A stretch of 64,000 nucleotides of DNA from Parazoarcus communis SWub3 = DSM 12120 (GTDB lineage Bacteria; Pseudomonadota; Gammaproteobacteria; Burkholderiales; Rhodocyclaceae). Positions within the stretch are counted from its first letter, which is position 1; every line of letters starts with the position of its first letter. A model generated the notes under the pieces. It was not told the DNA's origin. It did not search any database and worked only from the letters and a program-made list of their open reading frames with translations. Below are positions 1 to 64,000 of the stretch, piece after piece. A program made the translations under genes and the position numbers. Where the stretch lies: contig NZ_QKOE01000001.1 of the NCBI RefSeq assembly GCF_003226565.1, positions 1 through 64,000 on the forward strand, given 5' to 3'.

Positions 1-730
1 TGACCAGGCGGTAGCCGGGCACGTATTTCTGCACCTCGTGAATCATGGCGTGGATCGATTCGGTGATCTTCTGCTGGTCCGGTTCGGTCTCGGTCAGGCA
101 GTGCACCGTGTCGCGCATGATCAGCGGTGGCTCGGCCGGGTTGAGGATGATGATGGCCTTGCCCTGTTTCGCGCCGCCGACCTGCTCGACCGCACCGGCG
201 GTAGTGCGGGTGAATTCGTCGATGTTCTTGCGCGTACCCGGGCCGGCCGATTTCGAGGACACGGTGGCGACAATCTCGCCGTAGGTCACCGGCTGCACCC
301 GCGACACCGCGGCCACCATCGGAATCGTGGCCTGGCCGCCGCAGGTGACCATGTTGACGTTCATCTCGCCACGGCCGACGTGTTCCTTGAGGTTGACCGG
401 CGGCACGCAGAACGGGCCGATCGCAGCCGGGGTGAGGTCGATCATCAGCACCCCGAGTTCGTTGAGCTTGCGGCTGTTCTCCGCATGCACATAGGCGCTG
501 GTGGCATCGAAGGCAATCTGCACGCCGTCGGCCAGCACATGCGGCAGCAGGCCGTCGACGCCCTCGGCAGTGGTCTTGAGGCCCAGTTCGCGCGCACGCG
601 CCAGGCCTTCGGAGCTGGCGTCGATGCCCACCATCCACACCGGTTCGAGCACCGGCGAGCGGCGCAGTTTGTACAGCAGGTCGGTACCGATGTTGCCCGG
701 TCCGATCAGGGCGCATTTGATCTTGTTCAT
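1..730 (-). CDS. hsaG: Acylating acetaldehyde/propionaldehyde dehydrogenase, 3' end missing
   Basis: The frame opens at the ATG at 730 and runs off the left edge, giving 243 codons without a stop. The N-terminus carries a Rossmann motif ([12 protein letters not shown]), and VTCGGQAT near residue 132 holds the nucleophilic cysteine of the MhpF/BphJ/TesF family. These enzymes oxidise the short aldehyde released by the meta-cleavage aldolase to its acyl-CoA and work in a complex with that aldolase. In steroid degraders this is HsaG/TesF, acting on propanal from the A ring. The hydratase upstream on the same strand supports this role. The partner aldolase is probably just beyond the edge. The family assignment is firm; the steroid assignment rests on context. 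Confidence 0.93.
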
Positions 731-763
731 GAGCTCAGCTCTCCGGAGACATGCGCGCCGGAT

Positions 764-782
764 CCGTCCCGGAGCGGGACGG
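764..782. other. Small GC-rich hairpin
   Basis: CCGTCCC and GGGACGG flank a 5-base loop in the gap between the hydratase and the aldehyde dehydrogenase. There is no T-run, so it is not a canonical terminator. It could be an mRNA-processing hairpin or chance. The core (GTCC...GGAC) resembles the operator described elsewhere in this window, but the flanks do not match. Confidence 0.3.
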
Positions 783-871
783 TCAGTACACGCGTAGATT
801 CGGGTGCAGGATGCGCGGCAGCGCGGGAACGAGGGAGGACTGCGCCACCGCACACCTTCAAACGGGCGGAA

Positions 872-1660
872 TCAAGAGAATGCGACCGCACAGCGGCCAA
901 GCCCCTCGATCTCCAAGTCGAAACGATCACCCGGTCGGGCGGGCACCAGTGGCGCGAGCGATCCGGACAGGATCAGCTCACCAGCCCGAAACGGAATGCC
1001 AAAGCGGCCCAGCGTATTGGCCAGCCAGGCGACAGCCTCCGCCGGATGACCTTGAACTGCCGCCCCCAGTCCCTCCCCCGCCGGCTCGCCATTGCGTGTC
1101 ATGCGCATGCGCACCGCAGCAAGGTCGAGCGCGACGGGATCGATGTGCTGCGTGCCGATCACGAAAACGCCACACGAGGCGTTATCGGCCACGGTATCCT
1201 GTATGCGGATCTTCCAGTCATGGATGCGCGAGTCGACGATCTCGAAGCAGGGTGCGACCCAGGCGGTTGCCGCCAGCACGTCATCCCGGGTGACACCCGG
1301 CCCCTGCAGGTCCGACTTCAGCATGAAGGCGATCTCGCCTTCGGCGCGTGGTTGGATCAGCCCTGCCCCGGCGATCGGGATGGTGGCCCCATCCGGGTAC
1401 TGCATCGCGTCGGTGAGAAAGCCGAAGTCGGGCTGGTGGACATTCAGCATGTCCTGAACCGGTTTGCTGGTCACACCGATCTTCTTGCCGATGACCCGCT
1501 CTCCATCGCGCTCGCGTCGGGACAGCATGTGCAGGGAGATGTGGTAGGCATCGTCGACCGCGATCTCGGGGTGGCGCTCGGTCAAGGGTTGCAGGGTGCG
1601 GCGCTGGCGCAACGCTTCGTAAAGTTCGTCGCCCAGGCGACGGATCAGGGTTTCATCCAT
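872..1660 (-). CDS. hsaE: 2-keto-4-pentenoate hydratase family (2-hydroxyhexa-2,4-dienoate hydratase)
   Basis: 262 residues, the usual length for MhpD/TesE/HsaE hydratases. The frame is open to 1819, but the ATG at 1660 gives the family-like start MDETLIRRLGDELYEAL; the extension upstream of it is low-complexity. The segment VIGKKIGVTSKPVQDML near residue 60 and the acidic metal-binding region EGEIAF are typical. It hydrates the dienoate from A-ring cleavage to a 4-hydroxy-2-oxo acid for the aldolase. It lies directly upstream of the acylating aldehyde dehydrogenase with a gap of about 140 bases. Gene order hydratase-dehydrogenase fits the tesEFG/hsaEGF module. Confidence 0.9.
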   Translation of the reverse strand: MDETLIRRLGDELYEALRQRRTLQPLTERHPEIAVDDAYHISLHMLSRRERDGERVIGKKIGVTSKPVQDMLNVHQPDFGFLTDAMQYPDGATIPIAGAGLIQPRAEGEIAFMLKSDLQGPGVTRDDVLAATAWVAPCFEIVDSRIHDWKIRIQDTVADNASCGVFVIGTQHIDPVALDLAAVRMRMTRNGEPAGEGLGAAVQGHPAEAVAWLANTLGRFGIPFRAGELILSGSLAPLVPARPGDRFDLEIEGLGRCAVAFS

Positions 1661-1700
1661 GGTCGGGTCCGTGTCGGTAAGCAGGCATCGATCCTGCGGT

Positions 1701-2474
1701 TCAGCCCGGCCAGACGCTGGACTCGGCGCCGCCATCGACTTCGATGATCTTGCCGGTGACCCAGCCAGAAGCCGGCGTGGCGAGATAGAGTGCGGCGGCC
1801 GCAATGTCCTCGACCTCACCCAGGCGCTTGAGTGGCGTGTTGCGCACCATGCCTTCGCGCATGTCGGCGGGTAGCGCGCGATCGAGCGCCGCGGTCAGGA
1901 TCGGCCCCGGTGCAATCGCATTGACGCGGATGGCGGGTGCAAAATCCTGTGCCAGCAACCGGGTCAGCTGACTCAGCGCAGCCTTGGCGGTGCCGTAAGC
2001 GCTGAAGTGCGGTTGCGCATAGCGGGCAGCACCGGACGTGATGTTCACCACATTGCCGCCACCAGCAGCCCGCATATGTGGCACGCACAAACGGGTCAGC
2101 TCATAGGCGGAGCTCACATTGAAGCGGAACACCCCTTCAAACCTCTCCGTCGACATCTTCAGCGGATCGTTGGGCCCCGAACCTCCAGCGTTGTTCACCA
2201 GATGGGTGATGCGACCGAAGCGGCCGATCGCCGCTTCGACCAGACCGGCCAGTTGCGCAAAGTCGGTCACGTCGCACTGCACTGCCAGCGCTTGACGTCC
2301 GAGGGCACGCACCTCCTCCGCCACTGCTTCGACATCGGCCAGAGTGCGCGCGGCACAGACCACGTCGGCACCCGCTTCTGCATAGGCCAGCGCAATCGCA
2401 CGACCGATGCCACGACCCCCTCCGGTCACGATGGCGACCTGCTGATCCAGACGAAAACGTTCAATGATGGGCAT
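1701..2474 (-). CDS. SDR oxidoreductase, 7alpha-hydroxysteroid dehydrogenase-like
   Basis: 257 residues, classical SDR. It has the TGGGRGIG cofactor loop, NNAGG, a Ser at NITSGAA and YGTAK as catalytic Tyr/Lys. From memory, the regions after the NNAG motif (NNAGGSGP, RVNAIAPGPILTAAL, NTPLKRLG, ASGWVTG) resemble E. coli 7alpha-hydroxysteroid dehydrogenase HdhA more than FabG. A role in oxidising a steroid ring hydroxyl, for example the 7-OH of a bile acid, is inferred from that resemblance and from the location. It sits between the hydratase and the flavin reductase genes on the same strand with gaps of about 40 bases, so it is probably part of that operon. Confidence 0.75.
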   Translation of the reverse strand: MPIIERFRLDQQVAIVTGGGRGIGRAIALAYAEAGADVVCAARTLADVEAVAEEVRALGRQALAVQCDVTDFAQLAGLVEAAIGRFGRITHLVNNAGGSGPNDPLKMSTERFEGVFRFNVSSAYELTRLCVPHMRAAGGGNVVNITSGAARYAQPHFSAYGTAKAALSQLTRLLAQDFAPAIRVNAIAPGPILTAALDRALPADMREGMVRNTPLKRLGEVEDIAAAALYLATPASGWVTGKIIEVDGGAESSVWPG

Positions 2475-2516
2475 CAGTTATCCTCTATGGATGAATGTTC
2501 GACATACCGCGCCGCC

Positions 2517-3494
2517 TCAGCGCGGCGACCACAGATCGGGCATACCGGGATCGCTGCTGGCAATCAGGCGCTTGAGCAGCAGCTTGAGCGCCATCGCGTC
2601 ACCCGCCCCGAGCTTGGCCGAAACGTCTTCTTCGACCGCCTTGGCAAGCGCAATCTGACGCAGCGAGGCTTCGCGGCCATCCGCTGTCATCACGTAACGT
2701 GCTTCGCCATCATCGGTTTCGAGCGCCACCAGCCGCTGCGCCTCGAGCACGTCCATCGATTCAGGGCTGGCAAGCATGCCGGTGTAGGCGATGAAGGCAT
2801 TGAGCTCGTCCAGCGTCAGCCGGTCACGGATCGACAGCACCGACAGGATGAAGAACGAGCGCTCGTCCAGTGCCTGGGTGCTGAGCAGTTGCCGCAAGGC
2901 ATGCAGCATCTGATAGTGCGCCCGGCCCAGCAGGTAGCCGAGCAAGTCCTCGGTGTAACTGCACTCGGGGGGCGGCGTGGCCCCCAGACGTAGCTCTTCC
3001 CTCGGCTTGCGCGCTGCAATCGCGTACTGACCGCTCTGAAATACCAGAGGTGGCAACTCGCTGCGATCGTAGGCCAGCACTTCCCCGACAAAGATGATGT
3101 GGTCGCCACCGTCGTAGCTGAACGCCGTGCGGCACTGGAAGCGTGCAGTGCATCCTTGCAACAGCGGCGCCTTGCTGATGCCGTCATCCAGCTCCAGACC
3201 CGCAAACTTGTCCTCGCCCTGACGCGCAAAGCGGCCCGACAGAGCCTCCTGGCCAGCCGACAACACGTGTACATTCCAGTGGCGGGCGCCGGAAAACACC
3301 GACAAGCTGCGGGCGTTCTTGGCCAGACTCCAGAGCACGAGCGGCGGATCGAGCGAAACCGAGTTGAAACTGTTGGCGGTGATCCCCACCGCCTCACCAT
3401 CCTGGGCCCGGGTGGTGATGATGGTGACGCCAGTGGTGAAGGTACCGAGTGCGGCACGAAATGCCTGGGGATCGAACCCCTTGTGCGTCGTCAT
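2517..3494 (-). CDS. hsaB: Flavin reductase with C-terminal MarR-like domain (3-HSA hydroxylase reductase component)
   Basis: 325 residues. Residues 8-165 form a FMN-binding split-barrel flavin reductase (GTFTTGVTIITT, ANSFNSVSLDPPLVLW). Residues about 178-315 look like a MarR winged helix (LGYLLGRAHYQMLHALR..., RYVMTADGRE). HsaB/TesA1 supplies reduced flavin to the two-component hydroxylase that converts 3-HSA to the catechol 3,4-DHSA. The plain reductase is about 170 residues; the fusion recalls the C1 reductase of 4-hydroxyphenylacetate hydroxylase, whose MarR-like tail senses substrate and controls NADH oxidation. The ATG at 3494 starts the conserved domain; the frame upstream of it is not conserved-looking. 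Two operator-like palindromes lie 64-115 bases upstream. Confidence 0.85.
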   Translation of the reverse strand: MTTHKGFDPQAFRAALGTFTTGVTIITTRAQDGEAVGITANSFNSVSLDPPLVLWSLAKNARSLSVFSGARHWNVHVLSAGQEALSGRFARQGEDKFAGLELDDGISKAPLLQGCTARFQCRTAFSYDGGDHIIFVGEVLAYDRSELPPLVFQSGQYAIAARKPREELRLGATPPPECSYTEDLLGYLLGRAHYQMLHALRQLLSTQALDERSFFILSVLSIRDRLTLDELNAFIAYTGMLASPESMDVLEAQRLVALETDDGEARYVMTADGREASLRQIALAKAVEEDVSAKLGAGDAMALKLLLKRLIASSDPGMPDLWSPR

Positions 3495-3557
3495 GTCTGG
3501 TCTCGTGGGGCAGGAAAACGGATGACGCCAAGTATGAAATCCGGCACTTTCCCGAAC

Positions 3558-3574
3558 ATCGTCCCAACGGACTA
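3558..3574 (+). promoter_or_regulatory. Operator-like palindrome, site 1
   Basis: ATCGTCCCAACGGACTA, a near-perfect member of the repeated ATCGTCCnnnnGGACTA motif. It lies in the divergent promoter gap between the hsaB-like gene (minus) and the aldehyde dehydrogenase gene (plus). Confidence 0.75.
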
Positions 3575-3592
3575 GCGCCCGCCTGCTACCGG

Positions 3593-3609
3593 CTCGTCCG
3601 ATCGGACTA
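3593..3609 (+). promoter_or_regulatory. Operator-like palindrome, site 2
   Basis: CTCGTCCGATCGGACTA, the most symmetric copy (GTCC-GATC-GGAC core). Its start is 35 bases from the start of site 1 in the same divergent gap, so the two sites could be occupied cooperatively. Confidence 0.75.
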
Positions 3610-3643
3610 CGCAGCTTGCAGGTTTGCAGGTTAAGTTCGCACC

Positions 3644-5122
3644 ATGGCACATCGTGCCGCACACCGAACTCTCAAACCGGAGCAAATTCCCGTGACTCAA
3701 GAGATCACCACCACCGTGGCAGGCCTGTCAGACCTGCTCAGACAACAGCGGCAGGCTTTTGACACAGCGGGCGCGGTCAGCGCTGCGGACCGTCGTCGTC
3801 GCCTGCAGACCGCCATCGACCTGCTGGTGAAGTATCACAAGCCCCTGGTCCAGGCGATGGATGCCGATTTTGGCGGCCGCCCTCAGGGCTACTCGCTGAT
3901 GAACGACGTCCTTGGCTCGCTGACATCGCTCAAATATGCCCGCGATCACTTCGAACCCTGGATGGCCAGCGAGCCACGCACCCCTTTCCCACCCTACGAT
4001 CAGTTCGGCGCCCAAGCCTGGGTGATGTACCAGCCCAAGGGCAGCATCGGCATCATCGGTACCTGGAACGCCCCCCTATTCACCCTGTTCAGCCCACTTG
4101 CCAGCGCGCTGGCAGCCGGTAACCGGGCCATCCTCAAGCCATCTGAAGTGGTGCCGGAAACAGCCCGGGTGGTCGCCGAAGCCATCGCCGAGATGTTCGA
4201 TCCGCTGGATGTCGGCGTGGTGACTGGCGGCCCGGACATGGGAGAAGCCTTTACCGCCCAGGCCTTCGACCACATCGTATTCACCGGCAGTACCCAGGTT
4301 GGCAAGACGGTGATGCGCAATGCCGCGCAAAACCTGGTACCCGTCACCCTGGAGTTGGGCGGCAAATCGCCGGCCATTGTCTCCCGCACCGCGGATCTCG
4401 CCACCGCAGCCTATCGCATCGGCGTGGCGAAGGCGGCCAATGCCGGACAATTGTGCGTGAATCCAGACGTCGTCTATGTTGCTCGCCCACAGCTGGAAGA
4501 CTTCGTTGCCGCACTCAAGCGCACGACCGGTGAACTGTTCCCAGGCGGAGCGCCGAGCGCCGACATGGTGGCCGTGGTCAATGCCCGCCATCTTGAACGG
4601 GTGGAGACCTGCATCAGAGAAGCGGTCGCAGCCGGCGCACGGGTCGAATATGCCCCGTCGGCACCAGATTCAACCGACCGCCGCCGCCCATTGGGCATCG
4701 TCATCAATCCGCCTGCCACATCGCGGATCATGCAGGAAGAGATCTTCGGGCCCGCAGTCGTGATACGCAGCTACGACTCGATCGACGAGGTCATCGCCGA
4801 CATCAACGCCCGCCCGCGCCCGCTTGCGCTGTACTACTTCGGCGAAGACGAGGCAGAGCAAAGCCATGTCCTGGAACGCACCCTGTCGGGCGGCGTGACA
4901 ATCAACGAGGCAATGTTCCACGCAGCAATGGAAGACGCGCCTTTCGGTGGCGTCGGCGCCTCCGGCATGGGCCACTACCATGGCCGCGAGGGCTTCATCG
5001 AATTCAGCCATGTACGGACCGTGTTCAAGGCGCCGGCCTACGACCCGCGCCGCGAATGGGGCCTGCTGCCACCCTACTCCGATCAGTTCCTTGCAATGAT
5101 GGAAGCGCAGGTCACACCCTGA
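3644..5122 (+). CDS. NAD(P)-dependent aldehyde dehydrogenase, coniferyl-aldehyde dehydrogenase type
   Basis: 492 residues from the ATG at 3644; a GTG at 3692 preceded by GGAG is an alternative start that removes 16 residues. It has the aldehyde dehydrogenase signature: LELGGKSP with Glu237, NAGQLC with nucleophile Cys271, and FTGSTQVGK for cofactor binding. The C-terminal GVGASGMGHYHG segment is typical of the short CALDH-type group. It oxidises a hydrophobic aldehyde to the acid. It is divergent from hsaB and shares two operator-like palindromes with it, so a steroid side-chain aldehyde is a reasonable substrate guess. A paralogue lies at 29284-30735. A strong terminator follows. Confidence 0.9.
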   Translation: MAHRAAHRTLKPEQIPVTQEITTTVAGLSDLLRQQRQAFDTAGAVSAADRRRRLQTAIDLLVKYHKPLVQAMDADFGGRPQGYSLMNDVLGSLTSLKYARDHFEPWMASEPRTPFPPYDQFGAQAWVMYQPKGSIGIIGTWNAPLFTLFSPLASALAAGNRAILKPSEVVPETARVVAEAIAEMFDPLDVGVVTGGPDMGEAFTAQAFDHIVFTGSTQVGKTVMRNAAQNLVPVTLELGGKSPAIVSRTADLATAAYRIGVAKAANAGQLCVNPDVVYVARPQLEDFVAALKRTTGELFPGGAPSADMVAVVNARHLERVETCIREAVAAGARVEYAPSAPDSTDRRRPLGIVINPPATSRIMQEEIFGPAVVIRSYDSIDEVIADINARPRPLALYYFGEDEAEQSHVLERTLSGGVTINEAMFHAAMEDAPFGGVGASGMGHYHGREGFIEFSHVRTVFKAPAYDPRREWGLLPPYSDQFLAMMEAQVTP

Positions 5123-5174
5123 GCGCGCCGCCGCAGGCTCGGACCTGCGGCCTTTCAAATGTGAACAATGGAAA

Positions 5175-5209
5175 AAATGCCGCAGTCACCCTAGGGTGCT
5201 GCGGCATTT
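5175..5209. terminator. Bidirectional terminator hairpin
   Basis: An 11-base arm (AAATGCCGCAG) pairs with CTGCGGCATTT, with an inner CACCC/GGGTG stem on a two-base loop and one bulged T. A-rich and T-rich flanks on the two sides allow it to serve both the plus-strand aldehyde dehydrogenase and the convergent kshB transcript. Confidence 0.85.
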
Positions 5210-5233
5210 GCGTTTCAACATCTATCAGCCAGC

Positions 5234-6277
5234 TCAGCCGGGAAAGCGCACCTTCACCCGGTCGGTCAGCGGCAGAGCCTGGCAGCTCAGGGTCCAGCGC
5301 TTGGCCAGATCCTTGGCGTCGAGAACTTCGTTGTGGCGAAGATGCACTTCACCTTCAACCACCTGACACATGCAGGATGCACACATGCCGGCCTGGCAGG
5401 AATACGGCGCCGCGATACCAGACCTGAGCGCCGCATCCAGCAGGGTTTCGCCGCCGGCTACATCCAGCATGTGGGTCTGACCGTCCAGTTCGAGTTCGAC
5501 CGAGGCTCGCTCGACCCCACGCTCGGGGGGGGTCGCAGCAGCCTTGATCGCGTCGACGTCTTCCTCGTCCGGCAAGGAGACAAAACGCTCGACGTGCACC
5601 CGCTCGCTATCCATGTCGACCTGGGCAAGCGCCGCAACCATGGCCTCCATGAACGGGCCCGGCCCACAGATGAAGGCCTGCGCGCATGTCCATGACCTTG
5701 CCAGTTCGGCCAGCTGGGCGACCGACGGCACACCCTGGACCGAATCGAGCCAGTGGATGACCTGCAGACGGGCAGGGTGCGCCGAAGCCAATGCGTTCAA
5801 TTCGTCGCGGAAGATCACCGAACGCTCATCGCGATTGGCATACAACAGGCGGATGCGCCCTTGCCCATGTGCGAGCACCGAGCGCAGGATGGAAAATACC
5901 GGTGTGATGCCGCTTCCCCCTGCGCAAAGCAGGAAGTCCCCCTGCAGCGAGGCCGGCGTAAACACCCCGGCCGGCGCCATCACCTCGACCATGTCGCCCG
6001 GGCGGACATGGTCGCAGACCCAGTTCGAACCGCGTCCGCCCGGAACCCGCTTGACCGTGACCCGCAGGGTTGCGTCGAGCGTCGGTGCGCTCGACATCGA
6101 GTAGCAGCGTGGCAGATGCCGGCCCAGCACCGGCAGACGCAGGGTCAGGAACTGACCGGGCCGATACCGGAAGGTGTCGGCCAGATCAGGCGGCACCTCG
6201 AACGCGACCGATCTGGCATCGTGCGTTTCCTCGGTGACGGCCCTCACCTTGAGGGCGTGATAGCGCTGGGCGGTCAT
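5234..6277 (-). CDS. kshB: 3-ketosteroid 9alpha-hydroxylase reductase
   Basis: 347 residues in three domains: FAD-binding ferredoxin-reductase barrel (about 1-105, with RCYSMSSAP), NAD-binding domain (about 110-230, with LLCAGGSGITPVFSILRS), and a C-terminal plant-type [2Fe-2S] ferredoxin domain (CQAGMCASC plus a later Cys in LSCQ). This layout matches KshB/PaaK-type reductases, which feed electrons from NADH to the Rieske oxygenase KshA. The start ATG at 6277 is preceded by GGGAGAACG. It lies 31 bases downstream of the hsaA-like gene, so the two are probably one operon. Its oxygenase partner is at 27771-28877. Other oxygenase partners cannot be excluded. Confidence 0.88.
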   Translation of the reverse strand: MTAQRYHALKVRAVTEETHDARSVAFEVPPDLADTFRYRPGQFLTLRLPVLGRHLPRCYSMSSAPTLDATLRVTVKRVPGGRGSNWVCDHVRPGDMVEVMAPAGVFTPASLQGDFLLCAGGSGITPVFSILRSVLAHGQGRIRLLYANRDERSVIFRDELNALASAHPARLQVIHWLDSVQGVPSVAQLAELARSWTCAQAFICGPGPFMEAMVAALAQVDMDSERVHVERFVSLPDEEDVDAIKAAATPPERGVERASVELELDGQTHMLDVAGGETLLDAALRSGIAAPYSCQAGMCASCMCQVVEGEVHLRHNEVLDAKDLAKRWTLSCQALPLTDRVKVRFPG

Positions 6278-6308
6278 CTCGCTTCGTTCTCCCTTGGCGA
6301 GTTGCCGG

Positions 6309-7532
6309 TCAGATGTAGGGGTCTGCGTTCGGCAGCCCCAGCATCACCGCGCCATGCGCACGCGCATAGGTATCGGTGTTGTTGGCGATATGCCCCCGGG
6401 CCTGGTGAATGTCACGGAACACGCGTTCGATCGGATTGCTCTTGTATGTCCCGGAGGCAGCGCAGGCGCGCATCAACTCGCTGACCGCAGCAGCACATTG
6501 CTTGGGCACCTGAGACGCCTGGGCACGCTGCATCAGACGCTCCTCCACCGGCATCTGCGTGCCAGTACGGGCACACTCGACAATGCGGGCGTAGTTGCGG
6601 AACAGCACCAGCTTGAGTTGATCGGAGGTCATCATCGCCTCGGATACCGCCTGCTGGGCGTTGACGTCCTCCGCCGTCTTCGCGCCGTGCTTGCCGACAT
6701 GCGCAGCCGCACGCTCACGAAAATGCGCGATCGCGCCGTCCAGCGCGCCGATGCAGGCCGACGACACGGCGCGCTGAAAGACCTGGGTAAATGGAATCTT
6801 GTAGATCCAGCCCGGATTGGTCTCCCGTCCCGGACAACCCGCATCGCTGTGATCATTGGTGCGATGGGTACGATGTGCCGGCACAAAGCAACCATCTACG
6901 ACGATGTCGTGGCTGCCGGTGGCCCTCAGACCCAATACATCCCAGTTATGCTCGACCCGAAAATCGGACTTCGGCAGCAGGAAAGTCGCGTGCTCCAGCG
7001 CACCGGAGCCGTCCTTCTTCGGCAACAAGCCGCCCAGGAAGATCCAGTCGCAGTGTTCGACACCGCTCGAAAATCCCCAACGCCCCGAAAAGCGGTAGCC
7101 GCCATCCACGGCCTTGGCCTTCCCGGTTGGCATGTAGGTGGACGCGATCAGTACCGAGGTGCCGCCCGACCACACATCCTGCTGCGCCTGCTCGGGAAAC
7201 AGCGGAAGCTGCCAGTTATGCACACCGATCACACCGTAGATCCAGGCAGTGGACATGCACCCTTCGGCAAGCGCCATCTGCACCCGGTAGAACACCCTCG
7301 GGTCCAGTTCGTAACCGCCAAAACGACGCGGCTGCAACACGCGAAACAGACCCGCCTCGCTCATCTCGCGCACCGTCTCGTCCGGCACCTTGCCCGCGGC
7401 CTCGGCTGCACGGGCGCGCTCGGCCAGACGTGGCGCCATTGCCCTCGCCCGCTCCACCAGCTCGACCGCCTCTGGCGTCATGTAATCCTCGGCAAGAATG
7501 CCGAGCACCTGATCCTTTCCAACTGCACCCAT
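6309..7532 (-). CDS. hsaA: 3-HSA 4-hydroxylase, flavin-dependent oxygenase component (acyl-CoA dehydrogenase fold)
   Basis: 407 residues. It belongs to the HsaA/HpaB-C2 group of flavin monooxygenases with an acyl-CoA dehydrogenase fold. Typical stretches are FRVLQPRRFGGYELDP, CMSTAWIYGVIGVHNWQL, GRWGFSSGVEHCDW and VLGLRATGSHD. With reduced flavin from HsaB it hydroxylates the phenolic A ring of the 9,10-seco steroid. The frame is open to 7613, but the ATG at 7532 is preceded by GGAGGAC at ideal spacing and fits the roughly 395-residue family length. An operator-like palindrome lies 90-106 bases upstream. The kshB gene follows. Confidence 0.9.
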   Translation of the reverse strand: MGAVGKDQVLGILAEDYMTPEAVELVERARAMAPRLAERARAAEAAGKVPDETVREMSEAGLFRVLQPRRFGGYELDPRVFYRVQMALAEGCMSTAWIYGVIGVHNWQLPLFPEQAQQDVWSGGTSVLIASTYMPTGKAKAVDGGYRFSGRWGFSSGVEHCDWIFLGGLLPKKDGSGALEHATFLLPKSDFRVEHNWDVLGLRATGSHDIVVDGCFVPAHRTHRTNDHSDAGCPGRETNPGWIYKIPFTQVFQRAVSSACIGALDGAIAHFRERAAAHVGKHGAKTAEDVNAQQAVSEAMMTSDQLKLVLFRNYARIVECARTGTQMPVEERLMQRAQASQVPKQCAAAVSELMRACAASGTYKSNPIERVFRDIHQARGHIANNTDTYARAHGAVMLGLPNADPYI

Positions 7533-7621
7533 CTTCGTGTCCTCCGGAATCGCCCACATGGAAAGTGGCCTGCGCCACCTCATCTGCCGGACGAAATCTC
7601 CCACACGCAACAAGGGCCATC

Positions 7622-7638
7622 ATCGTCTGAACGGACTA
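7622..7638 (+). promoter_or_regulatory. Operator-like palindrome, site 3
   Basis: ATCGTCTGAACGGACTA, 16 of 17 positions consistent with the motif. It lies in the divergent gap between hsaA-kshB (minus) and the YCF48-RND operon (plus), so it could control both. Confidence 0.75.
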
Positions 7639-7851
7639 AGGTAAATGGCTGAATGCAAAGGGCTCTTTTCCAGCAAAGACACACACTCCGGATTGATGCG
7701 ACGCACCATCCGGCGGCAAACCAGCAAGGCAGGTCCGCTCGAAGAAACCGTAACCCTTTTGGACGATGCCGCGTTCCGACAGCACCCCGAATATTGGCCA
7801 TAATTCGCCACTTCGCGTGACGAACACTCGAACAACAAACAGGAGACATTC

Positions 7852-8868
7852 ATGCGAGCATCCGTGGGCTGGGCCATGGCATTGATCGTCGCGGCCGCCG
7901 GCGTGCACGCCTTCTCACCGCGCAGTGCAGTCACACTGCCGGAGGTGCGCATCCCAGTCGAACACATGCAGCTGACTAGCGTTCATCAGACCTCTGCCGG
8001 ACTGGTCATCGCCGGGGAGCTGGGCCACATCCTCACTTCTGCCGACCAGGGCAGCAGCTGGACGCCCGCAAACATTCCGGGCAATCGTCAGGCCCTGCTC
8101 ACCCGACTCGCCTTCTCCGGACCGGACGAGGGCCTTGCATTGGGTCATGAGGGCTGGATCCTGCGCTCCACGGACGGTGGCAAATCGTGGGCCGAAGCAC
8201 ACTTCGACGCGAGCAACGGCGAACCGCTGATGGACGCCGCAAAGCTGCCCTCGGGCGACTGGCTGGCCGTAGGCGCATTCGGTCGAGTCCTGCGCTCCGC
8301 CGACAATGGCACCTCCTGGGTCGAGGATGGCATTCCCGGGCTGATCGACTGGCACCTCAACACCATTGTCTCCTCGGCGGACGGCAACAAGTGGCTGATC
8401 GCCGGCGAGGCCGGCACGCTGCTGCGTTCGCTCGATGGCGGCTCAAGCTGGGAGGTGATCGTGCCTTTCTACAACGGCTCGCTCTACGGTGCACTCCATG
8501 TCGGCGGCAGCACCTGGATCAGCTACGGCATGCGCGGCCATGTGTTTCACAGCGAAGATGATGGCGCCACGTGGCAGGAAGCGAGCATCCCCGTACCGGT
8601 GTCAATCTATGGGCACGCGCAGACCCGCGACGGCACCCTGCTACTGGTCGGACAGGGCGGTCTCGTACTTGCGAGCACGGACCAGGGACAGAACTTCAAG
8701 GTGATCGACCGCTCGCCCGAAGGCGCACTGACCGGCATCACCCTGCTGACCGACGGCCGTGCGGTACTCACCAGCGATGGTGGTCTGGACATCCGTATGC
8801 TGCCTGCCACCCGGCCCGCACCAGGCTCCCACCTCAACCTCAGCAAGAACACCTCAGGAGAGTCCTGA
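7852..8868 (+). CDS. Exported YCF48-type (BNR-like repeat) beta-propeller protein
   Basis: 338 residues with an N-terminal signal peptide (about residues 1-20, cleavage near VHA-F). The body is a run of BNR/YCF48-like repeats: TSADQGSSWTPANI, RSTDGGKSWAEA, RSADNGTSWVED, RSLDGGSSWEV and HSEDDGATWQEA. The repeats should fold as a periplasmic beta-propeller. AGGAGA precedes the ATG at 7852. The stop overlaps the start of the RND transporter (ATGA), so the two proteins are translationally coupled and probably cooperate. Such propellers accompany RND/MMPL transporters and DUF1302/DUF1329 proteins in many proteobacteria; the biochemical role is unknown. Confidence 0.88.
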   Translation: MRASVGWAMALIVAAAGVHAFSPRSAVTLPEVRIPVEHMQLTSVHQTSAGLVIAGELGHILTSADQGSSWTPANIPGNRQALLTRLAFSGPDEGLALGHEGWILRSTDGGKSWAEAHFDASNGEPLMDAAKLPSGDWLAVGAFGRVLRSADNGTSWVEDGIPGLIDWHLNTIVSSADGNKWLIAGEAGTLLRSLDGGSSWEVIVPFYNGSLYGALHVGGSTWISYGMRGHVFHSEDDGATWQEASIPVPVSIYGHAQTRDGTLLLVGQGGLVLASTDQGQNFKVIDRSPEGALTGITLLTDGRAVLTSDGGLDIRMLPATRPAPGSHLNLSKNTSGES

Positions 8869-11273
8869 TGAGCGATACCCCTCAGCGCGGCCGTCTTGAC
8901 GGACTGATCGACACCACCGCCCTGATGATCATCCGCTGGCGCAAGGCGCTCGGCCTGCTGTTCATCGCCCTCACCATGCTGCTGGCCTACTCGGCCATGA
9001 ATCTGCGTCTGGATCCCGGCTTCAACAAGCTGATCCCGCACAAGCATGAGTACATGTCTGCATTCATGGAGTATTCAGGAACCTTCTCCGGCGCCAACCG
9101 CATCATGGTCAGCGTGCGCTGGAAGGGCGAGGGGGACATCTACAACGCGCAGTTCATGAAGACCTTGCGCGAGATCACCGACGAAGTCTTCTTCACCCCC
9201 GGGGTCAATCGTGCAAGCGTACGTTCGTTGTTCACCCCGAACGTACGCTATATCGAGGTGACCGAGGAGGGCTTCAACGGTGACGTGGTCATTCCTGCAC
9301 GCTTCGAAGCCGATGCCGCCAGTCTGGAGCAGGTGCGCAACAACGTGTCCAAGTCCGGTGAAATCGGCCGTCTGGTCGCCAATGACCTGAAAGCGGCCCT
9401 GGTTCGCGCCGATCTGCTGGAGTTCAACCCGGAAACCGGTGAGCGCCTCGACTACGCCGACGTCGCGAACAAGCTCGAAGCCATCCGCGCGCGGTTCGAA
9501 GGACAGAACCCGGACATCGAACTCAACATCGTCGGCTTTGCCAAGGTCATTGGTGATGTCATGGATGGGCTGTTCACCGTGCTGGTGTTCTTTGCCATCG
9601 CCTTCCTGATCACCGCCGCCCTGCTGGGCGCCTACTCGCGTTCGCTCAAGCTCGTCGTCACCGTGCTGGTGATCGCGCTGATGCCCGTGGTGTGGCTCCT
9701 CGGCCTGCTACCGCCACTGGGCTACGGCATCGATCCGATGTCGGTGCTGGTCCCCTTCCTGATCTTCTCGATCGCGGTATCACACGCGATCCAGATGACC
9801 AACGGCTGGGAACAGGAGTTGCTCAAGGGCCGCAGCGCTACCGAAGCGGCCGAGCAGTCCTTCCGCAATCTGGTGATCCCGGGTTCGATGGCACTGGTCA
9901 CGACCGCACTCGGCTTCATGGTGATGATGCTCATCGACATCCCCATCCTTCACGAGCTCGGCGTCACCGCCTGCCTGGGTGTGGTACTGATGCTGCTGAC
10001 CAACCTGGTGTTCCTGCCCATCGTGCTGTCTCACCTGAAGCTCGAGCGCTTCGCCCTGGCCCATCCCATCGACGACATCCATCGGGGACACACGCACCAC
10101 CGCTTCTGGTGGACGCTGTCGGCACTGGCCAAACCAGGTCCGGCACTTGTCAGCTTTGCCGTGATGCTGGCGTTGCTGGTTGGTGGCACCCATCTGGCGC
10201 GTCAGGTCCAGACCGGTGACATCGGCGCAGGTGTACCGGAGCTGCACGACGATTCGCGCTACAACCTCGACAATGCACGCATCCTTGAAAGCTACTCGAT
10301 CGGGATGGATGTGCTGTCGGTGTTCGTCGAAACCACCGGGTTCGAAGAGGCCTGCCTGAACTGGGAGGTGATGAATGCCGTCGAGCGCTTCGACCTGCGC
10401 ATGCGCGGCGTCGAAGGCGTGCAATCGGTCGAAACCATCGCCCGGCGTGCCAAGCTGTACGCGGCAGGCAACAACGAGGCCAATCCACGATGGGCCGCAT
10501 TGCAACGCTCGGAAGCCGCGCTCCGAACCGGCGCCCGCGCCGCCAATCCCGAACTGGGGCTCAACAACGCCGGCTGCCAGACCATCCATCTGATCGTCTA
10601 CCTGACCGACCACGAAGCAAGCACACTGCGCACCGTCACCGACGAGGTCCGCCGCTTCATCGCCCAGGACAGTACCCCCAATGTCAGTTTCAGGCTTGCC
10701 GGTGGCAACGCCGGCGTCGCCGTGGCCACCAATGAGGCAGTGGATCGTGCGCAGGTCCAGATGCTAGTGTCGATCTACGGCGCAATCATCCTGATCTGCC
10801 TGCTCACCTTCCGTTCGGTGCGCGCGGTGATCTGCATCATCGTTCCGCTGCTGCTGGTCAGCATCCTGTGCAACGCCCTGATGGCGACCATCGACATCGG
10901 GCTCAAGGTTGCCACCTTGCCGGTGATCACGCTGGGGGTGGGCGCCGGGGTCGACTACGGCATCTATATCTACGAACGTCTGAAGTATGAACTCGACCAC
11001 GGCGCCCCGACCCTGCGTGACGCCTTCTACGAAGCCATGCGTCAGCGCGGCACCGCAGCCATTTTCGTGGCCCTGACAATGTCGGTGGGCGTCGGCACCT
11101 GGATGTTCTCGGCGCTGAAGTTCCAGGCCGACATGGGGGTGCTGCTGGCCTTCATGTTCCTGGTGAATGCGCTCGGCGCCATGTTCCTGCTGCCGGCACT
11201 GGCCTGCTGGCTGGGGATCGGCCGGGGCGACACCCGTCCGGCAACGGTCGGCCAGCAGGCACAGCCCGCCTGA
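8868..11273 (+). CDS. RND/MMPL-family transporter
   Basis: 801 residues, a single-polypeptide RND (MMPL/HpnN-like) transporter. One N-terminal membrane segment (about residues 26-46) and two blocks of about five or six membrane helices flank two periplasmic loops. The second block includes the charged LGVGAGVDYGIYIYERLKYEL segment, the usual position of the proton-relay acidic residue. The frame extends upstream inside the propeller gene, but the ATG at 8868 overlapping its stop is the natural start. HpnN and MmpL relatives move hopanoids and other lipids, so transport of steroids or intermediates between membranes is a reasonable inference. A strong terminator follows. Confidence 0.9.
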   Translation: MSDTPQRGRLDGLIDTTALMIIRWRKALGLLFIALTMLLAYSAMNLRLDPGFNKLIPHKHEYMSAFMEYSGTFSGANRIMVSVRWKGEGDIYNAQFMKTLREITDEVFFTPGVNRASVRSLFTPNVRYIEVTEEGFNGDVVIPARFEADAASLEQVRNNVSKSGEIGRLVANDLKAALVRADLLEFNPETGERLDYADVANKLEAIRARFEGQNPDIELNIVGFAKVIGDVMDGLFTVLVFFAIAFLITAALLGAYSRSLKLVVTVLVIALMPVVWLLGLLPPLGYGIDPMSVLVPFLIFSIAVSHAIQMTNGWEQELLKGRSATEAAEQSFRNLVIPGSMALVTTALGFMVMMLIDIPILHELGVTACLGVVLMLLTNLVFLPIVLSHLKLERFALAHPIDDIHRGHTHHRFWWTLSALAKPGPALVSFAVMLALLVGGTHLARQVQTGDIGAGVPELHDDSRYNLDNARILESYSIGMDVLSVFVETTGFEEACLNWEVMNAVERFDLRMRGVEGVQSVETIARRAKLYAAGNNEANPRWAALQRSEAALRTGARAANPELGLNNAGCQTIHLIVYLTDHEASTLRTVTDEVRRFIAQDSTPNVSFRLAGGNAGVAVATNEAVDRAQVQMLVSIYGAIILICLLTFRSVRAVICIIVPLLLVSILCNALMATIDIGLKVATLPVITLGVGAGVDYGIYIYERLKYELDHGAPTLRDAFYEAMRQRGTAAIFVALTMSVGVGTWMFSALKFQADMGVLLAFMFLVNALGAMFLLPALACWLGIGRGDTRPATVGQQAQPA

Positions 11274-11294
11274 CCGGAACCGGCATGACTCACG

Positions 11295-11322
11295 GGGCGC
11301 CGCACCGAGCGGCGCCCTTTTT
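11295..11322 (+). terminator. Rho-independent terminator of the YCF48-RND operon
   Basis: GGGCGCCGC pairs perfectly with GCGGCGCCC on a five-base loop and is followed by TTTTT. It starts 21 bases after the RND stop codon and ends just before the convergent tetR stop. Confidence 0.92.
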
Positions 11323-11330
11323 GTTGCGCG

Positions 11331-12005
11331 TCAGTCCTCGCTGCGCGGCCTGAAGTCGGTCATTGCCCGCGAGATGCGCACCAGCATCGGCACCAGTGCC
11401 GGAGAATCGAGCAGCTCCGGACGTTCCTCGACCAAAGTCGCAAGCATCATGCGCATGCCACGTACCAGCAAGAAGGACGCCAGCTCGGTGTCGGCCTCTC
11501 CGACCTCCTCGGCATGCGATCGAAGCAGCTGCGCCATGTTCGCCACCAGCTGATCCGAGCTCACCGGCCCTCGCCCGAGCCCCTGAGCACGCCCGAACTG
11601 CATATGCCGGGCGTAGCGCCGGTAAAAATCCTTGCCCAAGCCCAACAGGTGCATCTCGGTTCGCACCGTGCGCTGGAACAATGCCTGCAGCAACTCGTCC
11701 AGCGATTGACGGTTGAGCCGGAACAACTCGGGGGAGGCCTCGATTGACTCCTGGTCCATGATTCTGTTGCTGATCTGCATCAGGATCGCTTCCTTGTTCG
11801 GAAAGTACTGATACAGCGCCCCGACCGATACCCCCGCTCGCGCCGCGATCCGTCGCGTCGTGACCGCATCCACGCCCTGTGTCTTCAGAATCTCGGTGGC
11901 CGCGTCAATGATCGCATCGATCGTGAAACTGGCCCGCGCCTGTACCGGCACATTGCGCAACCCGCTGAGCCGCCGCTCGACCTTCTTTTGTTCGGTTTTT
12001 TGCAT
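11331..12005 (-). CDS. TetR/AcrR-family transcriptional regulator
   Basis: 224 residues. The N-terminal helix-turn-helix spans about residues 20-65 (AATEILKTQGVDAVTTRRIAARAGVSVGALYQYFPNKEA pattern, read in parts), followed by a divergent ligand-binding domain. The ATG at 12005 gives MQKTEQKK; a GTG at 12044 is also in frame and would add 13 residues. Neither has a clear ribosome site. It is divergent from the side-chain beta-oxidation operon and is the obvious candidate to control it, possibly with a steroid or acyl-CoA as ligand, as KstR does in actinobacteria. That role is inferred from position only. Confidence 0.88.
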   Translation of the reverse strand: MQKTEQKKVERRLSGLRNVPVQARASFTIDAIIDAATEILKTQGVDAVTTRRIAARAGVSVGALYQYFPNKEAILMQISNRIMDQESIEASPELFRLNRQSLDELLQALFQRTVRTEMHLLGLGKDFYRRYARHMQFGRAQGLGRGPVSSDQLVANMAQLLRSHAEEVGEADTELASFLLVRGMRMMLATLVEERPELLDSPALVPMLVRISRAMTDFRPRSED

Positions 12006-12222
12006 CGCACAAAATAGCTTTTCAATCAGTACATTATGCGACACAAAACCCCGCTGTTCGAGTTATTGCTCAGATTTACGGTTGCGACCGGCAGCTGCCC
12101 TAGCATGAGGCCTGAAATCTCGTCCGGCGCACTGTCGCCACATTGGCCTCAGCGACGCCAACCGGAGCCACACGACCGCCGGACACGATTCCCGATCCAT
12201 GCATTCAGCCAAAGGGATAGTC

Positions 12223-13431
12223 ATGACCGACGTCTTCATTTACGACCATGTGCGCACACCGCGCGGCAAAGGCAAGGCCGATGGCGCACTCGCCGAGATC
12301 ACTCCGGTGCAACTGGCCGCGCAGATGCTGCAAGCCATACGCGACCGCAACACGCTGGACAGCGCATTGATCGAGGACGTATTGCTCGGCTGCGTGGTGC
12401 CGGTTGGCGAACAAGGTGGCAACATCGCCCGGGTCGCTGCGCTGGTCGCCGGGTTTGACCATGTGGTTCCGGGCATGCAGGTCAATCGCTATTGCGGCTC
12501 TGGCCTGGAGGCCGTCAACTTTGCCGCTGCCAAGGTGGGCTCCGGTCAGGTGGATATGGCGATCGGCGGCGGCGTGGAGAGCATGTCGCGTGTGCCGATG
12601 GGCAGTGATGGCGGCGCGATGGCGCTCGATCCGCAGGTCGCCTTCGCGATGCATTTCACCATGCAGGGCGTCAGCGCCGACCTGCTTGCCAGCCTGCACG
12701 GATTCTCACGCGACCAGTGTGACGCCTATGCCGTTGAAAGCCAGCACCGCGCCATACGGGCATGGACAAACGGCTGGTTCGACCGCTCGGTGGTACCGGT
12801 CAGGGATGTGCTCGGCCTGACCGTCCTGACACGCGACGAAGCGATCCGCCCGGACACCACAATGGAATCGCTCGCAGCGCTGAAGCCGGCCTTCCAGGAG
12901 ATGGGCACCCAGTACGGTTTTGATGGTGTCGCGCTGCTCAAGTATCCGCAGCTCGAAGCCATCAATCACATGCACCACGCCGGCAACAGCTCGGGCATCG
13001 TCGATGGCGCCGCCGCCGTGCTTGTGGGCAATGCCGACGCAGGCAAGCGCGCCGGCCTCAAGCCACGCGCGCGCATCCGCTCGGTCGCCACCGTCGGCTC
13101 GGAGCCCACGCTGATGCTCGACGCCCCGAGCTACGCCGCGCAGAAGGCACTGAAGAAGGCAGGCATGACCGCCGCCGACATCGGCCTGTGGGAGCTCAAC
13201 GAAGCCTTCTCCTCGGTCGTGCTGTGCCTGATGGAGCGGCTCAACGTGCCGCACGACCGCATCAACGTCAATGGCGGCGCCATTGCCATGGGCCATCCGC
13301 TGGGCGCCACCGGCGCCATGATCCTCGGCACCCTGCTCGACGAGATGGAGCGCCGCCAGGTCGGCACCGGCCTGGTCACGCTGTGCGAAGCCGCCGGCAT
13401 GGGCACCGCCACCATCATCGAGCTCGTCTGA
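12223..13431 (+). CDS. Acetyl-CoA C-acyltransferase (thiolase), side-chain operon
   Basis: 402 residues, a complete thiolase. NRYCGSGLEAVN carries the acyl-accepting Cys91; WELNEAFSS, NGGAIAMGHPLGATGA and the C-terminal LCEAAGMGTA supply the catalytic His and second Cys. The ATG at 12223 (AAGGGATAG upstream) is preferred over one at 12199. It is the first gene of a six-gene plus-strand operon ending at 20948, and the FadJ-type enzyme follows after 33 bases. Thiolytic release of acetyl- or propionyl-CoA from a steroid side chain is likely (a FadA5-like role), but the sequence alone does not fix the substrate. Confidence 0.92.
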   Translation: MTDVFIYDHVRTPRGKGKADGALAEITPVQLAAQMLQAIRDRNTLDSALIEDVLLGCVVPVGEQGGNIARVAALVAGFDHVVPGMQVNRYCGSGLEAVNFAAAKVGSGQVDMAIGGGVESMSRVPMGSDGGAMALDPQVAFAMHFTMQGVSADLLASLHGFSRDQCDAYAVESQHRAIRAWTNGWFDRSVVPVRDVLGLTVLTRDEAIRPDTTMESLAALKPAFQEMGTQYGFDGVALLKYPQLEAINHMHHAGNSSGIVDGAAAVLVGNADAGKRAGLKPRARIRSVATVGSEPTLMLDAPSYAAQKALKKAGMTAADIGLWELNEAFSSVVLCLMERLNVPHDRINVNGGAIAMGHPLGATGAMILGTLLDEMERRQVGTGLVTLCEAAGMGTATIIELV

Positions 13432-13464
13432 GCGCCACCGGACCACATCAAGGAATCGACAGTC

Positions 13465-15648
13465 ATGACTGAAGTCATCCACATCTCGGTGGACGCCGAC
13501 GGCATCGCCACCCTGCTCTTCGACCGTACCGACAGCAACATGAACACCATGGACATGAAGTTCATGGACGAGATCGCCGCCGCGATCGAGCGCCTCGCCA
13601 CCGACGACAGCATCAAGGGCGCCATCTTCACCTCGGGCAAACCCGTGTTCGCCGCCGGTGCCGACCTCAAGGAAATGGAAGCCAGCCTGGACAAGGTGGA
13701 CGACACCCCAGTGGCCGAGCGCCTGAGGATGAACGCCTCGCTGTCGAAGCTGCTGCGCCGCATGGAAACCTGCGGCAAGCCGGTGGCCTGCGCCATCAAC
13801 GGCACGGCGCTGGGCGGCGGCACCGAAATCGCGCTCGCCTGCCACTACCGCGTGGTGTCGGACGCCAGGGGTATCCAGCTCGGCCTGCCCGAAGTGCAGG
13901 TCGGCCTGCTGCCCGGAGGCGGCGGCACCCAGCGCGTTTCGCGCCTGGTCGGCATCCAGGCGGCGATGCCGGTGGTGATGGAAGGCCAGGCGCTGTCGGC
14001 CGAAAAGGCGCTGAAGATGGGGCTGGTGCACAAGGTCGTACCCGCCGACCAGCTGCTCGCCGAGGCGAAGCGCTGGCTCGTCGAGGAAGGCGACCCGGTG
14101 CAGCCCTGGGACAAGAAGGGCTTCAGGATCCCTGGTGGCGCCGGCCCGTCCTCACCCGCCGTGGCGCAGATGCTGGTGGTGAGCAACGCCATGCTGCAGG
14201 CCAGGACCTTCCACAACCTGCCCGCCCCCAAGGCCATCCTGTCCTGCCTGTACGAAGGCCCGCAACTGCCGATGGACAAGGCGCTGGACGTCGAGGCCAA
14301 GTACTTCACCCTGCTCCAGCTCGACCCGGTGTCACGCAACATGATCCGCACGCTCTTCATCAACAAGGGCAAGGCGGACAAGCTGATGCACCGCCCCGAA
14401 GGCGTGCCGAAGACGACCTTCCGCAAGATCGGCGTGGTCGGCGCCGGCCTGATGGGCGCGGGCATCGCCTACCACTGCGCCAAGCTCGGCATCGAGACGG
14501 TGCTGATCGACCGCGACCAGGCCGCTGCCGACAAGGGCAAGGCCTACTCCGCCAAGCGCCTGGAGAAGGACATCGCCAAGGGCCGCATGACGCAGGACAA
14601 GGCCGACGCCATCCTCGCCCGCATTCACCCCACCACCGACTACGCCGGCCTGGCCGACGTCGAGCTCGTGGTGGAGGCGGTGTTCGAGGACCGCGGCATC
14701 AAGGCCGAGATCACGCGCAAGCTCGACGCCGTGCTGCCGGCACATGCGGTGATCTCCTCCAACACCTCGGCGCTGCCTATCAGCGAGCTGGCCGAGGCCG
14801 GCGCCCACCCGGAGAACTTCATCGGCATGCACTTCTTCTCGCCGGTCGAGCGCATGCCGCTGGTCGAGATCATCCGCGGCCGCAAGACCTCCCCCGAGAC
14901 CCTGGCGCGCGCGCTCGACCTCGTGCAGGCGATGAAGAAGACGCCGATCGTGGTCAACGACGGCCCGGGCTTCTTCACCAGCCGCTTCATCGGCGCCTAC
15001 ATCAACGAGAGCCTGGCGATGGTCACCGAAGGCGTGAATCCGGCGCTGATAGAGAACGCAGCGAAGATGGCCGGCATCCCGGTCGGCCCGCTCACCGTCT
15101 CCGACGAAATCGGCCTGGACACCGCCTGGCACGCCAGCCAGCAGCGCAAGAAGGACGAGGGCGACGCCTTCAAGCCGACGCCCACCTTCCGCCTGGTCGA
15201 GAAACTGGTCGGAGAACTCGGCCGCCACGGGCGCAAGAACGGCAAGGGCTTCTTCGAATACGCCGCGGACGGCAGCAAGAAGCTGTGGCCCGGTCTCGCC
15301 GAACTGTTCCCGCCGCTCGCCGAGCAGCCCACCGTGGACGAGGTCAAAGCCCGCATGCTGTATGCACAGCTTGTCGACGCCGCCAAGGCGATGGCCGAGG
15401 GCGTGCTGATCGACCCGGCCGACGGCGACGTCGGCTCCATCCTCGGCGTCGGCTTCCCCGCCTACCTCGGCGGCCCGTTCTCGATGATGGACACGATCGG
15501 CATCGACAAGGTCGTCGCCGAATGCGACCGCCTCGCCGCACACTACGGCGCGCAGTACGCGGCACCGCAGCTGCTGCGCGACATGGCGGCCGAGGGCAGG
15601 ACCTTCTACGGCGCCCGGCGCATCACACCGCCCGCAGCCGTGCGCTGA
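13465..15648 (+). CDS. FadJ/FadB-type enoyl-CoA hydratase / 3-hydroxyacyl-CoA dehydrogenase
   Basis: 727 residues. The N-terminal crotonase domain (about 1-200) shows AAGADLKEME and NGTALGGGTEIALAC for the oxyanion hole. A NAD-binding 3-hydroxyacyl-CoA dehydrogenase domain (about 315-495, GVVGAGLMGAGIA and HFFSPVERMPLVE) and C-terminal dimerisation repeats follow. This is the standard two-activity beta-oxidation protein: it hydrates the enoyl-CoA and oxidises the hydroxyl. In this operon it would process the steroid side-chain CoA ester after the acyl-CoA dehydrogenase pair and before the thiolase. AAGGAATCG precedes the start. The family is certain; the steroid substrate is inferred. Confidence 0.94.
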   Translation: MTEVIHISVDADGIATLLFDRTDSNMNTMDMKFMDEIAAAIERLATDDSIKGAIFTSGKPVFAAGADLKEMEASLDKVDDTPVAERLRMNASLSKLLRRMETCGKPVACAINGTALGGGTEIALACHYRVVSDARGIQLGLPEVQVGLLPGGGGTQRVSRLVGIQAAMPVVMEGQALSAEKALKMGLVHKVVPADQLLAEAKRWLVEEGDPVQPWDKKGFRIPGGAGPSSPAVAQMLVVSNAMLQARTFHNLPAPKAILSCLYEGPQLPMDKALDVEAKYFTLLQLDPVSRNMIRTLFINKGKADKLMHRPEGVPKTTFRKIGVVGAGLMGAGIAYHCAKLGIETVLIDRDQAAADKGKAYSAKRLEKDIAKGRMTQDKADAILARIHPTTDYAGLADVELVVEAVFEDRGIKAEITRKLDAVLPAHAVISSNTSALPISELAEAGAHPENFIGMHFFSPVERMPLVEIIRGRKTSPETLARALDLVQAMKKTPIVVNDGPGFFTSRFIGAYINESLAMVTEGVNPALIENAAKMAGIPVGPLTVSDEIGLDTAWHASQQRKKDEGDAFKPTPTFRLVEKLVGELGRHGRKNGKGFFEYAADGSKKLWPGLAELFPPLAEQPTVDEVKARMLYAQLVDAAKAMAEGVLIDPADGDVGSILGVGFPAYLGGPFSMMDTIGIDKVVAECDRLAAHYGAQYAAPQLLRDMAAEGRTFYGARRITPPAAVR

Positions 15649-15723
15649 CCCGCCCGCCTCACCGCCACGAACCCCGCCGCCACCTCCTCCGGAGCTGGCG
15701 GCGCAGTCCCAAGGAGTCTCTGC

Positions 15724-16812
15724 GTGAATTTCGATTTTTCCGATGACCAGCGCCTGCTGCAGGACGCAGTGCGCACCATGCTGGCCGAGACCAGCACCTC
15801 GCAAGCGGTACGCGAGGTGCTGGAGGGCCGGGCCAGCCATGCCGAAGCGGTATGGCATAACCTGATCGAGATGGGCGCGGCCGCCACCGCAATCCCCGAG
15901 CAATACGGCGGCGCCGGGCTCGGCTACCTGGCGCTGTGCCTGGTCGCCGAGGAAGCCGGCCGCCACCTCGCCGCCGTCCCCCTGGCTTCGAGCTTCTACC
16001 TCGCCGCCGAAGCGATCCAGCGCGCCGGCAGCGAGGCGCAAAAGCAGCACTGGCTGCCAAAGATTGCCAGCGGCGAAGTGGTCGCCACCGCCGCACTGGG
16101 CAGCCGCGAACGCTACCGCCCCGCCGCCCCGCTCGCCTTCGACGGACAAACGCTCACTGGCACCAGCCCGGCGCTGGTCGACGGCGGTATCGCCGGGCTG
16201 GCGGTGCTGCGCATCGGCGATGACCTGGTGCTGGTCGAGCTCTCGGGAACCGGCGTCAGCCGCAACCCGCTTCCCTCGCTCGACCCCACCCGCCCGCTCG
16301 CCGAGCTCCGTTTCGATCGCACCCCGGCCGAGCGCCTGGCGGGCGCCAATGGCGCAGCCGTCGCCAGCCGCGTGCTCGACGGCGCTGCGGTGCTGCTCGC
16401 CTTCGAGCAGGTCGGCGGCGCCACCTGCATCCTCGAGGCGACACGCGACTACTCGCTCGAGCGCAAGGCCTTCGGCCGCCAGATCGGCAGCTTCCAGGCC
16501 ATGAAGCACAAGATGGCCGAGATCTACACTGCCATCGAGCTGGCCCGGGTGCACGCCTACTACGGCGCCTGGGCGCTGTCATCGGACGCCCCCGAACTGC
16601 CCAGGGCGGCCGCCGCCGCGCGCGTGGCCGCCACCCGCGCCTACACCGTCGCCGCCGAGGAAGGCATCGAGCTGCACGGCGGCATCGGCTTCACCTGGGA
16701 GATGGACTGCCACCTCCACTATCGCCGCGCCCGTCATCTCGGTCAGATCATCGGCAGCGAACACGCCTGGCGCGCACGCCTGGCCGACGAACTCATCAAG
16801 GAGGCCGCGTAA
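15724..16812 (+). CDS. Acyl-CoA dehydrogenase, subunit of heteromeric pair 1 (FadE27/29-like)
   Basis: 362 residues from a GTG start with AAGGAG nine bases upstream. It has the short acyl-CoA dehydrogenase fold ending in ELHGGIGFTWEMD, which carries the catalytic Glu region of this subclass. The next gene, 15 bases downstream, encodes a 409-residue partner with the GGTDEI motif. In actinobacterial steroid degraders such adjacent short/long pairs (FadE26-27, FadE28-29, ChsE types) form alpha2beta2 heterotetramers that dehydrogenate steroid side-chain CoA thioesters. The pairing here is inferred from that layout. Two more such pairs occur in the window. Confidence 0.9.
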   Translation: MNFDFSDDQRLLQDAVRTMLAETSTSQAVREVLEGRASHAEAVWHNLIEMGAAATAIPEQYGGAGLGYLALCLVAEEAGRHLAAVPLASSFYLAAEAIQRAGSEAQKQHWLPKIASGEVVATAALGSRERYRPAAPLAFDGQTLTGTSPALVDGGIAGLAVLRIGDDLVLVELSGTGVSRNPLPSLDPTRPLAELRFDRTPAERLAGANGAAVASRVLDGAAVLLAFEQVGGATCILEATRDYSLERKAFGRQIGSFQAMKHKMAEIYTAIELARVHAYYGAWALSSDAPELPRAAAAARVAATRAYTVAAEEGIELHGGIGFTWEMDCHLHYRRARHLGQIIGSEHAWRARLADELIKEAA

Positions 16813-16827
16813 GCGGAACACGCCCAC

Positions 16828-18057
16828 ATGGACTTCAGAGACACCCCCGAAGAAGCCGCCTTCCGCGCCGAAGTGCGCGCCTGGCTGGAAGCCAACGGCC
16901 AGAAGCGAACCCGCCCCGACGAGGTCTTCGGCGAAGGCCTGGACGATGCGGCCAAGCTCGCCGCCGCCAAGGCCTGGCAGGCGAAGAAGGCCGCCGCCGG
17001 CTATGCCGCGATCACCTGGCCGAAGGCGGCCGGCGGCCGCGGCGGCACGGCCATGCAGCAGGTGATCTACCAGCAGGAAGAAGCGGCCTACCTGGTGCCG
17101 GGCATGATCTTCGAGGTCAGCATCGGCATGGGCCTGCCCACGGTGATGACCTGGGCCGCGCCCGAGCTCAAGGCCCGCTTCCTGCGCCCCGGCCTCGCCG
17201 GCGAGGAGATCTGGTGCCAGCTCTTCTCCGAGCCCGGCGCCGGCTCCGACACCGGCGGCGTGCGCACGCGCGCAGTGCGCGACGGTGACGACTGGATCAT
17301 CAACGGCCAGAAGGTGTGGACCTCGGGCGCGCACTTCTGCGACTACGGCATCCTGCTCACCCGCAGCGACTGGGACAAGCCCAAGCAGGAGGGCCTGACC
17401 ATGTTCATCGTCGACATGAAGGCCCCCGGCGTCGAAGTGCGCCCCATCCACCAGATGTCGGGCGACGCGGAGTTCAACGAGGTCTTCTTCACCGACGTAC
17501 GCATCCCCGACAGCTACCGCCTCGGCCCCGAATGCGGCGGCTGGAAGGTGATGCTGAGCACGCTGATGCAGGAGCGCCTGTCGGTCGGTGGCAACCTGCC
17601 TACCGACCTCCACGCCCACCTCGTCGCGCTGGCACAGCAGTGCGCATGGGACGAGCGCCCGGCGATCGAGGACGACCGCGTGCGCGCCCGCATTGCCGAC
17701 GCCTACCTGCAGCAGAAAGGCGTGGAGCTGGTCATCGCCCGCGGCCTCACCGCGATCTCGAAGGGCAAGGCGCCCGGCCCTGAAATGGCCATCACCAAGC
17801 TGATCGCCGCCAAGGCGATGCAGGACATCGCCGCCTTCGCGATCGAGCTCGCCGGCCCCGAGGGCCTGCTCGGCTTCGAGGCCCTCGGCGGGGATTGGCG
17901 CTACATGCAGCGCCTGTGGCTGGGGGCGCCCGGTGCGCGCATCGCCGGCGGCACCGACGAGATCCTGAAGAACGTGATCGCGGAACGCGTGCTCGGCCTG
18001 CCCGGCGAGATCCGCAGCGACCGCAAGGTCCCGTTCCGCGACCTGGAAAGCGCCTGA
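16828..18057 (+). CDS. Acyl-CoA dehydrogenase, subunit of heteromeric pair 1 (FadE26/28-like)
   Basis: 409 residues. Recognisable elements are the N-terminal RAEVRAWLEANG helix, QLFSEPGAGSDTGG (flavin/substrate region), NGQKVWTSGA, and C-terminal RIAGGTDEILKNVIAERVLG. It probably contributes the complementary half of the FAD sites of the heterotetramer with the preceding 362-residue protein. It lies between that gene and the racemase gene with short gaps of 15 and 25 bases, well inside the side-chain operon. Confidence 0.9.
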   Translation: MDFRDTPEEAAFRAEVRAWLEANGQKRTRPDEVFGEGLDDAAKLAAAKAWQAKKAAAGYAAITWPKAAGGRGGTAMQQVIYQQEEAAYLVPGMIFEVSIGMGLPTVMTWAAPELKARFLRPGLAGEEIWCQLFSEPGAGSDTGGVRTRAVRDGDDWIINGQKVWTSGAHFCDYGILLTRSDWDKPKQEGLTMFIVDMKAPGVEVRPIHQMSGDAEFNEVFFTDVRIPDSYRLGPECGGWKVMLSTLMQERLSVGGNLPTDLHAHLVALAQQCAWDERPAIEDDRVRARIADAYLQQKGVELVIARGLTAISKGKAPGPEMAITKLIAAKAMQDIAAFAIELAGPEGLLGFEALGGDWRYMQRLWLGAPGARIAGGTDEILKNVIAERVLGLPGEIRSDRKVPFRDLESA

Positions 18058-18082
18058 AGCGCCGCACGGAGGAGACAGTACG

Positions 18083-19255
18083 ATGGCAAGCAAACCCCTC
18101 AGCGGCGTGAAGGTGCTCGACTTCACCCAGCTCCTGCCCGGGCCGATGTGCACCCTGCACCTGGCCGACATGGGCGCCGACGTGATCAAGATCGAGCCGC
18201 CCGGCGGCGAAGCCGGGCGTGGCCCGGCCGGCACGCCGATCTCGCACTTCTTCCTGGCGGTGAACCGCAACAAGCGCTCGCTGGCGATCAACCTGCGCGC
18301 CGACGGCGCGCGCGAGATCATCCATTCGTTGGCCAAGGACGCCGACGTCGTGGTGGAGGGCTTCCGCCCCGGCGTGATGAGCCGGCTCGGCATCGGCTAT
18401 GACGATCTCAAGGCGATCAACCCGAAGCTGGTGTACTGCGCGATCAGCGGCTACGGCCAGGACGGCCCGCTCGCCGAGCTCGGCGGCCACGACATCAACT
18501 ACCAGAGCTACGCCGGCATCCTGGAACAGAGCGCCGCACCGGGCGGCAAGCCGCATCCGGGCAACTTCCCGATCGCCGACCTTGCCGGCGGCGCGCTGTC
18601 GGCGGCGATGGCAGTCCTCGCCGCCCTCTTCGACGCCCAGCGCAGCGGCCAGGGCCGCTTCATCGACGTGTCGATGACCGACTGCGCGATGGCGCTCAAC
18701 GTCCAGCCGCTGGCCAGCCTGCACACCTGGAAGCAGCCGGTTCCCGCCGGCCACGACACCTTGTCCGGCGGCCTGCCCTGCTACGGCACCTACGAAACCG
18801 CCGATGGCCGCCATCTGGCGGTCGGCGCGCTCGAACCGAAATTCTGGCAGGCCTTCTGCGCCGCTGCCGGTTGCCCGGAGCTGAGCAAGAGCGGCTGGGC
18901 GGCAGGCAAATCCGGCGCAGCGGTGAAAACCCAGGTCGCACAGATCATCAAGGCGCGCACCCTGGCGGAATGGACCGCAGCGCTGGCCGGCGTGGACGCC
19001 TGCGTGAGCCCGGTGCTGCGCATCGACGAGGTGCTCGCCCACCCCCTCACCGCCGCGCGCGCCATGACGGTGGACACGCCGCTGCCCGACGGCGGCAGCG
19101 CACCCTACTTCGCCTTCCCGGTGAAGATGAGCGACTACGCCTTCTCGCTCGACCGCCCGCCGCCCGCGGTCGGCGAACACAGCGAGACGGTGCTGCGCGA
19201 ACTCGGTCACGGCGAGGACGCCATCGCGGCGCTCAGGGCCGCCGGCGCGATCTGA
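18083..19255 (+). CDS. CaiB/BaiF family III CoA-transferase fold, alpha-methylacyl-CoA racemase-like
   Basis: 390 residues. It starts LSGVKVLDFTQLLPGPMCT and has VEGFRPGVMSRLG. Three positions match the acid/base residues of alpha-methylacyl-CoA racemases: His136 in GHDINY, Asp166 in IADLAGG, and Glu251 in LEPKFW. The family also contains true CoA-transferases, which use a catalytic Asp in a similar region, so the racemase call is a judgement from GHDINY and ALEPKFW. A racemase would interconvert the 25R/25S methyl centre of a cholesterol-type C26 or C27 acid so that the acyl-CoA dehydrogenase can act. Its position between acyl-CoA dehydrogenases and a CoA ligase supports this. Confidence 0.8.
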   Translation: MASKPLSGVKVLDFTQLLPGPMCTLHLADMGADVIKIEPPGGEAGRGPAGTPISHFFLAVNRNKRSLAINLRADGAREIIHSLAKDADVVVEGFRPGVMSRLGIGYDDLKAINPKLVYCAISGYGQDGPLAELGGHDINYQSYAGILEQSAAPGGKPHPGNFPIADLAGGALSAAMAVLAALFDAQRSGQGRFIDVSMTDCAMALNVQPLASLHTWKQPVPAGHDTLSGGLPCYGTYETADGRHLAVGALEPKFWQAFCAAAGCPELSKSGWAAGKSGAAVKTQVAQIIKARTLAEWTAALAGVDACVSPVLRIDEVLAHPLTAARAMTVDTPLPDGGSAPYFAFPVKMSDYAFSLDRPPPAVGEHSETVLRELGHGEDAIAALRAAGAI

Positions 19256-19325
19256 ACCCGCCGCCGTCCCGCGCATGGTCATGCCAGTCGGGACGATCAC
19301 ACGACAACCACACGACGGAGACATC

Positions 19326-20948
19326 ATGAATCCACGCAGCTTCAGCCTCGCGGACCTGTTCGCGATCACCGCCGAGACCGTACCCGAGCGCGACGCGCTC
19401 ATCATCGGCGACAACCGCCGCAGCTACCGCGAGATGGCCGAACGCGTTGACCAGCTCGCCGCCTGGCTGCACGCCCAGGGCATCGGCCAGGGCGACGTCG
19501 TCGGCCTGCAGATGTACAACTCGCCGGAGTACCTCGAGGCCTTCCTCGCCGCCTGCCGTGTGCGCGCAGTACCGGCCAACATCAACTACCGCTACGTCGC
19601 CGACGAATTGCGCTACATCTACGACAACGCCGGCATCAAGGCCTTGTTCTACAGCGCCGAACTCGAACCCGCCGTGACCGAGGTGCTCGACGCCGCACCG
19701 GGCCTGACCGTGAAGGTGCGCACCGGCGGCGGCACGCCGGCGCTCGCCGGCGCCGTCGCCTACGAGAACGCGCTGCTCGATGACACCCGCGCCTTGCAGG
19801 GCATCCGCTGCAGCGACGACGACCTCTCGCTGCTCTACACCGGCGGCACCACCGGCAAGCCCAAGGGCGTGATGTGGCCGCACAAGGATCTCTTCTTCGG
19901 CAGCCTGGGTGGCGGCGGCTTCTACGCCCCCGCCGACGGCCCGGTCAAGACCCCCGAAGAGCTCGCCGACCGCATCCGCAAGGCGCATCCGATGCGCTTC
20001 ATGCCGGTCGCCCCGCTGATGCACGGCGCTGCGCACTGGGCAACCATGGTGTCACTGTTCGCCGGCCACACCGTGGTGCTCAACGACCAGCACCACTTCA
20101 ATGCAGAGCACGTGCTCGACATCGCCGCGACACAGAAGCTCAACGGCATCACCCTCGTCGGCGACGCCATGGCGCTGCCCATCCTCGACGCCCTCAAGGC
20201 CCACCCCGGGCGCTGGGACCTGTCCACCCTGTTCCTGTTCGGCAATGGCGGGGCCGTGATGTCGGCCCACATCAAGGAGGCTCTCAAGCCCTTCCTGCCC
20301 GCCAACGTATACTTCAGTGACGGCATCGGCTCGTCCGAGGGCGGCCAGCTCGGCATGGGCGCCAAGCCGATCGAGGGCGGCATGATCAAGATCGCCGCCC
20401 GCCCCGACCTCAAGGTCGTTGTCGACGGCAAGCGCATCGCCGCTACCGGCGAGTCCGGCATCCTCGCCCGCAGCGGCTACCTGCCCCTGGGCTATTACCG
20501 CGACCCGGTGAAGACCGCCGAGACCTTCGTCACCATTGACGGCACCCGTTACGCGATCACCGGGGATGCCGCCAAAGTAGCGGAAGACGGCTCGATCATC
20601 GTCTTCGGACGCGGCAACAACTGCATCAACACCGGTGGAGAGAAAGTCTTTCCCGAGGAAGTCGAAGAGGTATTGCGCATGAGCCCGCAAATCCTGGATG
20701 CCGTCGTTGTCGGGCTGCCCGATCCACGCTGGGGCCAGAGGGTCACGGCGGTGGTGTCAGTGCGCCCAGGATTGGCGCTCGACGTCGAAGCACTCAAGGC
20801 GCTGTGCCACACCCACCTTGCCGGTTACAAGGTACCCAAAGAGATCGTGACGGTGGCCGAAGTGCTGCGCTCGGCTGCGGGCAAGGCAAACTACGTCTGG
20901 GCCAAGGAGATCGCTCAGCGCACCGTCGGCTCCCCTGCCACGACCTGA
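19326..20948 (+). CDS. Steroid side-chain acyl-CoA ligase, FadD19-like
   Basis: 540 residues from the ATG at 19326 (ACGGAGA upstream; the frame extends to 19275 without conserved sequence). ANL-superfamily adenylate-forming enzyme with the P-loop YTGGTTGKPKGVMW, DGIGSSEGG at the adenine site, TGDAAKVAEDG, and the C-terminal lysine region SAAGKANY. The insertion after the P-loop and the GVMW ending resemble actinobacterial FadD19/FadD17, which activate C24-C26 steroid side-chain carboxylates. It is the last gene of the operon. Cholesterol-type or bile-acid-type carboxylates are both possible substrates. Confidence 0.88.
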   Translation: MNPRSFSLADLFAITAETVPERDALIIGDNRRSYREMAERVDQLAAWLHAQGIGQGDVVGLQMYNSPEYLEAFLAACRVRAVPANINYRYVADELRYIYDNAGIKALFYSAELEPAVTEVLDAAPGLTVKVRTGGGTPALAGAVAYENALLDDTRALQGIRCSDDDLSLLYTGGTTGKPKGVMWPHKDLFFGSLGGGGFYAPADGPVKTPEELADRIRKAHPMRFMPVAPLMHGAAHWATMVSLFAGHTVVLNDQHHFNAEHVLDIAATQKLNGITLVGDAMALPILDALKAHPGRWDLSTLFLFGNGGAVMSAHIKEALKPFLPANVYFSDGIGSSEGGQLGMGAKPIEGGMIKIAARPDLKVVVDGKRIAATGESGILARSGYLPLGYYRDPVKTAETFVTIDGTRYAITGDAAKVAEDGSIIVFGRGNNCINTGGEKVFPEEVEEVLRMSPQILDAVVVGLPDPRWGQRVTAVVSVRPGLALDVEALKALCHTHLAGYKVPKEIVTVAEVLRSAAGKANYVWAKEIAQRTVGSPATT

Positions 20949-20959
20949 AGCCTTCCTCC

Positions 20960-20986
20960 CCGGCGGGTGCCACATCCGCCCGCCGG
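20960..20986 (+). terminator. Hairpin after the side-chain operon
   Basis: CCGGCGGG and CCCGCCGG form an 8-base stem with an 11-base loop, 11 bases after the ligase stop. There is no T-run, so termination may be weak or need Rho. Confidence 0.5.
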
Positions 20987-21020
20987 ACAAGTGGCTTATA
21001 AGCATGAACGCAGCCACACT

Positions 21021-21323
21021 TCAAAATCGGGAGTCGTTCTCACAAGGTATTCCGTCGTTGTCGCCATCCATTTTGGTGTTTGGACAGTTCCTTACGAAAT
21101 ACTCCGCCTCTGCTCTTGAGCGCATTTGGCTGCAATGCTGCCGGCCATCACATGAGAACCTTTCTACTGGCTGCGCGACGGCAGTATTGGGTATCTGAAC
21201 GGCTTGGGGCTCCATCTCAAGTTCAACCAGCGTCGTCGCACTGTTCTTCTGGTAGTAATTCCAGCCCACAAACGCGATCAGCGCGTAAATTATTAGCTTC
21301 TTCAAGATCTCACCCACTCCCAT
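21021..21323 (-). CDS. Small membrane-anchored Excalibur-domain protein
   Basis: 100 residues. One N-terminal membrane segment (about residues 8-22, KLIIYALIAFVGW) is followed by an extracytoplasmic region and a C-terminal Excalibur motif: three cysteines and NTKMDGDNDGIPCEND, an EF-hand-like calcium-binding loop. In other bacteria such domains accompany nucleases or cold-shock proteins; none is next to it here. The surrounding bases are noticeably less GC-rich than the neighbours. It lies between two terminator-like hairpins, so it is probably a separate transcript. No link to steroid metabolism is evident. The exact start is uncertain, as no clear ribosome site precedes the ATG at 21323. 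Confidence 0.75.
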   Translation of the reverse strand: MGVGEILKKLIIYALIAFVGWNYYQKNSATTLVELEMEPQAVQIPNTAVAQPVERFSCDGRQHCSQMRSRAEAEYFVRNCPNTKMDGDNDGIPCENDSRF

Positions 21324-21446
21324 GCATACACGTAGCCGTAGAGCATACCGCTTCGCCCTGGATGACCGCTATCCGAATGAGACGACGATCGACGGTTGGT
21401 AGCCAGCGGCATCCTCTCGACATCGTCAACAACCGCTTCAGGTCAA

Positions 21447-21484
21447 CAAAAATGCCCGCCGGGCATGATGCACCGGCGGGCATT
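21447..21484 (-). terminator. Terminator of the DUF1329-DUF1302 operon
   Basis: AATGCCCGCCGG pairs with CCGGCGGGCATT around a 10-base loop. Read on the minus strand it is followed by a T-run (AAAAA at 21447-21451 on the plus strand). It lies just past the DUF1302 stop. Confidence 0.9.
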
Positions 21485-21502
21485 GAGGACGACAGTCGCT
21501 GA

Positions 21503-23128
21503 TCAGAAGGTGTACTTCACCACCAGAGACAGTTGGTCACGATCGGTCAGCTGACGGTTCTTGACCGGGTCCAGATCCGCCTCGCCAAAATAGCCCAGAT
21601 AGGTCAGGCCGATCTGCAGGTTGCGGCGATAGGTCATCGTCGCGCCGATGCTCATGCGATGGTCACCCTCACCCATGCCGAGGTTGCCTTGCAGGGTGCG
21701 CCCCTTGAGCTGGCGCGAGTAGCTGATCGGCACCCCAAGTTCCCAGTTTTCGATGATGCCCGGGTAGGTCAACGCCAGGGTGGAGGCAAATGCCAGACCG
21801 TGGCTGCCAAAGTTCAGATCGTCCGACAGCGGGGTGATTCCGAACTGGTTGGTGATCGCCGTTGCCCCCGGCACCCGACGAGCCTCGGCGCCACGGACAT
21901 CGGTATAGGCCAGTTCCGCCAGGAAATTGGCCTGCGGTGCAAGGAAGGTTCGACCCAGGTTGATGAAGGTATTGACGTTCATCTGCAACACATCGGCCTT
22001 GGTCGCGGTCGGCAGGGTACGGAACTGGCCGCCGAGGTTGGCCTGGGTGTTTACCAGCGCGGGGGCATCCTTGCGGTAGGAGATCTCCCCACCCAGGGTC
22101 GCGATGCCGAAGGTGGTGCTGAAAGTCGCCCCCAGCATCTTGATGTTGTCGAAGTAGCGGTGACGGAAGTTGGGCCCGGCCGGATCGAAGTAGTTGATAT
22201 CCACCATCGGCGCACGGTCGTGGTAGTTCAGGTAGATCAGGCCGATCTCGGTTTCGTCGGTGACGCGATACTTGGCCCCCACCCCCCACTGCCCGGTCTT
22301 GCCCGGCGTATCGTCCTTGGCGCGGGGCGTGGTACATACCCGCTGTCCACCAATCGTCATGTAACCCAGGCAGCTCGCACCCGGACCGACGATATCGGAC
22401 GTACTCATGAACGAACCCGGTGCATTGACCAGCGTCTTGTGCCAGTTGTACTGGACATGGGCCATCAGTGACAGCTTGTCATTGACCTCATACAGCATCG
22501 AGACCTGGTCTTCCGGCAGCAACTGGTCCTTGACCTCGGTTCCGGGGATGCCGGCCTTGGTGCCGTCCGCAGGCCCCTGCGCACCCGAAATACCGGGGAT
22601 GAAAAGGGTTTCGCCCCAGGACACGACGTGCTTGCCCAGACGTACCGTGGCACGGCCTTGCTCGCCGATGTCGAACGAGGTGTAGCCGTAAGCATCCAGG
22701 ATGCGGCTGTAACCGCCATGATAGTGTCGGGTCTTGCTCGAGAAGCGGTCCGCCGCCCCGGTCTTGTTCGGATAGGTGGCCGCGCTGTTGTCATTGCCCT
22801 GGTGATACACATCGTCATAGAAGCTACTGGCCGACAGGATGAAGCCGGAGCTGCCTTTCTTGAGATGGGTATCGAGCAGCAGGCTCAGACGGTTCGAAGT
22901 CAGTGCGCCCTTGTCGAAATTGTTGTTGCCGTCGTTACCCGCCGCGTTCGCCGCGAGCAGCGAATCCTGATCTTCCAGACGGGTGGATAGCGTATAGGTG
23001 GTGGTCAGCCGCGACTCGAACACCATGCCATTGTCAAACTCGATCGTATCGAAGGCCATTACCGAGCCGACCGAACCCATACCGATCACTGCCAGCGCGA
23101 TCGGCTTCATCTTCTTGTGCAGTTTCAT
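21503..23128 (-). CDS. DUF1302-family outer-membrane beta-barrel protein
   Basis: 541 residues with a signal peptide (about 1-25, cleavage near VMA-F). Alternating hydrophobic strands run throughout, and the C-terminus ends in aromatic VVKYTF, the usual outer-membrane insertion signal. DUF1302 proteins are porin-like and almost always encoded beside DUF1329 proteins. GGGAG lies eight bases before the ATG. The operon carries an operator-like palindrome at its promoter, shared with core steroid genes, so a channel for steroid uptake across the outer membrane is a strong inference. No experimental function is assumed. Confidence 0.9.
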   Translation of the reverse strand: MKLHKKMKPIALAVIGMGSVGSVMAFDTIEFDNGMVFESRLTTTYTLSTRLEDQDSLLAANAAGNDGNNNFDKGALTSNRLSLLLDTHLKKGSSGFILSASSFYDDVYHQGNDNSAATYPNKTGAADRFSSKTRHYHGGYSRILDAYGYTSFDIGEQGRATVRLGKHVVSWGETLFIPGISGAQGPADGTKAGIPGTEVKDQLLPEDQVSMLYEVNDKLSLMAHVQYNWHKTLVNAPGSFMSTSDIVGPGASCLGYMTIGGQRVCTTPRAKDDTPGKTGQWGVGAKYRVTDETEIGLIYLNYHDRAPMVDINYFDPAGPNFRHRYFDNIKMLGATFSTTFGIATLGGEISYRKDAPALVNTQANLGGQFRTLPTATKADVLQMNVNTFINLGRTFLAPQANFLAELAYTDVRGAEARRVPGATAITNQFGITPLSDDLNFGSHGLAFASTLALTYPGIIENWELGVPISYSRQLKGRTLQGNLGMGEGDHRMSIGATMTYRRNLQIGLTYLGYFGEADLDPVKNRQLTDRDQLSLVVKYTF

Positions 23129-23160
23129 GCTGCGTACTCCCTATCGTTTGCTCGGCTCGC

Positions 23161-24543
23161 TCACTGGCCCATCGCACGCAGCGCGGCGGGAGTGTACATG
23201 TCGGGAGTCAGGTCACCGGCGTTGAGAACCCACGCCTTGTCACGCTCCTGGATCAGGTTGAATCCGACGTAGGCCCCAGCATTGAGGTCGTGGTAAAAGG
23301 CGGTGCCGGCCTGCCAAGCATTCAGATCAAAAGCGTAAAAGTGGTTGATGAAGGCGTGCTGCCACAACTGGCCTCGTTGGTCGTAGTAGTCGCCTACAGA
23401 GGCTTGCCAAGTATCTTCATCGATGAAAAGCACACGTTTTCCGAAAGCGTGACGATAGCCTTCCTTGAGGTTGCCCTCGAGCACCCATACTCGGCGCAGC
23501 TCATAGCGCATGAAATCGGGCTTTGCATGGCCTTTGGTGAGCAGATCGGCATATTTCACGCTCTTCGAATGGATTCGGTAGGCATTAGCAGGGATGTACA
23601 TCTCCTTCTTGCCATGAAGCTTCCATTCGTAACGACTGGGATCACCGTTCATCAGGCGGTCTTGGTCAATGGTCATCTTGCCGCCCGTCCCCCCCATTGG
23701 GGAGTCGAAACCGTAGGTCGGCAACTGACGCACACGACGGGTGCCCGGGTCGTACTGCCAGGCCAGACGCTTGGCCTTGGCAAAGTTGACCGGCTCCTGC
23801 GACGCTGTGAAGCTGCCACGATCACGCTCCGGCAACAGGGTGCCCGAGATCGAGTAGGCCATCAGCCCTTCCATCGGTTTGCCAACTTCGCCCGGCGAGG
23901 TCACCACGTTGAGGTTCTTGTTCACCTGGCGGCCCCAAGTGATACTGCCATTCGACGAGACATCGGCGGTATCGCGGACCACGTGCTCAGTGAAGGCGCG
24001 GTACGGGAAGTTCATGTTGGCCAGGACTTCCAGCGGGGCCTTCGGGATCGGGAAGCCAACCGGCCCCTTGTAGCCGGTGTAACCCAGCCCGCCGTCGATC
24101 AGCTCGGCCTCAAGCGCATTCTTCTTCGCCACCTCGCAGATCACATCCGGATAGCGGAAATCGCGGCGCCCCTGGTAGACCGGCATGCGGAAAGTATCCG
24201 GGAAGCGCTTGAACATGGCCTTCTGGCCCTCGCTCAGCTTGTCCGCGTACTTGTCCATGTTGGCCGCGGTGATTTCGAACAGCGGCTTGTCCTCCGGATA
24301 GACATCGACCGGATGCTGCCCGGCGTGCAGGGTGTATTCGACATGCGGAGGCTTGCCCAGCCACTTGCCGGAGAAGGCGGGGATGCTGCCATCGGCGTTG
24401 CCGGCGGCTTCGGCGCCGACACAGGTCAGCTCCTTGCCCAGTTTGGCGGCCTCCGCCTCGCTGACCTTCGCGATCGCGTTGCCGGCCGCGATCGACATGG
24501 CAATTGTCGTCATGACCGGTATCCAGACGCGGGTTTTGTTCAT
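23161..24543 (-). CDS. DUF1329-family exported protein
   Basis: 460 residues with a clear signal peptide (about 1-25, cleavage near AIA-K). DUF1329 proteins are periplasmic or outer-membrane-associated and have a LolA/LolB-like half-barrel fold that can hold lipids. AAGGAGAC precedes the ATG at 24543. The DUF1302 gene follows after 32 bases. Together with the YCF48 and RND genes at 7852-11273 it forms a four-part envelope set that recurs in hydrophobic-substrate degraders. Carriage of steroids through the periplasm is inferred. An operator-like site lies 132 bases upstream. Confidence 0.9.
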   Translation of the reverse strand: MNKTRVWIPVMTTIAMSIAAGNAIAKVSEAEAAKLGKELTCVGAEAAGNADGSIPAFSGKWLGKPPHVEYTLHAGQHPVDVYPEDKPLFEITAANMDKYADKLSEGQKAMFKRFPDTFRMPVYQGRRDFRYPDVICEVAKKNALEAELIDGGLGYTGYKGPVGFPIPKAPLEVLANMNFPYRAFTEHVVRDTADVSSNGSITWGRQVNKNLNVVTSPGEVGKPMEGLMAYSISGTLLPERDRGSFTASQEPVNFAKAKRLAWQYDPGTRRVRQLPTYGFDSPMGGTGGKMTIDQDRLMNGDPSRYEWKLHGKKEMYIPANAYRIHSKSVKYADLLTKGHAKPDFMRYELRRVWVLEGNLKEGYRHAFGKRVLFIDEDTWQASVGDYYDQRGQLWQHAFINHFYAFDLNAWQAGTAFYHDLNAGAYVGFNLIQERDKAWVLNAGDLTPDMYTPAALRAMGQ

Positions 24544-24674
24544 CTAAGTCTCCTTCCTGGTGGGAGTGTTGTGAGTCCCGATTGATCCAGCGAAACCGAT
24601 GCAAGGACGCCTCTCTCGAATCTCGTCGCCTCTTGCATCTGTTTGCATTGTTTTGCTTCCGGGTCACCCCTCAC

Positions 24675-24691
24675 ATCGTCCGATGAGACTA
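24675..24691 (+). promoter_or_regulatory. Operator-like palindrome, site 4
   Basis: ATCGTCCGATGAGACTA, upstream of the minus-strand DUF1329-DUF1302 operon. It differs from the consensus only at the first G of the right half-site. Confidence 0.72.
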
Positions 24692-24715
24692 AATCGGCAT
24701 CGGCACCGGGATATT

Positions 24716-26416
24716 TCAATCCCGCGCTGCAGCAAGCAAGCTACTGCGCAACGGTCCCTTTAGCAGTTTGCCCGCCGGATTGCGGGGCAGCGCATCCTTC
24801 ACCACCTGAACGATCGCCGGCACCTTGTAGGCTGCCAGATGCGTGCCAACGTGGGCACGGACGGCAGCGGCGTCAAGCATCGCCCCCTCGCGGACGGAAA
24901 CGACCGCTGCGGCCGCTTCGCCCGTCTCGTCGTCAGGCACCGCGAAGACCGCTGCCTCGAGCACGTCGGGCAACTGCAGCAGGCAGGACTCGACCTCCGC
25001 CGCTGCGATCTTCTCGCCACAACGGTTGATCACATCCTTGATCCGGTCCACGACGAACAGGAAGCCCTCATCATCCAGATACCCGACATCGCCGGTATGG
25101 AACCACCCATCCCGCATCGCCCCCACGGTGGCTTCCGGATTGCGCCAGTACCCCTGCATCACGGTGACTCCACGCAGGCAGATCTCGCCCGGCTCCCCGG
25201 CCGGCAGGGGCGCACCGGAGGCGTCCACCACCCTCAGCTCGACAATCGGCGAAAGCATCCCCGACGCGCGTGGCTTGTAGGCGAACAGCGCCCCCGACAC
25301 GGCAGCGCCGACACCATTGGTTTCCGTCAGGCCGAAGCCAATGCCGGACAGGGAATTGGGGCGTCGGCGCAGCACCTCGTCGATCAGGCGTTGCGGCAAA
25401 CCTGCACCGCCAAACCCCAGGCCTCCCAGCGTACCGGTCAGCGCGGCATCGTCGAAACCGGGCTGTGCCAGCAGTTGCATCACCATCGATGGTGCGCCGT
25501 TGAACTGGGTGATGCGCTCGTCACGGATCAGCTCGATCGCCTGAGCGGGGTCCCAGCGACTGACAAACACCAGTTGCCGGCCATTGCGCAGTGAGCTGAG
25601 CAATTGTGCATGCAGACCACTGACGTGAAACAGGGGCACCGCGGTCAGCGTGGTCGGTGCCAAACCCTTCGCCATCAATGCGGCGACCGCTTCCGGCGAT
25701 GTCATCCCCGACAGGGCACCAATGTAGTCGATGTTGAACAGAGCCTGACAGACAGCGCGCTGGGTGGACAACACCCCCTTGGCACGGCTGGTGGCACCCG
25801 AAGTGAACAAGATCAGTGCTGGGTCGTCCGGGCCCAGTGCAGGCAAGGCCGCTGGAGGCACCGCCTGCGCCACCACGACCCGGTAGTCCTCGACGCCGCT
25901 TGTCGGTGCTGCCCCATCCACACACAGGATGCGGCAACCCGGCACCTGGGCGTCACCGCCGATGCGTGCCAGACGGTCACTGTCACAAGCCAGCACACAA
26001 GGTTCGACATCAGCCAGCGCTGCATGCAGCTCCTCACCCAGTCCAAAACTGTTGAGCGGCGCCGGTACTGCACCGATCAGGGCCGCAGCGACGAACACCA
26101 CTGCCCATTCCGGACGATTGCGCATCGCGATCGCAACCCGGTCACCCGGCTGCACACCCCATGCCTGCAGGCAAGCCGCCAACGCATCGGCCTCGGCGAA
26201 CAGGCGATCAAAGGTCCACACCTCGCCCTGATAGCGGATGAAAGGCTTGCCGGCATGGCTGCGCGCACTGGCAAGCAGCGCAGGCAGATTGGGAAAGGCA
26301 TTACGATACATGCGCATGAGCTGGCCGTTGACCGGCTGCTCGATCACCTCGAAAGGGGCGCCAGGTGCGGTTAGCTGCGCACGTACCGTGCTGGCCAGTT
26401 CTGATAGCTGAGACAT
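24716..26416 (-). CDS. Class I adenylate-forming acyl-CoA ligase
   Basis: 566 residues from the ATG at 26416 (the frame extends to 26530). It has the P-loop variant FTSGATSRAKGV, FGLTETNG, TGDVGYLDDEG, and RNPAGKLLKG with the catalytic lysine near the C-terminus. The Ser-Gly-Ala-Thr P-loop differs slightly from the common SGTTG but keeps the lysine. The metallo-beta-lactamase-fold gene lies 16 bases upstream, so they are co-transcribed. The substrate is unknown; in this setting a steroid or HIP-type propionate side chain, as for FadD3, is possible but unproven. Confidence 0.88.
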   Translation of the reverse strand: MSQLSELASTVRAQLTAPGAPFEVIEQPVNGQLMRMYRNAFPNLPALLASARSHAGKPFIRYQGEVWTFDRLFAEADALAACLQAWGVQPGDRVAIAMRNRPEWAVVFVAAALIGAVPAPLNSFGLGEELHAALADVEPCVLACDSDRLARIGGDAQVPGCRILCVDGAAPTSGVEDYRVVVAQAVPPAALPALGPDDPALILFTSGATSRAKGVLSTQRAVCQALFNIDYIGALSGMTSPEAVAALMAKGLAPTTLTAVPLFHVSGLHAQLLSSLRNGRQLVFVSRWDPAQAIELIRDERITQFNGAPSMVMQLLAQPGFDDAALTGTLGGLGFGGAGLPQRLIDEVLRRRPNSLSGIGFGLTETNGVGAAVSGALFAYKPRASGMLSPIVELRVVDASGAPLPAGEPGEICLRGVTVMQGYWRNPEATVGAMRDGWFHTGDVGYLDDEGFLFVVDRIKDVINRCGEKIAAAEVESCLLQLPDVLEAAVFAVPDDETGEAAAAVVSVREGAMLDAAAVRAHVGTHLAAYKVPAIVQVVKDALPRNPAGKLLKGPLRSSLLAAARD

Positions 26417-26432
26417 CGACTTCTCCTGAAAA

Positions 26433-27509
26433 TCAATTTGCGAGGCTGAACCGATAAAGACCGTCGTCGTCCAGCACCCGCCGGACCTGACCGGCGTAGC
26501 GCAAGCAGGACAGATGGGCAATGGTCTCACCCAGCGCCATCATGTCTTCCACTGCGCTGAGCACGCGCGGAAACAATTTTGCCTTGGTCTCGAATGCGGT
26601 GGTCTGTCCGGCTTCACGTAGATGGGTACGGACGATATCGAACTGCAGCTCGTGATGGGCATGCAACTCGGCCACCCGCAGATGGAGCCCACGGAACACA
26701 CGCTCGTGTGAGGGCAGTACCAGCGTGTCGGGTGCGAGCTGGGCCAGACGATCCAGCGAATCAAGCCACAAGCTCAAGGGGTTCGCCTCGGGCTCGATGT
26801 CGGACACCAGTACATTCGATGTGATGCGCGGCAACAACTGATCGCCAGCGATGAGCAGACGGTCTGCCTCGCAGTACAGGCAGGCGTGCTCGGGCGAATG
26901 CCCCTCACCGATCACCACCCGCCACTCGCGACCACCAATCGACAAGACCTGCCCTTCGCGGAGGCGGTTGAAAGCTGCCGGGTGCGGCGGCATGAAGGGA
27001 TCACGTCGAAGCTTGGCAAACATCTCCTCCACCCGTTCGCGCGGCATGCCCGCGCGCAGGTAGAACGTCAATAACGACTCGGGCAGCGGCTCCGGCGGTG
27101 GCCCCGCCAGAGTGCGCATGGTGAAGTACTCGCCATGCGTCATGTAAAGCGGCACATCGAAGTGTTCGGTCACCCACGCCGACAAACCCGCATGGTCATA
27201 GTGGAAGTGGGTGCAGATCAGCCCCTTGAGCGGCAGACCTTCGAAATGACGATCCACGATCGTCTCCCACAGCACCCGCGACGCGGGCAGATTCAGCCCC
27301 GTGTCGACAATGAACCACCCATCACCATCCCGCAGCAGGTAGACGTTGATGTGATCGAGTTGCATCGGCATCGGCATGCGTGCCCACAACACCCCGGGGG
27401 CAAGTGTGACGACGGAAGCGTCCGGCAGCGGCGGGACGTGTGGAAACTCGATCGGGCCCGCATGTCCGGGCGAGGGACTGCGGTCGACAGATTCGCGGGA
27501 GGGGGCCAT
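26433..27509 (-). CDS. Metallo-beta-lactamase-fold hydrolase
   Basis: 358 residues. THFHYDHAG (HxHxDH) at about residues 100-108, a later His in GEGHSPEHACLY, Asp in IAGDQLLP and a distal His in LPSHERVF supply a binuclear metal site. GGAGACGAA precedes the ATG at 27509. Members include thioesterases, lactonases and sulfatases; the closest everyday annotation is 'MBL fold metallo-hydrolase'. It precedes a CoA ligase in the same transcript and is divergent from kshA, sharing a gap with operator-like sites. A CoA-thioester or lactone substrate is possible. No function is claimed. Confidence 0.88.
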   Translation of the reverse strand: MAPSRESVDRSPSPGHAGPIEFPHVPPLPDASVVTLAPGVLWARMPMPMQLDHINVYLLRDGDGWFIVDTGLNLPASRVLWETIVDRHFEGLPLKGLICTHFHYDHAGLSAWVTEHFDVPLYMTHGEYFTMRTLAGPPPEPLPESLLTFYLRAGMPRERVEEMFAKLRRDPFMPPHPAAFNRLREGQVLSIGGREWRVVIGEGHSPEHACLYCEADRLLIAGDQLLPRITSNVLVSDIEPEANPLSLWLDSLDRLAQLAPDTLVLPSHERVFRGLHLRVAELHAHHELQFDIVRTHLREAGQTTAFETKAKLFPRVLSAVEDMMALGETIAHLSCLRYAGQVRRVLDDDGLYRFSLAN

Positions 27510-27578
27510 TTCGTCTCCGATGTCGGTGTTATCAGTCTTATCCGATGCTCACCTTAGGCGGGGTGATGCGTACCGGAC

Positions 27579-27595
27579 ACGTCCAAAAGGACGAT
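27579..27595 (-). promoter_or_regulatory. Operator-like palindrome, site 5
   Basis: Read on the minus strand: ATCGTCCTTTTGGACGT. The GTCC-N4-GGAC core is intact. It sits in the gap between the MBL-fold hydrolase (minus) and kshA (plus). Confidence 0.65.
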
Positions 27596-27630
27596 GCCGG
27601 CTGGATGCGCTCTGGTCAGAACACGCCACC

Positions 27631-27647
27631 ATCGTCCAAACAGAGGA
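27631..27647 (+). promoter_or_regulatory. Degenerate operator-like half-site, site 6
   Basis: ATCGTCCAAACAGAGGA: the left half-site is perfect and the right half poor. Its start is 52 bases from the start of site 5, in the kshA promoter gap. Confidence 0.4.
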
Positions 27648-27770
27648 TGCACAGCCCCGCCGTGGTGAACAGAATCGGCAAGGTCCGGGAGCTGACGCCG
27701 CAGCGAGATGGCGGCCCGATGGCATGCAGACAGGAACACGACGCAGATCAACAATCAGGAGGAGGCCCGC

Positions 27771-28877
27771 ATGGCCACAACGAAAGAGTATCGCCTTGGT
27801 GAATTCACCTTCCCGCGCGGCTGGTTCATGATCGCGGAAGCATCCGAACTGGACACCCACAAGCCCCTGTCGGTGCGCTTCTTCGGGCAGGACTTCGCGC
27901 TCTACCGCGGCCGCGAAACGGGCAAGGTCGTGCTGCTCGACGCCTACTGCCCGCACATGAAGACGCACCTTGCCGCACCAAACAACACCTCTTACGTGGT
28001 CATCGACGGTGGTGGCTCAAACGTTGACGGTGACGGCATCCGCTGCCCCTATCATGGCTGGCGTTTTGGTGCTGACGGCAAGTGCAACCACATTCCTTAT
28101 CACGAAGGCCCGATTCCCGCAGCCGCCAGCGTGAAGTCCTGGCCGGTGGTGGAGCACCTGGGTGCAATCTGGGTCTGGTACGACCCGGAAGGCGGCGCGC
28201 CCGAATGGGACCACCCCACGTTGAAGGAATGGGACGACCCCGCCTGGGTACACTGGAAGTTCGACCACCTGGGCATGCTGAACCAGCATCCGCAGGAAGT
28301 GATCGACAACATCTGCGACTACGGTCACCTGAGCCCGATCCATGGCTCAACCGTGCAGAAATACGAAAACGAATTCAAGGGTCATCACGCCATCCAGCGC
28401 CAGTGCGGCCCTCACCGCACGCTGGTGGGCGAGAACGGCGTCAGCCCCATCCTGCACACCATCACCATCTACCATGGTCCGGGCGTGCTGATCTCGCACC
28501 TTACCGGCCTTTACGACGCAGTGTTGATGATCACCCACACGCCGGTGGACGACGGCTCGCTCAAGGTGTGGCACGCCCTGCTGGTCAAGTCGCCAAGCAA
28601 CAGCCCGGTCGCGACCCATCCGGACATGATCGCCGCGCGCCAGTTCCAGGAGGCCAGCCGGCTCGCCTTTGCCCAGGACTTCGAAGTCTGGACCAACAAG
28701 GCGCCGTGCCTGAACGGCCTGTTCATTCCCAGCGACGGCCCCTTCATGAAAGCACGCATCTGGTACAAGCAGTTCTACAACCCGCGCGCAAAGAAACAGG
28801 AATACCTCGAGCAGTGCGAGGGCTACTACGTACCCAAGGGCATCGCACCCTATACCGAAGCTGAAGCGGTCACCTGA
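27771..28877 (+). CDS. kshA: 3-ketosteroid 9alpha-hydroxylase, Rieske oxygenase component
   Basis: 368 residues from the ATG at 27771, preceded by an excellent AGGAGGAGG. The Rieske [2Fe-2S] ligands are Cys60/His62 (CPH) and Cys92/His95 (CPYHGW). The mononuclear iron site includes His186 and His191 in DNICDYGHLSPIH. KshA hydroxylates C9 of androstadienedione or a side-chain-bearing 3-ketosteroid, which makes ring B open spontaneously. Its reductase KshB is at 5234-6277, and both genes sit near operator-like palindromes. A terminator follows directly, so it appears monocistronic. Other Rieske oxygenases are less similar in the CDYGHLSPIH region. Confidence 0.93.
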   Translation: MATTKEYRLGEFTFPRGWFMIAEASELDTHKPLSVRFFGQDFALYRGRETGKVVLLDAYCPHMKTHLAAPNNTSYVVIDGGGSNVDGDGIRCPYHGWRFGADGKCNHIPYHEGPIPAAASVKSWPVVEHLGAIWVWYDPEGGAPEWDHPTLKEWDDPAWVHWKFDHLGMLNQHPQEVIDNICDYGHLSPIHGSTVQKYENEFKGHHAIQRQCGPHRTLVGENGVSPILHTITIYHGPGVLISHLTGLYDAVLMITHTPVDDGSLKVWHALLVKSPSNSPVATHPDMIAARQFQEASRLAFAQDFEVWTNKAPCLNGLFIPSDGPFMKARIWYKQFYNPRAKKQEYLEQCEGYYVPKGIAPYTEAEAVT

Positions 28878-28907
28878 CCCACCGCCCTCATCCATTGCCG
28901 CCTTGAT

Positions 28908-28935
28908 GGCCTGCCCTCGAAAGCAGGCCTTTTTT
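28908..28935 (+). terminator. Rho-independent terminator after kshA
   Basis: GGCCTGC pairs with GCAGGCC on an 8-base loop and is followed by six T. It lies 30 bases after the kshA stop and before the next small gene. Confidence 0.88.
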
Positions 28936-28959
28936 CTGCCGCCCAGGAGAACCCTCAAC

Positions 28960-29247
28960 ATGATGCAAGTAGTACCGCTATTGGGACTGATTGGCCTCGT
29001 CGGCCTGGCCGGACTGGCAGGCCTGCGCAACCCGGTCGCACACGAACGCGCCGGCGGGGGCATACGCGCCCTCGGCCTGCTCGGTCTGGGGGGACTGGCT
29101 GGATTCTGGATCGACGGTGCCGGAGCGATGGGCGCTTTCGGCGCACTCGGGTTATGGAATCACCAGTCAGCCGCACTCGCCACCTGGGGACGACTGGGCT
29201 GGGCCGGACTGGTCGGACTACCGTTCGCAGTCGGCGCACTGGTCTGA
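28960..29247 (+). CDS. Small Gly/Leu-rich membrane protein, unknown
   Basis: 95 residues from the ATG at 28960, with CAGGAGA nine bases upstream. It has about three hydrophobic segments (residues about 4-22, 36-55, 75-94), very rich in Gly, Leu and Ala, with a short polar stretch NPVAHERAGGG between the first two. I recognise no family. The kshA terminator is just upstream, so expression would need read-through or its own promoter. The ribosome site, the end at a clean stop and the strongly non-random hydrophobic pattern argue that it is real. Being next to kshA, a role in membrane steroid handling is possible but only a guess. Confidence 0.65.
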   Translation: MMQVVPLLGLIGLVGLAGLAGLRNPVAHERAGGGIRALGLLGLGGLAGFWIDGAGAMGAFGALGLWNHQSAALATWGRLGWAGLVGLPFAVGALV

Positions 29248-29283
29248 AACCACGCGGCCCCGTCTCGACGGGTCCGCGATGCG

Positions 29284-30735
29284 CTACACCCTGAGTACTT
29301 TCGACAAACGTCCGTAAAGCTGCTTCGAATACGGCGGTACCAACCCCAAAGCCTTGCGCGGATCCCACCAGCCGCTTCGATACACGGTGCGAGGATGACA
29401 GAATTCGTTGAACCCCTCGCGCCCGTGATATACCCCCATACCGGATGCACCGACACCACCGAAGGGCGCGTCGTGCGCGGCAACCTGCAGCATCACATCA
29501 TTGATCGCCACACCACCGGACAGGGTACGCTCGAGCACCTGACGCTCCTCCTCACGGTCGGTACCAAAATAATACAGGGCAAGCGGACGTGGCGCAGCGT
29601 TGATGCGGTCGATGACCGCGGTGATGTCCGCGTAGCGCACCACCTGCAGCAAAGGTCCAAATATTTCCTCCTGTGCAACCCGGCTACCGGAAGGCGGATC
29701 GACGACCAGATGCAGCGTCAGCTTGCGACCGCTTGTGGCCAGACCCCCACCACAGTCGACGACCCGCCCGCCTGCCAAGCGAATCTCATCAAGGTAGCCG
29801 CGGATGCGCGCGAAGTGGCGTGCGTCGATGAGCGACGTCAGCGCAGCATCCCCTGCCGACGGTGGAAACAGGCGGCGGTGGGCCGCCTCGCACGCCGCGA
29901 TGAAGGGCTCGACAAGTTCGTCCGCAACATGGACCGTATCCGGGCTGACGCAGACCTGCCCGCCGTTCATCACCTTCGCGGTCACGATGCGCTCCGCGGC
30001 GAGGCCGACATCTGCGCTGCGACCGACGATCACCGGAGACTTGCCGCCCAGTTCGAGCGTGACGGGCACCAGGTTCTCGGCCGCCGCCCGCATCACCCGA
30101 ACGCCGGTCGTCGTGCTGCCGGTAAACACCAGGTGATCGAAGGGCAAGGCGCTGAACGCACCTGCAAGCGCTGCATCGCCGGTAAATACGACGACCTCGT
30201 CTACCGCGAACAGATCCTGGACGGCCGACTGCAGCAGGAGCGAGGTACGCGGCACGAGCTCAGACGGCTTCAGCATCGCACGATTGCCCGCAGCGAGCGC
30301 GAACGCCAGTGGCGCCAGGGTGGTGAATAGCGGGACGTTCCACGGCCCCAGGATGCCCACCACCCCCTTGGGCATGCGTTGCACCTCAACCCGGGCCCCG
30401 AACAGGTTGAACGGAACAACACCGTCACGCGGATCAGGCTTCATCCAGCTTTTCACCCGCCCGCGCGCATACTTGACCGTGTTGAAGGTCGCCATCACAT
30501 CACTCATCAGCGAAGTCTCGCGCGCGCGCCCGTCGAAGTCGGCGTCGAGGGCGGCGCAGAAATCGTCCGCCCGATCACGCAGCAGGACCATCAACCGTGT
30601 CAGCCGATCGATGCGTAGCGCCGCATCCGGCAGGCCGTCACGCGTTTGCGCGGCCTTCATCGCATCGAGACAGGCGCGCAGTGCGTCTCCGTCTGCCGTC
30701 TTCAGGCGCGCGGTCTCCTCAGTGTTCATCCTCAT
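29284..30735 (-). CDS. Aldehyde dehydrogenase, coniferyl-aldehyde dehydrogenase type (paralogue)
   Basis: 483 residues, the same subgroup as the enzyme at 3644-5122. It shares LELGGKSPVIV, NGGQVC with the nucleophilic Cys, and GVGASGMGVYHG near the C-terminus. The ATG at 30735 has GAGG upstream at better spacing than the ATG at 30729. The GMC alcohol dehydrogenase gene lies 30 bases upstream on the same strand, so the pair would oxidise a primary alcohol to the acid through the aldehyde, for example at a steroid side-chain terminus. The substrate is inferred. Confidence 0.9.
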   Translation of the reverse strand: MRMNTEETARLKTADGDALRACLDAMKAAQTRDGLPDAALRIDRLTRLMVLLRDRADDFCAALDADFDGRARETSLMSDVMATFNTVKYARGRVKSWMKPDPRDGVVPFNLFGARVEVQRMPKGVVGILGPWNVPLFTTLAPLAFALAAGNRAMLKPSELVPRTSLLLQSAVQDLFAVDEVVVFTGDAALAGAFSALPFDHLVFTGSTTTGVRVMRAAAENLVPVTLELGGKSPVIVGRSADVGLAAERIVTAKVMNGGQVCVSPDTVHVADELVEPFIAACEAAHRRLFPPSAGDAALTSLIDARHFARIRGYLDEIRLAGGRVVDCGGGLATSGRKLTLHLVVDPPSGSRVAQEEIFGPLLQVVRYADITAVIDRINAAPRPLALYYFGTDREEERQVLERTLSGGVAINDVMLQVAAHDAPFGGVGASGMGVYHGREGFNEFCHPRTVYRSGWWDPRKALGLVPPYSKQLYGRLSKVLRV

Positions 30736-30765
30736 CTCAATCCTCGCTTCAGGTGGTATCCGGCA

Positions 30766-32373
30766 TCAGCATCGCGTAGCGCGGACGAACTCTGCCGCGC
30801 GCTCTCCAATCACGATCGACGTAGCATTGGTGTTGCCCGAGATCAGCAGTGGCATCACCGAGGCGTCGGCCACACGCAGACCCGCCACGCCGCGCACCGC
30901 CAGCGTGGTATCGACCACAGCGGAAGCATCAGCGCCCATGCGGCAGGTGCCCACCGGGTGATGTCCGGTGGTACCGGCACGGCGGGCATAGTCCAGCAAC
31001 TGCGCGCGCGTGGTCGTAGCCGTCCCGGGATACACCTCGCCCACGGTGATCGCCGCCAGCGCCGGAGCAGCGGCGATACGCCGTGCCCATTCCATGCCGG
31101 CCAGCGTGACCTCGACGTCGTGGTCGGTGCTCAGGTAGTTCATGCGCAGGCGCGGCGGCGCGGCAGGATCAGCCGAGGCGAGGCTGAGAACGCCGCGCGA
31201 AGTCGGCCGGCAGACGTTGGGTGCCAGCGTGTAGCCAGGAAACGCATGCAGCTTCTTCTGCTCACCGTCGAGGTCGCCCGAGAGCGGCAGCACGTGGAAC
31301 TGCAGATCCGGGCGCGCCACATCCTCCCGACTGCGCAGGAAGATGCCGACCTCGGCCGCCGGCATGGTCATCGCACCGCGTTTGCGAACGAGGTAGTTCA
31401 GTACTTCGAGCAGTACGCGCGCCCCGCCCAGGCGCGGGTTCATCGACGGCTGGCCGTCGCGCAGCCGCCACATCAGCGGCACCACCAGATGGTCCTGCAA
31501 ATTCGCCCCAACCCCAGGCGCATCGACACGCACCGGGATGCCATGGCGCGCCAGCTCCGCACCCGGCCCAATGCCAGACAGCATCAGGATCTGCGGCGAG
31601 CCGATGGCGCCAGCACACAGGATCACCTCGGCACGCGCTGCAGCGAACCGCTCCTGCCCGCCGAGACGGTAGCGCACTCCGGTCGCCCGTCCGCCCTCGA
31701 TCACCACGCCGGCAACCATCGCTCCCGTGCGCACCGCAAGGTTCTGCCGCGCGCGTGCCGGGCGCAGATAGCCATGCGCCGCCGAGCACCGGCGTGCTTG
31801 GGCGATCGTCGCCTGGTAAGGGCCGACGCCTTCCTGGCGCGTGCCGTTGAAGTCGCGGGTGCGGGGAACGCCCGCCTGCTCGGCGGCACGGATCGTCAAC
31901 TCTGCCAGCGGCGTCGGGTCAACCAGATCGGACACCGCAATCGGACCGTCCTGGCCATGGTGCTCATCGGTAATGCCCAGGTTGCGTTCCATTCGGTGAA
32001 AGTACGGCGCAATCTCGATCCAGCTCCAACCCGGCGCCCCGGCGGCAACCCAGTCGTCGTAGTCCTCATGCTGGCCTCGGACATAAAGCAGACCATTGAT
32101 GGCAGAGCTGCCACCCAACACCTTTCCGCGCGGCAAGGGCACGCTGCGACCGCCGAGGCCGGGCTCCGCCTCGGTGTTGAACGCCCAGTTGAAAGAGCTG
32201 GACGGATCCTGCGTCTTGCCCCAGCCAGCGGGCATGTCGATCATCAGGTTGTCGTCGCGCCCACCGGCCTCGAGCAGCAGCACGCTGCAGGCGGGGTCTT
32301 CCGACAGGCGGGCAGCGACCGCGCAGCCTGAACTGCCCGCCCCCACCACGATGTAGTCGAAGCCTTCTTCCAT
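30766..32373 (-). CDS. GMC-family FAD-dependent alcohol dehydrogenase (choline dehydrogenase-like)
   Basis: 535 residues from the ATG at 32373; the frame runs open to 32793 inside the nitroreductase gene, but that part is antisense-like. FAD dinucleotide motif VVGAGSSGCAVAARL at residues about 8-22, GGSSAING, GAIGSPQILMLSGIGP (GMC signature) and the C-terminal HPVGTCRMG with catalytic His. It oxidises alcohols and passes electrons to a membrane acceptor or oxygen. It lies one base after the nitroreductase stop and upstream of an aldehyde dehydrogenase. It is not a KstD or a cholesterol oxidase of the BCO type. Confidence 0.9.
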   Translation of the reverse strand: MEEGFDYIVVGAGSSGCAVAARLSEDPACSVLLLEAGGRDDNLMIDMPAGWGKTQDPSSSFNWAFNTEAEPGLGGRSVPLPRGKVLGGSSAINGLLYVRGQHEDYDDWVAAGAPGWSWIEIAPYFHRMERNLGITDEHHGQDGPIAVSDLVDPTPLAELTIRAAEQAGVPRTRDFNGTRQEGVGPYQATIAQARRCSAAHGYLRPARARQNLAVRTGAMVAGVVIEGGRATGVRYRLGGQERFAAARAEVILCAGAIGSPQILMLSGIGPGAELARHGIPVRVDAPGVGANLQDHLVVPLMWRLRDGQPSMNPRLGGARVLLEVLNYLVRKRGAMTMPAAEVGIFLRSREDVARPDLQFHVLPLSGDLDGEQKKLHAFPGYTLAPNVCRPTSRGVLSLASADPAAPPRLRMNYLSTDHDVEVTLAGMEWARRIAAAPALAAITVGEVYPGTATTTRAQLLDYARRAGTTGHHPVGTCRMGADASAVVDTTLAVRGVAGLRVADASVMPLLISGNTNATSIVIGERAAEFVRATRC

Positions 32374-32374
32374 G

Positions 32375-33073
32375 TCAGTCCTCCCGGATGCGGATGCAGG
32401 CAGCCACATCGCGCCCGACGCGGGCGGCATTGACCGCCGCCGCCGGGTCCGCGTGGCCAAAGGACACGCCAAACAGGAGCTGGGCACCGGGCTCGATATC
32501 GAACTCCGCTCGCACCCGATCGGGATGAAAACTGAGTGCGGTCTGCGGGCAGCTCGCGTACCCCATGCTCGTGAGCGCCAGCATGAAGGTCTGCGCACAC
32601 ATGCCCAGGTCGGCGGCTTCACGGATGCCGAAACCTGGGGGCAGGAAGAAGAAAGCCACATGCGGCGCACCGAAGAAGACATAGTTGCGCATGAACTGCG
32701 CCTGACGCCCGGCCTTGTCGTCGCGCGCGATGCCGGCCGCGCCATAGAGGGCCTCGGCAGCAGCAACCTGGCGCTCGCGGTAGACGCCGGCATAGCGGCC
32801 GTCGTAGGGCAGGTCCGGCGCCATGTGGCCGCGCATCATATCCGCGGAGATGGCTGCCGCGAGACGGTCACGGGTCGCGCCGGACGCCACGACGACGGTC
32901 CAAGGCTGCGTGTTGCAGTTCGAAGGTGCCCGACAGGCGAGCGCGAGAGCGCGCTCGATGTCGGCGCGTGGTAGCGGCTCGGCGAGAAAGGCACGCGTCG
33001 ACGCACGACACGCGACGATATCGGCGAAGGCCGCCGCGAGATCGGTATCAGTCTTTTGCATGGAGAGGTTCAT
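32375..33073 (-). CDS. Nitroreductase-family FMN oxidoreductase
   Basis: 232 residues. The nitroreductase fold shows RASTRAFLAEPLP at residues about 23-35, RAPSNCNTQPWTVVV for FMN binding, and a C-terminal GVSFGHADP. The start at 33073 is taken from the longest frame; an ATG at 33061 is also possible. The gene is translationally coupled to the GMC dehydrogenase downstream (one-base gap). Natural substrates of such enzymes are usually enones, quinones or flavins, so a steroid enone reductase is conceivable. The family is clear and the function open. Confidence 0.88.
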   Translation of the reverse strand: MNLSMQKTDTDLAAAFADIVACRASTRAFLAEPLPRADIERALALACRAPSNCNTQPWTVVVASGATRDRLAAAISADMMRGHMAPDLPYDGRYAGVYRERQVAAAEALYGAAGIARDDKAGRQAQFMRNYVFFGAPHVAFFFLPPGFGIREAADLGMCAQTFMLALTSMGYASCPQTALSFHPDRVRAEFDIEPGAQLLFGVSFGHADPAAAVNAARVGRDVAACIRIRED

Positions 33074-33139
33074 CCTGGTTGATGCCGAAGGATCGGCCTG
33101 AGTGGCTACCGCAGGGGATGCACAAGGCGGTCCTTCGCC

Positions 33140-33931
33140 TCAACGCCCTTCCCACACTGGTGCACGCTTCTGGTTGAAGGCCATGATGCCCTCGACCACG
33201 TCACGGCTGCCGCGCATCGCCTCAATGGCCGGGTAGCCGCCCGCATCCTGGCGGCGGATCGCCTCGTCGACCGGCAGCGCCAGGCCGTCACGCACCGCGG
33301 CCTTGGTCGCACGCAGCGCCAGGGGCGCGTTGGCACACAGCAGCTCGCACCAGCGCGCGATGGCGGCGTCCAGGGCGCCGTCGTCCACCACCTCGTTCAC
33401 CAGTCCCCATTGCGCTGCCTGCGCGGCGTCGATGCTACGCGCCGTGAGCAACAACTCCATCGCCCGCTTCATGCCGATCTGACGCGGCAGGCGGTGCATA
33501 CCCCCGGCGTAGGCAACTGCGCCGATACGCGGCTCGGGCAGGGCGAAGCTGGCGCTGCGGGTGGCAAGCACCAGGTCGCAGGCCATCGCCACCTCGAAGC
33601 CACCGCCCATGGCGATACCCTCGACCGCGGCGATCACCGGCTTGTCGAGATCGAAGCGGCTGGTGAGACCACCGTAGCCGGTGGCCGGAATCGTGTAGGG
33701 CGCGCCGCCTTCGAGCGCGGTGCGCATCGCGCGGATGTCCCCACCTGCAGAAAATGCACGCCCACCCGCGCCCCGGACAACCGCGACCCATAACGCATCA
33801 TCGGCCGCAAAGTCATCAAAGGCGTCCGACATCAGCGCCTGGGTTTCCGGATCGAGCGCGTTCATCGCCTCGGGACGGTTGATGGTGATGGTCAACACAT
33901 GACCATCGGTTCGGGTCAGCACCTTGCTCAC
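33140..33931 (-). CDS. Enoyl-CoA hydratase/isomerase family protein
   Basis: 263 residues from a GTG at 33931 with AGGAGCG upstream. Crotonase fold: RPEAMNALDPETQ, GRAFSAGGDIRAM and GIAMGGGFEVAMACDL form the oxyanion hole; the acidic pair position is occupied around PEPRIGAV. It is the first gene of the minus-strand group that continues with the nitroreductase, GMC dehydrogenase and aldehyde dehydrogenase. It could hydrate or isomerise a side-chain enoyl-CoA. The specific substrate cannot be read from the sequence. Confidence 0.9.
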   Translation of the reverse strand: MSKVLTRTDGHVLTITINRPEAMNALDPETQALMSDAFDDFAADDALWVAVVRGAGGRAFSAGGDIRAMRTALEGGAPYTIPATGYGGLTSRFDLDKPVIAAVEGIAMGGGFEVAMACDLVLATRSASFALPEPRIGAVAYAGGMHRLPRQIGMKRAMELLLTARSIDAAQAAQWGLVNEVVDDGALDAAIARWCELLCANAPLALRATKAAVRDGLALPVDEAIRRQDAGGYPAIEAMRGSRDVVEGIMAFNQKRAPVWEGR

Positions 33932-34119
33932 GACATCACGCTCCTATGCGACTCCGGACAGCATCTGCTACCGGAAGCAATCAAGTATAGGGAGCATGAG
34001 CAGTCACAGTGATTCGCATCCGACCCACCCGAACACTGAATACAAAACCATGAATATTCTGGGAAAAATGCTGGACAGGCCAAATCGCGCCGGCCACGGT
34101 CGCATTTTCCCGTGTTGTT

Positions 34120-34806
34120 TCAGCCCGCCGCGTCGATGCGTTCCGGATCGAGCATGCCCAACGCCATGGCAACCAGGCTGCGAAGGAAGGCGTCCTGCTC
34201 CACCCGCTCTGGTGCATCCTCGAGCGTGCTGCGGATGATGGCGCGCATCGCCATGCACAACATGTAGGCCGACATCTCGGCGTCCGCCTCGTCCAGTTTC
34301 GGCGCATACAGGGCGACGAAAGGTCGCCAGGCGTCGTCGACGAACTCCCGCGAGCTGGCATAGGGTCCTATCCGCATGCCCATCTGCAGTTCAGGGTGGT
34401 ACTTGAGGTGAAAATCCCGATGCAGGCGGTACAGCCGCAACTCGGTACCCACCATGCCGCGGAGGATCTCGCGCACCGCACCAGCAAGTGGCAGACCGGC
34501 TACCCGCTCGCGCAGGGCCGGTACTGCGACTGCAGCCTCTTCACGCAGGATGTGTTCGAACGCCTCACCAAGGACCGCCTCGACATTCGGAAAGTACTGG
34601 TAGATCGAGCCCACCGCGACGCCGGAAACCTCGGACAGGCGATGAACCGTCAACGCATCAGCCCCCTCCTGTTCCAGCAGCTTGATGCAGGCCTCGATCA
34701 ATGCCGCTACCAGCGAACGTGAGCGCGACTGGGCGGGCAACTTGCGGGGGGCTGGCATGCGCCGTTTGCTGCCAGCACCACCTAAAGGGGACTTTGACTG
34801 AGACAT
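34120..34806 (-). CDS. TetR/AcrR-family transcriptional regulator
   Basis: 228 residues from the ATG at 34806. A basic N-terminus (SKRRMPAPRKLPAQSRSRS) precedes the helix-turn-helix (ADALTVHRLSEVSGVAVGSIYQYFPN read in parts, about residues 50-75). It differs from the other TetR gene in its ligand domain. It lies between the enoyl-CoA hydratase operon (same strand) and the divergent sulfatase-maturase operon and may control either. The gap on its upstream side (34807-35008) is AT-rich near 34850-34870, a likely promoter, with an interrupted TGGAAT...ATTCCA inverted repeat of unknown meaning. Confidence 0.87.
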   Translation of the reverse strand: MSQSKSPLGGAGSKRRMPAPRKLPAQSRSRSLVAALIEACIKLLEQEGADALTVHRLSEVSGVAVGSIYQYFPNVEAVLGEAFEHILREEAAVAVPALRERVAGLPLAGAVREILRGMVGTELRLYRLHRDFHLKYHPELQMGMRIGPYASSREFVDDAWRPFVALYAPKLDEADAEMSAYMLCMAMRAIIRSTLEDAPERVEQDAFLRSLVAMALGMLDPERIDAAG

Positions 34807-35008
34807 CTCGAATGCGAGGCGCACACGGCATGCGCCCGAAATCTCCACTTATATCCATTTAAATTCAACCACCTGGAATCTCTGACAGACCTCGCGCAAT
34901 GCGAATTCCAGCGTCTGTGGCCGCTCCCTATACTGGCTTCATCCCCTGCTCGCCAGCAGTGGCCCGCGGCGTTGCGGGTATGGGCACTCTAACAAAGATG
35001 GAGCAGAT

Positions 35009-36301
35009 GTGAGCCTCTGTGCGACTGTCCCGAAGACACCTGAATGCACCTTGCCTGCCCTGCCCCCTGGCCGGCATTACCGCTATCACGTCATGGTCAA
35101 GCCGGCCGGTGCGCTGTGCAACCTCGATTGCCCCTACTGCTTCTACCTGCACAAGACCGATCTGCTTCAGCACGGCCGCAACGCGCGCATGGACGACAGC
35201 CTGCTGGAGACCCACATCCGCCAGTACATCGAGGCCCAGACCGGCGACGAGGTGGTGTTCTCCTGGCAAGGCGGCGAACCCACGGTAATGGGGCTGGGCT
35301 TCTTCCGCCGCGTGGTCGAGCTTCAGGCGCGCCATCGCAAGCCCGGCCAGCGCATCGAGAACGATCTGCAGACCAACGGCCTGCTGCTCGACGACGCATG
35401 GGTCGCCTTCCTGAAGGCGCACCGCTTCGTCGTCGGCCTCAGCGTGGACGGCACCCGCGAACTGCACGACCGCTACCGCCCGACGAAGGGCGGCGAGCCG
35501 ACCTACGACCGCGTCATCGCCGCGGCCAACCGGCTTGCGGTGGCCGAGGTCCCCTTCTCCCTGCTGTGCGTGGTCAATCTCGACGTCGCGCGGGCGCCGC
35601 GCGAGGTCTATCGCAGCCTGCGCGCGATTCCAGGCAGCTTTCGCATCCAGTTCACACCCTGCGTCGAGACCCGCGACTTCAGGCTGCGCGCACCCGGTCT
35701 CGCCCGACCGGCCGACATGCCGCTGCTCGGCACGCCACGCACACGGCCCGACCACCCGCTGTCCATCGTCACCGACTGGTCGGTCGATGCCCGCGACTAT
35801 GGCGATTTCCTTTGTGCCATCTGGCAGGAATGGCTGGTGCACGACTTCGGCCGCCTGCACATCAATGTGTTCGAGACTGCGGTGGCGCAATCGCTCGGCC
35901 TGCCGGCGCAGATGTGCACCAGTGCGCCGGTGTGCGGCAAGGCGATGGCGCTGGAGCACGACGGCGAACTCTATGCCTGCGACCACTTTGTCTATCCAGC
36001 GTACCGCCTTGGCAACATCCGCGAGATCCATCAGGGCGACCTCGCCTTCGCCGACAAGCAGGTCCGGTTCGGACTCGCCAAGCACGACAGCCTGCCCGGC
36101 CACTGCCGGCGTTGCCCATCGCTGCCCCTGTGCTGGGGCGAGTGCCCCAAGAACCGGTTGCTGCGTACGCCGGACGGCGAGCCCGGGCTCAACTACCTGT
36201 GCGAGGGTCTCGCCACCTTCTACGCCCGCGTCACGCGGGACATGCCGGAGATCCGGCACCGGCTCGGCGTTCGCACGCCGGGTCCAATCATCCAGAACTG
36301 A
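35009..36301 (+). CDS. Anaerobic-type sulfatase-maturating enzyme (radical SAM)
   Basis: 430 residues from a GTG at 35009 (GGAG six bases upstream). Cys37, Cys41 and Cys44 form the CxxxCxxC radical-SAM cluster (CNLDCPYCFY). FSWQGGEPT and DLQTNGLLL follow, and the C-terminal SPASM region has CTSAPVCGKAM, ACDHFVYP and CRRCPSLPLCWGECPKN for two further [4Fe-4S] clusters. anSME/AtsB enzymes convert a Ser or Cys in the sulfatase active site to formylglycine, independent of oxygen. The sulfatase gene begins 11 bases downstream. A long antisense frame over this gene is not coding. Confidence 0.95.
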   Translation: MSLCATVPKTPECTLPALPPGRHYRYHVMVKPAGALCNLDCPYCFYLHKTDLLQHGRNARMDDSLLETHIRQYIEAQTGDEVVFSWQGGEPTVMGLGFFRRVVELQARHRKPGQRIENDLQTNGLLLDDAWVAFLKAHRFVVGLSVDGTRELHDRYRPTKGGEPTYDRVIAAANRLAVAEVPFSLLCVVNLDVARAPREVYRSLRAIPGSFRIQFTPCVETRDFRLRAPGLARPADMPLLGTPRTRPDHPLSIVTDWSVDARDYGDFLCAIWQEWLVHDFGRLHINVFETAVAQSLGLPAQMCTSAPVCGKAMALEHDGELYACDHFVYPAYRLGNIREIHQGDLAFADKQVRFGLAKHDSLPGHCRRCPSLPLCWGECPKNRLLRTPDGEPGLNYLCEGLATFYARVTRDMPEIRHRLGVRTPGPIIQN

Positions 36302-36311
36302 GGAGACAACC

Positions 36312-37862
36312 ATGAACAAGAACCGACCGATGCAACGATCCGGCTCCAACCCACGACGGGCCCTCGCCGGCGCCATGCTCGCCGCGGCCCTCGCCGGCAC
36401 GGCGCCTGCCAAGGCGCAGGCCAAACCGCCCAACATCCTGGTGATCATGAGCGACGACGTCGGCCACACAAACGTCGGCGCCTACAGCCACGGCATGATG
36501 GTACCCACACCCAATATCGACCGCATTGCCCGCGAAGGCCTGCTGTTTACCGACCATTACGCCCACCCCAGCTCCACCCCGGGGCGCGGTGCCTTCATCA
36601 CCGGCCAGTTGCCGATCCGCACCGGCCTCACCACCGTGGGCCTGCCCGGCTCGCCGGTCGGGCTGGACGCACGCGATCCAACCCTTGCCAAAGTACTCAA
36701 GAGCGCCGGCTATCGTACCGGCCAGTTCGGCAAGAACCACCTTGGCGACCGCAATGAGCATCTGCCTACGGTGCACGGCTTCGACGAGTTCTTCGGCAAT
36801 CTCTACCACCTCAACACCGAGGAAGAGCCCGAGCTGGCGATGTGGAAACAGGACCCCGGCTTCAACAGCCGCTACCTCCCGCGCGGCGTGCTCGACTGCG
36901 TCGCCAGCGCCACCGACGACAGTGCCCCCGACCCCCGCTTCGGCGCCTGGGGCAAGCAGCGCTGCAAGGACACCGGCGCGCTGACCTCGAAACGCATGGA
37001 AACCGCGGACGAGGAATTCCTCGCCCGCACGCAGGACTTCATGGAGCGCGCGGCCCAGGCCGGTGAGCCCTTCTTCGCCTGGTTCAACCCGACGCGCATG
37101 CACATCTACACCCACCTGAAGGAAGAGTCCCGCGGCCTGGCCAATGACATCTCGTCCGAGTTCGACGTATTCGGCAGCGGCATGATGGAGCACGACGGCC
37201 ACGTCGGCCAGTTGCTCGCCCACCTCGACAAGCTGGGCATCGCGCGCGACACCATCGTCATCTACACCACGGACAACGGCGCCATGTCGGCCTGGTGGCC
37301 CGATGGCGGCACCACCCCCTTCCGCGGCGAGAAGGCCACCACCTGGGAGGGCGGCGTGCGGGTGCCGATGCTGGTGCGCTGGCCGGCGGCGATCCCTGCC
37401 GGCTCGGTATCCAACGGCATCCAGACGCACGAGGACCTGTTCACCACGCTGGCCGCCGCCGCCGGGGTGACAGGTGTGGCGGAACGCCTGCGCAAGAGCC
37501 ATCAGGTCTGCATCGACGGCGTGGATAACCTGGCCCACTGGCAGGGCAAGGGCCCCTCCGAGCGCAACGCTGTGATCTATTACAACGAGAGCGAACTCAC
37601 TGCCGTGCGCATCGGACCGTGGAAATCACACCTGAAGACACGAGAGGGTTTCTTCGACCATCAGAAGCCGAGCACGCTGACCTTCAACCTGCGCATGGAC
37701 CCGTTCGAGCGCCATGACGGCCACAAGGCCAACGAACTGTCGATGCGCATGGGCGTAGCCTGGGGCGGCCAGGTCTACGACCTGATCGGCAGTCACATGC
37801 GTTCCCTGCAGGAATGCCCGCCACGCCAGAAGGGCGGCACGCTGGGCGTTCGCGCCCAGTAG
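36312..37862 (+). CDS. Exported Ser-type sulfatase
   Basis: 516 residues with an N-terminal signal peptide (about 1-37, with NPRRALAG before a hydrophobic stretch and an AQA cleavage site; possibly Tat). Asp48/Asp49 in MSDDVGHTN bind metal. The formylglycine site is Ser88 in S-T-P-G-R, followed by GAFITG, which marks a Ser-type sulfatase that needs the anSME encoded immediately upstream. KNHLGD, TTDNGA and TPFRGEKATTWEGGVRVP are standard. Alkyl/aryl sulfatase S1 family. Next to a steroid cluster, a steroid sulfate (sulfated bile acid, sterol or estrogen) is a sensible substrate guess. It converges on the EthD gene with a 24-base gap. Confidence 0.93.
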   Translation: MNKNRPMQRSGSNPRRALAGAMLAAALAGTAPAKAQAKPPNILVIMSDDVGHTNVGAYSHGMMVPTPNIDRIAREGLLFTDHYAHPSSTPGRGAFITGQLPIRTGLTTVGLPGSPVGLDARDPTLAKVLKSAGYRTGQFGKNHLGDRNEHLPTVHGFDEFFGNLYHLNTEEEPELAMWKQDPGFNSRYLPRGVLDCVASATDDSAPDPRFGAWGKQRCKDTGALTSKRMETADEEFLARTQDFMERAAQAGEPFFAWFNPTRMHIYTHLKEESRGLANDISSEFDVFGSGMMEHDGHVGQLLAHLDKLGIARDTIVIYTTDNGAMSAWWPDGGTTPFRGEKATTWEGGVRVPMLVRWPAAIPAGSVSNGIQTHEDLFTTLAAAAGVTGVAERLRKSHQVCIDGVDNLAHWQGKGPSERNAVIYYNESELTAVRIGPWKSHLKTREGFFDHQKPSTLTFNLRMDPFERHDGHKANELSMRMGVAWGGQVYDLIGSHMRSLQECPPRQKGGTLGVRAQ

Positions 37863-37886
37863 CGGGATTCGCACCACTGCCGTCCC

Positions 37887-38561
37887 TCAGGGGCGGCGGT
37901 GGGTCACATGGGTCAGCAGGCACACCGAACGCGTGGCGTCGATCTGGTCCGCCAGCCCACCCGGCAGGTGCGCCCACACGGACTCCCTGCCGAACGCGTC
38001 GGCAACGGCTTCGACCGAGGCAAACCAGGCCTCAACGATCGCGTCGTACTCGTAACCGGGGGGCTGCTCCCCAGCCACCACGTTCCATACCAGGCGCGTC
38101 ACTGCAGCCCACGGCGAGCCGGCTACGCCGATCAGGTCGCCCGCCTGCAATCCCTGCGCTGCACGCGCACGCAGGAACAGGACGACGCACACGCCGGTTT
38201 CCTCACCGTCCACCAGCACCCTCTCTTCTGCAACCAGGGTGAAATCGCGCACGTAGGTCGAGAACACTCTCGGCTCGTCGGGCCGCATGATGCGTAAGGT
38301 CTCTTCGTCGTTCCAGATGTCGTCGGCGGCCTGGCGGTCGCGCAGCGACAGCAGATTGACGCCGTCGTAGTCGATGCTGGCACCGTTGGGCATACCGGGC
38401 CGATCGAGCACGCGCGAACACTGACGCACGGTCCTGACCTTGTCCTGGACGTTGCGACACTGGCGACCAAGCGCGGAATGCTCACGCCAGGCCTGCGGAA
38501 AGTCCTCGGGCGCCAGCGCCGCATTGCGCTTGGCGAGGTAGATCATCTTCCATTGCGTCAT
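37887..38561 (-). CDS. EthD-domain (dimeric alpha-beta barrel) protein
   Basis: 224 residues. The N-terminal MTQWKMIYLAKRNAALAPEDFPQAW pattern (read in parts) is that of EthD ferredoxin-like domains; the second half probably repeats the fold (GYEYDAIVEAWFASVEAV). The start overlaps the stop of the preceding nitronate monooxygenase gene (ATGA), so the two are coupled. EthD proteins are small dimeric accessory or catalytic proteins of uncertain role in ether and steroid degradation clusters. It ends the ipdF-thiolase-acyl-CoA dehydrogenase operon. No catalytic residues can be assigned. Confidence 0.75.
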   Translation of the reverse strand: MTQWKMIYLAKRNAALAPEDFPQAWREHSALGRQCRNVQDKVRTVRQCSRVLDRPGMPNGASIDYDGVNLLSLRDRQAADDIWNDEETLRIMRPDEPRVFSTYVRDFTLVAEERVLVDGEETGVCVVLFLRARAAQGLQAGDLIGVAGSPWAAVTRLVWNVVAGEQPPGYEYDAIVEAWFASVEAVADAFGRESVWAHLPGGLADQIDATRSVCLLTHVTHRRP

Positions 38562-39559
38562 GAACGCAGTCCGTCCGGCGCCGCCGGCGCAGCGAACGAC
38601 GCGGCCAGCACAGCCGCTTCGGCGTATTCCTGACGCATGCGCGCTACCAGTTCGGCCACCGTGGGCACGTCGTGGATGCTGCCGATACCCTGACCCGCCG
38701 ACCACACCTCCTTCCATGCCTTGGGCTTGGCATCCAGCCCGGCGAAGAGGTCGTCCTTGCCGCCGTCCTGGCTGCCCACGAGTGCATCCGGGTCGATCCC
38801 CGCCGCGCGCACGCTGTTCTTCAGATAGTTGGCCCAGATGCCGCTGAACACCGGGGTATAGACGATGTCGGCCGCGCCGTCGCGTACGATCATGTCCTTG
38901 TGGCCGGCATCGGCCGCGGCCTCACGGGTGGCGATGAAGCGCGTCCCCATGTAGCCCAGGTCGGCACCCATGACCTCGGCGGCACGCAACGCCCGCCCGC
39001 TCGACAAGGCACCCGCCAGCAGCAGGGGACCGTCCCAGAACGCACGTACTTCGGCCACCAGCGCAAAGGGCGACAAGGTGCCGCCGTGACCTCCAGCGCC
39101 CGCACATACGAGGATCAGGCCATCGACGCCACTGACAGCGGCCTTGCGCGCATGCTCGACATTGATGACATCGTGGAACACCAGCCCGCCGTAATCGTGC
39201 ACACGCTCGACCACCGCATCCGGACGGCCTACCGAGGTGATCACGAAAGGCACGCGGTGCCTGACCACGCACTCGAGATCGGGGTCACGCCGCGGATTGG
39301 ATTTGTGCAGGATCAGGTTGGCCCCATAGGGCGCAGCCGGGCGCTCAGGATGCGCGCGATCCCAGGCTGCCAGATCCGCCGTGATGTGCGTCAGCCACTG
39401 GTCGAGCAGTTCGGGCGTGCGCGCGTTCAGCGTTGGGAAGCTGCCGGCAACGCCAGCCTTGCACTGCGCCAGTACCAGTTCCTGGCCACTGGCAAGAAAC
39501 ATCGGCGAGCCGATCAGCGGCAGCGCGAGCCGCCCACGAAACAGGTCGGGAATGGGCAT
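38558..39559 (-). CDS. Nitronate monooxygenase-family FMN protein
   Basis: 333 residues. 2-nitropropane dioxygenase-like TIM barrel: PLIGSPMFLASG at the N-terminus, CAGAGGHGGTLSP for FMN phosphate binding, and GADLGYMGTRFIAT. GGAGAAG precedes the ATG at 39559. It differs from the IpdC homologue at 51984-53123 (GGEGGGHTG) in length and motif. Members of this family include enoyl-type reductases as well as nitronate oxidases; in a steroid cluster a dehydrogenase or reductase role on a ring C/D CoA ester is plausible. Its partner EthD gene overlaps it. Confidence 0.85.
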   Translation of the reverse strand: MPIPDLFRGRLALPLIGSPMFLASGQELVLAQCKAGVAGSFPTLNARTPELLDQWLTHITADLAAWDRAHPERPAAPYGANLILHKSNPRRDPDLECVVRHRVPFVITSVGRPDAVVERVHDYGGLVFHDVINVEHARKAAVSGVDGLILVCAGAGGHGGTLSPFALVAEVRAFWDGPLLLAGALSSGRALRAAEVMGADLGYMGTRFIATREAAADAGHKDMIVRDGAADIVYTPVFSGIWANYLKNSVRAAGIDPDALVGSQDGGKDDLFAGLDAKPKAWKEVWSAGQGIGSIHDVPTVAELVARMRQEYAEAAVLAASFAAPAAPDGLRS

Positions 39560-39615
39560 CCCATCTTCTCCGGGAAAATGTCGTCTTGCAGGCGGTCATG
39601 CTTGCGCGCAGGCGC

Positions 39616-40779
39616 TCAAGCGCGCGGCATGCCCAACCCACGCTCGGCGATGATGTTCAGCTGGATCTCGTTGGTGCCGGCATAGATGGTGTCGGCACGC
39701 GAGAAGAAGAACACCTGCTGCAGACGGCGTACCGCGTCGTCGTGCGAGCGCACGTCACCCGCCACACCGATCACATCCATCGCCAACTGGCCGAGCTCGC
39801 GGTGCCAGTTCGACCAGGCGTACTTGTAGATCAGCGCCTCGGGCCTCACCGTGGTCGAGCCGGTGTCTTCTTCCAGCATGCGCAGGCCGTTGTAGCGCAG
39901 GCCCTGCAGGCCCACCCAGGCGTCGGCGATGCGCTGGCGGATGGCCGGGTCGCGCGCAGCGCCATTGCCGCGCGCGACGTCGACCACCAGCTTCAGTTCA
40001 TGGATGAAGTGCATCTGCTGGCCGAGCGTGGATACACCGCGCTCGAAGCCGAGCAATGCCATCGCCACCTTCCAGCCCTCGCCCGGCTTGCCGATGATGC
40101 AGTCGGCCTCGGTCACCGCACCGTCGAAGAACACCGAGTTGAACTCGGCCTCACCGGTCATCTGGCGGATCGGATGAATGTCGACACCCGGCTGGTCGAG
40201 CGGCACAAGCAGGAAGGACAGCCCTTCGCGCCCCACCGAACCCGGTGTGCTGCGGGCGATGACGAACACCCAGTCCGACTCGTGTGCGAGCGAGGTCCAC
40301 ACCTTCTGCCCCTGCAGCCGCCAGCGGCCGTCCTCGTCCTGCCAGCAGCGCGTGGTGATGGCGGCGAGGTCTGAGCCGGCGCCCGGCTCGGAGTAGCCCT
40401 GCGCCCAATACTCGTGCCCTTCGCGGATACCGGGCAGGAAGCGGGCCTGCTGTGCAGGCGTGCCGAGCGCAATCAGCGTCGGCGCCATCAGCGTCTCGCC
40501 GATGTGACCGATGCGGCCCGGCCCGCCGGCGCGCACGTATTCCTCATGGAAGGCGAGCTGCAGCGCCAGCGGCAGGTCGCGCCCGCCGTGCGCCTTGGGC
40601 CAGCCCAGGCCGACCCAGCCACCGGCGGCAAGCTCCTGCTCCCATTCCTTGCGCAGCGCCGGATAGGCTTCCTCGTCACCGGGGCCGCCGCGGTGTTTCA
40701 GGCAGGCGAAGCGGCCGGTCAGGTGGGTCGCCATCCAGCCGGCGACTTCCTGGCGAAATTCCTGTTCGTTCATGCTCAT
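39616..40779 (-). CDS. Acyl-CoA dehydrogenase, long subunit of heteromeric pair 2
   Basis: 387 residues from the ATG at 40779 (AAGGAC seven bases upstream; the frame extends to 40797). YSEPGAGSDLAAI, GQKVWTSLAHESDW and C-terminal YAGTNEIQLNIIAERGLG mark the FadE26/28-type subunit. The preceding gene (40798-41928) supplies the partner with the GFTWE motif. Together they probably form an alpha2beta2 dehydrogenase. Context with thiolase, MaoC and IpdF-like genes points to a ring C/D or side-chain CoA substrate. Confidence 0.9.
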   Translation of the reverse strand: MSMNEQEFRQEVAGWMATHLTGRFACLKHRGGPGDEEAYPALRKEWEQELAAGGWVGLGWPKAHGGRDLPLALQLAFHEEYVRAGGPGRIGHIGETLMAPTLIALGTPAQQARFLPGIREGHEYWAQGYSEPGAGSDLAAITTRCWQDEDGRWRLQGQKVWTSLAHESDWVFVIARSTPGSVGREGLSFLLVPLDQPGVDIHPIRQMTGEAEFNSVFFDGAVTEADCIIGKPGEGWKVAMALLGFERGVSTLGQQMHFIHELKLVVDVARGNGAARDPAIRQRIADAWVGLQGLRYNGLRMLEEDTGSTTVRPEALIYKYAWSNWHRELGQLAMDVIGVAGDVRSHDDAVRRLQQVFFFSRADTIYAGTNEIQLNIIAERGLGMPRA

Positions 40780-40797
40780 CGGTCCTTGTCCTTGCAT

Positions 40798-41928
40798 TCA
40801 GGCGGCGTCGAGCAGATGGGCGGCGAGCGCCTCGCGCCAGTCGCGGGTGGGGCCGAACCATTGGCTGGCCCAATGTGCCCGCTTGAAGTGCAGCTGAGGG
40901 TCATACTCCCAGGTGAAGCCCACGCCACCATGGAGTTGTATGGCTTCCTGCGCGCAGTAGCGGTAAGCCTCCGTGGCCTGCACCCTCGCTGCGGCAACCT
41001 CGGCTGCCAGCGCAGCCTCGTCGAGTCCGTTCCCCTGCACGCCCTGCGCCACCCGGGCCGCCACGCCACGTACGGTGGAACGCGCGGTTTCCATGCACAC
41101 CATCATCTCGGCGACGCGGTGCTTGACCGCCTGGAAGCTGGCCACCGGCTTGCCGAACTGCACCCGCTCCTTGGTGTAATCGACGGCCAGCTGCAGGCAC
41201 TGCGCCGCACCGCCGACCTGCTCGGCCGCAAGCTGCAGGGCCGCCAGCACGCGCGTGCGTGCAAGGCCGGCCAGCACTCGTGCCGGATCGTCGACGCGGG
41301 CCTCAGCGCCCACGCGGACGTCGGCGAAGGTCCAGCGTGCCTGCGGCCGGGTGAGGTCGAAGACGTCGAGCGGCGTGCGGGTGAGGCCGGCCGCATCCGC
41401 AGCAAGCTCGAACAGCGCCACGCCCGGCGCCTCCTCGATACGTGCCGCCACATAGGCGTGGGTGAGCAGGCCATCATCGAGCACCTGAGCCGCCTCACCG
41501 GCCAGCACCCAGCCCTCACCGTCGCGGCGCGCTTTCACGCTCAACGAGGCCGGTTCGGCATCCAGGCCAGGACCGAGGATCAGCGTGGCAGTGCGCTCAC
41601 CGTAGGCGAGCGCCGCAAGCGCGCCCTGCTGCGCCTCGGCAGTTCCAACCTGCAACAGCGCGGTCTGTGCCAGCACCACGTTGGCCAGGAAGGGTGTGCG
41701 CGCCAGGCGCCGCCCCATTTCCTCCATCAGCAGCGCCAGCTCGACCGCCCCCAGGCCGAGGCCGTCGAAATCTTCCGGCACCTGCACCGCGGCCCAGCCC
41801 AGCTCAACGATCCGCGACCACAGTTCGGCATCGGCGTCGGCCTCCTTGCGTGCGTTGGTATGGGCGGCGAGGAAGTCGGCCGCCGTCTCCTGCAGCGCAC
41901 GTTGCTCGTCGGACAGCGTCAGGCTCAT
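40798..41928 (-). CDS. Acyl-CoA dehydrogenase, short subunit of heteromeric pair 2
   Basis: 376 residues from the ATG at 41928, which shares one base with the thiolase stop (TGATG). The C-terminal IQLHGGVGFTWEYDPQLHFKRA segment carries the catalytic Glu region; the central part is rather degenerate, as usual for this subunit. It lies 18 bases upstream of its long partner. Frames extending this gene upstream to 42171 run antisense-like through the thiolase and are rejected. Confidence 0.9.
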   Translation of the reverse strand: MSLTLSDEQRALQETAADFLAAHTNARKEADADAELWSRIVELGWAAVQVPEDFDGLGLGAVELALLMEEMGRRLARTPFLANVVLAQTALLQVGTAEAQQGALAALAYGERTATLILGPGLDAEPASLSVKARRDGEGWVLAGEAAQVLDDGLLTHAYVAARIEEAPGVALFELAADAAGLTRTPLDVFDLTRPQARWTFADVRVGAEARVDDPARVLAGLARTRVLAALQLAAEQVGGAAQCLQLAVDYTKERVQFGKPVASFQAVKHRVAEMMVCMETARSTVRGVAARVAQGVQGNGLDEAALAAEVAAARVQATEAYRYCAQEAIQLHGGVGFTWEYDPQLHFKRAHWASQWFGPTRDWREALAAHLLDAA

Positions 41929-43130
41929 CACAGCACCTCGAACAGGCCCGCTGCGCCCATGCCGCCGCCGATGCACATCGACACCACGACGTAGCGCACC
42001 CCACGGCGACGGCCTTCGAGCAGCGCGTGGCCGACCATGCGCGCACCCGACATGCCGAAGGGGTGACCGATGGCAATCGCACCGCCATTGACGTTCAGAC
42101 GGTCGTTGGGAATGCCGAGCGTGTCGCGGCTGTACAGCACCTGGCAGGCGAAGGCTTCGTTGATCTCCCACAGGCCGATGTCGCTCACCTTGAGATTGAA
42201 GCGCTCGAGCAGTTTGGGGATGGCGAACACCGGGCCGATACCCATCTCGTCCGGCGCACAGCCGGCCACGGCGATGCCGCGGTAGGCGCCCAGCGGCGCG
42301 ATGCCGCGACGTTCGGCCTCGTCCCGGCTCATCACCAGTGCGGCCGAGGCGCCGTCCGACAGCTGCGAGGCATTGCCGGCGGTGACGAATTCACCCTGCT
42401 TCACCCACTGGCCATCCTTGACCACCGGATTCAGCTTGGCGAGGTCCTCGAGCATGGTCGAGGCGCGGTTGCACTCGTCGCGGGTGGCGACGACATCCTC
42501 GTGCCCCACCGGCTTGCCTTCCTTGTCGAACACCAGTTTGCGCGCCGCCAGCGGCACGATCTCGGCGTCGAACAGGCCGGTGGCCTGCGCGGCGGCGGTG
42601 CGCTGCTGGCTTTGCAGCGAGAACTCGTCCTGCGCGGCACGCGAGATGCCGTAGCGCGCCGACACGATCTCGGCCGTTTCCAGCATCGGGATATAGGCCG
42701 CGGGCACGATCGCCTTCACCGCCTCGGACTGCGCGCGGTAGGTGTTCTTGTGCTTGGTCTGGGTCAGCGACAGCGACTCGACGCCGCCCGCCACCGCAAT
42801 CTTCATCTCGCCAGCGAGGATGTTCTTGGCGGCTACGCCAATCGTCATCAGACCCGAGGCGCACATGCGGTCAAGCGCCATGCCCGGCACGGTGTCCGGC
42901 AAGCCGCCGGTGTAGGCGCACAGGCGGCCGATGTTGTAGGCCTGGGTGCCCTGCTGCACGGCAGCGCCCATGATCACGTCTTCGACCGCGCCGGGCTCGA
43001 TGCCGGCACGCTCGACGACGGCGCGCACCACATGGCCGCCCAGTACCGGCGCCTCAGTGTCGTTGAAGGACCCGCGGAAGGACTTGGTCAGCGCGGTGCG
43101 CGCGGTGGAAACGATGACGGCTTCGGTCAT
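41928..43130 (-). CDS. Acetyl-CoA C-acetyltransferase family thiolase
   Basis: 400 residues. [12 protein letters not shown] holds Cys90, [10 protein letters not shown] and [17 protein letters not shown] the His, and [14 protein letters not shown] the second Cys. It is followed without a gap by a heteromeric acyl-CoA dehydrogenase pair and preceded by a MaoC hydratase and IpdF-like SDR, so a complete beta-oxidation turn is encoded in one transcript. The window has three thiolases; this one is of the general PhaA/FadA type, and its substrate is not clear. Confidence 0.92.
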
Positions 43131-43152
43131 GGCGATGTGCTCTCTCGGGAAT

Positions 43153-43614
43153 TCAATCGTTGAAGGTATAGCGGCTGATGGTGTCGACCACGCAGCCGGG
43201 GCGCTCGCTGCCCTCGATCTCGATGGTCACGCGCACGGTGGATTGCACCGCGTCCTTGATGCGTTCGACCTTGAGGATTTCGCCGCGACCGCGGATGCGC
43301 GAGCCGACCTTGACCGGCGCCGGAAAGCGCACGCGGTCGCAGCCGACGTTGACGCCCATCTTCAGGTTGTCGGCGCGGATCAACTGCGGCAGGAACAGGT
43401 TGGCAAGTGCCAGCGTCAGGTAGCCGTGCGCGATGCAGGCGCCGAAGGGGCCGTCCTTGGCGCGCCCGGGATCGACGTGGATCCACTGGTGGTCGTCAGT
43501 GGCGTCGGCGAACCGGTCGATGCGGTCCTGGCGGATCTCGACCCAGTCGGTCGTGCCCAGATCCTGCCCTTCGGCCGCCATCAGCTCATCCGCGCGGGAA
43601 AAAACCATGGTCAT
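43153..43614 (-). CDS. MaoC-like (R)-enoyl-CoA hydratase
   Basis: 153 residues from the ATG at 43614 with GAGGGGG upstream (an ATG six bases downstream is alternative). Single hot-dog fold with the hydratase signature [17 protein letters not shown] (catalytic Asp/His) and [16 protein letters not shown]. It would hydrate an enoyl-CoA to the (R)-3-hydroxyacyl-CoA, which an SDR such as the upstream IpdF-like protein could oxidise. It lies 10 bases downstream of that gene. Confidence 0.9.
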
Positions 43615-43624
43615 CGTGGCCCCC

Positions 43625-44443
43625 TCAGGCGTGCTGCGAACTGACCGACAGCACTTCACCCGTCATGTACGACGCGTAGTCGCTGGCGAGGAAGACCATC
43701 ACGTTGGCCACTTCCCACACTTCGGCGGCGCGACCGAAGGCCTCGCGGCTGGCAAGCTGGGCGAGCAGTTCCTCGCTGGACGCCTTCTTCAGGAATTCGT
43801 GCAGCGCGATCGACGGTGAAACTGCGTTGATGCGTACGCCGTGCTCGGCCGCCTCGACCGCCGAGCAGCGCGTCAGCGCCATCACCCCGGCCTTGGCTGC
43901 GGCGTAGTGGGCCTGACCCTTCTGCGCGCGCCAGCCGAGCACCGAGGCGTTGTTGACGATGGCGCCGCGACCACGCTTTTCCATGTGCGGCAGCATCGCG
44001 CGCGTCATACGGAAAGTGCCGGTGAGCGTGATGTCGAGCACCCGGCTCCACTCGTCGTCGGTCATCTCGGTGACACGCTTCTCGCCGCCCAGGCCGGCGT
44101 TGTTGATCAGCACGTCGACGCCGCCGAGCTTGTCCTCGGCCGCGGCGACCAGGGCCTGCACTTCCTCTTCATGGGTGACGTTGCACAGTTGGCCCCAGAC
44201 GTTCTGCAGTCCGGTGTCGGCCTTGAGCCTGGCGACCGCCTCTTCCAGCCGGCGCGGATGGATGTCGGAGATCATCAAGGCGCGGCAACCTTCTTCAGCG
44301 CACTTGCGCGCAGCGGCAAAACCGATGCCGGCGCCCGCAGCGGCGGTGATCAGGACGGACTTGCCAGCCAGCAACTGGTGACCAGGGACGTAGGCGGGGG
44401 CTTCTTTCACGGCATGAACCTCGAAGGGTGGAGATGCCGTCAT
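43625..44443 (-). CDS. ipdF: SDR dehydrogenase, IpdF-like (ring C/D degradation)
   Basis: 272 residues. SDR with TAAAGAGIG cofactor loop, NNAGLGGEKRV, NNASVLGWRAQKGQAHYAAAK (Ser/Tyr/Lys region), TRCSAVEAAEHGVRINAVSPSIA and a C-terminal VLSVSSQHA. From memory this pattern is distinctive of actinobacterial IpdF, which oxidises the 5-OH of the HIP side-chain-shortened intermediate. No ribosome site precedes the ATG at 44443; a GTG at 44410 with GAGG eight bases upstream is an alternative start. An operator-like site lies 27 bases upstream of the ATG. First gene of the operon ending at 37887. Confidence 0.82.
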   Translation of the reverse strand: MTASPPFEVHAVKEAPAYVPGHQLLAGKSVLITAAAGAGIGFAAARKCAEEGCRALMISDIHPRRLEEAVARLKADTGLQNVWGQLCNVTHEEEVQALVAAAEDKLGGVDVLINNAGLGGEKRVTEMTDDEWSRVLDITLTGTFRMTRAMLPHMEKRGRGAIVNNASVLGWRAQKGQAHYAAAKAGVMALTRCSAVEAAEHGVRINAVSPSIALHEFLKKASSEELLAQLASREAFGRAAEVWEVANVMVFLASDYASYMTGEVLSVSSQHA

Positions 44444-44469
44444 TTATAGGAGGGTTGCGAGCGGGCAGC

Positions 44470-44486
44470 ATCGTCAAAACGGACGG
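44470..44486 (+). promoter_or_regulatory. Operator-like palindrome, site 7
   Basis: ATCGTCAAAACGGACGG, 14 of 17 positions as in the best copy. It is upstream of the minus-strand ipdF operon in the gap 44444-44643. Confidence 0.55.
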
Positions 44487-44643
44487 GGCCGCAAATGCGC
44501 GCCACATTCCCGATCGGGAAATCCCCCATCCTGCTGCGGCTTTCTCATGTCGAGTCCGCCACTTGGGATCTGATTCGTCGCGAGCAGTCACACGCAGCAC
44601 AAACCCAGCCGATCCGCGCCGCACAGCTCCATATGACGTTCAC

Positions 44644-45120
44644 TCAGCTGACACGCGCGGGATGGAAAGCGCAGGGCGCACCCAGGATGTCGCGCCAGGT
44701 CGGTGGTTCACGGCCGTCCTCGTCGCGCACGCCGTAGTGCTGCGCAAGTTCGGCAACGATCTGCGTGCGTCCGGAGCGCGCGGCCAGCTCCGGGTCGCGC
44801 CAAAGCGCGTTGTTGACAAGGATGTCGAGCCGGCCGTGTTCGTTCGCGATACGCGCGAACAGCGCCTTGACCTGCGCGTCGTCGGCATGGTCACACTGCA
44901 CCGCAATACCTTGCCCACCTGCGGCGGTGACCGCGGCAGCAGCATCGTGAATGGTGCCGTGCAGTGGCGTGTCGCCGATACACGATGCACCATCAGTGGT
45001 GCTGCGCCCAGTCACGTAAACCGTCATGCCGGCCGCGCCGAGGGCTTCGGCCACGCCCCGGCCCACGCCGCGGCTGGCGCCAGTAACAACTGCAATGCCG
45101 GTCGATGCAGATGTGCTCAT
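44644..45120 (-). pseudogene. SDR gene with internal deletion (DHRS1-like remnant)
   Basis: 158 residues from the ATG at 45120. The N-terminus is an intact SDR cofactor domain (VVTGASRGVGRGVAEALG, QCDHADD, ILVNNA). It then jumps to a stretch (DPELAARSGRTQIVAELAQ, then HYGVRDEDG) that resembles the C-terminal tail of full-length DHRS1-like SDRs of about 290 residues. The middle section with the catalytic Ser and YxxxK is absent, so an in-frame deletion of roughly 120-130 codons is inferred. The product cannot be a normal SDR enzyme. It follows the amidase gene on the same strand by 64 bases. A short functional protein cannot be excluded. Confidence 0.65.
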
Positions 45121-45184
45121 CGGGACGCCCTCATGGAACACCGGACTCGGACGTGCCACGACGGCGCATGCGCGACGATCAAGC

Positions 45185-46750
45185 TCACGCCAGCGCTGGC
45201 GGCCGGCGGTTGGCCCACGGTGCGGCCTGCTCGAGCTGCGCGGCCAGCGCGATCAAGCGCGCCTCGCCACCGTAAGGCGCGGCGAACTGCACGCCGATCG
45301 GCAGCCCTTCGGCGCTCCAGTGCAGCGGCACCGACATGGCCGGCAGGCCGGTCATGTTGAACATCGAGGTGAAGGCCGAGGCCAGCACCGCCCTGCGGGC
45401 GAAGTCCTCGAAGGGCTGGTCGAGCGAGAGTTCGCCCAGCTTGGGCGGCAGCGCGGCGGTAGTGGGCGACAGGATCAGGTCGTAGCGCGTGAACAACTCG
45501 TCCAGTACACGGCCGCCGTGGTCGAACACGTTGCGAGCCTTGAGAATCTGCTCAGCGGTGTAGGACTTGGCCTTCTGCAGGCTTTGCCAGTCGATCGGCT
45601 CGAATTCGTCCTCGCGCGCTTCACGGCCGGTCGCCTTTTCACGCTCGCGCACGGAGTGGAGCATGCCGCTGGCGGTGACAACGCCCATGCTGCCCGCCAT
45701 CTCCAGAAAGGGCAGTGCCGACAGGTCGATCGGCTCGACGTGGTGGCCCAGCCCGACGCACAAGGTGGCGGCCTTGTTGGACGCGTCCAGGCAGGCCGGA
45801 TGCACTCCCGCACCGAACAGATTGGTCTGGAACAGGCCGATCTTCAGCCCGCGCGGCGCCCGCTGTAGCGCCGCGAGCAGGTCGGCGGTAGGCGGCAGCG
45901 TGCGCGCGCCCGCCTCCGCACCCTGGCTGAGCTGCATCAGCAAGGCCGTGTCACGCACGCTGCGGCTGATCACGTTGTGGACTGACAGTCCAAGCCAGCC
46001 TTCGAGCGATTTCGGCCCCATCGGGATCAGGCCACGGCTGGGCTTGAGGCCGAACAGACCGCAGTGCGACGCCGGGATGCGGATCGAGCCGCCGCCGTCG
46101 CTGGCATGGGCCACCGGCAGCACGCCCGCAGCCACCGCCGCCGAGGCGCCCCCCGAGGAGCCGCCCGAGCTGCGCGCCAAGTCCCAGGGGTTACGGGTGG
46201 CACCGAACAGACGCGATTCGGTCGTGCCAGTCTGGCCGAATTCCGGCGAAGCAAGCTTGGCGAAGATGTTGAGGCCTGCCGCCTGGTAGCGCTGCACCAG
46301 CGTGGAGTCGTGGTCGGCGACGGCGTCCTTGAAGAAAGCACAGCCGTTGGTGGTGACCGTACCCTTGAGTGCGATGCCAAGATCCTTCAATGCGAACGGC
46401 ACGCCGGACAAGGCCGGGCGCGCCTCGCGCGCTGCCGAACCCGCTCCGTCGAGCGCACGCGCAGCCTCACGTGCCAGGTCGAAGTGCGGCACAGTGACCG
46501 CGTTGATCGCACCATAGGCCTCGGCGCGGGCAATCGCCGCCTCGAGTACCTCGCCCGGTCTGACGTCGCCACGACGGATGCGCAACGCGATCTCGGTCGC
46601 ATCCCAGTGCTCGTAATCGGGCAGCGGCAAGGCAGCAGGCCTGGCCGCCGCCGGTAGCGCGCCAACCAGGCCCATGGAGGCCACACCGCCGAGCACGGCA
46701 CCCGTCTTCAGAAAGTCACGACGTTCCTGCCCCACCGCCTGTTCGTTCAT
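45185..46750 (-). CDS. Tat-exported amidase-signature hydrolase
   Basis: 521 residues. The N-terminus has a twin-arginine signal (RRDFLKTG followed by a hydrophobic stretch and AAA), so it acts in the periplasm. The amidase-signature triad is visible: Lys122 (ALKDLG), Ser198 (in SSGGSSGG) and nucleophile Ser222 (GGGSIRIPAS). It lies one base after the Hsd4A-like SDR gene. Substrates of the family are amides and some esters. In a steroid cluster, release of glycine or taurine from conjugated bile acids before uptake is an attractive but unproven idea. Confidence 0.9.
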   Translation of the reverse strand: MNEQAVGQERRDFLKTGAVLGGVASMGLVGALPAAARPAALPLPDYEHWDATEIALRIRRGDVRPGEVLEAAIARAEAYGAINAVTVPHFDLAREAARALDGAGSAAREARPALSGVPFALKDLGIALKGTVTTNGCAFFKDAVADHDSTLVQRYQAAGLNIFAKLASPEFGQTGTTESRLFGATRNPWDLARSSGGSSGGASAAVAAGVLPVAHASDGGGSIRIPASHCGLFGLKPSRGLIPMGPKSLEGWLGLSVHNVISRSVRDTALLMQLSQGAEAGARTLPPTADLLAALQRAPRGLKIGLFQTNLFGAGVHPACLDASNKAATLCVGLGHHVEPIDLSALPFLEMAGSMGVVTASGMLHSVREREKATGREAREDEFEPIDWQSLQKAKSYTAEQILKARNVFDHGGRVLDELFTRYDLILSPTTAALPPKLGELSLDQPFEDFARRAVLASAFTSMFNMTGLPAMSVPLHWSAEGLPIGVQFAAPYGGEARLIALAAQLEQAAPWANRRPPALA

Positions 46751-46751
46751 T

Positions 46752-47627
46752 TCAAGTCCCCCATACCTTTTGCGCAGGCACGGCCTGTTGCATCAGTTCA
46801 TCGACGGTGGCGCCGGCCTCCAGCGGTGTCAGGCGCGCGCCCTTGTCCTTCTGCGGACCCGTGCGCCAACCGTCGCATACCGAGATGCGTCCGCCCTGGC
46901 TCTCGAACACCTGACCGGTGACATGCGAGGACGCCTCGCTGCCCAGCCATACCACCAAAGGTGCAACGTTCTCCGCAGCCCAGGCGTCGAAACCGGTTTC
47001 CGGCGCCTTGACCACGTCGGGCATTGCACTCTCGGTCATCGAGGTACGTGCGGCTGGCGCCAGCGCGTTGGCGGTGACGCCGTAGCGCGCCAGTTCCGCC
47101 GCCTGCACCAGGGTCAGCGCGGCGATGCCGCCCTTGGCCGCCGAATAGTTCGACTGTCCGACCGAGCCCTGCAGGCCGGCACCGGAGCTGGTATTGATGA
47201 TACGCGCGGCGATCTTGTTGCCGGCCTTGGCCTGGTCACGCCAACGCTTGCCAAGGATACTGGCCAGACAGAAATGGCCTTTCAGATGCACCCGCATGAC
47301 CTGGTCCCAATCCTCCTCGGACAAGCTGATGAACATGCGGTCACGCAGGATGCCGGCGTTATTCACCAGCACATGCACTTCGCCGAAAGCCGCCAACGCA
47401 GTGTCAACAATCTGCTGAGCCGTTTCGGTGCGGGTGATGTCATCGGCGTTGGCAATGGCCTGACCACCTGTGGCGACGATCTCGGCCACGACGGCATCAG
47501 CCGCTTCCTTGCGGATGTCGTTGACCACCACGTTCGCACCCTCGGCTGCGAAAGCCAGCGCATAGGCGCGACCCAGGCCGCCGCCGGCGCCGGTGATGAT
47601 GACGGTGCGTCCTTCACAAATACCCAT
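46752..47627 (-). CDS. SDR dehydrogenase, MFE-2/Hsd4A-like (3-hydroxyacyl-CoA / 17beta-hydroxysteroid)
   Basis: 291 residues. The opening GRTVIITGAGGGLGRAYALAFAAEG and VVVNDI, NNAGILRDRMF, NTSSGAGLQGSVGQSNYSAAK and a C-terminal GGRISVCDGWR are characteristic of the dehydrogenase part of peroxisomal MFE-2 and its actinobacterial relatives such as Hsd4A. These oxidise the 3-hydroxyacyl-CoA made from steroid side chains and can also act on the 17-hydroxyl. CTGGAGAAGG precedes the ATG at 47627. First gene of a three-gene minus-strand run with the amidase and the SDR remnant. Confidence 0.85.
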   Translation of the reverse strand: MGICEGRTVIITGAGGGLGRAYALAFAAEGANVVVNDIRKEAADAVVAEIVATGGQAIANADDITRTETAQQIVDTALAAFGEVHVLVNNAGILRDRMFISLSEEDWDQVMRVHLKGHFCLASILGKRWRDQAKAGNKIAARIINTSSGAGLQGSVGQSNYSAAKGGIAALTLVQAAELARYGVTANALAPAARTSMTESAMPDVVKAPETGFDAWAAENVAPLVVWLGSEASSHVTGQVFESQGGRISVCDGWRTGPQKDKGARLTPLEAGATVDELMQQAVPAQKVWGT

Positions 47628-47706
47628 GAACCTTCTCCAGAAATAGTGTGGCCTGAGGGGGTGCAGACGGCGTTGCGAGCAGCACGAGGTCGTGACGAGA
47701 GGTGCA

Positions 47707-47724
47707 GCCGTACTGAAGTACGGC
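47707..47724. other. Perfect short hairpin in intergenic gap
   Basis: GCCGTACT-GA-AGTACGGC in the 146-base gap between fadA6 and the Hsd4A-like gene. No T-run. It may be an attenuating or REP-type element; no second copy was seen in this window. Confidence 0.4.
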
Positions 47725-47773
47725 GAGCATCACAGTCGCGGGATCGGATTGCGCAGTCGCCGAATGCGCCGCC

Positions 47774-48925
47774 TCACAGGCGTTCAATGATGGTGACGTT
47801 GGCCTGGCCGCCGCCTTCGCACATGGTCTGCAGGCCATAACGGCCGCCGCTGCGCTCCAGCTCGTGCAGCAGCGTGGTCATCAGGCGGGCGCCGGTGGCG
47901 CCGAGCGGATGGCCGAGCGCGATGGCGCCACCATTGGGATTCATGCACGCAGGGTCGAAGTTCAGCTCCTTCTGCCACGCCATGACCACCGAGGCGAAGG
48001 CCTCGTTGATCTCGACCACATCGATGTCGCTCATGCGCATGCCGGCTTTCCTGAGTGCGGCGCGGGTCGCGGGGATCGGCGCAGTCAGGTGCCAGATGGG
48101 GTCGTCGCCCATCACCGACAGGTGGTGGATGCGCGCGCGTGGAGTCAGGTTGTAGCGCTTGAGTGCAGCCTCGGACACCACCAGCAGCGCTGCCGAAGCA
48201 TCGCATGTCTGGCTCGACACCGCTGCGGTGATCGACGGGTACTCGGGGCCGACCGGCTCCAGCTCTGCCATCTTCTCGAGCGTGGACACACGCGGCGTCT
48301 CGTCCTTCGTCACGCCCTCCAGACCGACGATCTCGCGCTCGAAGCGGCCTTCGGCGATGGCGGCCAGCGCACGGCGGTGGCTCTCGAGCGCATAGACCTC
48401 CATGTCATGGCGGCTGCACTGCCAGTGGTCGGCAATACGCTGGGCAGAGTAGAACTGATTGACCGGCTGGTCGCCGAAGCGCGCCTTCCAGCCCTTGCTG
48501 CCGGAGAACGGGTCGGGAAAGCCGAGCGGCTGACCCGCGAGCATGGCGGACGAGATCGGGATCTGGGTCATGGTCTGCACCCCGCCCACGGCGACCACAT
48601 CCTGCGTGCCGCTCATCACTGCCTGAGCGGCAAAGTGCACCGCCTGCTGCGAGGATCCGCACTGGCGGTCCACCGTGGTGCCGGGCACATTGAGCGGCAG
48701 ACCGGCAGCCAGCCAGGCCGTACGGGCGATGTCGCCGGCCTGCGAGCCGATGGTGTCGACACAGCCAAAAATCACATCATCATATTCGTCAGCAGGAATG
48801 GCGTTGCGCTCGACCAGCGCCTTCAGCACATGCGCGCCGAGGTCGATGGCGTGCACATGGGACAGACCGCCCTTGCGCTTGCCGGTGGGGCTGCGCAGGG
48901 CATCGACAATATAGGCTTCAGCCAT
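47774..48925 (-). CDS. fadA6: FadA6-like thiolase (ring C/D pathway)
   Basis: 383 residues from the ATG at 48925 (GAGGA seven bases upstream; an ATG at 48931 is in frame). VDRQCGSSQQAVHFAAQAVM holds Cys89. GGVQTMTQIPISSAM, INEAFASVVMAWQKE, NPNGGAIALGHPLGATGA and TMCEGGGQANVTIIERL closely follow, from memory, the pattern of actinobacterial FadA6, which performs the last thiolysis of ring C/D breakdown. It is the distal gene of the hsaC-ipdAB operon, next to a heteromeric acyl-CoA dehydrogenase pair. Confidence 0.87.
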   Translation of the reverse strand: MAEAYIVDALRSPTGKRKGGLSHVHAIDLGAHVLKALVERNAIPADEYDDVIFGCVDTIGSQAGDIARTAWLAAGLPLNVPGTTVDRQCGSSQQAVHFAAQAVMSGTQDVVAVGGVQTMTQIPISSAMLAGQPLGFPDPFSGSKGWKARFGDQPVNQFYSAQRIADHWQCSRHDMEVYALESHRRALAAIAEGRFEREIVGLEGVTKDETPRVSTLEKMAELEPVGPEYPSITAAVSSQTCDASAALLVVSEAALKRYNLTPRARIHHLSVMGDDPIWHLTAPIPATRAALRKAGMRMSDIDVVEINEAFASVVMAWQKELNFDPACMNPNGGAIALGHPLGATGARLMTTLLHELERSGGRYGLQTMCEGGGQANVTIIERL

Positions 48926-48927
48926 GT

Positions 48928-49986
48928 TCATTCCTCGAAAGTGTGGCCGGGGCCGAGGGCGGCACCGTCGGCCAGGATCGCGTCGGCAACGCGGGCCTTG
49001 TGGAAGCCGCGATCACCCCAGGCAGCATCCAGCGCCCACGCACGCTTCATGAACATCTGCAGATCGACTTCCCAGGTGTAACCCATGGCGCCATGTACCT
49101 GAATGCCGTGACGCGCGGCCTGCCACGCAGCGTCCCCGCAGATCAGCTTGGCGTGTGACACCCGGGCGTCGGCACCCGCCTCGCCATGGGCGAGCGCGTA
49201 GGCGGCGCGGTACAGCACCGGCTTGGCAAACTCGACCTTTGTAGCCACATCGGCCAGGTGATGCTTGACTGCCTGGAAGCTGCCGATCGGCTTGCCAAAC
49301 TGTTTGCGCTGGGCCACGTAATCGACCGACAGATCGAGCATCCGCTGCGCCAGGCCAAGCAACTGGCCGGCAGTCGACAAGGCACCGCGGTTGAGGGTCT
49401 GCGCCCAAAGTGCACGGCCGGCTTCACCTTCGGCGATCAGCGTGGACGCCGCCGGCGCCCACCGCACCCTGGCCAGACGGCGCGACAGGTCGATGCTGGC
49501 ATTGGACTCAACCTCGACCTGCTCACGCGGTACCGCGTGCACTTCATCGCCATGGGCGAGCAGCAGCAGGTTGGCCGGGTTGGCATCGGCCACAAGCGGG
49601 TTGACCGGATGCCCGACCGCAATGCGGATGCTGCCGTCGGCAATGCGACCGAGCCAGTCTTCGCGCGACGCTGTGCCGGCCGGCAGCGCGGCGATAAGGC
49701 CGGCGGCAACGTAGGCGGCATCGGCAAGCGAGTCCGGGATGGCGTAGTAACCCAGCTCCTGCGTCATCAGCGCCCAGGCGACATCGTCCATCCCCAGACC
49801 ACCACAGTCCTCCGGCACCGACAGGGCAGTCAGGCCCTGTTCGGCAATGTTCTTGCGCAGTTCAGGCGAGCGCCCGGTATCGGTCTCCCAGATCTCGCGC
49901 AGGCGCTCGGGTGCCGCCTCGGTCATCAGGAAGCGGCTCACCGCCTCGCGGAAGGTGAGCTGGTCATCGGTAAAGGTAAAATCCAT
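48928..49986 (-). CDS. Acyl-CoA dehydrogenase, short subunit of heteromeric pair 3
   Basis: 352 residues from the ATG at 49986. RKQFGKPIGSFQAVKH and the C-terminal HGAMGYTWEVDLQMFMKRA define the short, catalytic-Glu-bearing subunit. Its stop is two bases from the fadA6 start. It follows its long partner by 13 bases. The neighbouring echA20, ipdC and ipdAB genes suggest a ring C/D CoA intermediate, the role played by the IpdE1/IpdE2 or FadE30-33 enzymes in mycobacteria. Confidence 0.9.
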   Translation of the reverse strand: MDFTFTDDQLTFREAVSRFLMTEAAPERLREIWETDTGRSPELRKNIAEQGLTALSVPEDCGGLGMDDVAWALMTQELGYYAIPDSLADAAYVAAGLIAALPAGTASREDWLGRIADGSIRIAVGHPVNPLVADANPANLLLLAHGDEVHAVPREQVEVESNASIDLSRRLARVRWAPAASTLIAEGEAGRALWAQTLNRGALSTAGQLLGLAQRMLDLSVDYVAQRKQFGKPIGSFQAVKHHLADVATKVEFAKPVLYRAAYALAHGEAGADARVSHAKLICGDAAWQAARHGIQVHGAMGYTWEVDLQMFMKRAWALDAAWGDRGFHKARVADAILADGAALGPGHTFEE

Positions 49987-49999
49987 GGCCGCCCCCTCC

Positions 50000-51169
50000 T
50001 TATTTCGGCAGGCCGAGCATGCGCTCGGCAATGATGTTGCGCTGGATCTCATTGGTGCCGGCATAGATCGGCCCTGCCTGTGCAAACAGGAAGCCGTCCA
50101 GCCAGCGCGCCGCCTCGACAGCCGCCGGCGCATCGCCGGTCAGTTCGCCCAAGGGACCGAGGATGCGCATGGCGGTTTCGTGCATCTTCAGATCGAGTTC
50201 GGACCAGTAGATCTTGTTGGTACTGGCCTCGGCGCCGATGCGGGCACCTTTGGCCAGGCGGCCGACGGTGTGATACGCCGACAGCGCATAGGCTTCGGCA
50301 CCGGTCCAGGCCTCCAGCACCGCGTCACGGATCCCGGGGTCACGGTCTGCGACATCGCGGTGAGACTTGTAGAGCTCGACCAGGCGCCGTGCGGTATATT
50401 GGAAACGGGCCGGCGAGCGCAGCAGCAGACCGCGCTCGAAGCCGGCGGTAGCCATCGCCACATGCCAGCCCTGACCTTCGTCACCAATGCGGTTGTCTAC
50501 CGGAACCTTGACATCGTCAAAGAACACCTCGGCAAAAGCCTGCTTGCCGTTGAGCGCCTGGATCGGGCGGATGGTCACGCCCGGTGCGTCCAGCGGCACC
50601 GCCAGGTAAGACAAGCCGTGGTGACGGCTCGAAGCCGGATCGCTGCGGAACAGCCCGAACAGCCAGTCGGCAAAGATGGCACGGGTGGACCAGGTCTTCT
50701 GGCCGTTGACGACGTAGTGGCTGCCATCCGCCGACAGAATGGCCTTGCTGGTGATCGCGGCCATGTCGGAACCGGCGTTCGGCTCCGACCAGCCCTGTGC
50801 CCACATGTCCTCGCTGGATGCCATGCGCGGCAGGAAACGGGCTTTCTGCGACTCGGAGCCGAACTCGATCAGCGTGGGGCCAAGCAACAACTGCCCGTTC
50901 TGATTGACGCGCATCGGCGCGCCCGCACCGTAGTACTCCTCTTCGAAGATCAACCATTCGATCAGGTCGCAACCGCGACCGCCCAGTGCTTCGGGCCAGA
51001 TCACCATCGACAGGCGCGCGTCAAACAGTTTGCGCTCCCATTCGCGGTGCTGCTCGAACCCCTCACGGGTGTCGTAGCTGGCCAGGGGCTCCGCTGGCAG
51101 GTTGGCTGTGAGCCAGGCGCGCACTTCGGCGCGAAAGGCTTTCTGTCGTGGGGTATAGGCGAGATCCAT
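50000..51169 (-). CDS. Acyl-CoA dehydrogenase, long subunit of heteromeric pair 3
   Basis: 389 residues from the ATG at 51169. WSEPNAGSDMAAI, VVNGQKTWSTRA and C-terminal YAGTNEIQRNIIAERMLGLPK define the long subunit. It begins 7 bases after the EchA20-like gene and ends 13 bases before its partner gene. The strong similarity in ending to the pair-2 long subunit (YAGTNEIQLNIIAERGLG) suggests duplication within the cluster. Confidence 0.9.
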   Translation of the reverse strand: MDLAYTPRQKAFRAEVRAWLTANLPAEPLASYDTREGFEQHREWERKLFDARLSMVIWPEALGGRGCDLIEWLIFEEEYYGAGAPMRVNQNGQLLLGPTLIEFGSESQKARFLPRMASSEDMWAQGWSEPNAGSDMAAITSKAILSADGSHYVVNGQKTWSTRAIFADWLFGLFRSDPASSRHHGLSYLAVPLDAPGVTIRPIQALNGKQAFAEVFFDDVKVPVDNRIGDEGQGWHVAMATAGFERGLLLRSPARFQYTARRLVELYKSHRDVADRDPGIRDAVLEAWTGAEAYALSAYHTVGRLAKGARIGAEASTNKIYWSELDLKMHETAMRILGPLGELTGDAPAAVEAARWLDGFLFAQAGPIYAGTNEIQRNIIAERMLGLPK

Positions 51170-51176
51170 GATGTCC

Positions 51177-51929
51177 TCAGAACGTGGCTTCGCGTTTCTC
51201 GACAAAGGCGCGACGGGTTTCTGCCGAGTCCGGGCTGGTGTAGGCCTGCAGCGTGAAGCCCTGCTCCCAGCGGTACTTGTCTTCCAGATTGCCGTCCTCG
51301 ATGCCGTTCAGCGCCTCCTTGGCAATGCGGATCATTGCCGGGCTCTTGGCCGCAATCCTGCGGGCAATATCGAGAGCGGCCTCGCGCAATTCCGCCTTGG
51401 GCACGATGCGCTCGATGAAGCCGTAGCGTTCGGCCTCGCGGGCGCCGATCTTTTCTCCTGTAAAGAACAGATAGCGCACCTTCTGCACCGGAAACAGGCG
51501 CTGCAGGTGGGCGCCGCCGCCCATGGCGCCGCGATCCACCTCGGGCAGCGCAAAGGTGGCACAGTCCGCGGCCACCACGATATCGGCCGCGCCGGTGATG
51601 CCGATGCCACCACCGAGGACGAAACCGTGCACCGCGACAATGACCGGTACCGGGTTGCGATGCACCGCCTTGAAGGTGGCATAGTTGCCGGCATTGACCG
51701 CAACGATGCGATCCGGATGCGCGTCCAGCTCCTTGATGTCGACCCCGGCGCAGAAGCCGCGCCCCTCGGCCCGGATCACGATCACCCGGACCTCGGGGTC
51801 GCGCCCAAGCGCGTCGATGCGACTGGCCAGCGCGAACCATTCGCTGCTGTCGAGCGCATTGACTGGCGGCTTGTTGATGACGACCTCGGCGATACCGCCT
51901 TCGATGCTGGTATGAAATGCCTGGCTCAC
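51177..51929 (-). CDS. echA20: EchA20-like crotonase (ring D hydrolase)
   Basis: 250 residues. The N-terminal KPPVNALDSSEWFALA, GRGFCAGVDIKELD, FVLGGGIG, LPEVDRGAMGGGAHLQRL, YLFFTGE, AKEALNGIED and YRWEQGFT follow, from memory, the pattern of mycobacterial EchA20, a crotonase that hydrolytically opens ring D of the HIP-derived CoA ester. It is flanked by ipdC and the acyl-CoA dehydrogenase pair, which strengthens the call. The start at 51929 is the first ATG in a conserved frame. Confidence 0.85.
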   Translation of the reverse strand: MSQAFHTSIEGGIAEVVINKPPVNALDSSEWFALASRIDALGRDPEVRVIVIRAEGRGFCAGVDIKELDAHPDRIVAVNAGNYATFKAVHRNPVPVIVAVHGFVLGGGIGITGAADIVVAADCATFALPEVDRGAMGGGAHLQRLFPVQKVRYLFFTGEKIGAREAERYGFIERIVPKAELREAALDIARRIAAKSPAMIRIAKEALNGIEDGNLEDKYRWEQGFTLQAYTSPDSAETRRAFVEKREATF

Positions 51930-51983
51930 GTTATCGGGCTCCCTTGGGGTTTGGTCTGTTCGTTCTGGTATCTGACCGTGCGC

Positions 51984-53123
51984 TCAGGCCACGGCCTGGA
52001 TGTCCTTGCAGGCATCCGGTGCTGCCACACCCAGGCGGGCATACAGCGCCGCGAGGCAGTCCTCGGCTTCAGCTGCGATGCCATGGATCACGTCCTCGCA
52101 ACTCTCGAGGGCGCCAATCGCCGCTGCCACCTGACCACTGGGCAGGATGCCCTCGTCCGGCCGCCCCTCCACCATCGAGCGTTGCAGCAACACCGGCTGG
52201 TTGGCCGACATCACCGTCTGCGACACCGCCCCCGGGTCTTCCTTCAAGGCCTGGCGGAATACGCTCAACATGTGGCCAAGGCTCATGCCGGTCTGCTGTT
52301 TCCACTGCCACGCGCTCCTCAGCGCAATGATCAGCCGCCCCATCGGACTGGCGGACTCGAGCCGGTTGATGAAGGGGTTCTCGATCATGCGGTGGCGCAT
52401 GCCGTCGACCGCCAGCGTGACCCGCACCTTCTGCGGATCATCGACCTTGACGTAGTGCGCCAGCGTGCTTGCCGGCGTGGGCGAATCGGTCGTCATCAGG
52501 AAGCGCGTTCCCATCGCAATGCCCGCCGCACCGGCAGCCAGGGCGGCCGCCAGGCCACGTCCGGTGGAGTAGCCCCCCGCCGCGATCACCGGCACCTTCA
52601 CCGCCGCCAGCACCTGCGGCAGCAAGATGGTGGTCGGCACGCCGCCGGTATGGCCACCGCCCTCACCACCCTGGATGGTGATCATGTCGGCACCCAGCTC
52701 AACCGCCTTCACCGCGTGCTTGAGCGCACCCACCGTCGGGATGCACAGCACGCCAGCGTCCTTGAAGCGGGCGATGGTTTTCTTGTCCGGCCCCCGGCCG
52801 TAGCTCACGGCTCGCAGCTTGTACTGAATGGCCAGGTCGACACACTGTGCGGCGTTTTCCTGGAACATGTGGAAGTTGAGACCAAAGTTGCTGCCGCCGG
52901 TGGCGGAAATCACCTTCCGGATCTCGCCTTCAAGCTTGTCGGCATCAATCGTTGCGCCGGCCAGGAAGCCGAATCCTCCCGCCTTGGTCGTTGCAATCAC
53001 GAGATTCGCATCGGCCACCCAGCCCATCGCCGTCTGGATGATTGGGTAGCGGCAGCCCAGCCGCTCGGTCAACGGTGTGCGCAACAGCGCGGAGAAGTCC
53101 CTGCGGTCTGCGATCTCGCTCAT
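51984..53123 (-). CDS. ipdC: IpdC-like nitronate-monooxygenase-family flavoprotein
   Basis: 379 residues. LRTPLTERLGCRYPIIQTAMGWVA, VIPTVGA-type IPTVGALKHA, QGGEGGGHTGGVPTTILLP, AAGGYSTGRGLAAALAAGAAGIAMGTRFL and SGQVAAAIGALESCEDVI match the layout I remember for IpdC, which dehydrogenates the 5-OH-HIC-CoA intermediate. The start overlaps the stop of the upstream enoyl-CoA hydratase gene (ATGA). It carries the classic FMN phosphate loop. It is part of the hsaC-ipdA-ipdB transcript. Confidence 0.87.
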   Translation of the reverse strand: MSEIADRRDFSALLRTPLTERLGCRYPIIQTAMGWVADANLVIATTKAGGFGFLAGATIDADKLEGEIRKVISATGGSNFGLNFHMFQENAAQCVDLAIQYKLRAVSYGRGPDKKTIARFKDAGVLCIPTVGALKHAVKAVELGADMITIQGGEGGGHTGGVPTTILLPQVLAAVKVPVIAAGGYSTGRGLAAALAAGAAGIAMGTRFLMTTDSPTPASTLAHYVKVDDPQKVRVTLAVDGMRHRMIENPFINRLESASPMGRLIIALRSAWQWKQQTGMSLGHMLSVFRQALKEDPGAVSQTVMSANQPVLLQRSMVEGRPDEGILPSGQVAAAIGALESCEDVIHGIAAEAEDCLAALYARLGVAAPDACKDIQAVA

Positions 53124-54031
53124 GCCTGGCCCCCACCGGCAGCGGCCTTGTTGGCACTGACCATGGCTTTTGCGTCATACCCCCCCAGCTTGTCACCCGA
53201 CAACAGCTCGTTATGGGTGTGGGCGAAGTGGTGCCAGGCGAACACCGCATCCATCGCCGTGCGCTTGCCCTGCAGGTCCTCGACATGGTTGATCGCCTGC
53301 TTGGTCAGCGCCAGTCCCATGCGCGGCTGCTGCGCGACCCGGGCGGCGAGCGCGTAGGTTTCGGCTTCGAGCCGGTCGCGCGGCACCACCCGATTGACCA
53401 TGCCCATCTGGTAGGCCCGCTCCGCGCCCATACGGTCGCCGGTCATCAGGAACTCCTTGGCAATGCGCGGATTCAGCTCGTACGGATGGGCAAAGTACTC
53501 CACACCAGGAATGCCCATGCGCACCACCGGATCCTGAAAGAACGCGTCGTCGCTGGCAACGATCAGGTCACACACCCAGGCCAGCATCAAGCCACCCGCA
53601 ACACAGGCCCCCTGCACCATGGCGATCGTCGGTTTGGGCAGTTCGCGCCAGCGGCGGCACATGTTCAGGTACACCTCCTGCTCGCGTGCGTACAAGTACT
53701 CACCGCCAGGCTTGTTGGTGTGATCCCACCACAGGTGCACCCGGTCGAAAGGCTTGTTGATGTCACGCCCTGGCGTGCCGATGTCATGCCCGGCGGAAAA
53801 GTGCCTGCCATCGCCACGCAGCACGATGACCTTGACCGCATCGTCGTCCACCGCACGGCGGAAAGCGGCGTCCAGTGCATAGGTCATCTGCGAGTTCTGT
53901 GCATTGTTGAACTCGGTACGGCTCATCGTCACCGTGGCGATACCATCGGCCACGGCGTACTTTACGGGCGCATCGGTCTCATATACCGCGTTGTCGGGAC
54001 GGCTGACATAGTTCTGGTCGAGGGCGTTCAT
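53120..54031 (-). CDS. Enoyl-CoA hydratase family protein
   Basis: 303 residues, longer than a standard crotonase because of an N-terminal extension and an insert around residues 85-110 (TPGRDINKPFDRVHLWWDHTNKP read in parts). GRHFSAGHDIG and GACVAGGLMLAWVCDLI form the oxyanion hole, and DPVVRMGIPGVEYFAHPYEL follows. It lies between ipdB (20-base gap) and ipdC (ATGA overlap) and so belongs to ring C/D degradation by position. Which hydration or isomerisation it performs is not clear. Confidence 0.88.
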   Translation of the reverse strand: MNALDQNYVSRPDNAVYETDAPVKYAVADGIATVTMSRTEFNNAQNSQMTYALDAAFRRAVDDDAVKVIVLRGDGRHFSAGHDIGTPGRDINKPFDRVHLWWDHTNKPGGEYLYAREQEVYLNMCRRWRELPKPTIAMVQGACVAGGLMLAWVCDLIVASDDAFFQDPVVRMGIPGVEYFAHPYELNPRIAKEFLMTGDRMGAERAYQMGMVNRVVPRDRLEAETYALAARVAQQPRMGLALTKQAINHVEDLQGKRTAMDAVFAWHHFAHTHNELLSGDKLGGYDAKAMVSANKAAAGGGQA

Positions 54032-54051
54032 GTACGTGTTCCTTGCCGGAA

Positions 54052-54852
54052 TCAGACCGGGACCCGGATGCCCGGCGGGTTGCCCTTGACCTGAGCACCA
54101 CGCAGATCGTGCGGATCAAGACGGCGGATGATGTCGAGTTGCGCGGCGGTCGGGTGCGGGGTCTCTCCCATGTCCGCTGCCTTCAGCAGCGGAAACCCGG
54201 TCTTGTCCTGAACTTCGTCGAAACTCACCCCAGGGTGCAGCGAACGCACCCGGATGGCGTGATCCGGACCTTCGAAATCCATCACGCACAGGTCGGTGAC
54301 GATGCGCCGGATGCTCATGAAATCCTGACGCATGCCCGGTTCCCAGCGCGCCGGGTTGAAGCCGACGCCCGACACCATGTCCACTTCGCCCTCAACAAAC
54401 ACGCGCTTGCTGTGGTTGGGCACAAAGAAGGAATTGATGTGGTTGATGCTGTTGCCCGGCAAGCCGCGCACCCCCAGGATGGCGGCCCTGGGCTTGCGGT
54501 AATCGCCCACCACCGACAGATTGGTCTGACCGAAGCGGTCGATCTGGGTCGGGCCGATCATGGCGTGACGGCGACCGCCCCACACACACTCGAACACGCG
54601 CTCGAAAGACATGTAGCCGGAATACTTCGGCACATGGTCGCCGCGCGGGCCGAGCGGAATCGGCTCCTCGACGAGGAAGCACTCGCTGTCGGTCATCAGC
54701 AGCTCGGGGGCATAGGTCAGCTTGGCCAGACTGGCACCCAGGCGTGGAATCACGCCGATGCCGGACGCCAGTACCTCGCCGTCGCCGCGCCAGGCTTCCG
54801 AGGCCGCGACGATCATCAGCTCGGCCAGGGTGAATTCAGTATTGTTGCTCAT
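54052..54852 (-). CDS. ipdB: IpdB: beta subunit of CoA-transferase-fold ring C hydrolase
   Basis: 266 residues from the ATG at 54852 with GAGGAG about 11 bases upstream. Beta-type CoA-transferase fold: ELMIVAASEAWRGDGEVLASGIG at the N-terminus, IGPTQIDRFGQTNLSVVGDY, LPGNSINHINSFFVPNHSKR. IpdAB resembles class I CoA-transferases but hydrolyses the carbon ring of COCHEA-CoA (ring C opening). The 14-base spacing to ipdA and the neighbouring ipdC and echA20 make the assignment secure. Open frame upstream through ipdA is not coding. Confidence 0.9.
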   Translation of the reverse strand: MSNNTEFTLAELMIVAASEAWRGDGEVLASGIGVIPRLGASLAKLTYAPELLMTDSECFLVEEPIPLGPRGDHVPKYSGYMSFERVFECVWGGRRHAMIGPTQIDRFGQTNLSVVGDYRKPRAAILGVRGLPGNSINHINSFFVPNHSKRVFVEGEVDMVSGVGFNPARWEPGMRQDFMSIRRIVTDLCVMDFEGPDHAIRVRSLHPGVSFDEVQDKTGFPLLKAADMGETPHPTAAQLDIIRRLDPHDLRGAQVKGNPPGIRVPV

Positions 54853-54866
54853 GCCGCTCGCGCTCC

Positions 54867-55742
54867 TCAAAACACCGGCAGGGGCAGCGTGCCCATGCGT
54901 TCGATACCGCCGTTCTTGCCCTGGTAGGCAGCCTCGCCCGGGGTGACGAACTCGTCCATGTAGGCTTGCCAGCCACCGTCTTCCGCCGCGCTGGCGACGT
55001 AGCGCTTGAAGTGGGCCATGTCCCAGCCGTACTCGGGCGCGCAGGTGGTCGGGTGAGCACCGCAGGGCGCATGCACCACGCCCTTCACCAGATAACGCTC
55101 GAAGGTGTTGAAGCGGGCCTGGTCGGGCGTGAGCGCGAGGCGCTCCTCGACGCGCTCGGCCGACACGTAGCAGGCATCCGCCGCACGCGCGACCAAGTGA
55201 TCGAAATACGGGTCCCCACCCTGGATCAGGGTATTGCCGAGTGAGTCGGCGACATTGACATGCACCAGCGCAACGTCGAGCTTCAGGGCCGGCATCGCCA
55301 GCAACACCTCGCCGTCGGCATAGGGCGACTGGATGGTCTTCAGCTCGGGATTGAGCTTGGTGACATCGGTCGCCAGACCGCAGCGCGTCGGCAGGAAAGG
55401 CACGCGCATGCCGGCGGCACGCAAGCCCCATTGCCACATCCCCTCGTCGAGCTCCATCAGCTCCAGTGCGCCGGCTTCACGCACCTTGCGATACCAGGGT
55501 TCGAGCGGAATCGCATCGAGGGTGGCGAAACCGAAGATCAGCTTCTTCACCTTGCCGGCGGCACACAGCATGCCCACATCCGGGCCGCCATAGGACACCA
55601 CGGTGAGGTCCTTCACGTCCGACCGCAGGATTTCGCGCACGATTGCCATCGGCTTGCGCCGCGGCCCCCAGCCACCGAAGCCGATGGTCATGCCATCGCG
55701 CAATTGGGCAACCACCTCGGCGGTCGTCATCAGTTTGTTCAT
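54867..55742 (-). CDS. ipdA: IpdA: alpha subunit of CoA-transferase-fold ring C hydrolase
   Basis: 291 residues from the ATG at 55742 (AGGAAAG upstream; frame open to 55772). Alpha-type CoA-transferase fold: QLRDGMTIGFGGWGPRRKPMAIVREI, VVSYGGPDVGML, VHVNVADSLGNTLIQGGDPYFD. It forms the heteromeric enzyme with IpdB and acts after FadE/EchA20 steps on the bicyclic remnant of the C and D rings. It lies 26 bases downstream of hsaC, linking A-ring cleavage and C/D degradation in one transcript. Confidence 0.9.
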   Translation of the reverse strand: MNKLMTTAEVVAQLRDGMTIGFGGWGPRRKPMAIVREILRSDVKDLTVVSYGGPDVGMLCAAGKVKKLIFGFATLDAIPLEPWYRKVREAGALELMELDEGMWQWGLRAAGMRVPFLPTRCGLATDVTKLNPELKTIQSPYADGEVLLAMPALKLDVALVHVNVADSLGNTLIQGGDPYFDHLVARAADACYVSAERVEERLALTPDQARFNTFERYLVKGVVHAPCGAHPTTCAPEYGWDMAHFKRYVASAAEDGGWQAYMDEFVTPGEAAYQGKNGGIERMGTLPLPVF

Positions 55743-55768
55743 GGATGCTTTCCTGTTGCTGGCTGCGC

Positions 55769-56671
55769 TCACGCAGCCTGTTCCTGCTGGCCCACGCCGA
55801 AGTCGTGACCCCAGATGCTGACGCGGGTAAATTCGAAGGCGTTGTGGCGTGACCAGTCGAGTTGCAGGCCGCCATAGCCATATTCGAGATCGAAACCGGA
55901 AGGAGTCTTCATGTAGAAGGAGATCATCCGGTCGTTCAGATGCTGGCCCAGCGTGGCCGACAGCGGCACCTTGTGTTCGATGCGACGATCATGGGCACGG
56001 CCAACCTCGGTCATCGAATCGACCTCGACCATCACATGCACGCAGCCGCTCGGCACCGGATACTCGGCAATCGCCAGACTGTGGTGGCGCGCGTTGTTGC
56101 AATGCATGAAGTGGATGCGGATCGGCGGCGCCGACGGGTCGGGGCGAAAATTGAAGATATCCGACAAACCAAAACCCAGCACATCGCGGAAGAAGGCAGC
56201 AGTCGCATCGAAGTTGGGCGCCGGCATCACCGTATGTCCCAGGCCCATCTCACCGGTCAGGAAACGCGGCACCCCTTGCGGCGACACGAAGGGCTGACAG
56301 TCGGACAGATGCCCCCAGCAAAGCTCGTGACGGTTACCCGACGGGTCCATCACCACCGCCACGGCCTGCATGCCACGCTGCATCACGGTCGCGGCATCGG
56401 CCAGCTCGTAGCCCACGCCCTTGGCCTCAAGTTCGGTCAGCGCAGCCTTGAAGGCCCCTTCACTCGCCAACTCCCAGCCAGAGGCGAAATAACGGCGCTC
56501 GCTTCCCGGCACCACGAGGATGCGGAAGGGACGTTCGTCCATCTTGATGTACAGACCACCACCGGGGGCCGGCGCCGTCATCATGCCAAGCACCGCCTCG
56601 GCGTAGTGCTTCCACTCGGCGATGTCGTCGATCTGGGTAACGAAGTAGGCCAAACCGCGAATGTCGATCAT
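55769..56671 (-). CDS. hsaC: Extradiol catechol dioxygenase (3,4-DHSA dioxygenase)
   Basis: 300 residues, two-domain type I extradiol dioxygenase. Iron ligands are His146 (GLGHTVMP), His212 (VHVMVEV) and Glu263 (LEYGYGG). HsaC/TesB cleaves the catechol A ring of 3,4-DHSA in the meta position. Length and motifs match the HsaC/BphC class. It is the first gene of the long operon running to fadA6 and has an operator-like palindrome 66-82 bases upstream of its ATG. The hydrolase HsaD, which would act next, was not found in the window. Confidence 0.92.
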   Translation of the reverse strand: MIDIRGLAYFVTQIDDIAEWKHYAEAVLGMMTAPAPGGGLYIKMDERPFRILVVPGSERRYFASGWELASEGAFKAALTELEAKGVGYELADAATVMQRGMQAVAVVMDPSGNRHELCWGHLSDCQPFVSPQGVPRFLTGEMGLGHTVMPAPNFDATAAFFRDVLGFGLSDIFNFRPDPSAPPIRIHFMHCNNARHHSLAIAEYPVPSGCVHVMVEVDSMTEVGRAHDRRIEHKVPLSATLGQHLNDRMISFYMKTPSGFDLEYGYGGLQLDWSRHNAFEFTRVSIWGHDFGVGQQEQAA

Positions 56672-56736
56672 CGTGCTTGCTCCCTGAAAAGGTTTCCTGC
56701 GATGGAAGCATTGTGCGAAGAGCGGGCGACCACATC

Positions 56737-56753
56737 ATCGTCCGTTGAGACTA
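56737..56753 (+). promoter_or_regulatory. Operator-like palindrome, site 8
   Basis: ATCGTCCGTTGAGACTA, upstream of the minus-strand hsaC-ipdAB operon. It resembles site 4 (both have AGACTA in the right half). Confidence 0.72.
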
Positions 56754-56777
56754 CGCAGGATGGGCAGCAGCACGGAC

Positions 56778-56812
56778 AAAAAAATGGCCACCGGCCCTTT
56801 CGGGTGGTGGCC
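56778..56812 (-). terminator. Rho-independent terminator of the Ltp2-like/DUF35-MaoC operon
   Basis: GGCCACC and GGTGGCC form the outer stem around an inner CCC-TTTC-GGG hairpin. On the minus strand it is followed by seven T (56778-56784 on the plus strand are A). It separates the two minus-strand operons. Confidence 0.88.
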
Positions 56813-56909
56813 TGCAAGGAGAGGAGGGAGAACCATGCAATGACTTGCATGTACAACAACTACGCACTACGAAAACTGAGGCGACCCGCGACGGGTCGCG
56901 TGCCGGCGA

Positions 56910-57878
56910 TCACATGTACAGGATCACCAGGTCGTTGATGACCGATGGCCGCTCGCTGCCGACCACATGGGTCACGATTTCCATCGTCAGCTGCATGCCC
57001 TTGGGCAGCTTTTCCACCGCCTTGACGCGGGTACGCGCATGAATGCGCGAGCCCGCGGGCACCGGTGCCGGGAAACGCAGGCGGTCGGAGCCGTAATTGA
57101 CCATGTTGTTGAAGCCGACGACCTCATAGTCGAGCGGGATGCGCAGACGCGACTGCAGCACCTGCACCAGGGCACCGTGGGCAATGGTGCCGCCGAATGG
57201 GCTTTGCTTGCGTGCGCGCTCGGGATCGGTGTGGATCCAGTAATCATCCCCCGACAGCTTGGCGAATTCGTCGATCAGCGCCTGATCGACGACGATCTGG
57301 TTGCTCCAGGCCGAGTAGGCCTCGCTCACCAGCGACTTCATCGCCGCCTCGTCGTCAAAGCGTACCTGGCGCCTGTCGGCCACCTCGGCCGCACTCGCCG
57401 CCGCTTCAGCGGCCGCAGCCAATGCCGCAGGAGTGCTGTCGATGCGCTCGGCCATGTCCTTGCCTGCTGCGGTAAAGCGCAACAGGGTCGTGCCGTCGGC
57501 ACTCACGGTGTCGAACACCGGCTTCACCCGCATGTCGACCTTGATCTCGGATTCATCCACGCCGATCAGGGTGGTGTTGATGCGCACGCCCTCATCGAGT
57601 TCGACCACAGCCATCTTCTGCGGCATCTCGTCGGCAAAGTCGGGCAGCGTCGGGACGCGGGTGAGCGTGTAGGTGTAGAGCGTGCCCGTACCCTTGACTT
57701 CCTTCCACGCCAGGTCCTGTGACCAGCACTTGTCGCAATGGCGGCGGGGAAAGAAAACCCAGTGGCCGCAGGACTTGCATTGCGGAATCGTGAGGCGGCC
57801 CGCCTTGAGGCCGTTCCAATACGGCGCCGAAATCTCGGTCGGTGTCGGCAGCGGTTTGTTGGTCGACATGCTCGTCAT
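56910..57878 (-). CDS. DUF35 (Zn-ribbon/OB-fold)-MaoC fusion, ChsH2-like with swapped domain order
   Basis: 322 residues. Residues about 18-150 form a DUF35 domain: a four-Cys zinc ribbon (CKSCGHWVFFPRRHCDKC) followed by an OB fold (GTGTLYTYTLTRVP). An Ala-rich linker (about 150-170) joins a MaoC hydratase domain (about 185-322) with LSGDDYWIHTDPERA and GGTIAHGALVQVL. In mycobacteria ChsH2 combines the same domains in the opposite order; its DUF35 part binds the aldolase Ltp2. The Ltp2-like gene here overlaps its start (ATGA). It probably hydrates the C17-20 enoyl-CoA and supports its aldol cleavage. AGGGAG precedes the ATG. Confidence 0.88.
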   Translation of the reverse strand: MTSMSTNKPLPTPTEISAPYWNGLKAGRLTIPQCKSCGHWVFFPRRHCDKCWSQDLAWKEVKGTGTLYTYTLTRVPTLPDFADEMPQKMAVVELDEGVRINTTLIGVDESEIKVDMRVKPVFDTVSADGTTLLRFTAAGKDMAERIDSTPAALAAAAEAAASAAEVADRRQVRFDDEAAMKSLVSEAYSAWSNQIVVDQALIDEFAKLSGDDYWIHTDPERARKQSPFGGTIAHGALVQVLQSRLRIPLDYEVVGFNNMVNYGSDRLRFPAPVPAGSRIHARTRVKAVEKLPKGMQLTMEIVTHVVGSERPSVINDLVILYM

Positions 57879-59086
57879 GCTCCCTGGAGAATCAGTGCAC
57901 CCTGCTCGCTCATCACGCCGCCGGTGCCGGAAACGAACACGGTGTCGCAGCGCTTGAGTTGACGCTCGCCAGCGCGGCCGGAAATCTGATGGAAGGCCTC
58001 GATGACCTGCGACATGCCGCCGGCGGTGCCGCTCTGGCCGAAGCTCAACTGCCCGCCGTGGGTGTTCATCGGGAAGTTGCCCTTGTAGGTCAGGTCATGC
58101 TCGCGCACCCAGCGCATACCCTCGCCCTTGGGGGCAAAACCGGCATCTTCCAGCGTCAGCAGCACCGTGATGGTGTAGCAGTCGTAGAGCTGTGCAGCCT
58201 GAATGTCGCTGCGCTTGATACCCGCCATTGCGAAGGCGCGCTCGGCCGCGGGGCCGATCGGGGTATCCGTCATCTCGTTCGCGTAGGTCGGCGACTTGAA
58301 ATACAGGTGCTCGCCAAAGCCGGTGATACAGGCGCCACGGTTCCTTGCGCGCGCTGCCACCTCCTTCGAGGCGACGATCACCGCCGCGCCGCCGGCCACC
58401 GGCATCACGATCTCGAGCACGCGCAGCGGCTCGGCCACCATCTTGCTGGCAAGCACGTCCTCGATGGACAGCGGTTTGCCGAAGAAGCTGGCGTCCGGGT
58501 TGGCGAGCGCGTTGGTGCGCTGGTCGACCGCGATCTTGGCCATCGCCACCGGGTCATAGCCGTACTTGGCCGCGTAGCGCTGGGCAATCATTGCATAGCC
58601 GGTATTCTGGCCCATGTGACCATAGGGCAGATCGAACTCCGCCTCGGGCGCGCCGAAGGCAGTACTGTGGCCGCCAAAGCGCATCGCCCGCGCCATCCAG
58701 CTCGGATCTTCATCGGGACCAAAGGGCGCCATGCGTGCAGGAATCACACACAACACCGCCTGGCACAGGCCCATCTCGACTGCCATCGCCGCACGCCACA
58801 CCGCCGCCACCGACGAGCACCCGCCCAGATCGACGACTTCGGCAAAGTTGAGTGACAGACCGAGGTATTCAGCCGCCATCGCCGGCACAAAAACCTGCGC
58901 CTCGTGAAACTGCGGGCCATGGATGACCAGGCCGTCGATGTCGGCGGCCTTCAACCCAGCGTCTGCCAGCGCGCGGCCGGCCAGGTCAGCCACCTGCTCG
59001 AGATGAAACATCCGCGGCGCGGTCGCGTACTTCTCCGGCCTGTACTGCGCGGCGCCGACGATTGCTGCGTTTCCTTTGAGACCCAT
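57875..59086 (-). CDS. Ltp2-like thiolase-fold aldolase (steroid side-chain retro-aldolase)
   Basis: 403 residues of the SCP-x/lipid-transfer thiolase group. It lacks a typical thiolase Cys motif; characteristic segments are EVVDLGGCSSVAAVWRAAMAV, LYDCYTITVLLTLEDAGF, NTHGGQLSFGQSGTAGG and SGTGGVMSEQGALIL. Ltp2 and the proteobacterial SAL proteins cleave the 17-hydroxy side-chain CoA ester, releasing a short acyl-CoA and a 17-ketosteroid. Direct overlap with a DUF35-containing protein strengthens this assignment. AAGGGAG precedes the ATG at 59086. The exact chain length removed is not determinable from sequence. Confidence 0.87.
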   Translation of the reverse strand: MGLKGNAAIVGAAQYRPEKYATAPRMFHLEQVADLAGRALADAGLKAADIDGLVIHGPQFHEAQVFVPAMAAEYLGLSLNFAEVVDLGGCSSVAAVWRAAMAVEMGLCQAVLCVIPARMAPFGPDEDPSWMARAMRFGGHSTAFGAPEAEFDLPYGHMGQNTGYAMIAQRYAAKYGYDPVAMAKIAVDQRTNALANPDASFFGKPLSIEDVLASKMVAEPLRVLEIVMPVAGGAAVIVASKEVAARARNRGACITGFGEHLYFKSPTYANEMTDTPIGPAAERAFAMAGIKRSDIQAAQLYDCYTITVLLTLEDAGFAPKGEGMRWVREHDLTYKGNFPMNTHGGQLSFGQSGTAGGMSQVIEAFHQISGRAGERQLKRCDTVFVSGTGGVMSEQGALILQGA

Positions 59087-59163
59087 GCTCCCTTACCTCG
59101 CTGATCCGGACCCAGCCCGGCCTTGTATTGGGTGTAACGATGCCACACCGCCCCAGGGACGTA

Positions 59164-59180
59164 ATCGTTCAAATCGACTA
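59164..59180 (+). promoter_or_regulatory. Operator-like palindrome, site 9
   Basis: ATCGTTCAAATCGACTA, 15 of 17 consensus positions. It sits in the divergent gap between the Ltp2-like gene (minus) and the quinohemoprotein gene (plus). Confidence 0.62.
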
Positions 59181-59291
59181 GGCAAAACGGAGGACCCCTC
59201 CGGATGGACGATTCGGCCATCGCCCTCAACCCCAATCATGCGCAAGTCATCCCCACCCCGCAGATCACCGCACCACTGAAGGAGCCCCGGC

Positions 59292-61394
59292 ATGCGTCGA
59301 TTCCCCCTCAAACCACTACTCGCCGTACTGGCCTCCAGCAGTGTTCTTGCCGCACAGCCCCCCGCCATTGGGGCAACCGCCCTACCGCCCACTCCGCGGC
59401 TCGACACTGCCGGGGAGTGGGCCCGGCACGGGCTGGATACCGCGGAGACCCGCTTCAGCCGGTTGTCCGCGATCAACTCGAACAATGTCGGGCGACTGGG
59501 GCTGGCCTGGCATTTCCGTTTCGACCGCCCGCGCGGCGTCGAGGCCACGCCCATCATGGTCGCTGACACGCTGTATGTCAGCGGCCCATGGGGCGTGGTG
59601 TATGCGCTCGACGCGCGCAATGGCCAACTCAAGTGGCAGCACGATCCGCAGGTGCCGGCCGGCAAGGGCATGCATGCGTGCTGCGACGTGGTCAATCGCG
59701 GCGTGGCCGTGGAGGACGGGCGCGTGTTCGTCGCCACCATCGACGGCCGCCTGCAGGCGCTGGACGCGCGGAACGGCCGCCTGTTGTGGTCGACGCGAAC
59801 CTTCGACTTCGACACGCCCTACACCATCACCGGGGCTCCCCGCGTGGCTCAAGGCCTGGTCGTGATTGGCAACGGCGGTGCCGAATACGGCGTACGCGGC
59901 TTCGTCTCGGCCTACGACGCGCAGACGGGCGAACTGCGCTGGCGCTTTTACACCGTGCCGGGCAACCCAGCCGACGGCCCCGATGGCACCATCTCCGACC
60001 GCCCGCTAAAGGACCTCGCACGCTCGACCTGGCGCGGCGAATGGTGGCGCTACGGTGGTGGCGGCACGGTCTGGGACTCGATGACCTGGGACCCCGAGCT
60101 CGACCTGCTCTACTTCGGCGTTGGCAACGGCTCACCCCACGACCGCGATATCCGTAGCCCTGGCGGCGGCGACAACCTCTTTCTGTCGTCGATTGTTGCG
60201 GTACGCCGCGCAACCGGCGAATACGTCTGGCACTACCAGACCACGCCCGGTGACAGCTGGGACTACACCGCCACCCAGCACATGATCCTGGCAGAACTGA
60301 AGCTTGGCAACCGCCTGCGCAAAGTGTTGATGCAGGCGCCCAAGAACGGCTTCTTCTACGTGCTCGACCGCGCCACCGGCGAACTGCTCTCTGCGGACAA
60401 ATACGTGCCGGTCAACTGGGCCAGCCACGTCGACCCCGGCAGCGGCCGTCCGGTGGAAACCGAGGGCGCCCGTTACCCCACGGACCAGCCCTTCCTCGTG
60501 CAACCCTCGCAGCTGGGTGGCCACAACTGGCAGCCGATGGCCTGGAGCCCGGACACTGGCCTGGTCTACATCCCGGCGCAGGAAAACACCGGCTTCATGA
60601 TGAAGGAACCGGTGTTCCGCCACGAACCCGAACGCTGGAACACCGGCGTGCTCAATCCACCGATGCCGCCCGATCCCGCCCTGCTCGAGCAGGCCAGGGC
60701 CTCGATGCGCGGCCACCTGCTGGCCTGGGATCCGGTGCGTCGCACCGCCACCTGGCGCACCCCGCATTCCGGCTCGTGGAATGGGGGCGTGCTGGCAACT
60801 GCCGGCGGCCTGGTGTTCCAGGGGGTTGGTGGCGAGGGACTGGTTGCCTTCGATGCCCGCGACGGCCGCCGCCTGTGGCAGTCGGACATCTGGCTTGACA
60901 TCCTTGGCGGCCCAATCAGCTACACGCTCGACGGCGAACAGTACATCGCTGCGGCGGCCGGCTTCGGCAGCTCGATGCACATCACCTCCAGCGCCCTGCT
61001 GCCGCGCACCGGCGCCCCGGTACCCGGCGGCCTGTTCGTCTGGAAGCTGGACGGCAAGGCCGCCACGCCAGCGCCAACACATCGGCCGAGTGTGACGCCG
61101 CCGGCCGACACCGCCACGGAACCCGAGATCGGGCACGGCGCAGCCCGTTACGCGCGCTACTGCATGCAGTGTCATGGAGCCGGGGCGGTCGCCGGCGGCG
61201 GCATGCCCGACCTGCGCCAATCCCCCTACCTGAGCGAGGCCGCACTCTTCCGCCGCCCGCTTCTCGACGGCCTGCTGGCCGCACGCGGCATGCCCGGCTT
61301 CGCTGATACGCTGAAGGAGGCTGACGCGGATGCGATCCGCCACTACATCATTCGCATGGCCCACACCTTCGGCCGCCTGCCGGCGAAGGATTGA
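59292..61394 (+). CDS. PQQ-dependent quinohemoprotein alcohol dehydrogenase
   Basis: 700 residues with an N-terminal signal sequence (about 1-28). The body is an eight-bladed PQQ propeller: LKWQHDPQVP, adjacent cysteines at HACCDVVNRG (the PQQ disulfide), GDSWDYTATQ and LGGHNWQPMAWSP. The C-terminus carries a cytochrome c domain with CxxCH at Cys624/Cys627/His628. These type II enzymes oxidise alcohols in the periplasm and pass electrons through heme. With an operator-like site upstream, oxidation of a steroid hydroxyl or side-chain alcohol is likely. The operon has no PQQ biosynthesis genes in this window. Confidence 0.92.
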   Translation: MRRFPLKPLLAVLASSSVLAAQPPAIGATALPPTPRLDTAGEWARHGLDTAETRFSRLSAINSNNVGRLGLAWHFRFDRPRGVEATPIMVADTLYVSGPWGVVYALDARNGQLKWQHDPQVPAGKGMHACCDVVNRGVAVEDGRVFVATIDGRLQALDARNGRLLWSTRTFDFDTPYTITGAPRVAQGLVVIGNGGAEYGVRGFVSAYDAQTGELRWRFYTVPGNPADGPDGTISDRPLKDLARSTWRGEWWRYGGGGTVWDSMTWDPELDLLYFGVGNGSPHDRDIRSPGGGDNLFLSSIVAVRRATGEYVWHYQTTPGDSWDYTATQHMILAELKLGNRLRKVLMQAPKNGFFYVLDRATGELLSADKYVPVNWASHVDPGSGRPVETEGARYPTDQPFLVQPSQLGGHNWQPMAWSPDTGLVYIPAQENTGFMMKEPVFRHEPERWNTGVLNPPMPPDPALLEQARASMRGHLLAWDPVRRTATWRTPHSGSWNGGVLATAGGLVFQGVGGEGLVAFDARDGRRLWQSDIWLDILGGPISYTLDGEQYIAAAAGFGSSMHITSSALLPRTGAPVPGGLFVWKLDGKAATPAPTHRPSVTPPADTATEPEIGHGAARYARYCMQCHGAGAVAGGGMPDLRQSPYLSEAALFRRPLLDGLLAARGMPGFADTLKEADADAIRHYIIRMAHTFGRLPAKD

Positions 61395-61408
61395 GCGCAG
61401 CAAAGAAA

Positions 61409-61445
61409 CATGGCCCTGCCTTCGGTCTCCGAAGGCAGGGCCATG
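61409..61445. terminator. Strong bidirectional terminator hairpin
   Basis: A 17-base perfect stem (CATGGCCCTGCCTTCGG with its complement) on a three-base loop, 15 bases after the PQQ gene stop. It also follows the convergent small minus-strand gene; its flank toward that gene reads TTCTTT on the minus strand. Confidence 0.85.
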
Positions 61446-61484
61446 TCATTCGATCCAAGCGCCGAGGCGGTCGCTGAACATCAA

Positions 61485-61688
61485 TCAGTGCATTGCCAGC
61501 ATGACGAAAAAGCGTTCGGTCGAGACGTTTGCCGGGGAACCCGCGTCCGGACACCTCGCTTCGCCAGCGCTGCAGGCCGGAGTCTGCACCAGCGAATCCA
61601 GCACCCCGGTGTGGCCACGATCGAGCATTGCAGCAAGCGCTGCCAGGCATCCAAACACACACCCGAACAACAAGGCTTTTGTAATCAT
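61485..61688 (-). CDS. Tiny membrane or secreted protein, operator-associated
   Basis: 67 residues from the ATG at 61688 with a strong GGAGGAG seven bases upstream. One N-terminal hydrophobic segment (about residues 4-21, with two Cys, FGCVFGCLAAL) precedes a polar tail with two more Cys (CSAGEARC). I know no family. The frame is open to 61856, but the ribosome site fixes the start. It has its own operator-like palindrome 145-161 bases upstream and a terminator after it, so it appears to be a single-gene, steroid-regulated transcript. An inner-membrane anchor, or less likely a lipoprotein, is suggested. Confidence 0.65.
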   Translation of the reverse strand: MITKALLFGCVFGCLAALAAMLDRGHTGVLDSLVQTPACSAGEARCPDAGSPANVSTERFFVMLAMH

Positions 61689-61832
61689 GTACTTCTCCTC
61701 CGTGCGCCACAGTTTCGCGTACGCGCTGCACGCGGCCTGCAGGAACGAGGTACGACGCCGCTTCACTGCGACTGCCGCCCAAGAGTCTCCTCCTGCACGT
61801 TGTAGAGATTGACGAAGACGCGCAAACGCAAC

Positions 61833-61849
61833 ATCGTCCAAACGGACTA
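61833..61849 (+). promoter_or_regulatory. Operator-like palindrome, site 10
   Basis: ATCGTCCAAACGGACTA, a full match to the consensus. It is upstream of the 67-residue minus-strand gene and directly downstream of the ligase terminator. Confidence 0.78.
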
Positions 61850-61854
61850 AATCC

Positions 61855-61884
61855 AAAAAAATCGGCGCCCCACAGAGCGCCGAT
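61855..61884 (-). terminator. Terminator of the FATP-type ligase gene
   Basis: ATCGGCGC pairs with GCGCCGAT; on the minus strand six T follow (61855-61860 are A on the plus strand). It lies 20 bases after the ligase stop. Confidence 0.88.
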
Positions 61885-61904
61885 CGATCATCGCCTGCGA
61901 CACG

Positions 61905-63752
61905 TCACGCAAAGGGCGGCAGCCCCGCACACTTGAGCGCCTCTGCCGAGTACGGCACATAAGTGGCCCCCGCCTCGTCGCGCACGTACAACGGATCATC
62001 GAAAGCACGGGGGTCGTAGCCTTGTCGCTGCAGGTCGACCTTGCGCAGCTTGAAGGTGGAGGTGAGGTCGGCGGCGCTTGATACGCGCACGAACTGAGGC
62101 GCCGCATACCGCGGCAGGCGAGCCTCGGTGAGCGCGTAAAACGCCTTCGGATCGAAGGCGTGGCCAGGCTGCATCACAACAGCCGCCATGCCGGCCCGCC
62201 CTTCGTGGCCCGGCACCCTCACCCCATAGATGTTGATCAGCTCCACCCCGACGAAGTCCGACAGGGCGTCGGCGACTTCGGCGGTGGAAACGTTCTCGCT
62301 CTTCCAGCGGAAGGTGTCGCCGATGCGGTCGACAAAATAGAAGTAGCCGTCATCGTCGTAGCGCAGCAGGTCGCCCGAACTCCAGTAAGCATCGCCTTCG
62401 GTGAAGACGTTACGCAGGATCTTCTTCTCGGTGGCCTCTTCCGAGGTGTAGCCCTCAAAGCGCCCGCCGCCGACCTCAGGATGATTGACGATGAAGGCGA
62501 TGCCTTCACCGACCTCACCTGGCTGGCACAGGATGTATCGCCCCTGCTCGTCGCGCGGATGCGACTCGGTCTCGACGTCGTAGCGCACCAGGCGGAAGTT
62601 GGTCTTGTTCCAGTCCGGGACGCGGCCACAGGACCCGACATAGTTGTCGACGTTGATCAGCGCAGTGTTGGCCTCGGTGGAACCCCAGCCCTCGAAGATC
62701 TGGATCGGGCCAAAGCGCTCGAGCCAGCGCGCCCAGGTCTCCGCGGTGAGTCCGGCGCCAAGCATTGCGCGCAGACTGTGGTCGCGGTCGTTGGCCTGGG
62801 CAGGCGCGTTGAGCAGGTAGCGGCAGATCTCGCCAATGTACTGGAAGATGGTGATACCGTTGGCACGCACGTCGGTCCAGAACTCGCGCGTGCTGAACTT
62901 GCGTCGCACCACGATGCTGCTGCCCGCCTTGAGCGCGGTGGACGTCACCGAAGTCGCCGCCGCACCGTGGTACAGCGGCAGGCAGCAGTAGAAGACGTCA
63001 TCGGGCGTCACCTCGAGGGTCACATGCATGACGTCGCCCGACGACATCCAGCGCATATGGCTGTAGCGTGCCGCCTTGGGAAGACCGGTGGTGCCCGAAG
63101 TGAAGATCAGCAGCATCGGCTCCTCGGCACGCACCTCGGCACGGCCGTCGCGCGGGAAGGCACTGCGCGCTGCGGCCTCGACCTCGGCGGTGAAATCGGC
63201 GCTCGCCAGCGCGCGATGTTCGGCAGCGGCGGGCTTCTCGGCGTCGGCAACGAGGTAAAGGGGCTGCGCCGGACGCTCGGGGGTGAGCGCGAAGTTCTCG
63301 AGGCATTCCTCGCCGAGCACGACGGCACGGGCCCGCGTCGACTCCAGCGCGTGAGCGAGCGGACGGCCACTGACCTGGGTGTTGATGACCGCGACCACCA
63401 CGCCCAGCTTGGCGAGACCAAACCAGTAGAAGAAGAACTCGGGCCGGTTCTCCATCGCCAGCGCACACACATCGCCGCAGCGCAGGCCGCGCGCATGCAG
63501 GGCGTGGGCAACCTGGTTGGCGCGCGCATCCACCTCGGCGTAGCTGAAGCGACGCCCGCCGTAGATCAGGAAGTCGCGATCGCCAAATCGTGCGGCCTGC
63601 TCCTCGAGGCGATCGGCCAAGGTATGGCGGTCGGCCGGCTTGATCAGATTGGCCGCGCGCGAACGCGCGTCGAGCCTGGCCTGGGTTTCTTCGCGCGGAA
63701 CCACCTTGCTGCGGGCCGCGGGCGGATTCAGAACGACGGCAGAATCGGACAT
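61905..63752 (-). CDS. FATP/very-long-chain-type acyl-CoA synthetase
   Basis: 615 residues from the ATG at 63752 with GGAGAAGGG upstream. P-loop FTSGTTGLPKAARYSH, FEGWGSTEANTALIN, DLLRYDDDGYFYFVDRIGDTFRWKSENVST and the C-terminal LTSTFKLRKVDL are typical of the SLC27/FadD6 group, which includes bile-acid and very-long-chain acyl-CoA synthetases. It activates a hydrophobic carboxylate, here most likely a steroid side-chain or bile acid. It is the third CoA ligase of the window and belongs to a different subgroup from the other two. Confidence 0.9.
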   Translation of the reverse strand: MSDSAVVLNPPAARSKVVPREETQARLDARSRAANLIKPADRHTLADRLEEQAARFGDRDFLIYGGRRFSYAEVDARANQVAHALHARGLRCGDVCALAMENRPEFFFYWFGLAKLGVVVAVINTQVSGRPLAHALESTRARAVVLGEECLENFALTPERPAQPLYLVADAEKPAAAEHRALASADFTAEVEAAARSAFPRDGRAEVRAEEPMLLIFTSGTTGLPKAARYSHMRWMSSGDVMHVTLEVTPDDVFYCCLPLYHGAAATSVTSTALKAGSSIVVRRKFSTREFWTDVRANGITIFQYIGEICRYLLNAPAQANDRDHSLRAMLGAGLTAETWARWLERFGPIQIFEGWGSTEANTALINVDNYVGSCGRVPDWNKTNFRLVRYDVETESHPRDEQGRYILCQPGEVGEGIAFIVNHPEVGGGRFEGYTSEEATEKKILRNVFTEGDAYWSSGDLLRYDDDGYFYFVDRIGDTFRWKSENVSTAEVADALSDFVGVELINIYGVRVPGHEGRAGMAAVVMQPGHAFDPKAFYALTEARLPRYAAPQFVRVSSAADLTSTFKLRKVDLQRQGYDPRAFDDPLYVRDEAGATYVPYSAEALKCAGLPPFA

Positions 63753-63807
63753 GCGCCCTTCTCCATGTTGTGTTCGAGCGTTGCTGTTCGGAGATCGACC
63801 GCGCGCG

Positions 63808-64000
63808 TCAGCGCACGCGGATGCGGGGATCGGGAGCACCACGGCGCAGCGTGGCGAGGAAACGGTCCAGCACGGCGGGCTCCGCGACCTCGGGCAACTG
63901 ATCCTTGGCCGGACGTTCGGCCCAGAATGCACGCCAGGACGGGAACAGGTCGTGGAAGCTCCCCTCGTAGGGTTCGCGCCCCGGCCAGCGCATCTTGCGA
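63808..64000 (-). CDS. C-terminal end of an unidentified protein, start missing
   Basis: The frame is open from the stop at 63808 to the right edge, about 63 codons (…MRWPGREPYEGSFHD…GAPDPRIRVR). The sequence is mixed aromatic and charged, with no motif I recognise. The gap to the ligase gene is 55 bases, so it is probably the upstream gene of the same transcript. Its identity cannot be given from this piece. Confidence 0.5.
   Translation of the reverse strand, partial: RKMRWPGREPYEGSFHDLFPSWRAFWAERPAKDQLPEVAEPAVLDRFLATLRRGAPDPRIRVR

Follow-up and report, generated by a model that had tools for sequence, protein, structure and literature searches.

A palindrome recurring in promoters of the Parazoarcus communis SWub3 steroid cluster as the probable operator of a TesR/TeiR-type LuxR-family activator

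The 64,000-nucleotide stretch of Parazoarcus communis SWub3 DNA analysed here (the window) carries steroid-catabolism genes whose promoter gaps share a short palindrome, which raises the question of whether the copies are binding sites for one regulator and, if so, which protein binds them. Our analysis points, with a probability of about 0.85, to the motif being the operator of a TesR/TeiR-type LuxR-family activator that defines a steroid-catabolism regulon, with its regulator encoded in the same cluster and the same system present in many Beta- and Gammaproteobacteria. A preliminary description of the window had reported ten copies in promoter gaps. All ten are present where it placed them and lie between independently called genes, mechanically called overlapping ORFs covering some. 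The sites below are all predicted from sequence, and the strand given is the direction of transcription that each would serve.

3558..3574, minus strand, 24.7 bits; hsaB-like gene 2517-3494 (minus), 64 bp to the start codon; -10 CATACT
3593..3609, minus strand, 23.7 bits; second site, 35 bp upstream of the 3558 site; no -10 A...T at the usual offset or one base to either side
7622..7638, minus strand; hsaA-kshB, 5234-7559 (minus); -10 GAGATT
7751..7767, also written 7751(-), plus strand, weaker at 14.2 bits; YCF48-RND operon 7852-11273 (plus); -10 GAATAT
24675..24691, minus strand; DUF1329-DUF1302 genes 21503-24543 (minus); -10 one base off
27579..27595, plus strand, weak at 16.9 bits; kshA, 27708-28877 (plus); no A...T at the usual offset or one base to either side
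27631..27647, minus strand, weak at 18.4 bits; towards the metallo-hydrolase gene 26433-27377 (minus); no A...T at the usual offset or one base to either side
44470..44486, minus strand, weak at 16.1 bits; short-chain dehydrogenase gene 43625-44410 (minus); TATAAA at the -10 place, lacking the usual final T, and no A...T one base to either side
56737..56753, minus strand; hsaC-ipdAB operon (55769-56671 and on); -10 CACAAT
59164..59180, minus strand; Ltp2-like thiolase operon 56910-59086 (minus); -10 CATCGT
61833..61849, minus strand; small gene 61485-61766 (minus); -10 CAATCT
65288, 65350, 85237, 85304, 89810, 105278, 106914 and 112410, past the window in the same contig numbering; further sites

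The target genes named earlier hold, including the small gene 61485-61766 to which the 61833 site points; the orientation of this site rules it out as a promoter of the acyl-CoA synthetase gene 61905-63752. The product of 43625-44410 is identified here as a short-chain dehydrogenase, the name ipdF being that of the preliminary description. The 7751 site was absent from the earlier list.

An origin by chance or base composition draws some encouragement from loose matching. Counted within the window only, the bare core GTCCNNNNGGAC shows mild enrichment, with 4 copies against 1.55 expected, a count reached in 7 of 100 shuffles. At up to three mismatches the window holds 26 matches against 11.8 expected (1 of 100 shuffles), and genome-wide at this stringency there is no excess over the backward-read pattern (1383 matches for the motif, 2051 backward). 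The concentration in the cluster is thus limited to good matches. These already contradict a chance origin, which we regard as scarcely tenable, as they are confined to one cluster. The pattern TCGTCY-N4-RGACKA, itself shaped on the sites, occurs at 13 places in the 5.0 Mb host genome, every one on the contig of the window between 3.6 and 112.4 kb, and six of the seven genomic copies of GTCCNNNNGGACTA are also on this contig. With at most one mismatch the 17-mer occurs 11 times in the 5.0 Mb; eight of these occurrences are on the same contig at 3.5-105 kb, and the 64 kb window holds six where the off-cluster rate predicts 0.04. The earlier reading was open to the objection that the motif might be as common in unrelated genes, and a genome-wide test with good matches did not bear this out. 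Using a weight matrix built from 13 sites, all 18 matches of at least 16 bits in 143.6 kb are intergenic, in a stretch of which 10.8% is intergenic DNA and where the highest coding-region score is 14.3 bits. Off-cluster DNA gave five matches of at least 16 bits, all within coding sequence, in a 331 kb sample of 21 stretches, ten of which were picked because matches lay in them. A matrix made from the host genome alone found sites of at least 16 bits at 52 of 80 IpdA loci, whereas the reversed matrix found none at any of the 80, and the distance from site to -10 element, described next, is fixed.

Read in the direction of transcription, a -10 element (A at +39, T at +43) stands at one exact offset in 66 of 89 sites; the runner-up offset accounts for 14 sites, and the median count over offsets is 2. 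Among sites of the host genome the -10 is at the exact offset in 9 of 15 and within one base of it in 14 of 15, while in the opposite direction A...T occurs at that offset in none of 19. The fixed offset therefore places the dyad centre near -42.5 relative to a predicted start site, where class II activators bind at a constant spacing to the -10. The rigid spacing, and the better conservation of the proximal half GGACGATG than of the distal half, would also suit recognition of GGACGATG and the -10 element as a promoter by an alternative sigma factor, with no activator site involved. We consider this very improbable. The distal TAGTC is near-invariant and dyad-related, though the matrix that picked the sites includes TAGTC, and a -35/-10 pair would normally have a spacer shorter than the 21 bases seen here. 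In addition, Comamonas testosteroni is already known to need a LuxR activator for these operons.

The window itself encodes two candidate regulators of the TetR family:

11331..12005, minus strand, TetR regulator 1 (TetR1)
34120..34758, minus strand, TetR regulator 2 (TetR2)

Short palindromes are the usual operators of TetR proteins, and a repressor of this family, whether TetR1, TetR2 or another, might bind the motif and block the promoters in the manner of actinobacterial KstR. Other genomes of the family contain many GA-ended matches, and co-occurrence was therefore scored on TA-ended sites. TetR1 appeared promising in the first 61 genomes, where it accompanied several sites in the host, G026 and G031, with G042 and G052 having four and three sites without it, and failed in the full 297. 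Ten of the 12 family genomes (of 297) with a TetR1 orthologue at E<=1e-50 do have four or more TA-type sites. Against this, ten genomes with four or more such sites lack TetR1 at E<=1e-25, including G216 with nine, and G110 and G155 carry TetR1 but have none and one. TetR2 is rarer still (6 of 297 family genomes at E<=1e-90). Under KstR-like control one would expect a TetR gene to accompany the operator from genome to genome and to have an operator before it. Neither was seen, the best scores in the gaps before the two TetR genes being 4.4 and 4.3 bits. None of 11 host TetR proteins has a reciprocal best hit in each of G031, G265 and G310 together with none in the congener G001, and a survey of every TetR in five genomes (65 matches) yielded no candidate binder. 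A scan of 20 linked genes lacking a homologue in the host genome likewise gave no such regulator common to all clusters compared; besides two AraC-type genes and one TetR, they encode cofactor, transport and cytochrome proteins, among others. The dyad at -42.5 also speaks for an activator, and a TetR repressor at these sites is very improbable. TetR1 is instead probably the local regulator of operon 12223-20948, for which the host has no operator; the operon of the 12223 type in G255 does carry one, and no TetR1 turned up in that genome. No site was found for operons 12223-20948 and 35093-37862, each adjoining its own TetR gene. The earlier proposal of one factor controlling the whole pathway is accordingly narrowed: a single regulator governing most of the steroid cluster is supported as the best reading, with these two operons among others that lack a site.

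The most likely binder, predicted from homology and promoter position, is a LuxR-type protein that would act as an activator at about -42.5:

111148-112281 of the contig, plus strand, TesR/TeiR homologue, 47 kb beyond the window

It has a C-terminal LuxR helix-turn-helix (GerE; 28.5 bits against a cut-off of 23.5), found by a LuxR scan where a Pfam scan at E<=1e-6 gave no match. Its counterpart in C. testosteroni, the last gene of the tesB operon, to which position and homology give the name TesR, is 49% identical over 368 amino acids (E 1.6e-122). Reviews, in their available text, describe TeiR as a polar membrane protein that acts as a kinase; no kinase domain was found in the host protein at Pfam E<=0.1. 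The operons tesB-tesR, tesA1-tesG and tesA2-ORF18 of C. testosteroni need TesR according to the available text of PMC6895838, and each of the three, matched by gene order, carries an oriented site whose A...T stands at exactly the usual offset, one of the sites being weak. A TesR-like gene is present in 12 of 13 multi-site genomes whose site regions were examined, G031 among them, the 13th (G141) being covered for 16 kb only. It is likely absent from the site-poor congener G001, an absence that falls short of proof because the GerE scan also missed the TesR-like gene of G031. Co-occurrence alone does not prove the pair, because TesR presence is confounded with pathway presence. It could accordingly be argued that some other, unlinked regulator binds the site and that TesR-like proteins merely accompany the pathway: a TesR-like gene lies within the searched ±10 kb in only 8 of 48 named loci with a site of at least 19 bits, leaving 40 without. 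We judge this very unlikely given that the three TesR-dependent operons bear the site and that, between genera, the TesR helix-turn-helix is far better conserved (56 of 62 residues identical, 90%) than the remainder of the protein (124 of 308, 40%).

Our results suggest a model in which a steroid or early breakdown product would activate the TesR-type protein, whose dimer may then bind 5'-TAGTCY-N4-GGACGATG-3', a dyad that is centred near -42.5 and takes the place of a -35 box. The bound dimer would recruit RNA polymerase to a -10 xAnnnT beginning 21 bases after GGACGAT; the operator-to--10 spacing is read from the DNA and the start site is a prediction. At some divergent gene pairs, one oriented site may serve each gene. 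The regulator gene itself, at contig 111148-112281, would belong to the cluster that it controls.

The closest known system is TesR/TeiR of C. testosteroni, a LuxR-type activator of testosterone degradation reported, in the sources available, to be needed for steroid gene induction. It resembles the host system in protein kind, pathway cluster and kinds of operon. The available text of PMC6895838 names no operator for it, whereas the present analysis lays out a predicted operator, its -42.5 geometry and a spread over many genera. The same text reports tesR-like genes only from C. testosteroni, a statement that such a spread, if true, would contradict. A literature search for a TesR/TeiR operator or for these letters found none in the text available, in sources other than the primary TeiR papers. 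KstR and KstR2 of actinobacteria likewise place one operator family over a large steroid regulon, but are TetR repressors; their palindrome is a different one, as the preliminary description had noted. According to the available text of PMC8399759, homologues of these repressors are absent from bile-acid-degrading Proteobacteria, whose regulatory mechanisms are still largely unknown. That text also places two TeiR-like genes in the steroid cluster of Pseudomonas stutzeri Chol1, deletion of one of which delayed growth on cholate (unpublished data cited there), and gives no binding site for these regulators of the same kind. EdcR of Caenibius tardaugens, a TetR protein of estrogen genes, also has a local steroid operator in a proteobacterium; as given in the available text, it differs in being a repressor of a small gene set with the palindrome TnnCnnTACnAnTnGTAnnGnnA. 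The motif thus differs from both published steroid operators compared.

A defined site and a candidate activator make a poorly understood steroid control system directly testable and set a global activator apart from local TetR regulators. Operator, position and likely regulator together would make steroid regulon membership predictable in other genomes, the operator as a promoter tag would allow missing pathway genes to be found, and operator and likely regulator could be used to build steroid-responsive reporters.

The same site and regulator type may be at work in the steroid clusters of many Beta- and Gammaproteobacteria. It is probable that a single grammar, TAGTCY-N4-GGACGATG-N20-xAnnnT, read by one LuxR-type TesR family, is a general on-switch for steroid degradation in these classes (with sites in some Alphaproteobacteria too), moved between genera with the gene clusters as the activator counterpart of actinobacterial KstR. 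In 1.39 Mb of steroid-cluster and flanking DNA, 13.7% of it intergenic, 119 of 121 sites of at least 19 bits are intergenic. A Sphingomonas MAG (L260) has a TesR-like gene (helix-turn-helix 48%), yet no site before ipdA. Elsewhere in the host's family, other genera have the same sites before the orthologous steroid genes, and the hsaC-ipdAB operon is preceded by a site in Pseudomonas, Comamonas, Burkholderia, Cupriavidus and others. Among IpdA-locus sites of at least 19 bits, 47 of 48 sit 976-1081 bp before ipdA and 36 have a -10 at the exact offset; ten of the other 12 also lack one at plus or minus one base, and nine of these ten are from Pseudomonas, with TTnAAT-like letters at that place. 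The core of the 7622 operator is identical before hsaA in G072, G272, G216, G255 and G310.

The palindrome with a GTCC-N4-GGAC core is a putative operator that is regulon-wide, polar and conserved and that lies at a fixed distance from a predicted -10 element. A linked LuxR-type gene is homologous to a known activator. The ten copies listed in the preliminary description are all present in the sequence as described, and 10/10 lie between genes in our own calls, made with a codon model built for this analysis over the window and the 79.6 kb downstream on contig C111, which shares the window's numbering. As to whether the motif is equally common in unrelated genes, loose matches show no excess whereas good ones are confined to the steroid cluster. 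Within the window alone, enrichment of the bare core is mild, and with up to three mismatches the whole genome holds fewer matches (1383) than a backward control (2051). The pattern TCGTCYNNNNRGACKA, shaped on the sites themselves, has 16 matches over both strands at 13 places, all within C111 3559-112425, and none across the other 4.9 Mb of the genome. The shorter form first proposed, GTCCNNNNGGACTA, matches seven times in the genome, six of them in the cluster, and the full 17-mer with at most one mismatch eleven times (eight in the cluster). A score matrix made from 13 sites gives 18 matches of at least 16 bits in 143.6 kb, all intergenic, the highest-scoring coding match reaching 14.3 bits; matches of at least 14 bits occur in gaps that separate divergent genes or precede a gene, never in one that separates converging genes. 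A sample of 331 kb from elsewhere in the genome, taken as 21 stretches of which ten were picked because matches were in them, has five more matches of at least 16 bits (16.2-20.2), every one inside a coding region.

Genes beside the sites encode, by Pfam, DUF1329, metallo-hydrolase, KshA, short-chain dehydrogenase, extradiol dioxygenase (hsaC-like), thiolase C-terminal (Ltp2-like), PQQ enzyme, AMP-binding enzyme, MFS transporter, ChsH2-like and FAD enzyme proteins, and by NCBIfam HsaA- and HsaB-like proteins scoring under curated cut-offs. Names such as hsaC, ipdAB, ltp2 and tesB follow homology and the preliminary description rather than an annotated record. The short-chain dehydrogenase gene at 44644-45141 may be decayed or mis-called, since it encodes a fragment of 165 aa against 236-292 aa in relatives.

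The motif is asymmetric and its direction predicts the gene served. For 119 intergenic sites of at least 19 bits, a start codon lies within 450 bp in the predicted direction in 107 and in the other direction in 71; where only one direction has a start codon, it is the predicted one 46 times and the other 10 times. Aligned in the direction of transcription, 89 sites of at least 21 bits read TAGTC[C/T]-N4-GGACGATG and share one more conserved block, an A at +39 and a T at +43. This pair is found at that offset in 66 of the 89 sites (next best offset 14, median offset 2), which comprise 45 distinct 17-mers, many from orthologous promoters and hence not independent. Among the different promoters of the own genome the pair is exact in 9/15 sites and within one base in 14/15, and in the opposite direction it is at that offset in 0/19. 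Taking the T as -7 places the dyad centre at -42.5. A composite of site and -10 element, drawn up after the alignment was seen, has 16 strand matches in the first 115 kb and none in the 331 kb off the cluster.

Of 297 genomes of the host's family, 171 have no site ending in TA (TCGTCYNNNNRGACTA) and 20 have 4-12 such sites. In the fetched clusters of ten family genomes (G072, G272, G216, G255, G310, G265, G158, G141, G031 and G026) sites precede orthologues of own cluster genes, and spacer letters are often identical between orthologous sites; TCGTCTGAACGGACTA stands in front of hsaA in six genomes and TCGTCCGTTGAGACTA in front of hsaC in five, the own genome included in both. An IpdA survey took the best 80 of 581 loci in the genome collection (one, L193, is probably G255 itself) and scanned 1.5 kb before ipdA, or as much as the locus contained. 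The closest named IpdA bearers, Zoogloea (84%) and Azoarcus (82%), point to a host in or near the Rhodocyclaceae. Among these 80 loci, a site of at least 16 bits precedes ipdA in 52 and of at least 19 bits in 48, against none for the reversed matrix at either threshold; at 13 bits the counts are 57 and 1.

Sites before ipdA among the best 80 of 581 IpdA loci
At least 16 bits, among others: Zoogloea, Azoarcus, many Pseudomonas, Halopseudomonas, Marinobacter, Marinobacterium, Cupriavidus, Paraburkholderia, Burkholderia, Comamonas, Variovorax, Polynucleobacter
13-16 bits: Craterilacuibacter, two Crenobacter, two Stappia
Below 13 bits: all nine Sphingomonadales-labelled loci, Stenotrophobium, Sinimarinibacterium, both SAR86, several MAGs
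Below 13 bits, sites elsewhere in the locus: Aminobacter, Nitratireductor, a Rhizobiaceae MAG
Too short for the test (390 bp before ipdA): Nevskia

A scan of seven genomes for the LuxR (GerE) domain gave matches of low score within the steroid clusters of the own genome, G310, G265, C. testosteroni and Pseudomonas sp. 8AS.

Regulatory genes on contig C111
111148-112281 (+), TesR-like LuxR-type gene, GerE match at 112087-112248
11331-12005 (-), TetR1
34120-34758 (-), TetR2

The own TesR-like protein has 49% identity to the product of the C. testosteroni gene closing the tesB operon, where passages of two papers place tesR (PMC13101464, PMC6678751). Identity is 56/62 in the HTH and 124/308 in the rest of the protein. 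TesR-like genes occur in 12 of 13 multi-site genomes whose site regions were fetched (the own genome G000, G072, G272, G216, G255, G310, G265, G158, G026, G031, C. testosteroni and Pseudomonas 8AS); that of G031, until then the only apparent exception, was found with a family HMM once more of that genome had been fetched, and G141 has none in 16 kb around its sites. Among 48 named loci with strong sites, such a gene lies within the stretch fetched in eight, the one at L248 being only a distant homologue. PAS matches lie mid-protein in several members, under the cut-off except in P. citronellolis, and Pfam found no kinase domain. A second TesR-like subfamily, 36-40% identical to own TesR and more diverged in the HTH (55-65%), lies beside the first in G072, G272, G216, G255 and G310; its targets may be other sites.

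As site binders, TetR1 and TetR2 were rejected on a co-occurrence test, and all 11 own TetR genes on a reciprocal-hit test across five genomes. TetR1 and TetR2 look like local regulators because each lies divergently to an operon that lacks sites and because of an apparent regulator swap: the operon at 12223-20948, adjoining TetR1, has no operator, its equivalent in G255 (C53, ~91198) has one in front, and TetR1 was not found in genome G255.

A section of one paper reports that the C. testosteroni operons tesB-tesR, tesA1-tesG and tesA2-ORF18 require TesR (PMC6895838). When homology and gene order are used to match them to strain NFYY023, all three have an oriented site of their own, and the A...T pair stands at the exact offset.

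Sites before the matched operons of NFYY023
130550, before tesB, 25.6 bits
26738, before an HsaA-like gene (putative tesA2), 26.8 bits
26851, before an HsaB-like gene (putative tesA1), 16.5 bits (weak)

We favour a model in which own TesR would bind the operator, a steroid or metabolite would activate it, and it would make a class II contact with RNA polymerase. A passage in the same paper says that tesR-like genes are reported from C. testosteroni only (PMC6895838). The orthologues found here, and two TeiR-like genes noted for P. stutzeri Chol1 in a review (PMC8399759), speak against it. NFYY023 also carries a second TesR paralogue (1676726-1677973; 44%), far from the main cluster; an operator of its own lies 128 bp upstream of it.

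Shortly beyond the last operator, outside the window at C111 116223-116902, a Phd/YefM antitoxin gene is paired with one for a ParE-like toxin, and homologous pairs adjoin steroid genes in G072 and G255; such a pair might stabilise the steroid cluster as an island. Inside the cluster, C111 ~70400-73200 is low in GC (0.51-0.53) and contains one ParA-like and one Schlafen/HATPase gene. In G310 (C16, 60118-61650) a HipA-like gene has the palindrome TCGTCCGGACGGACGA on either side.
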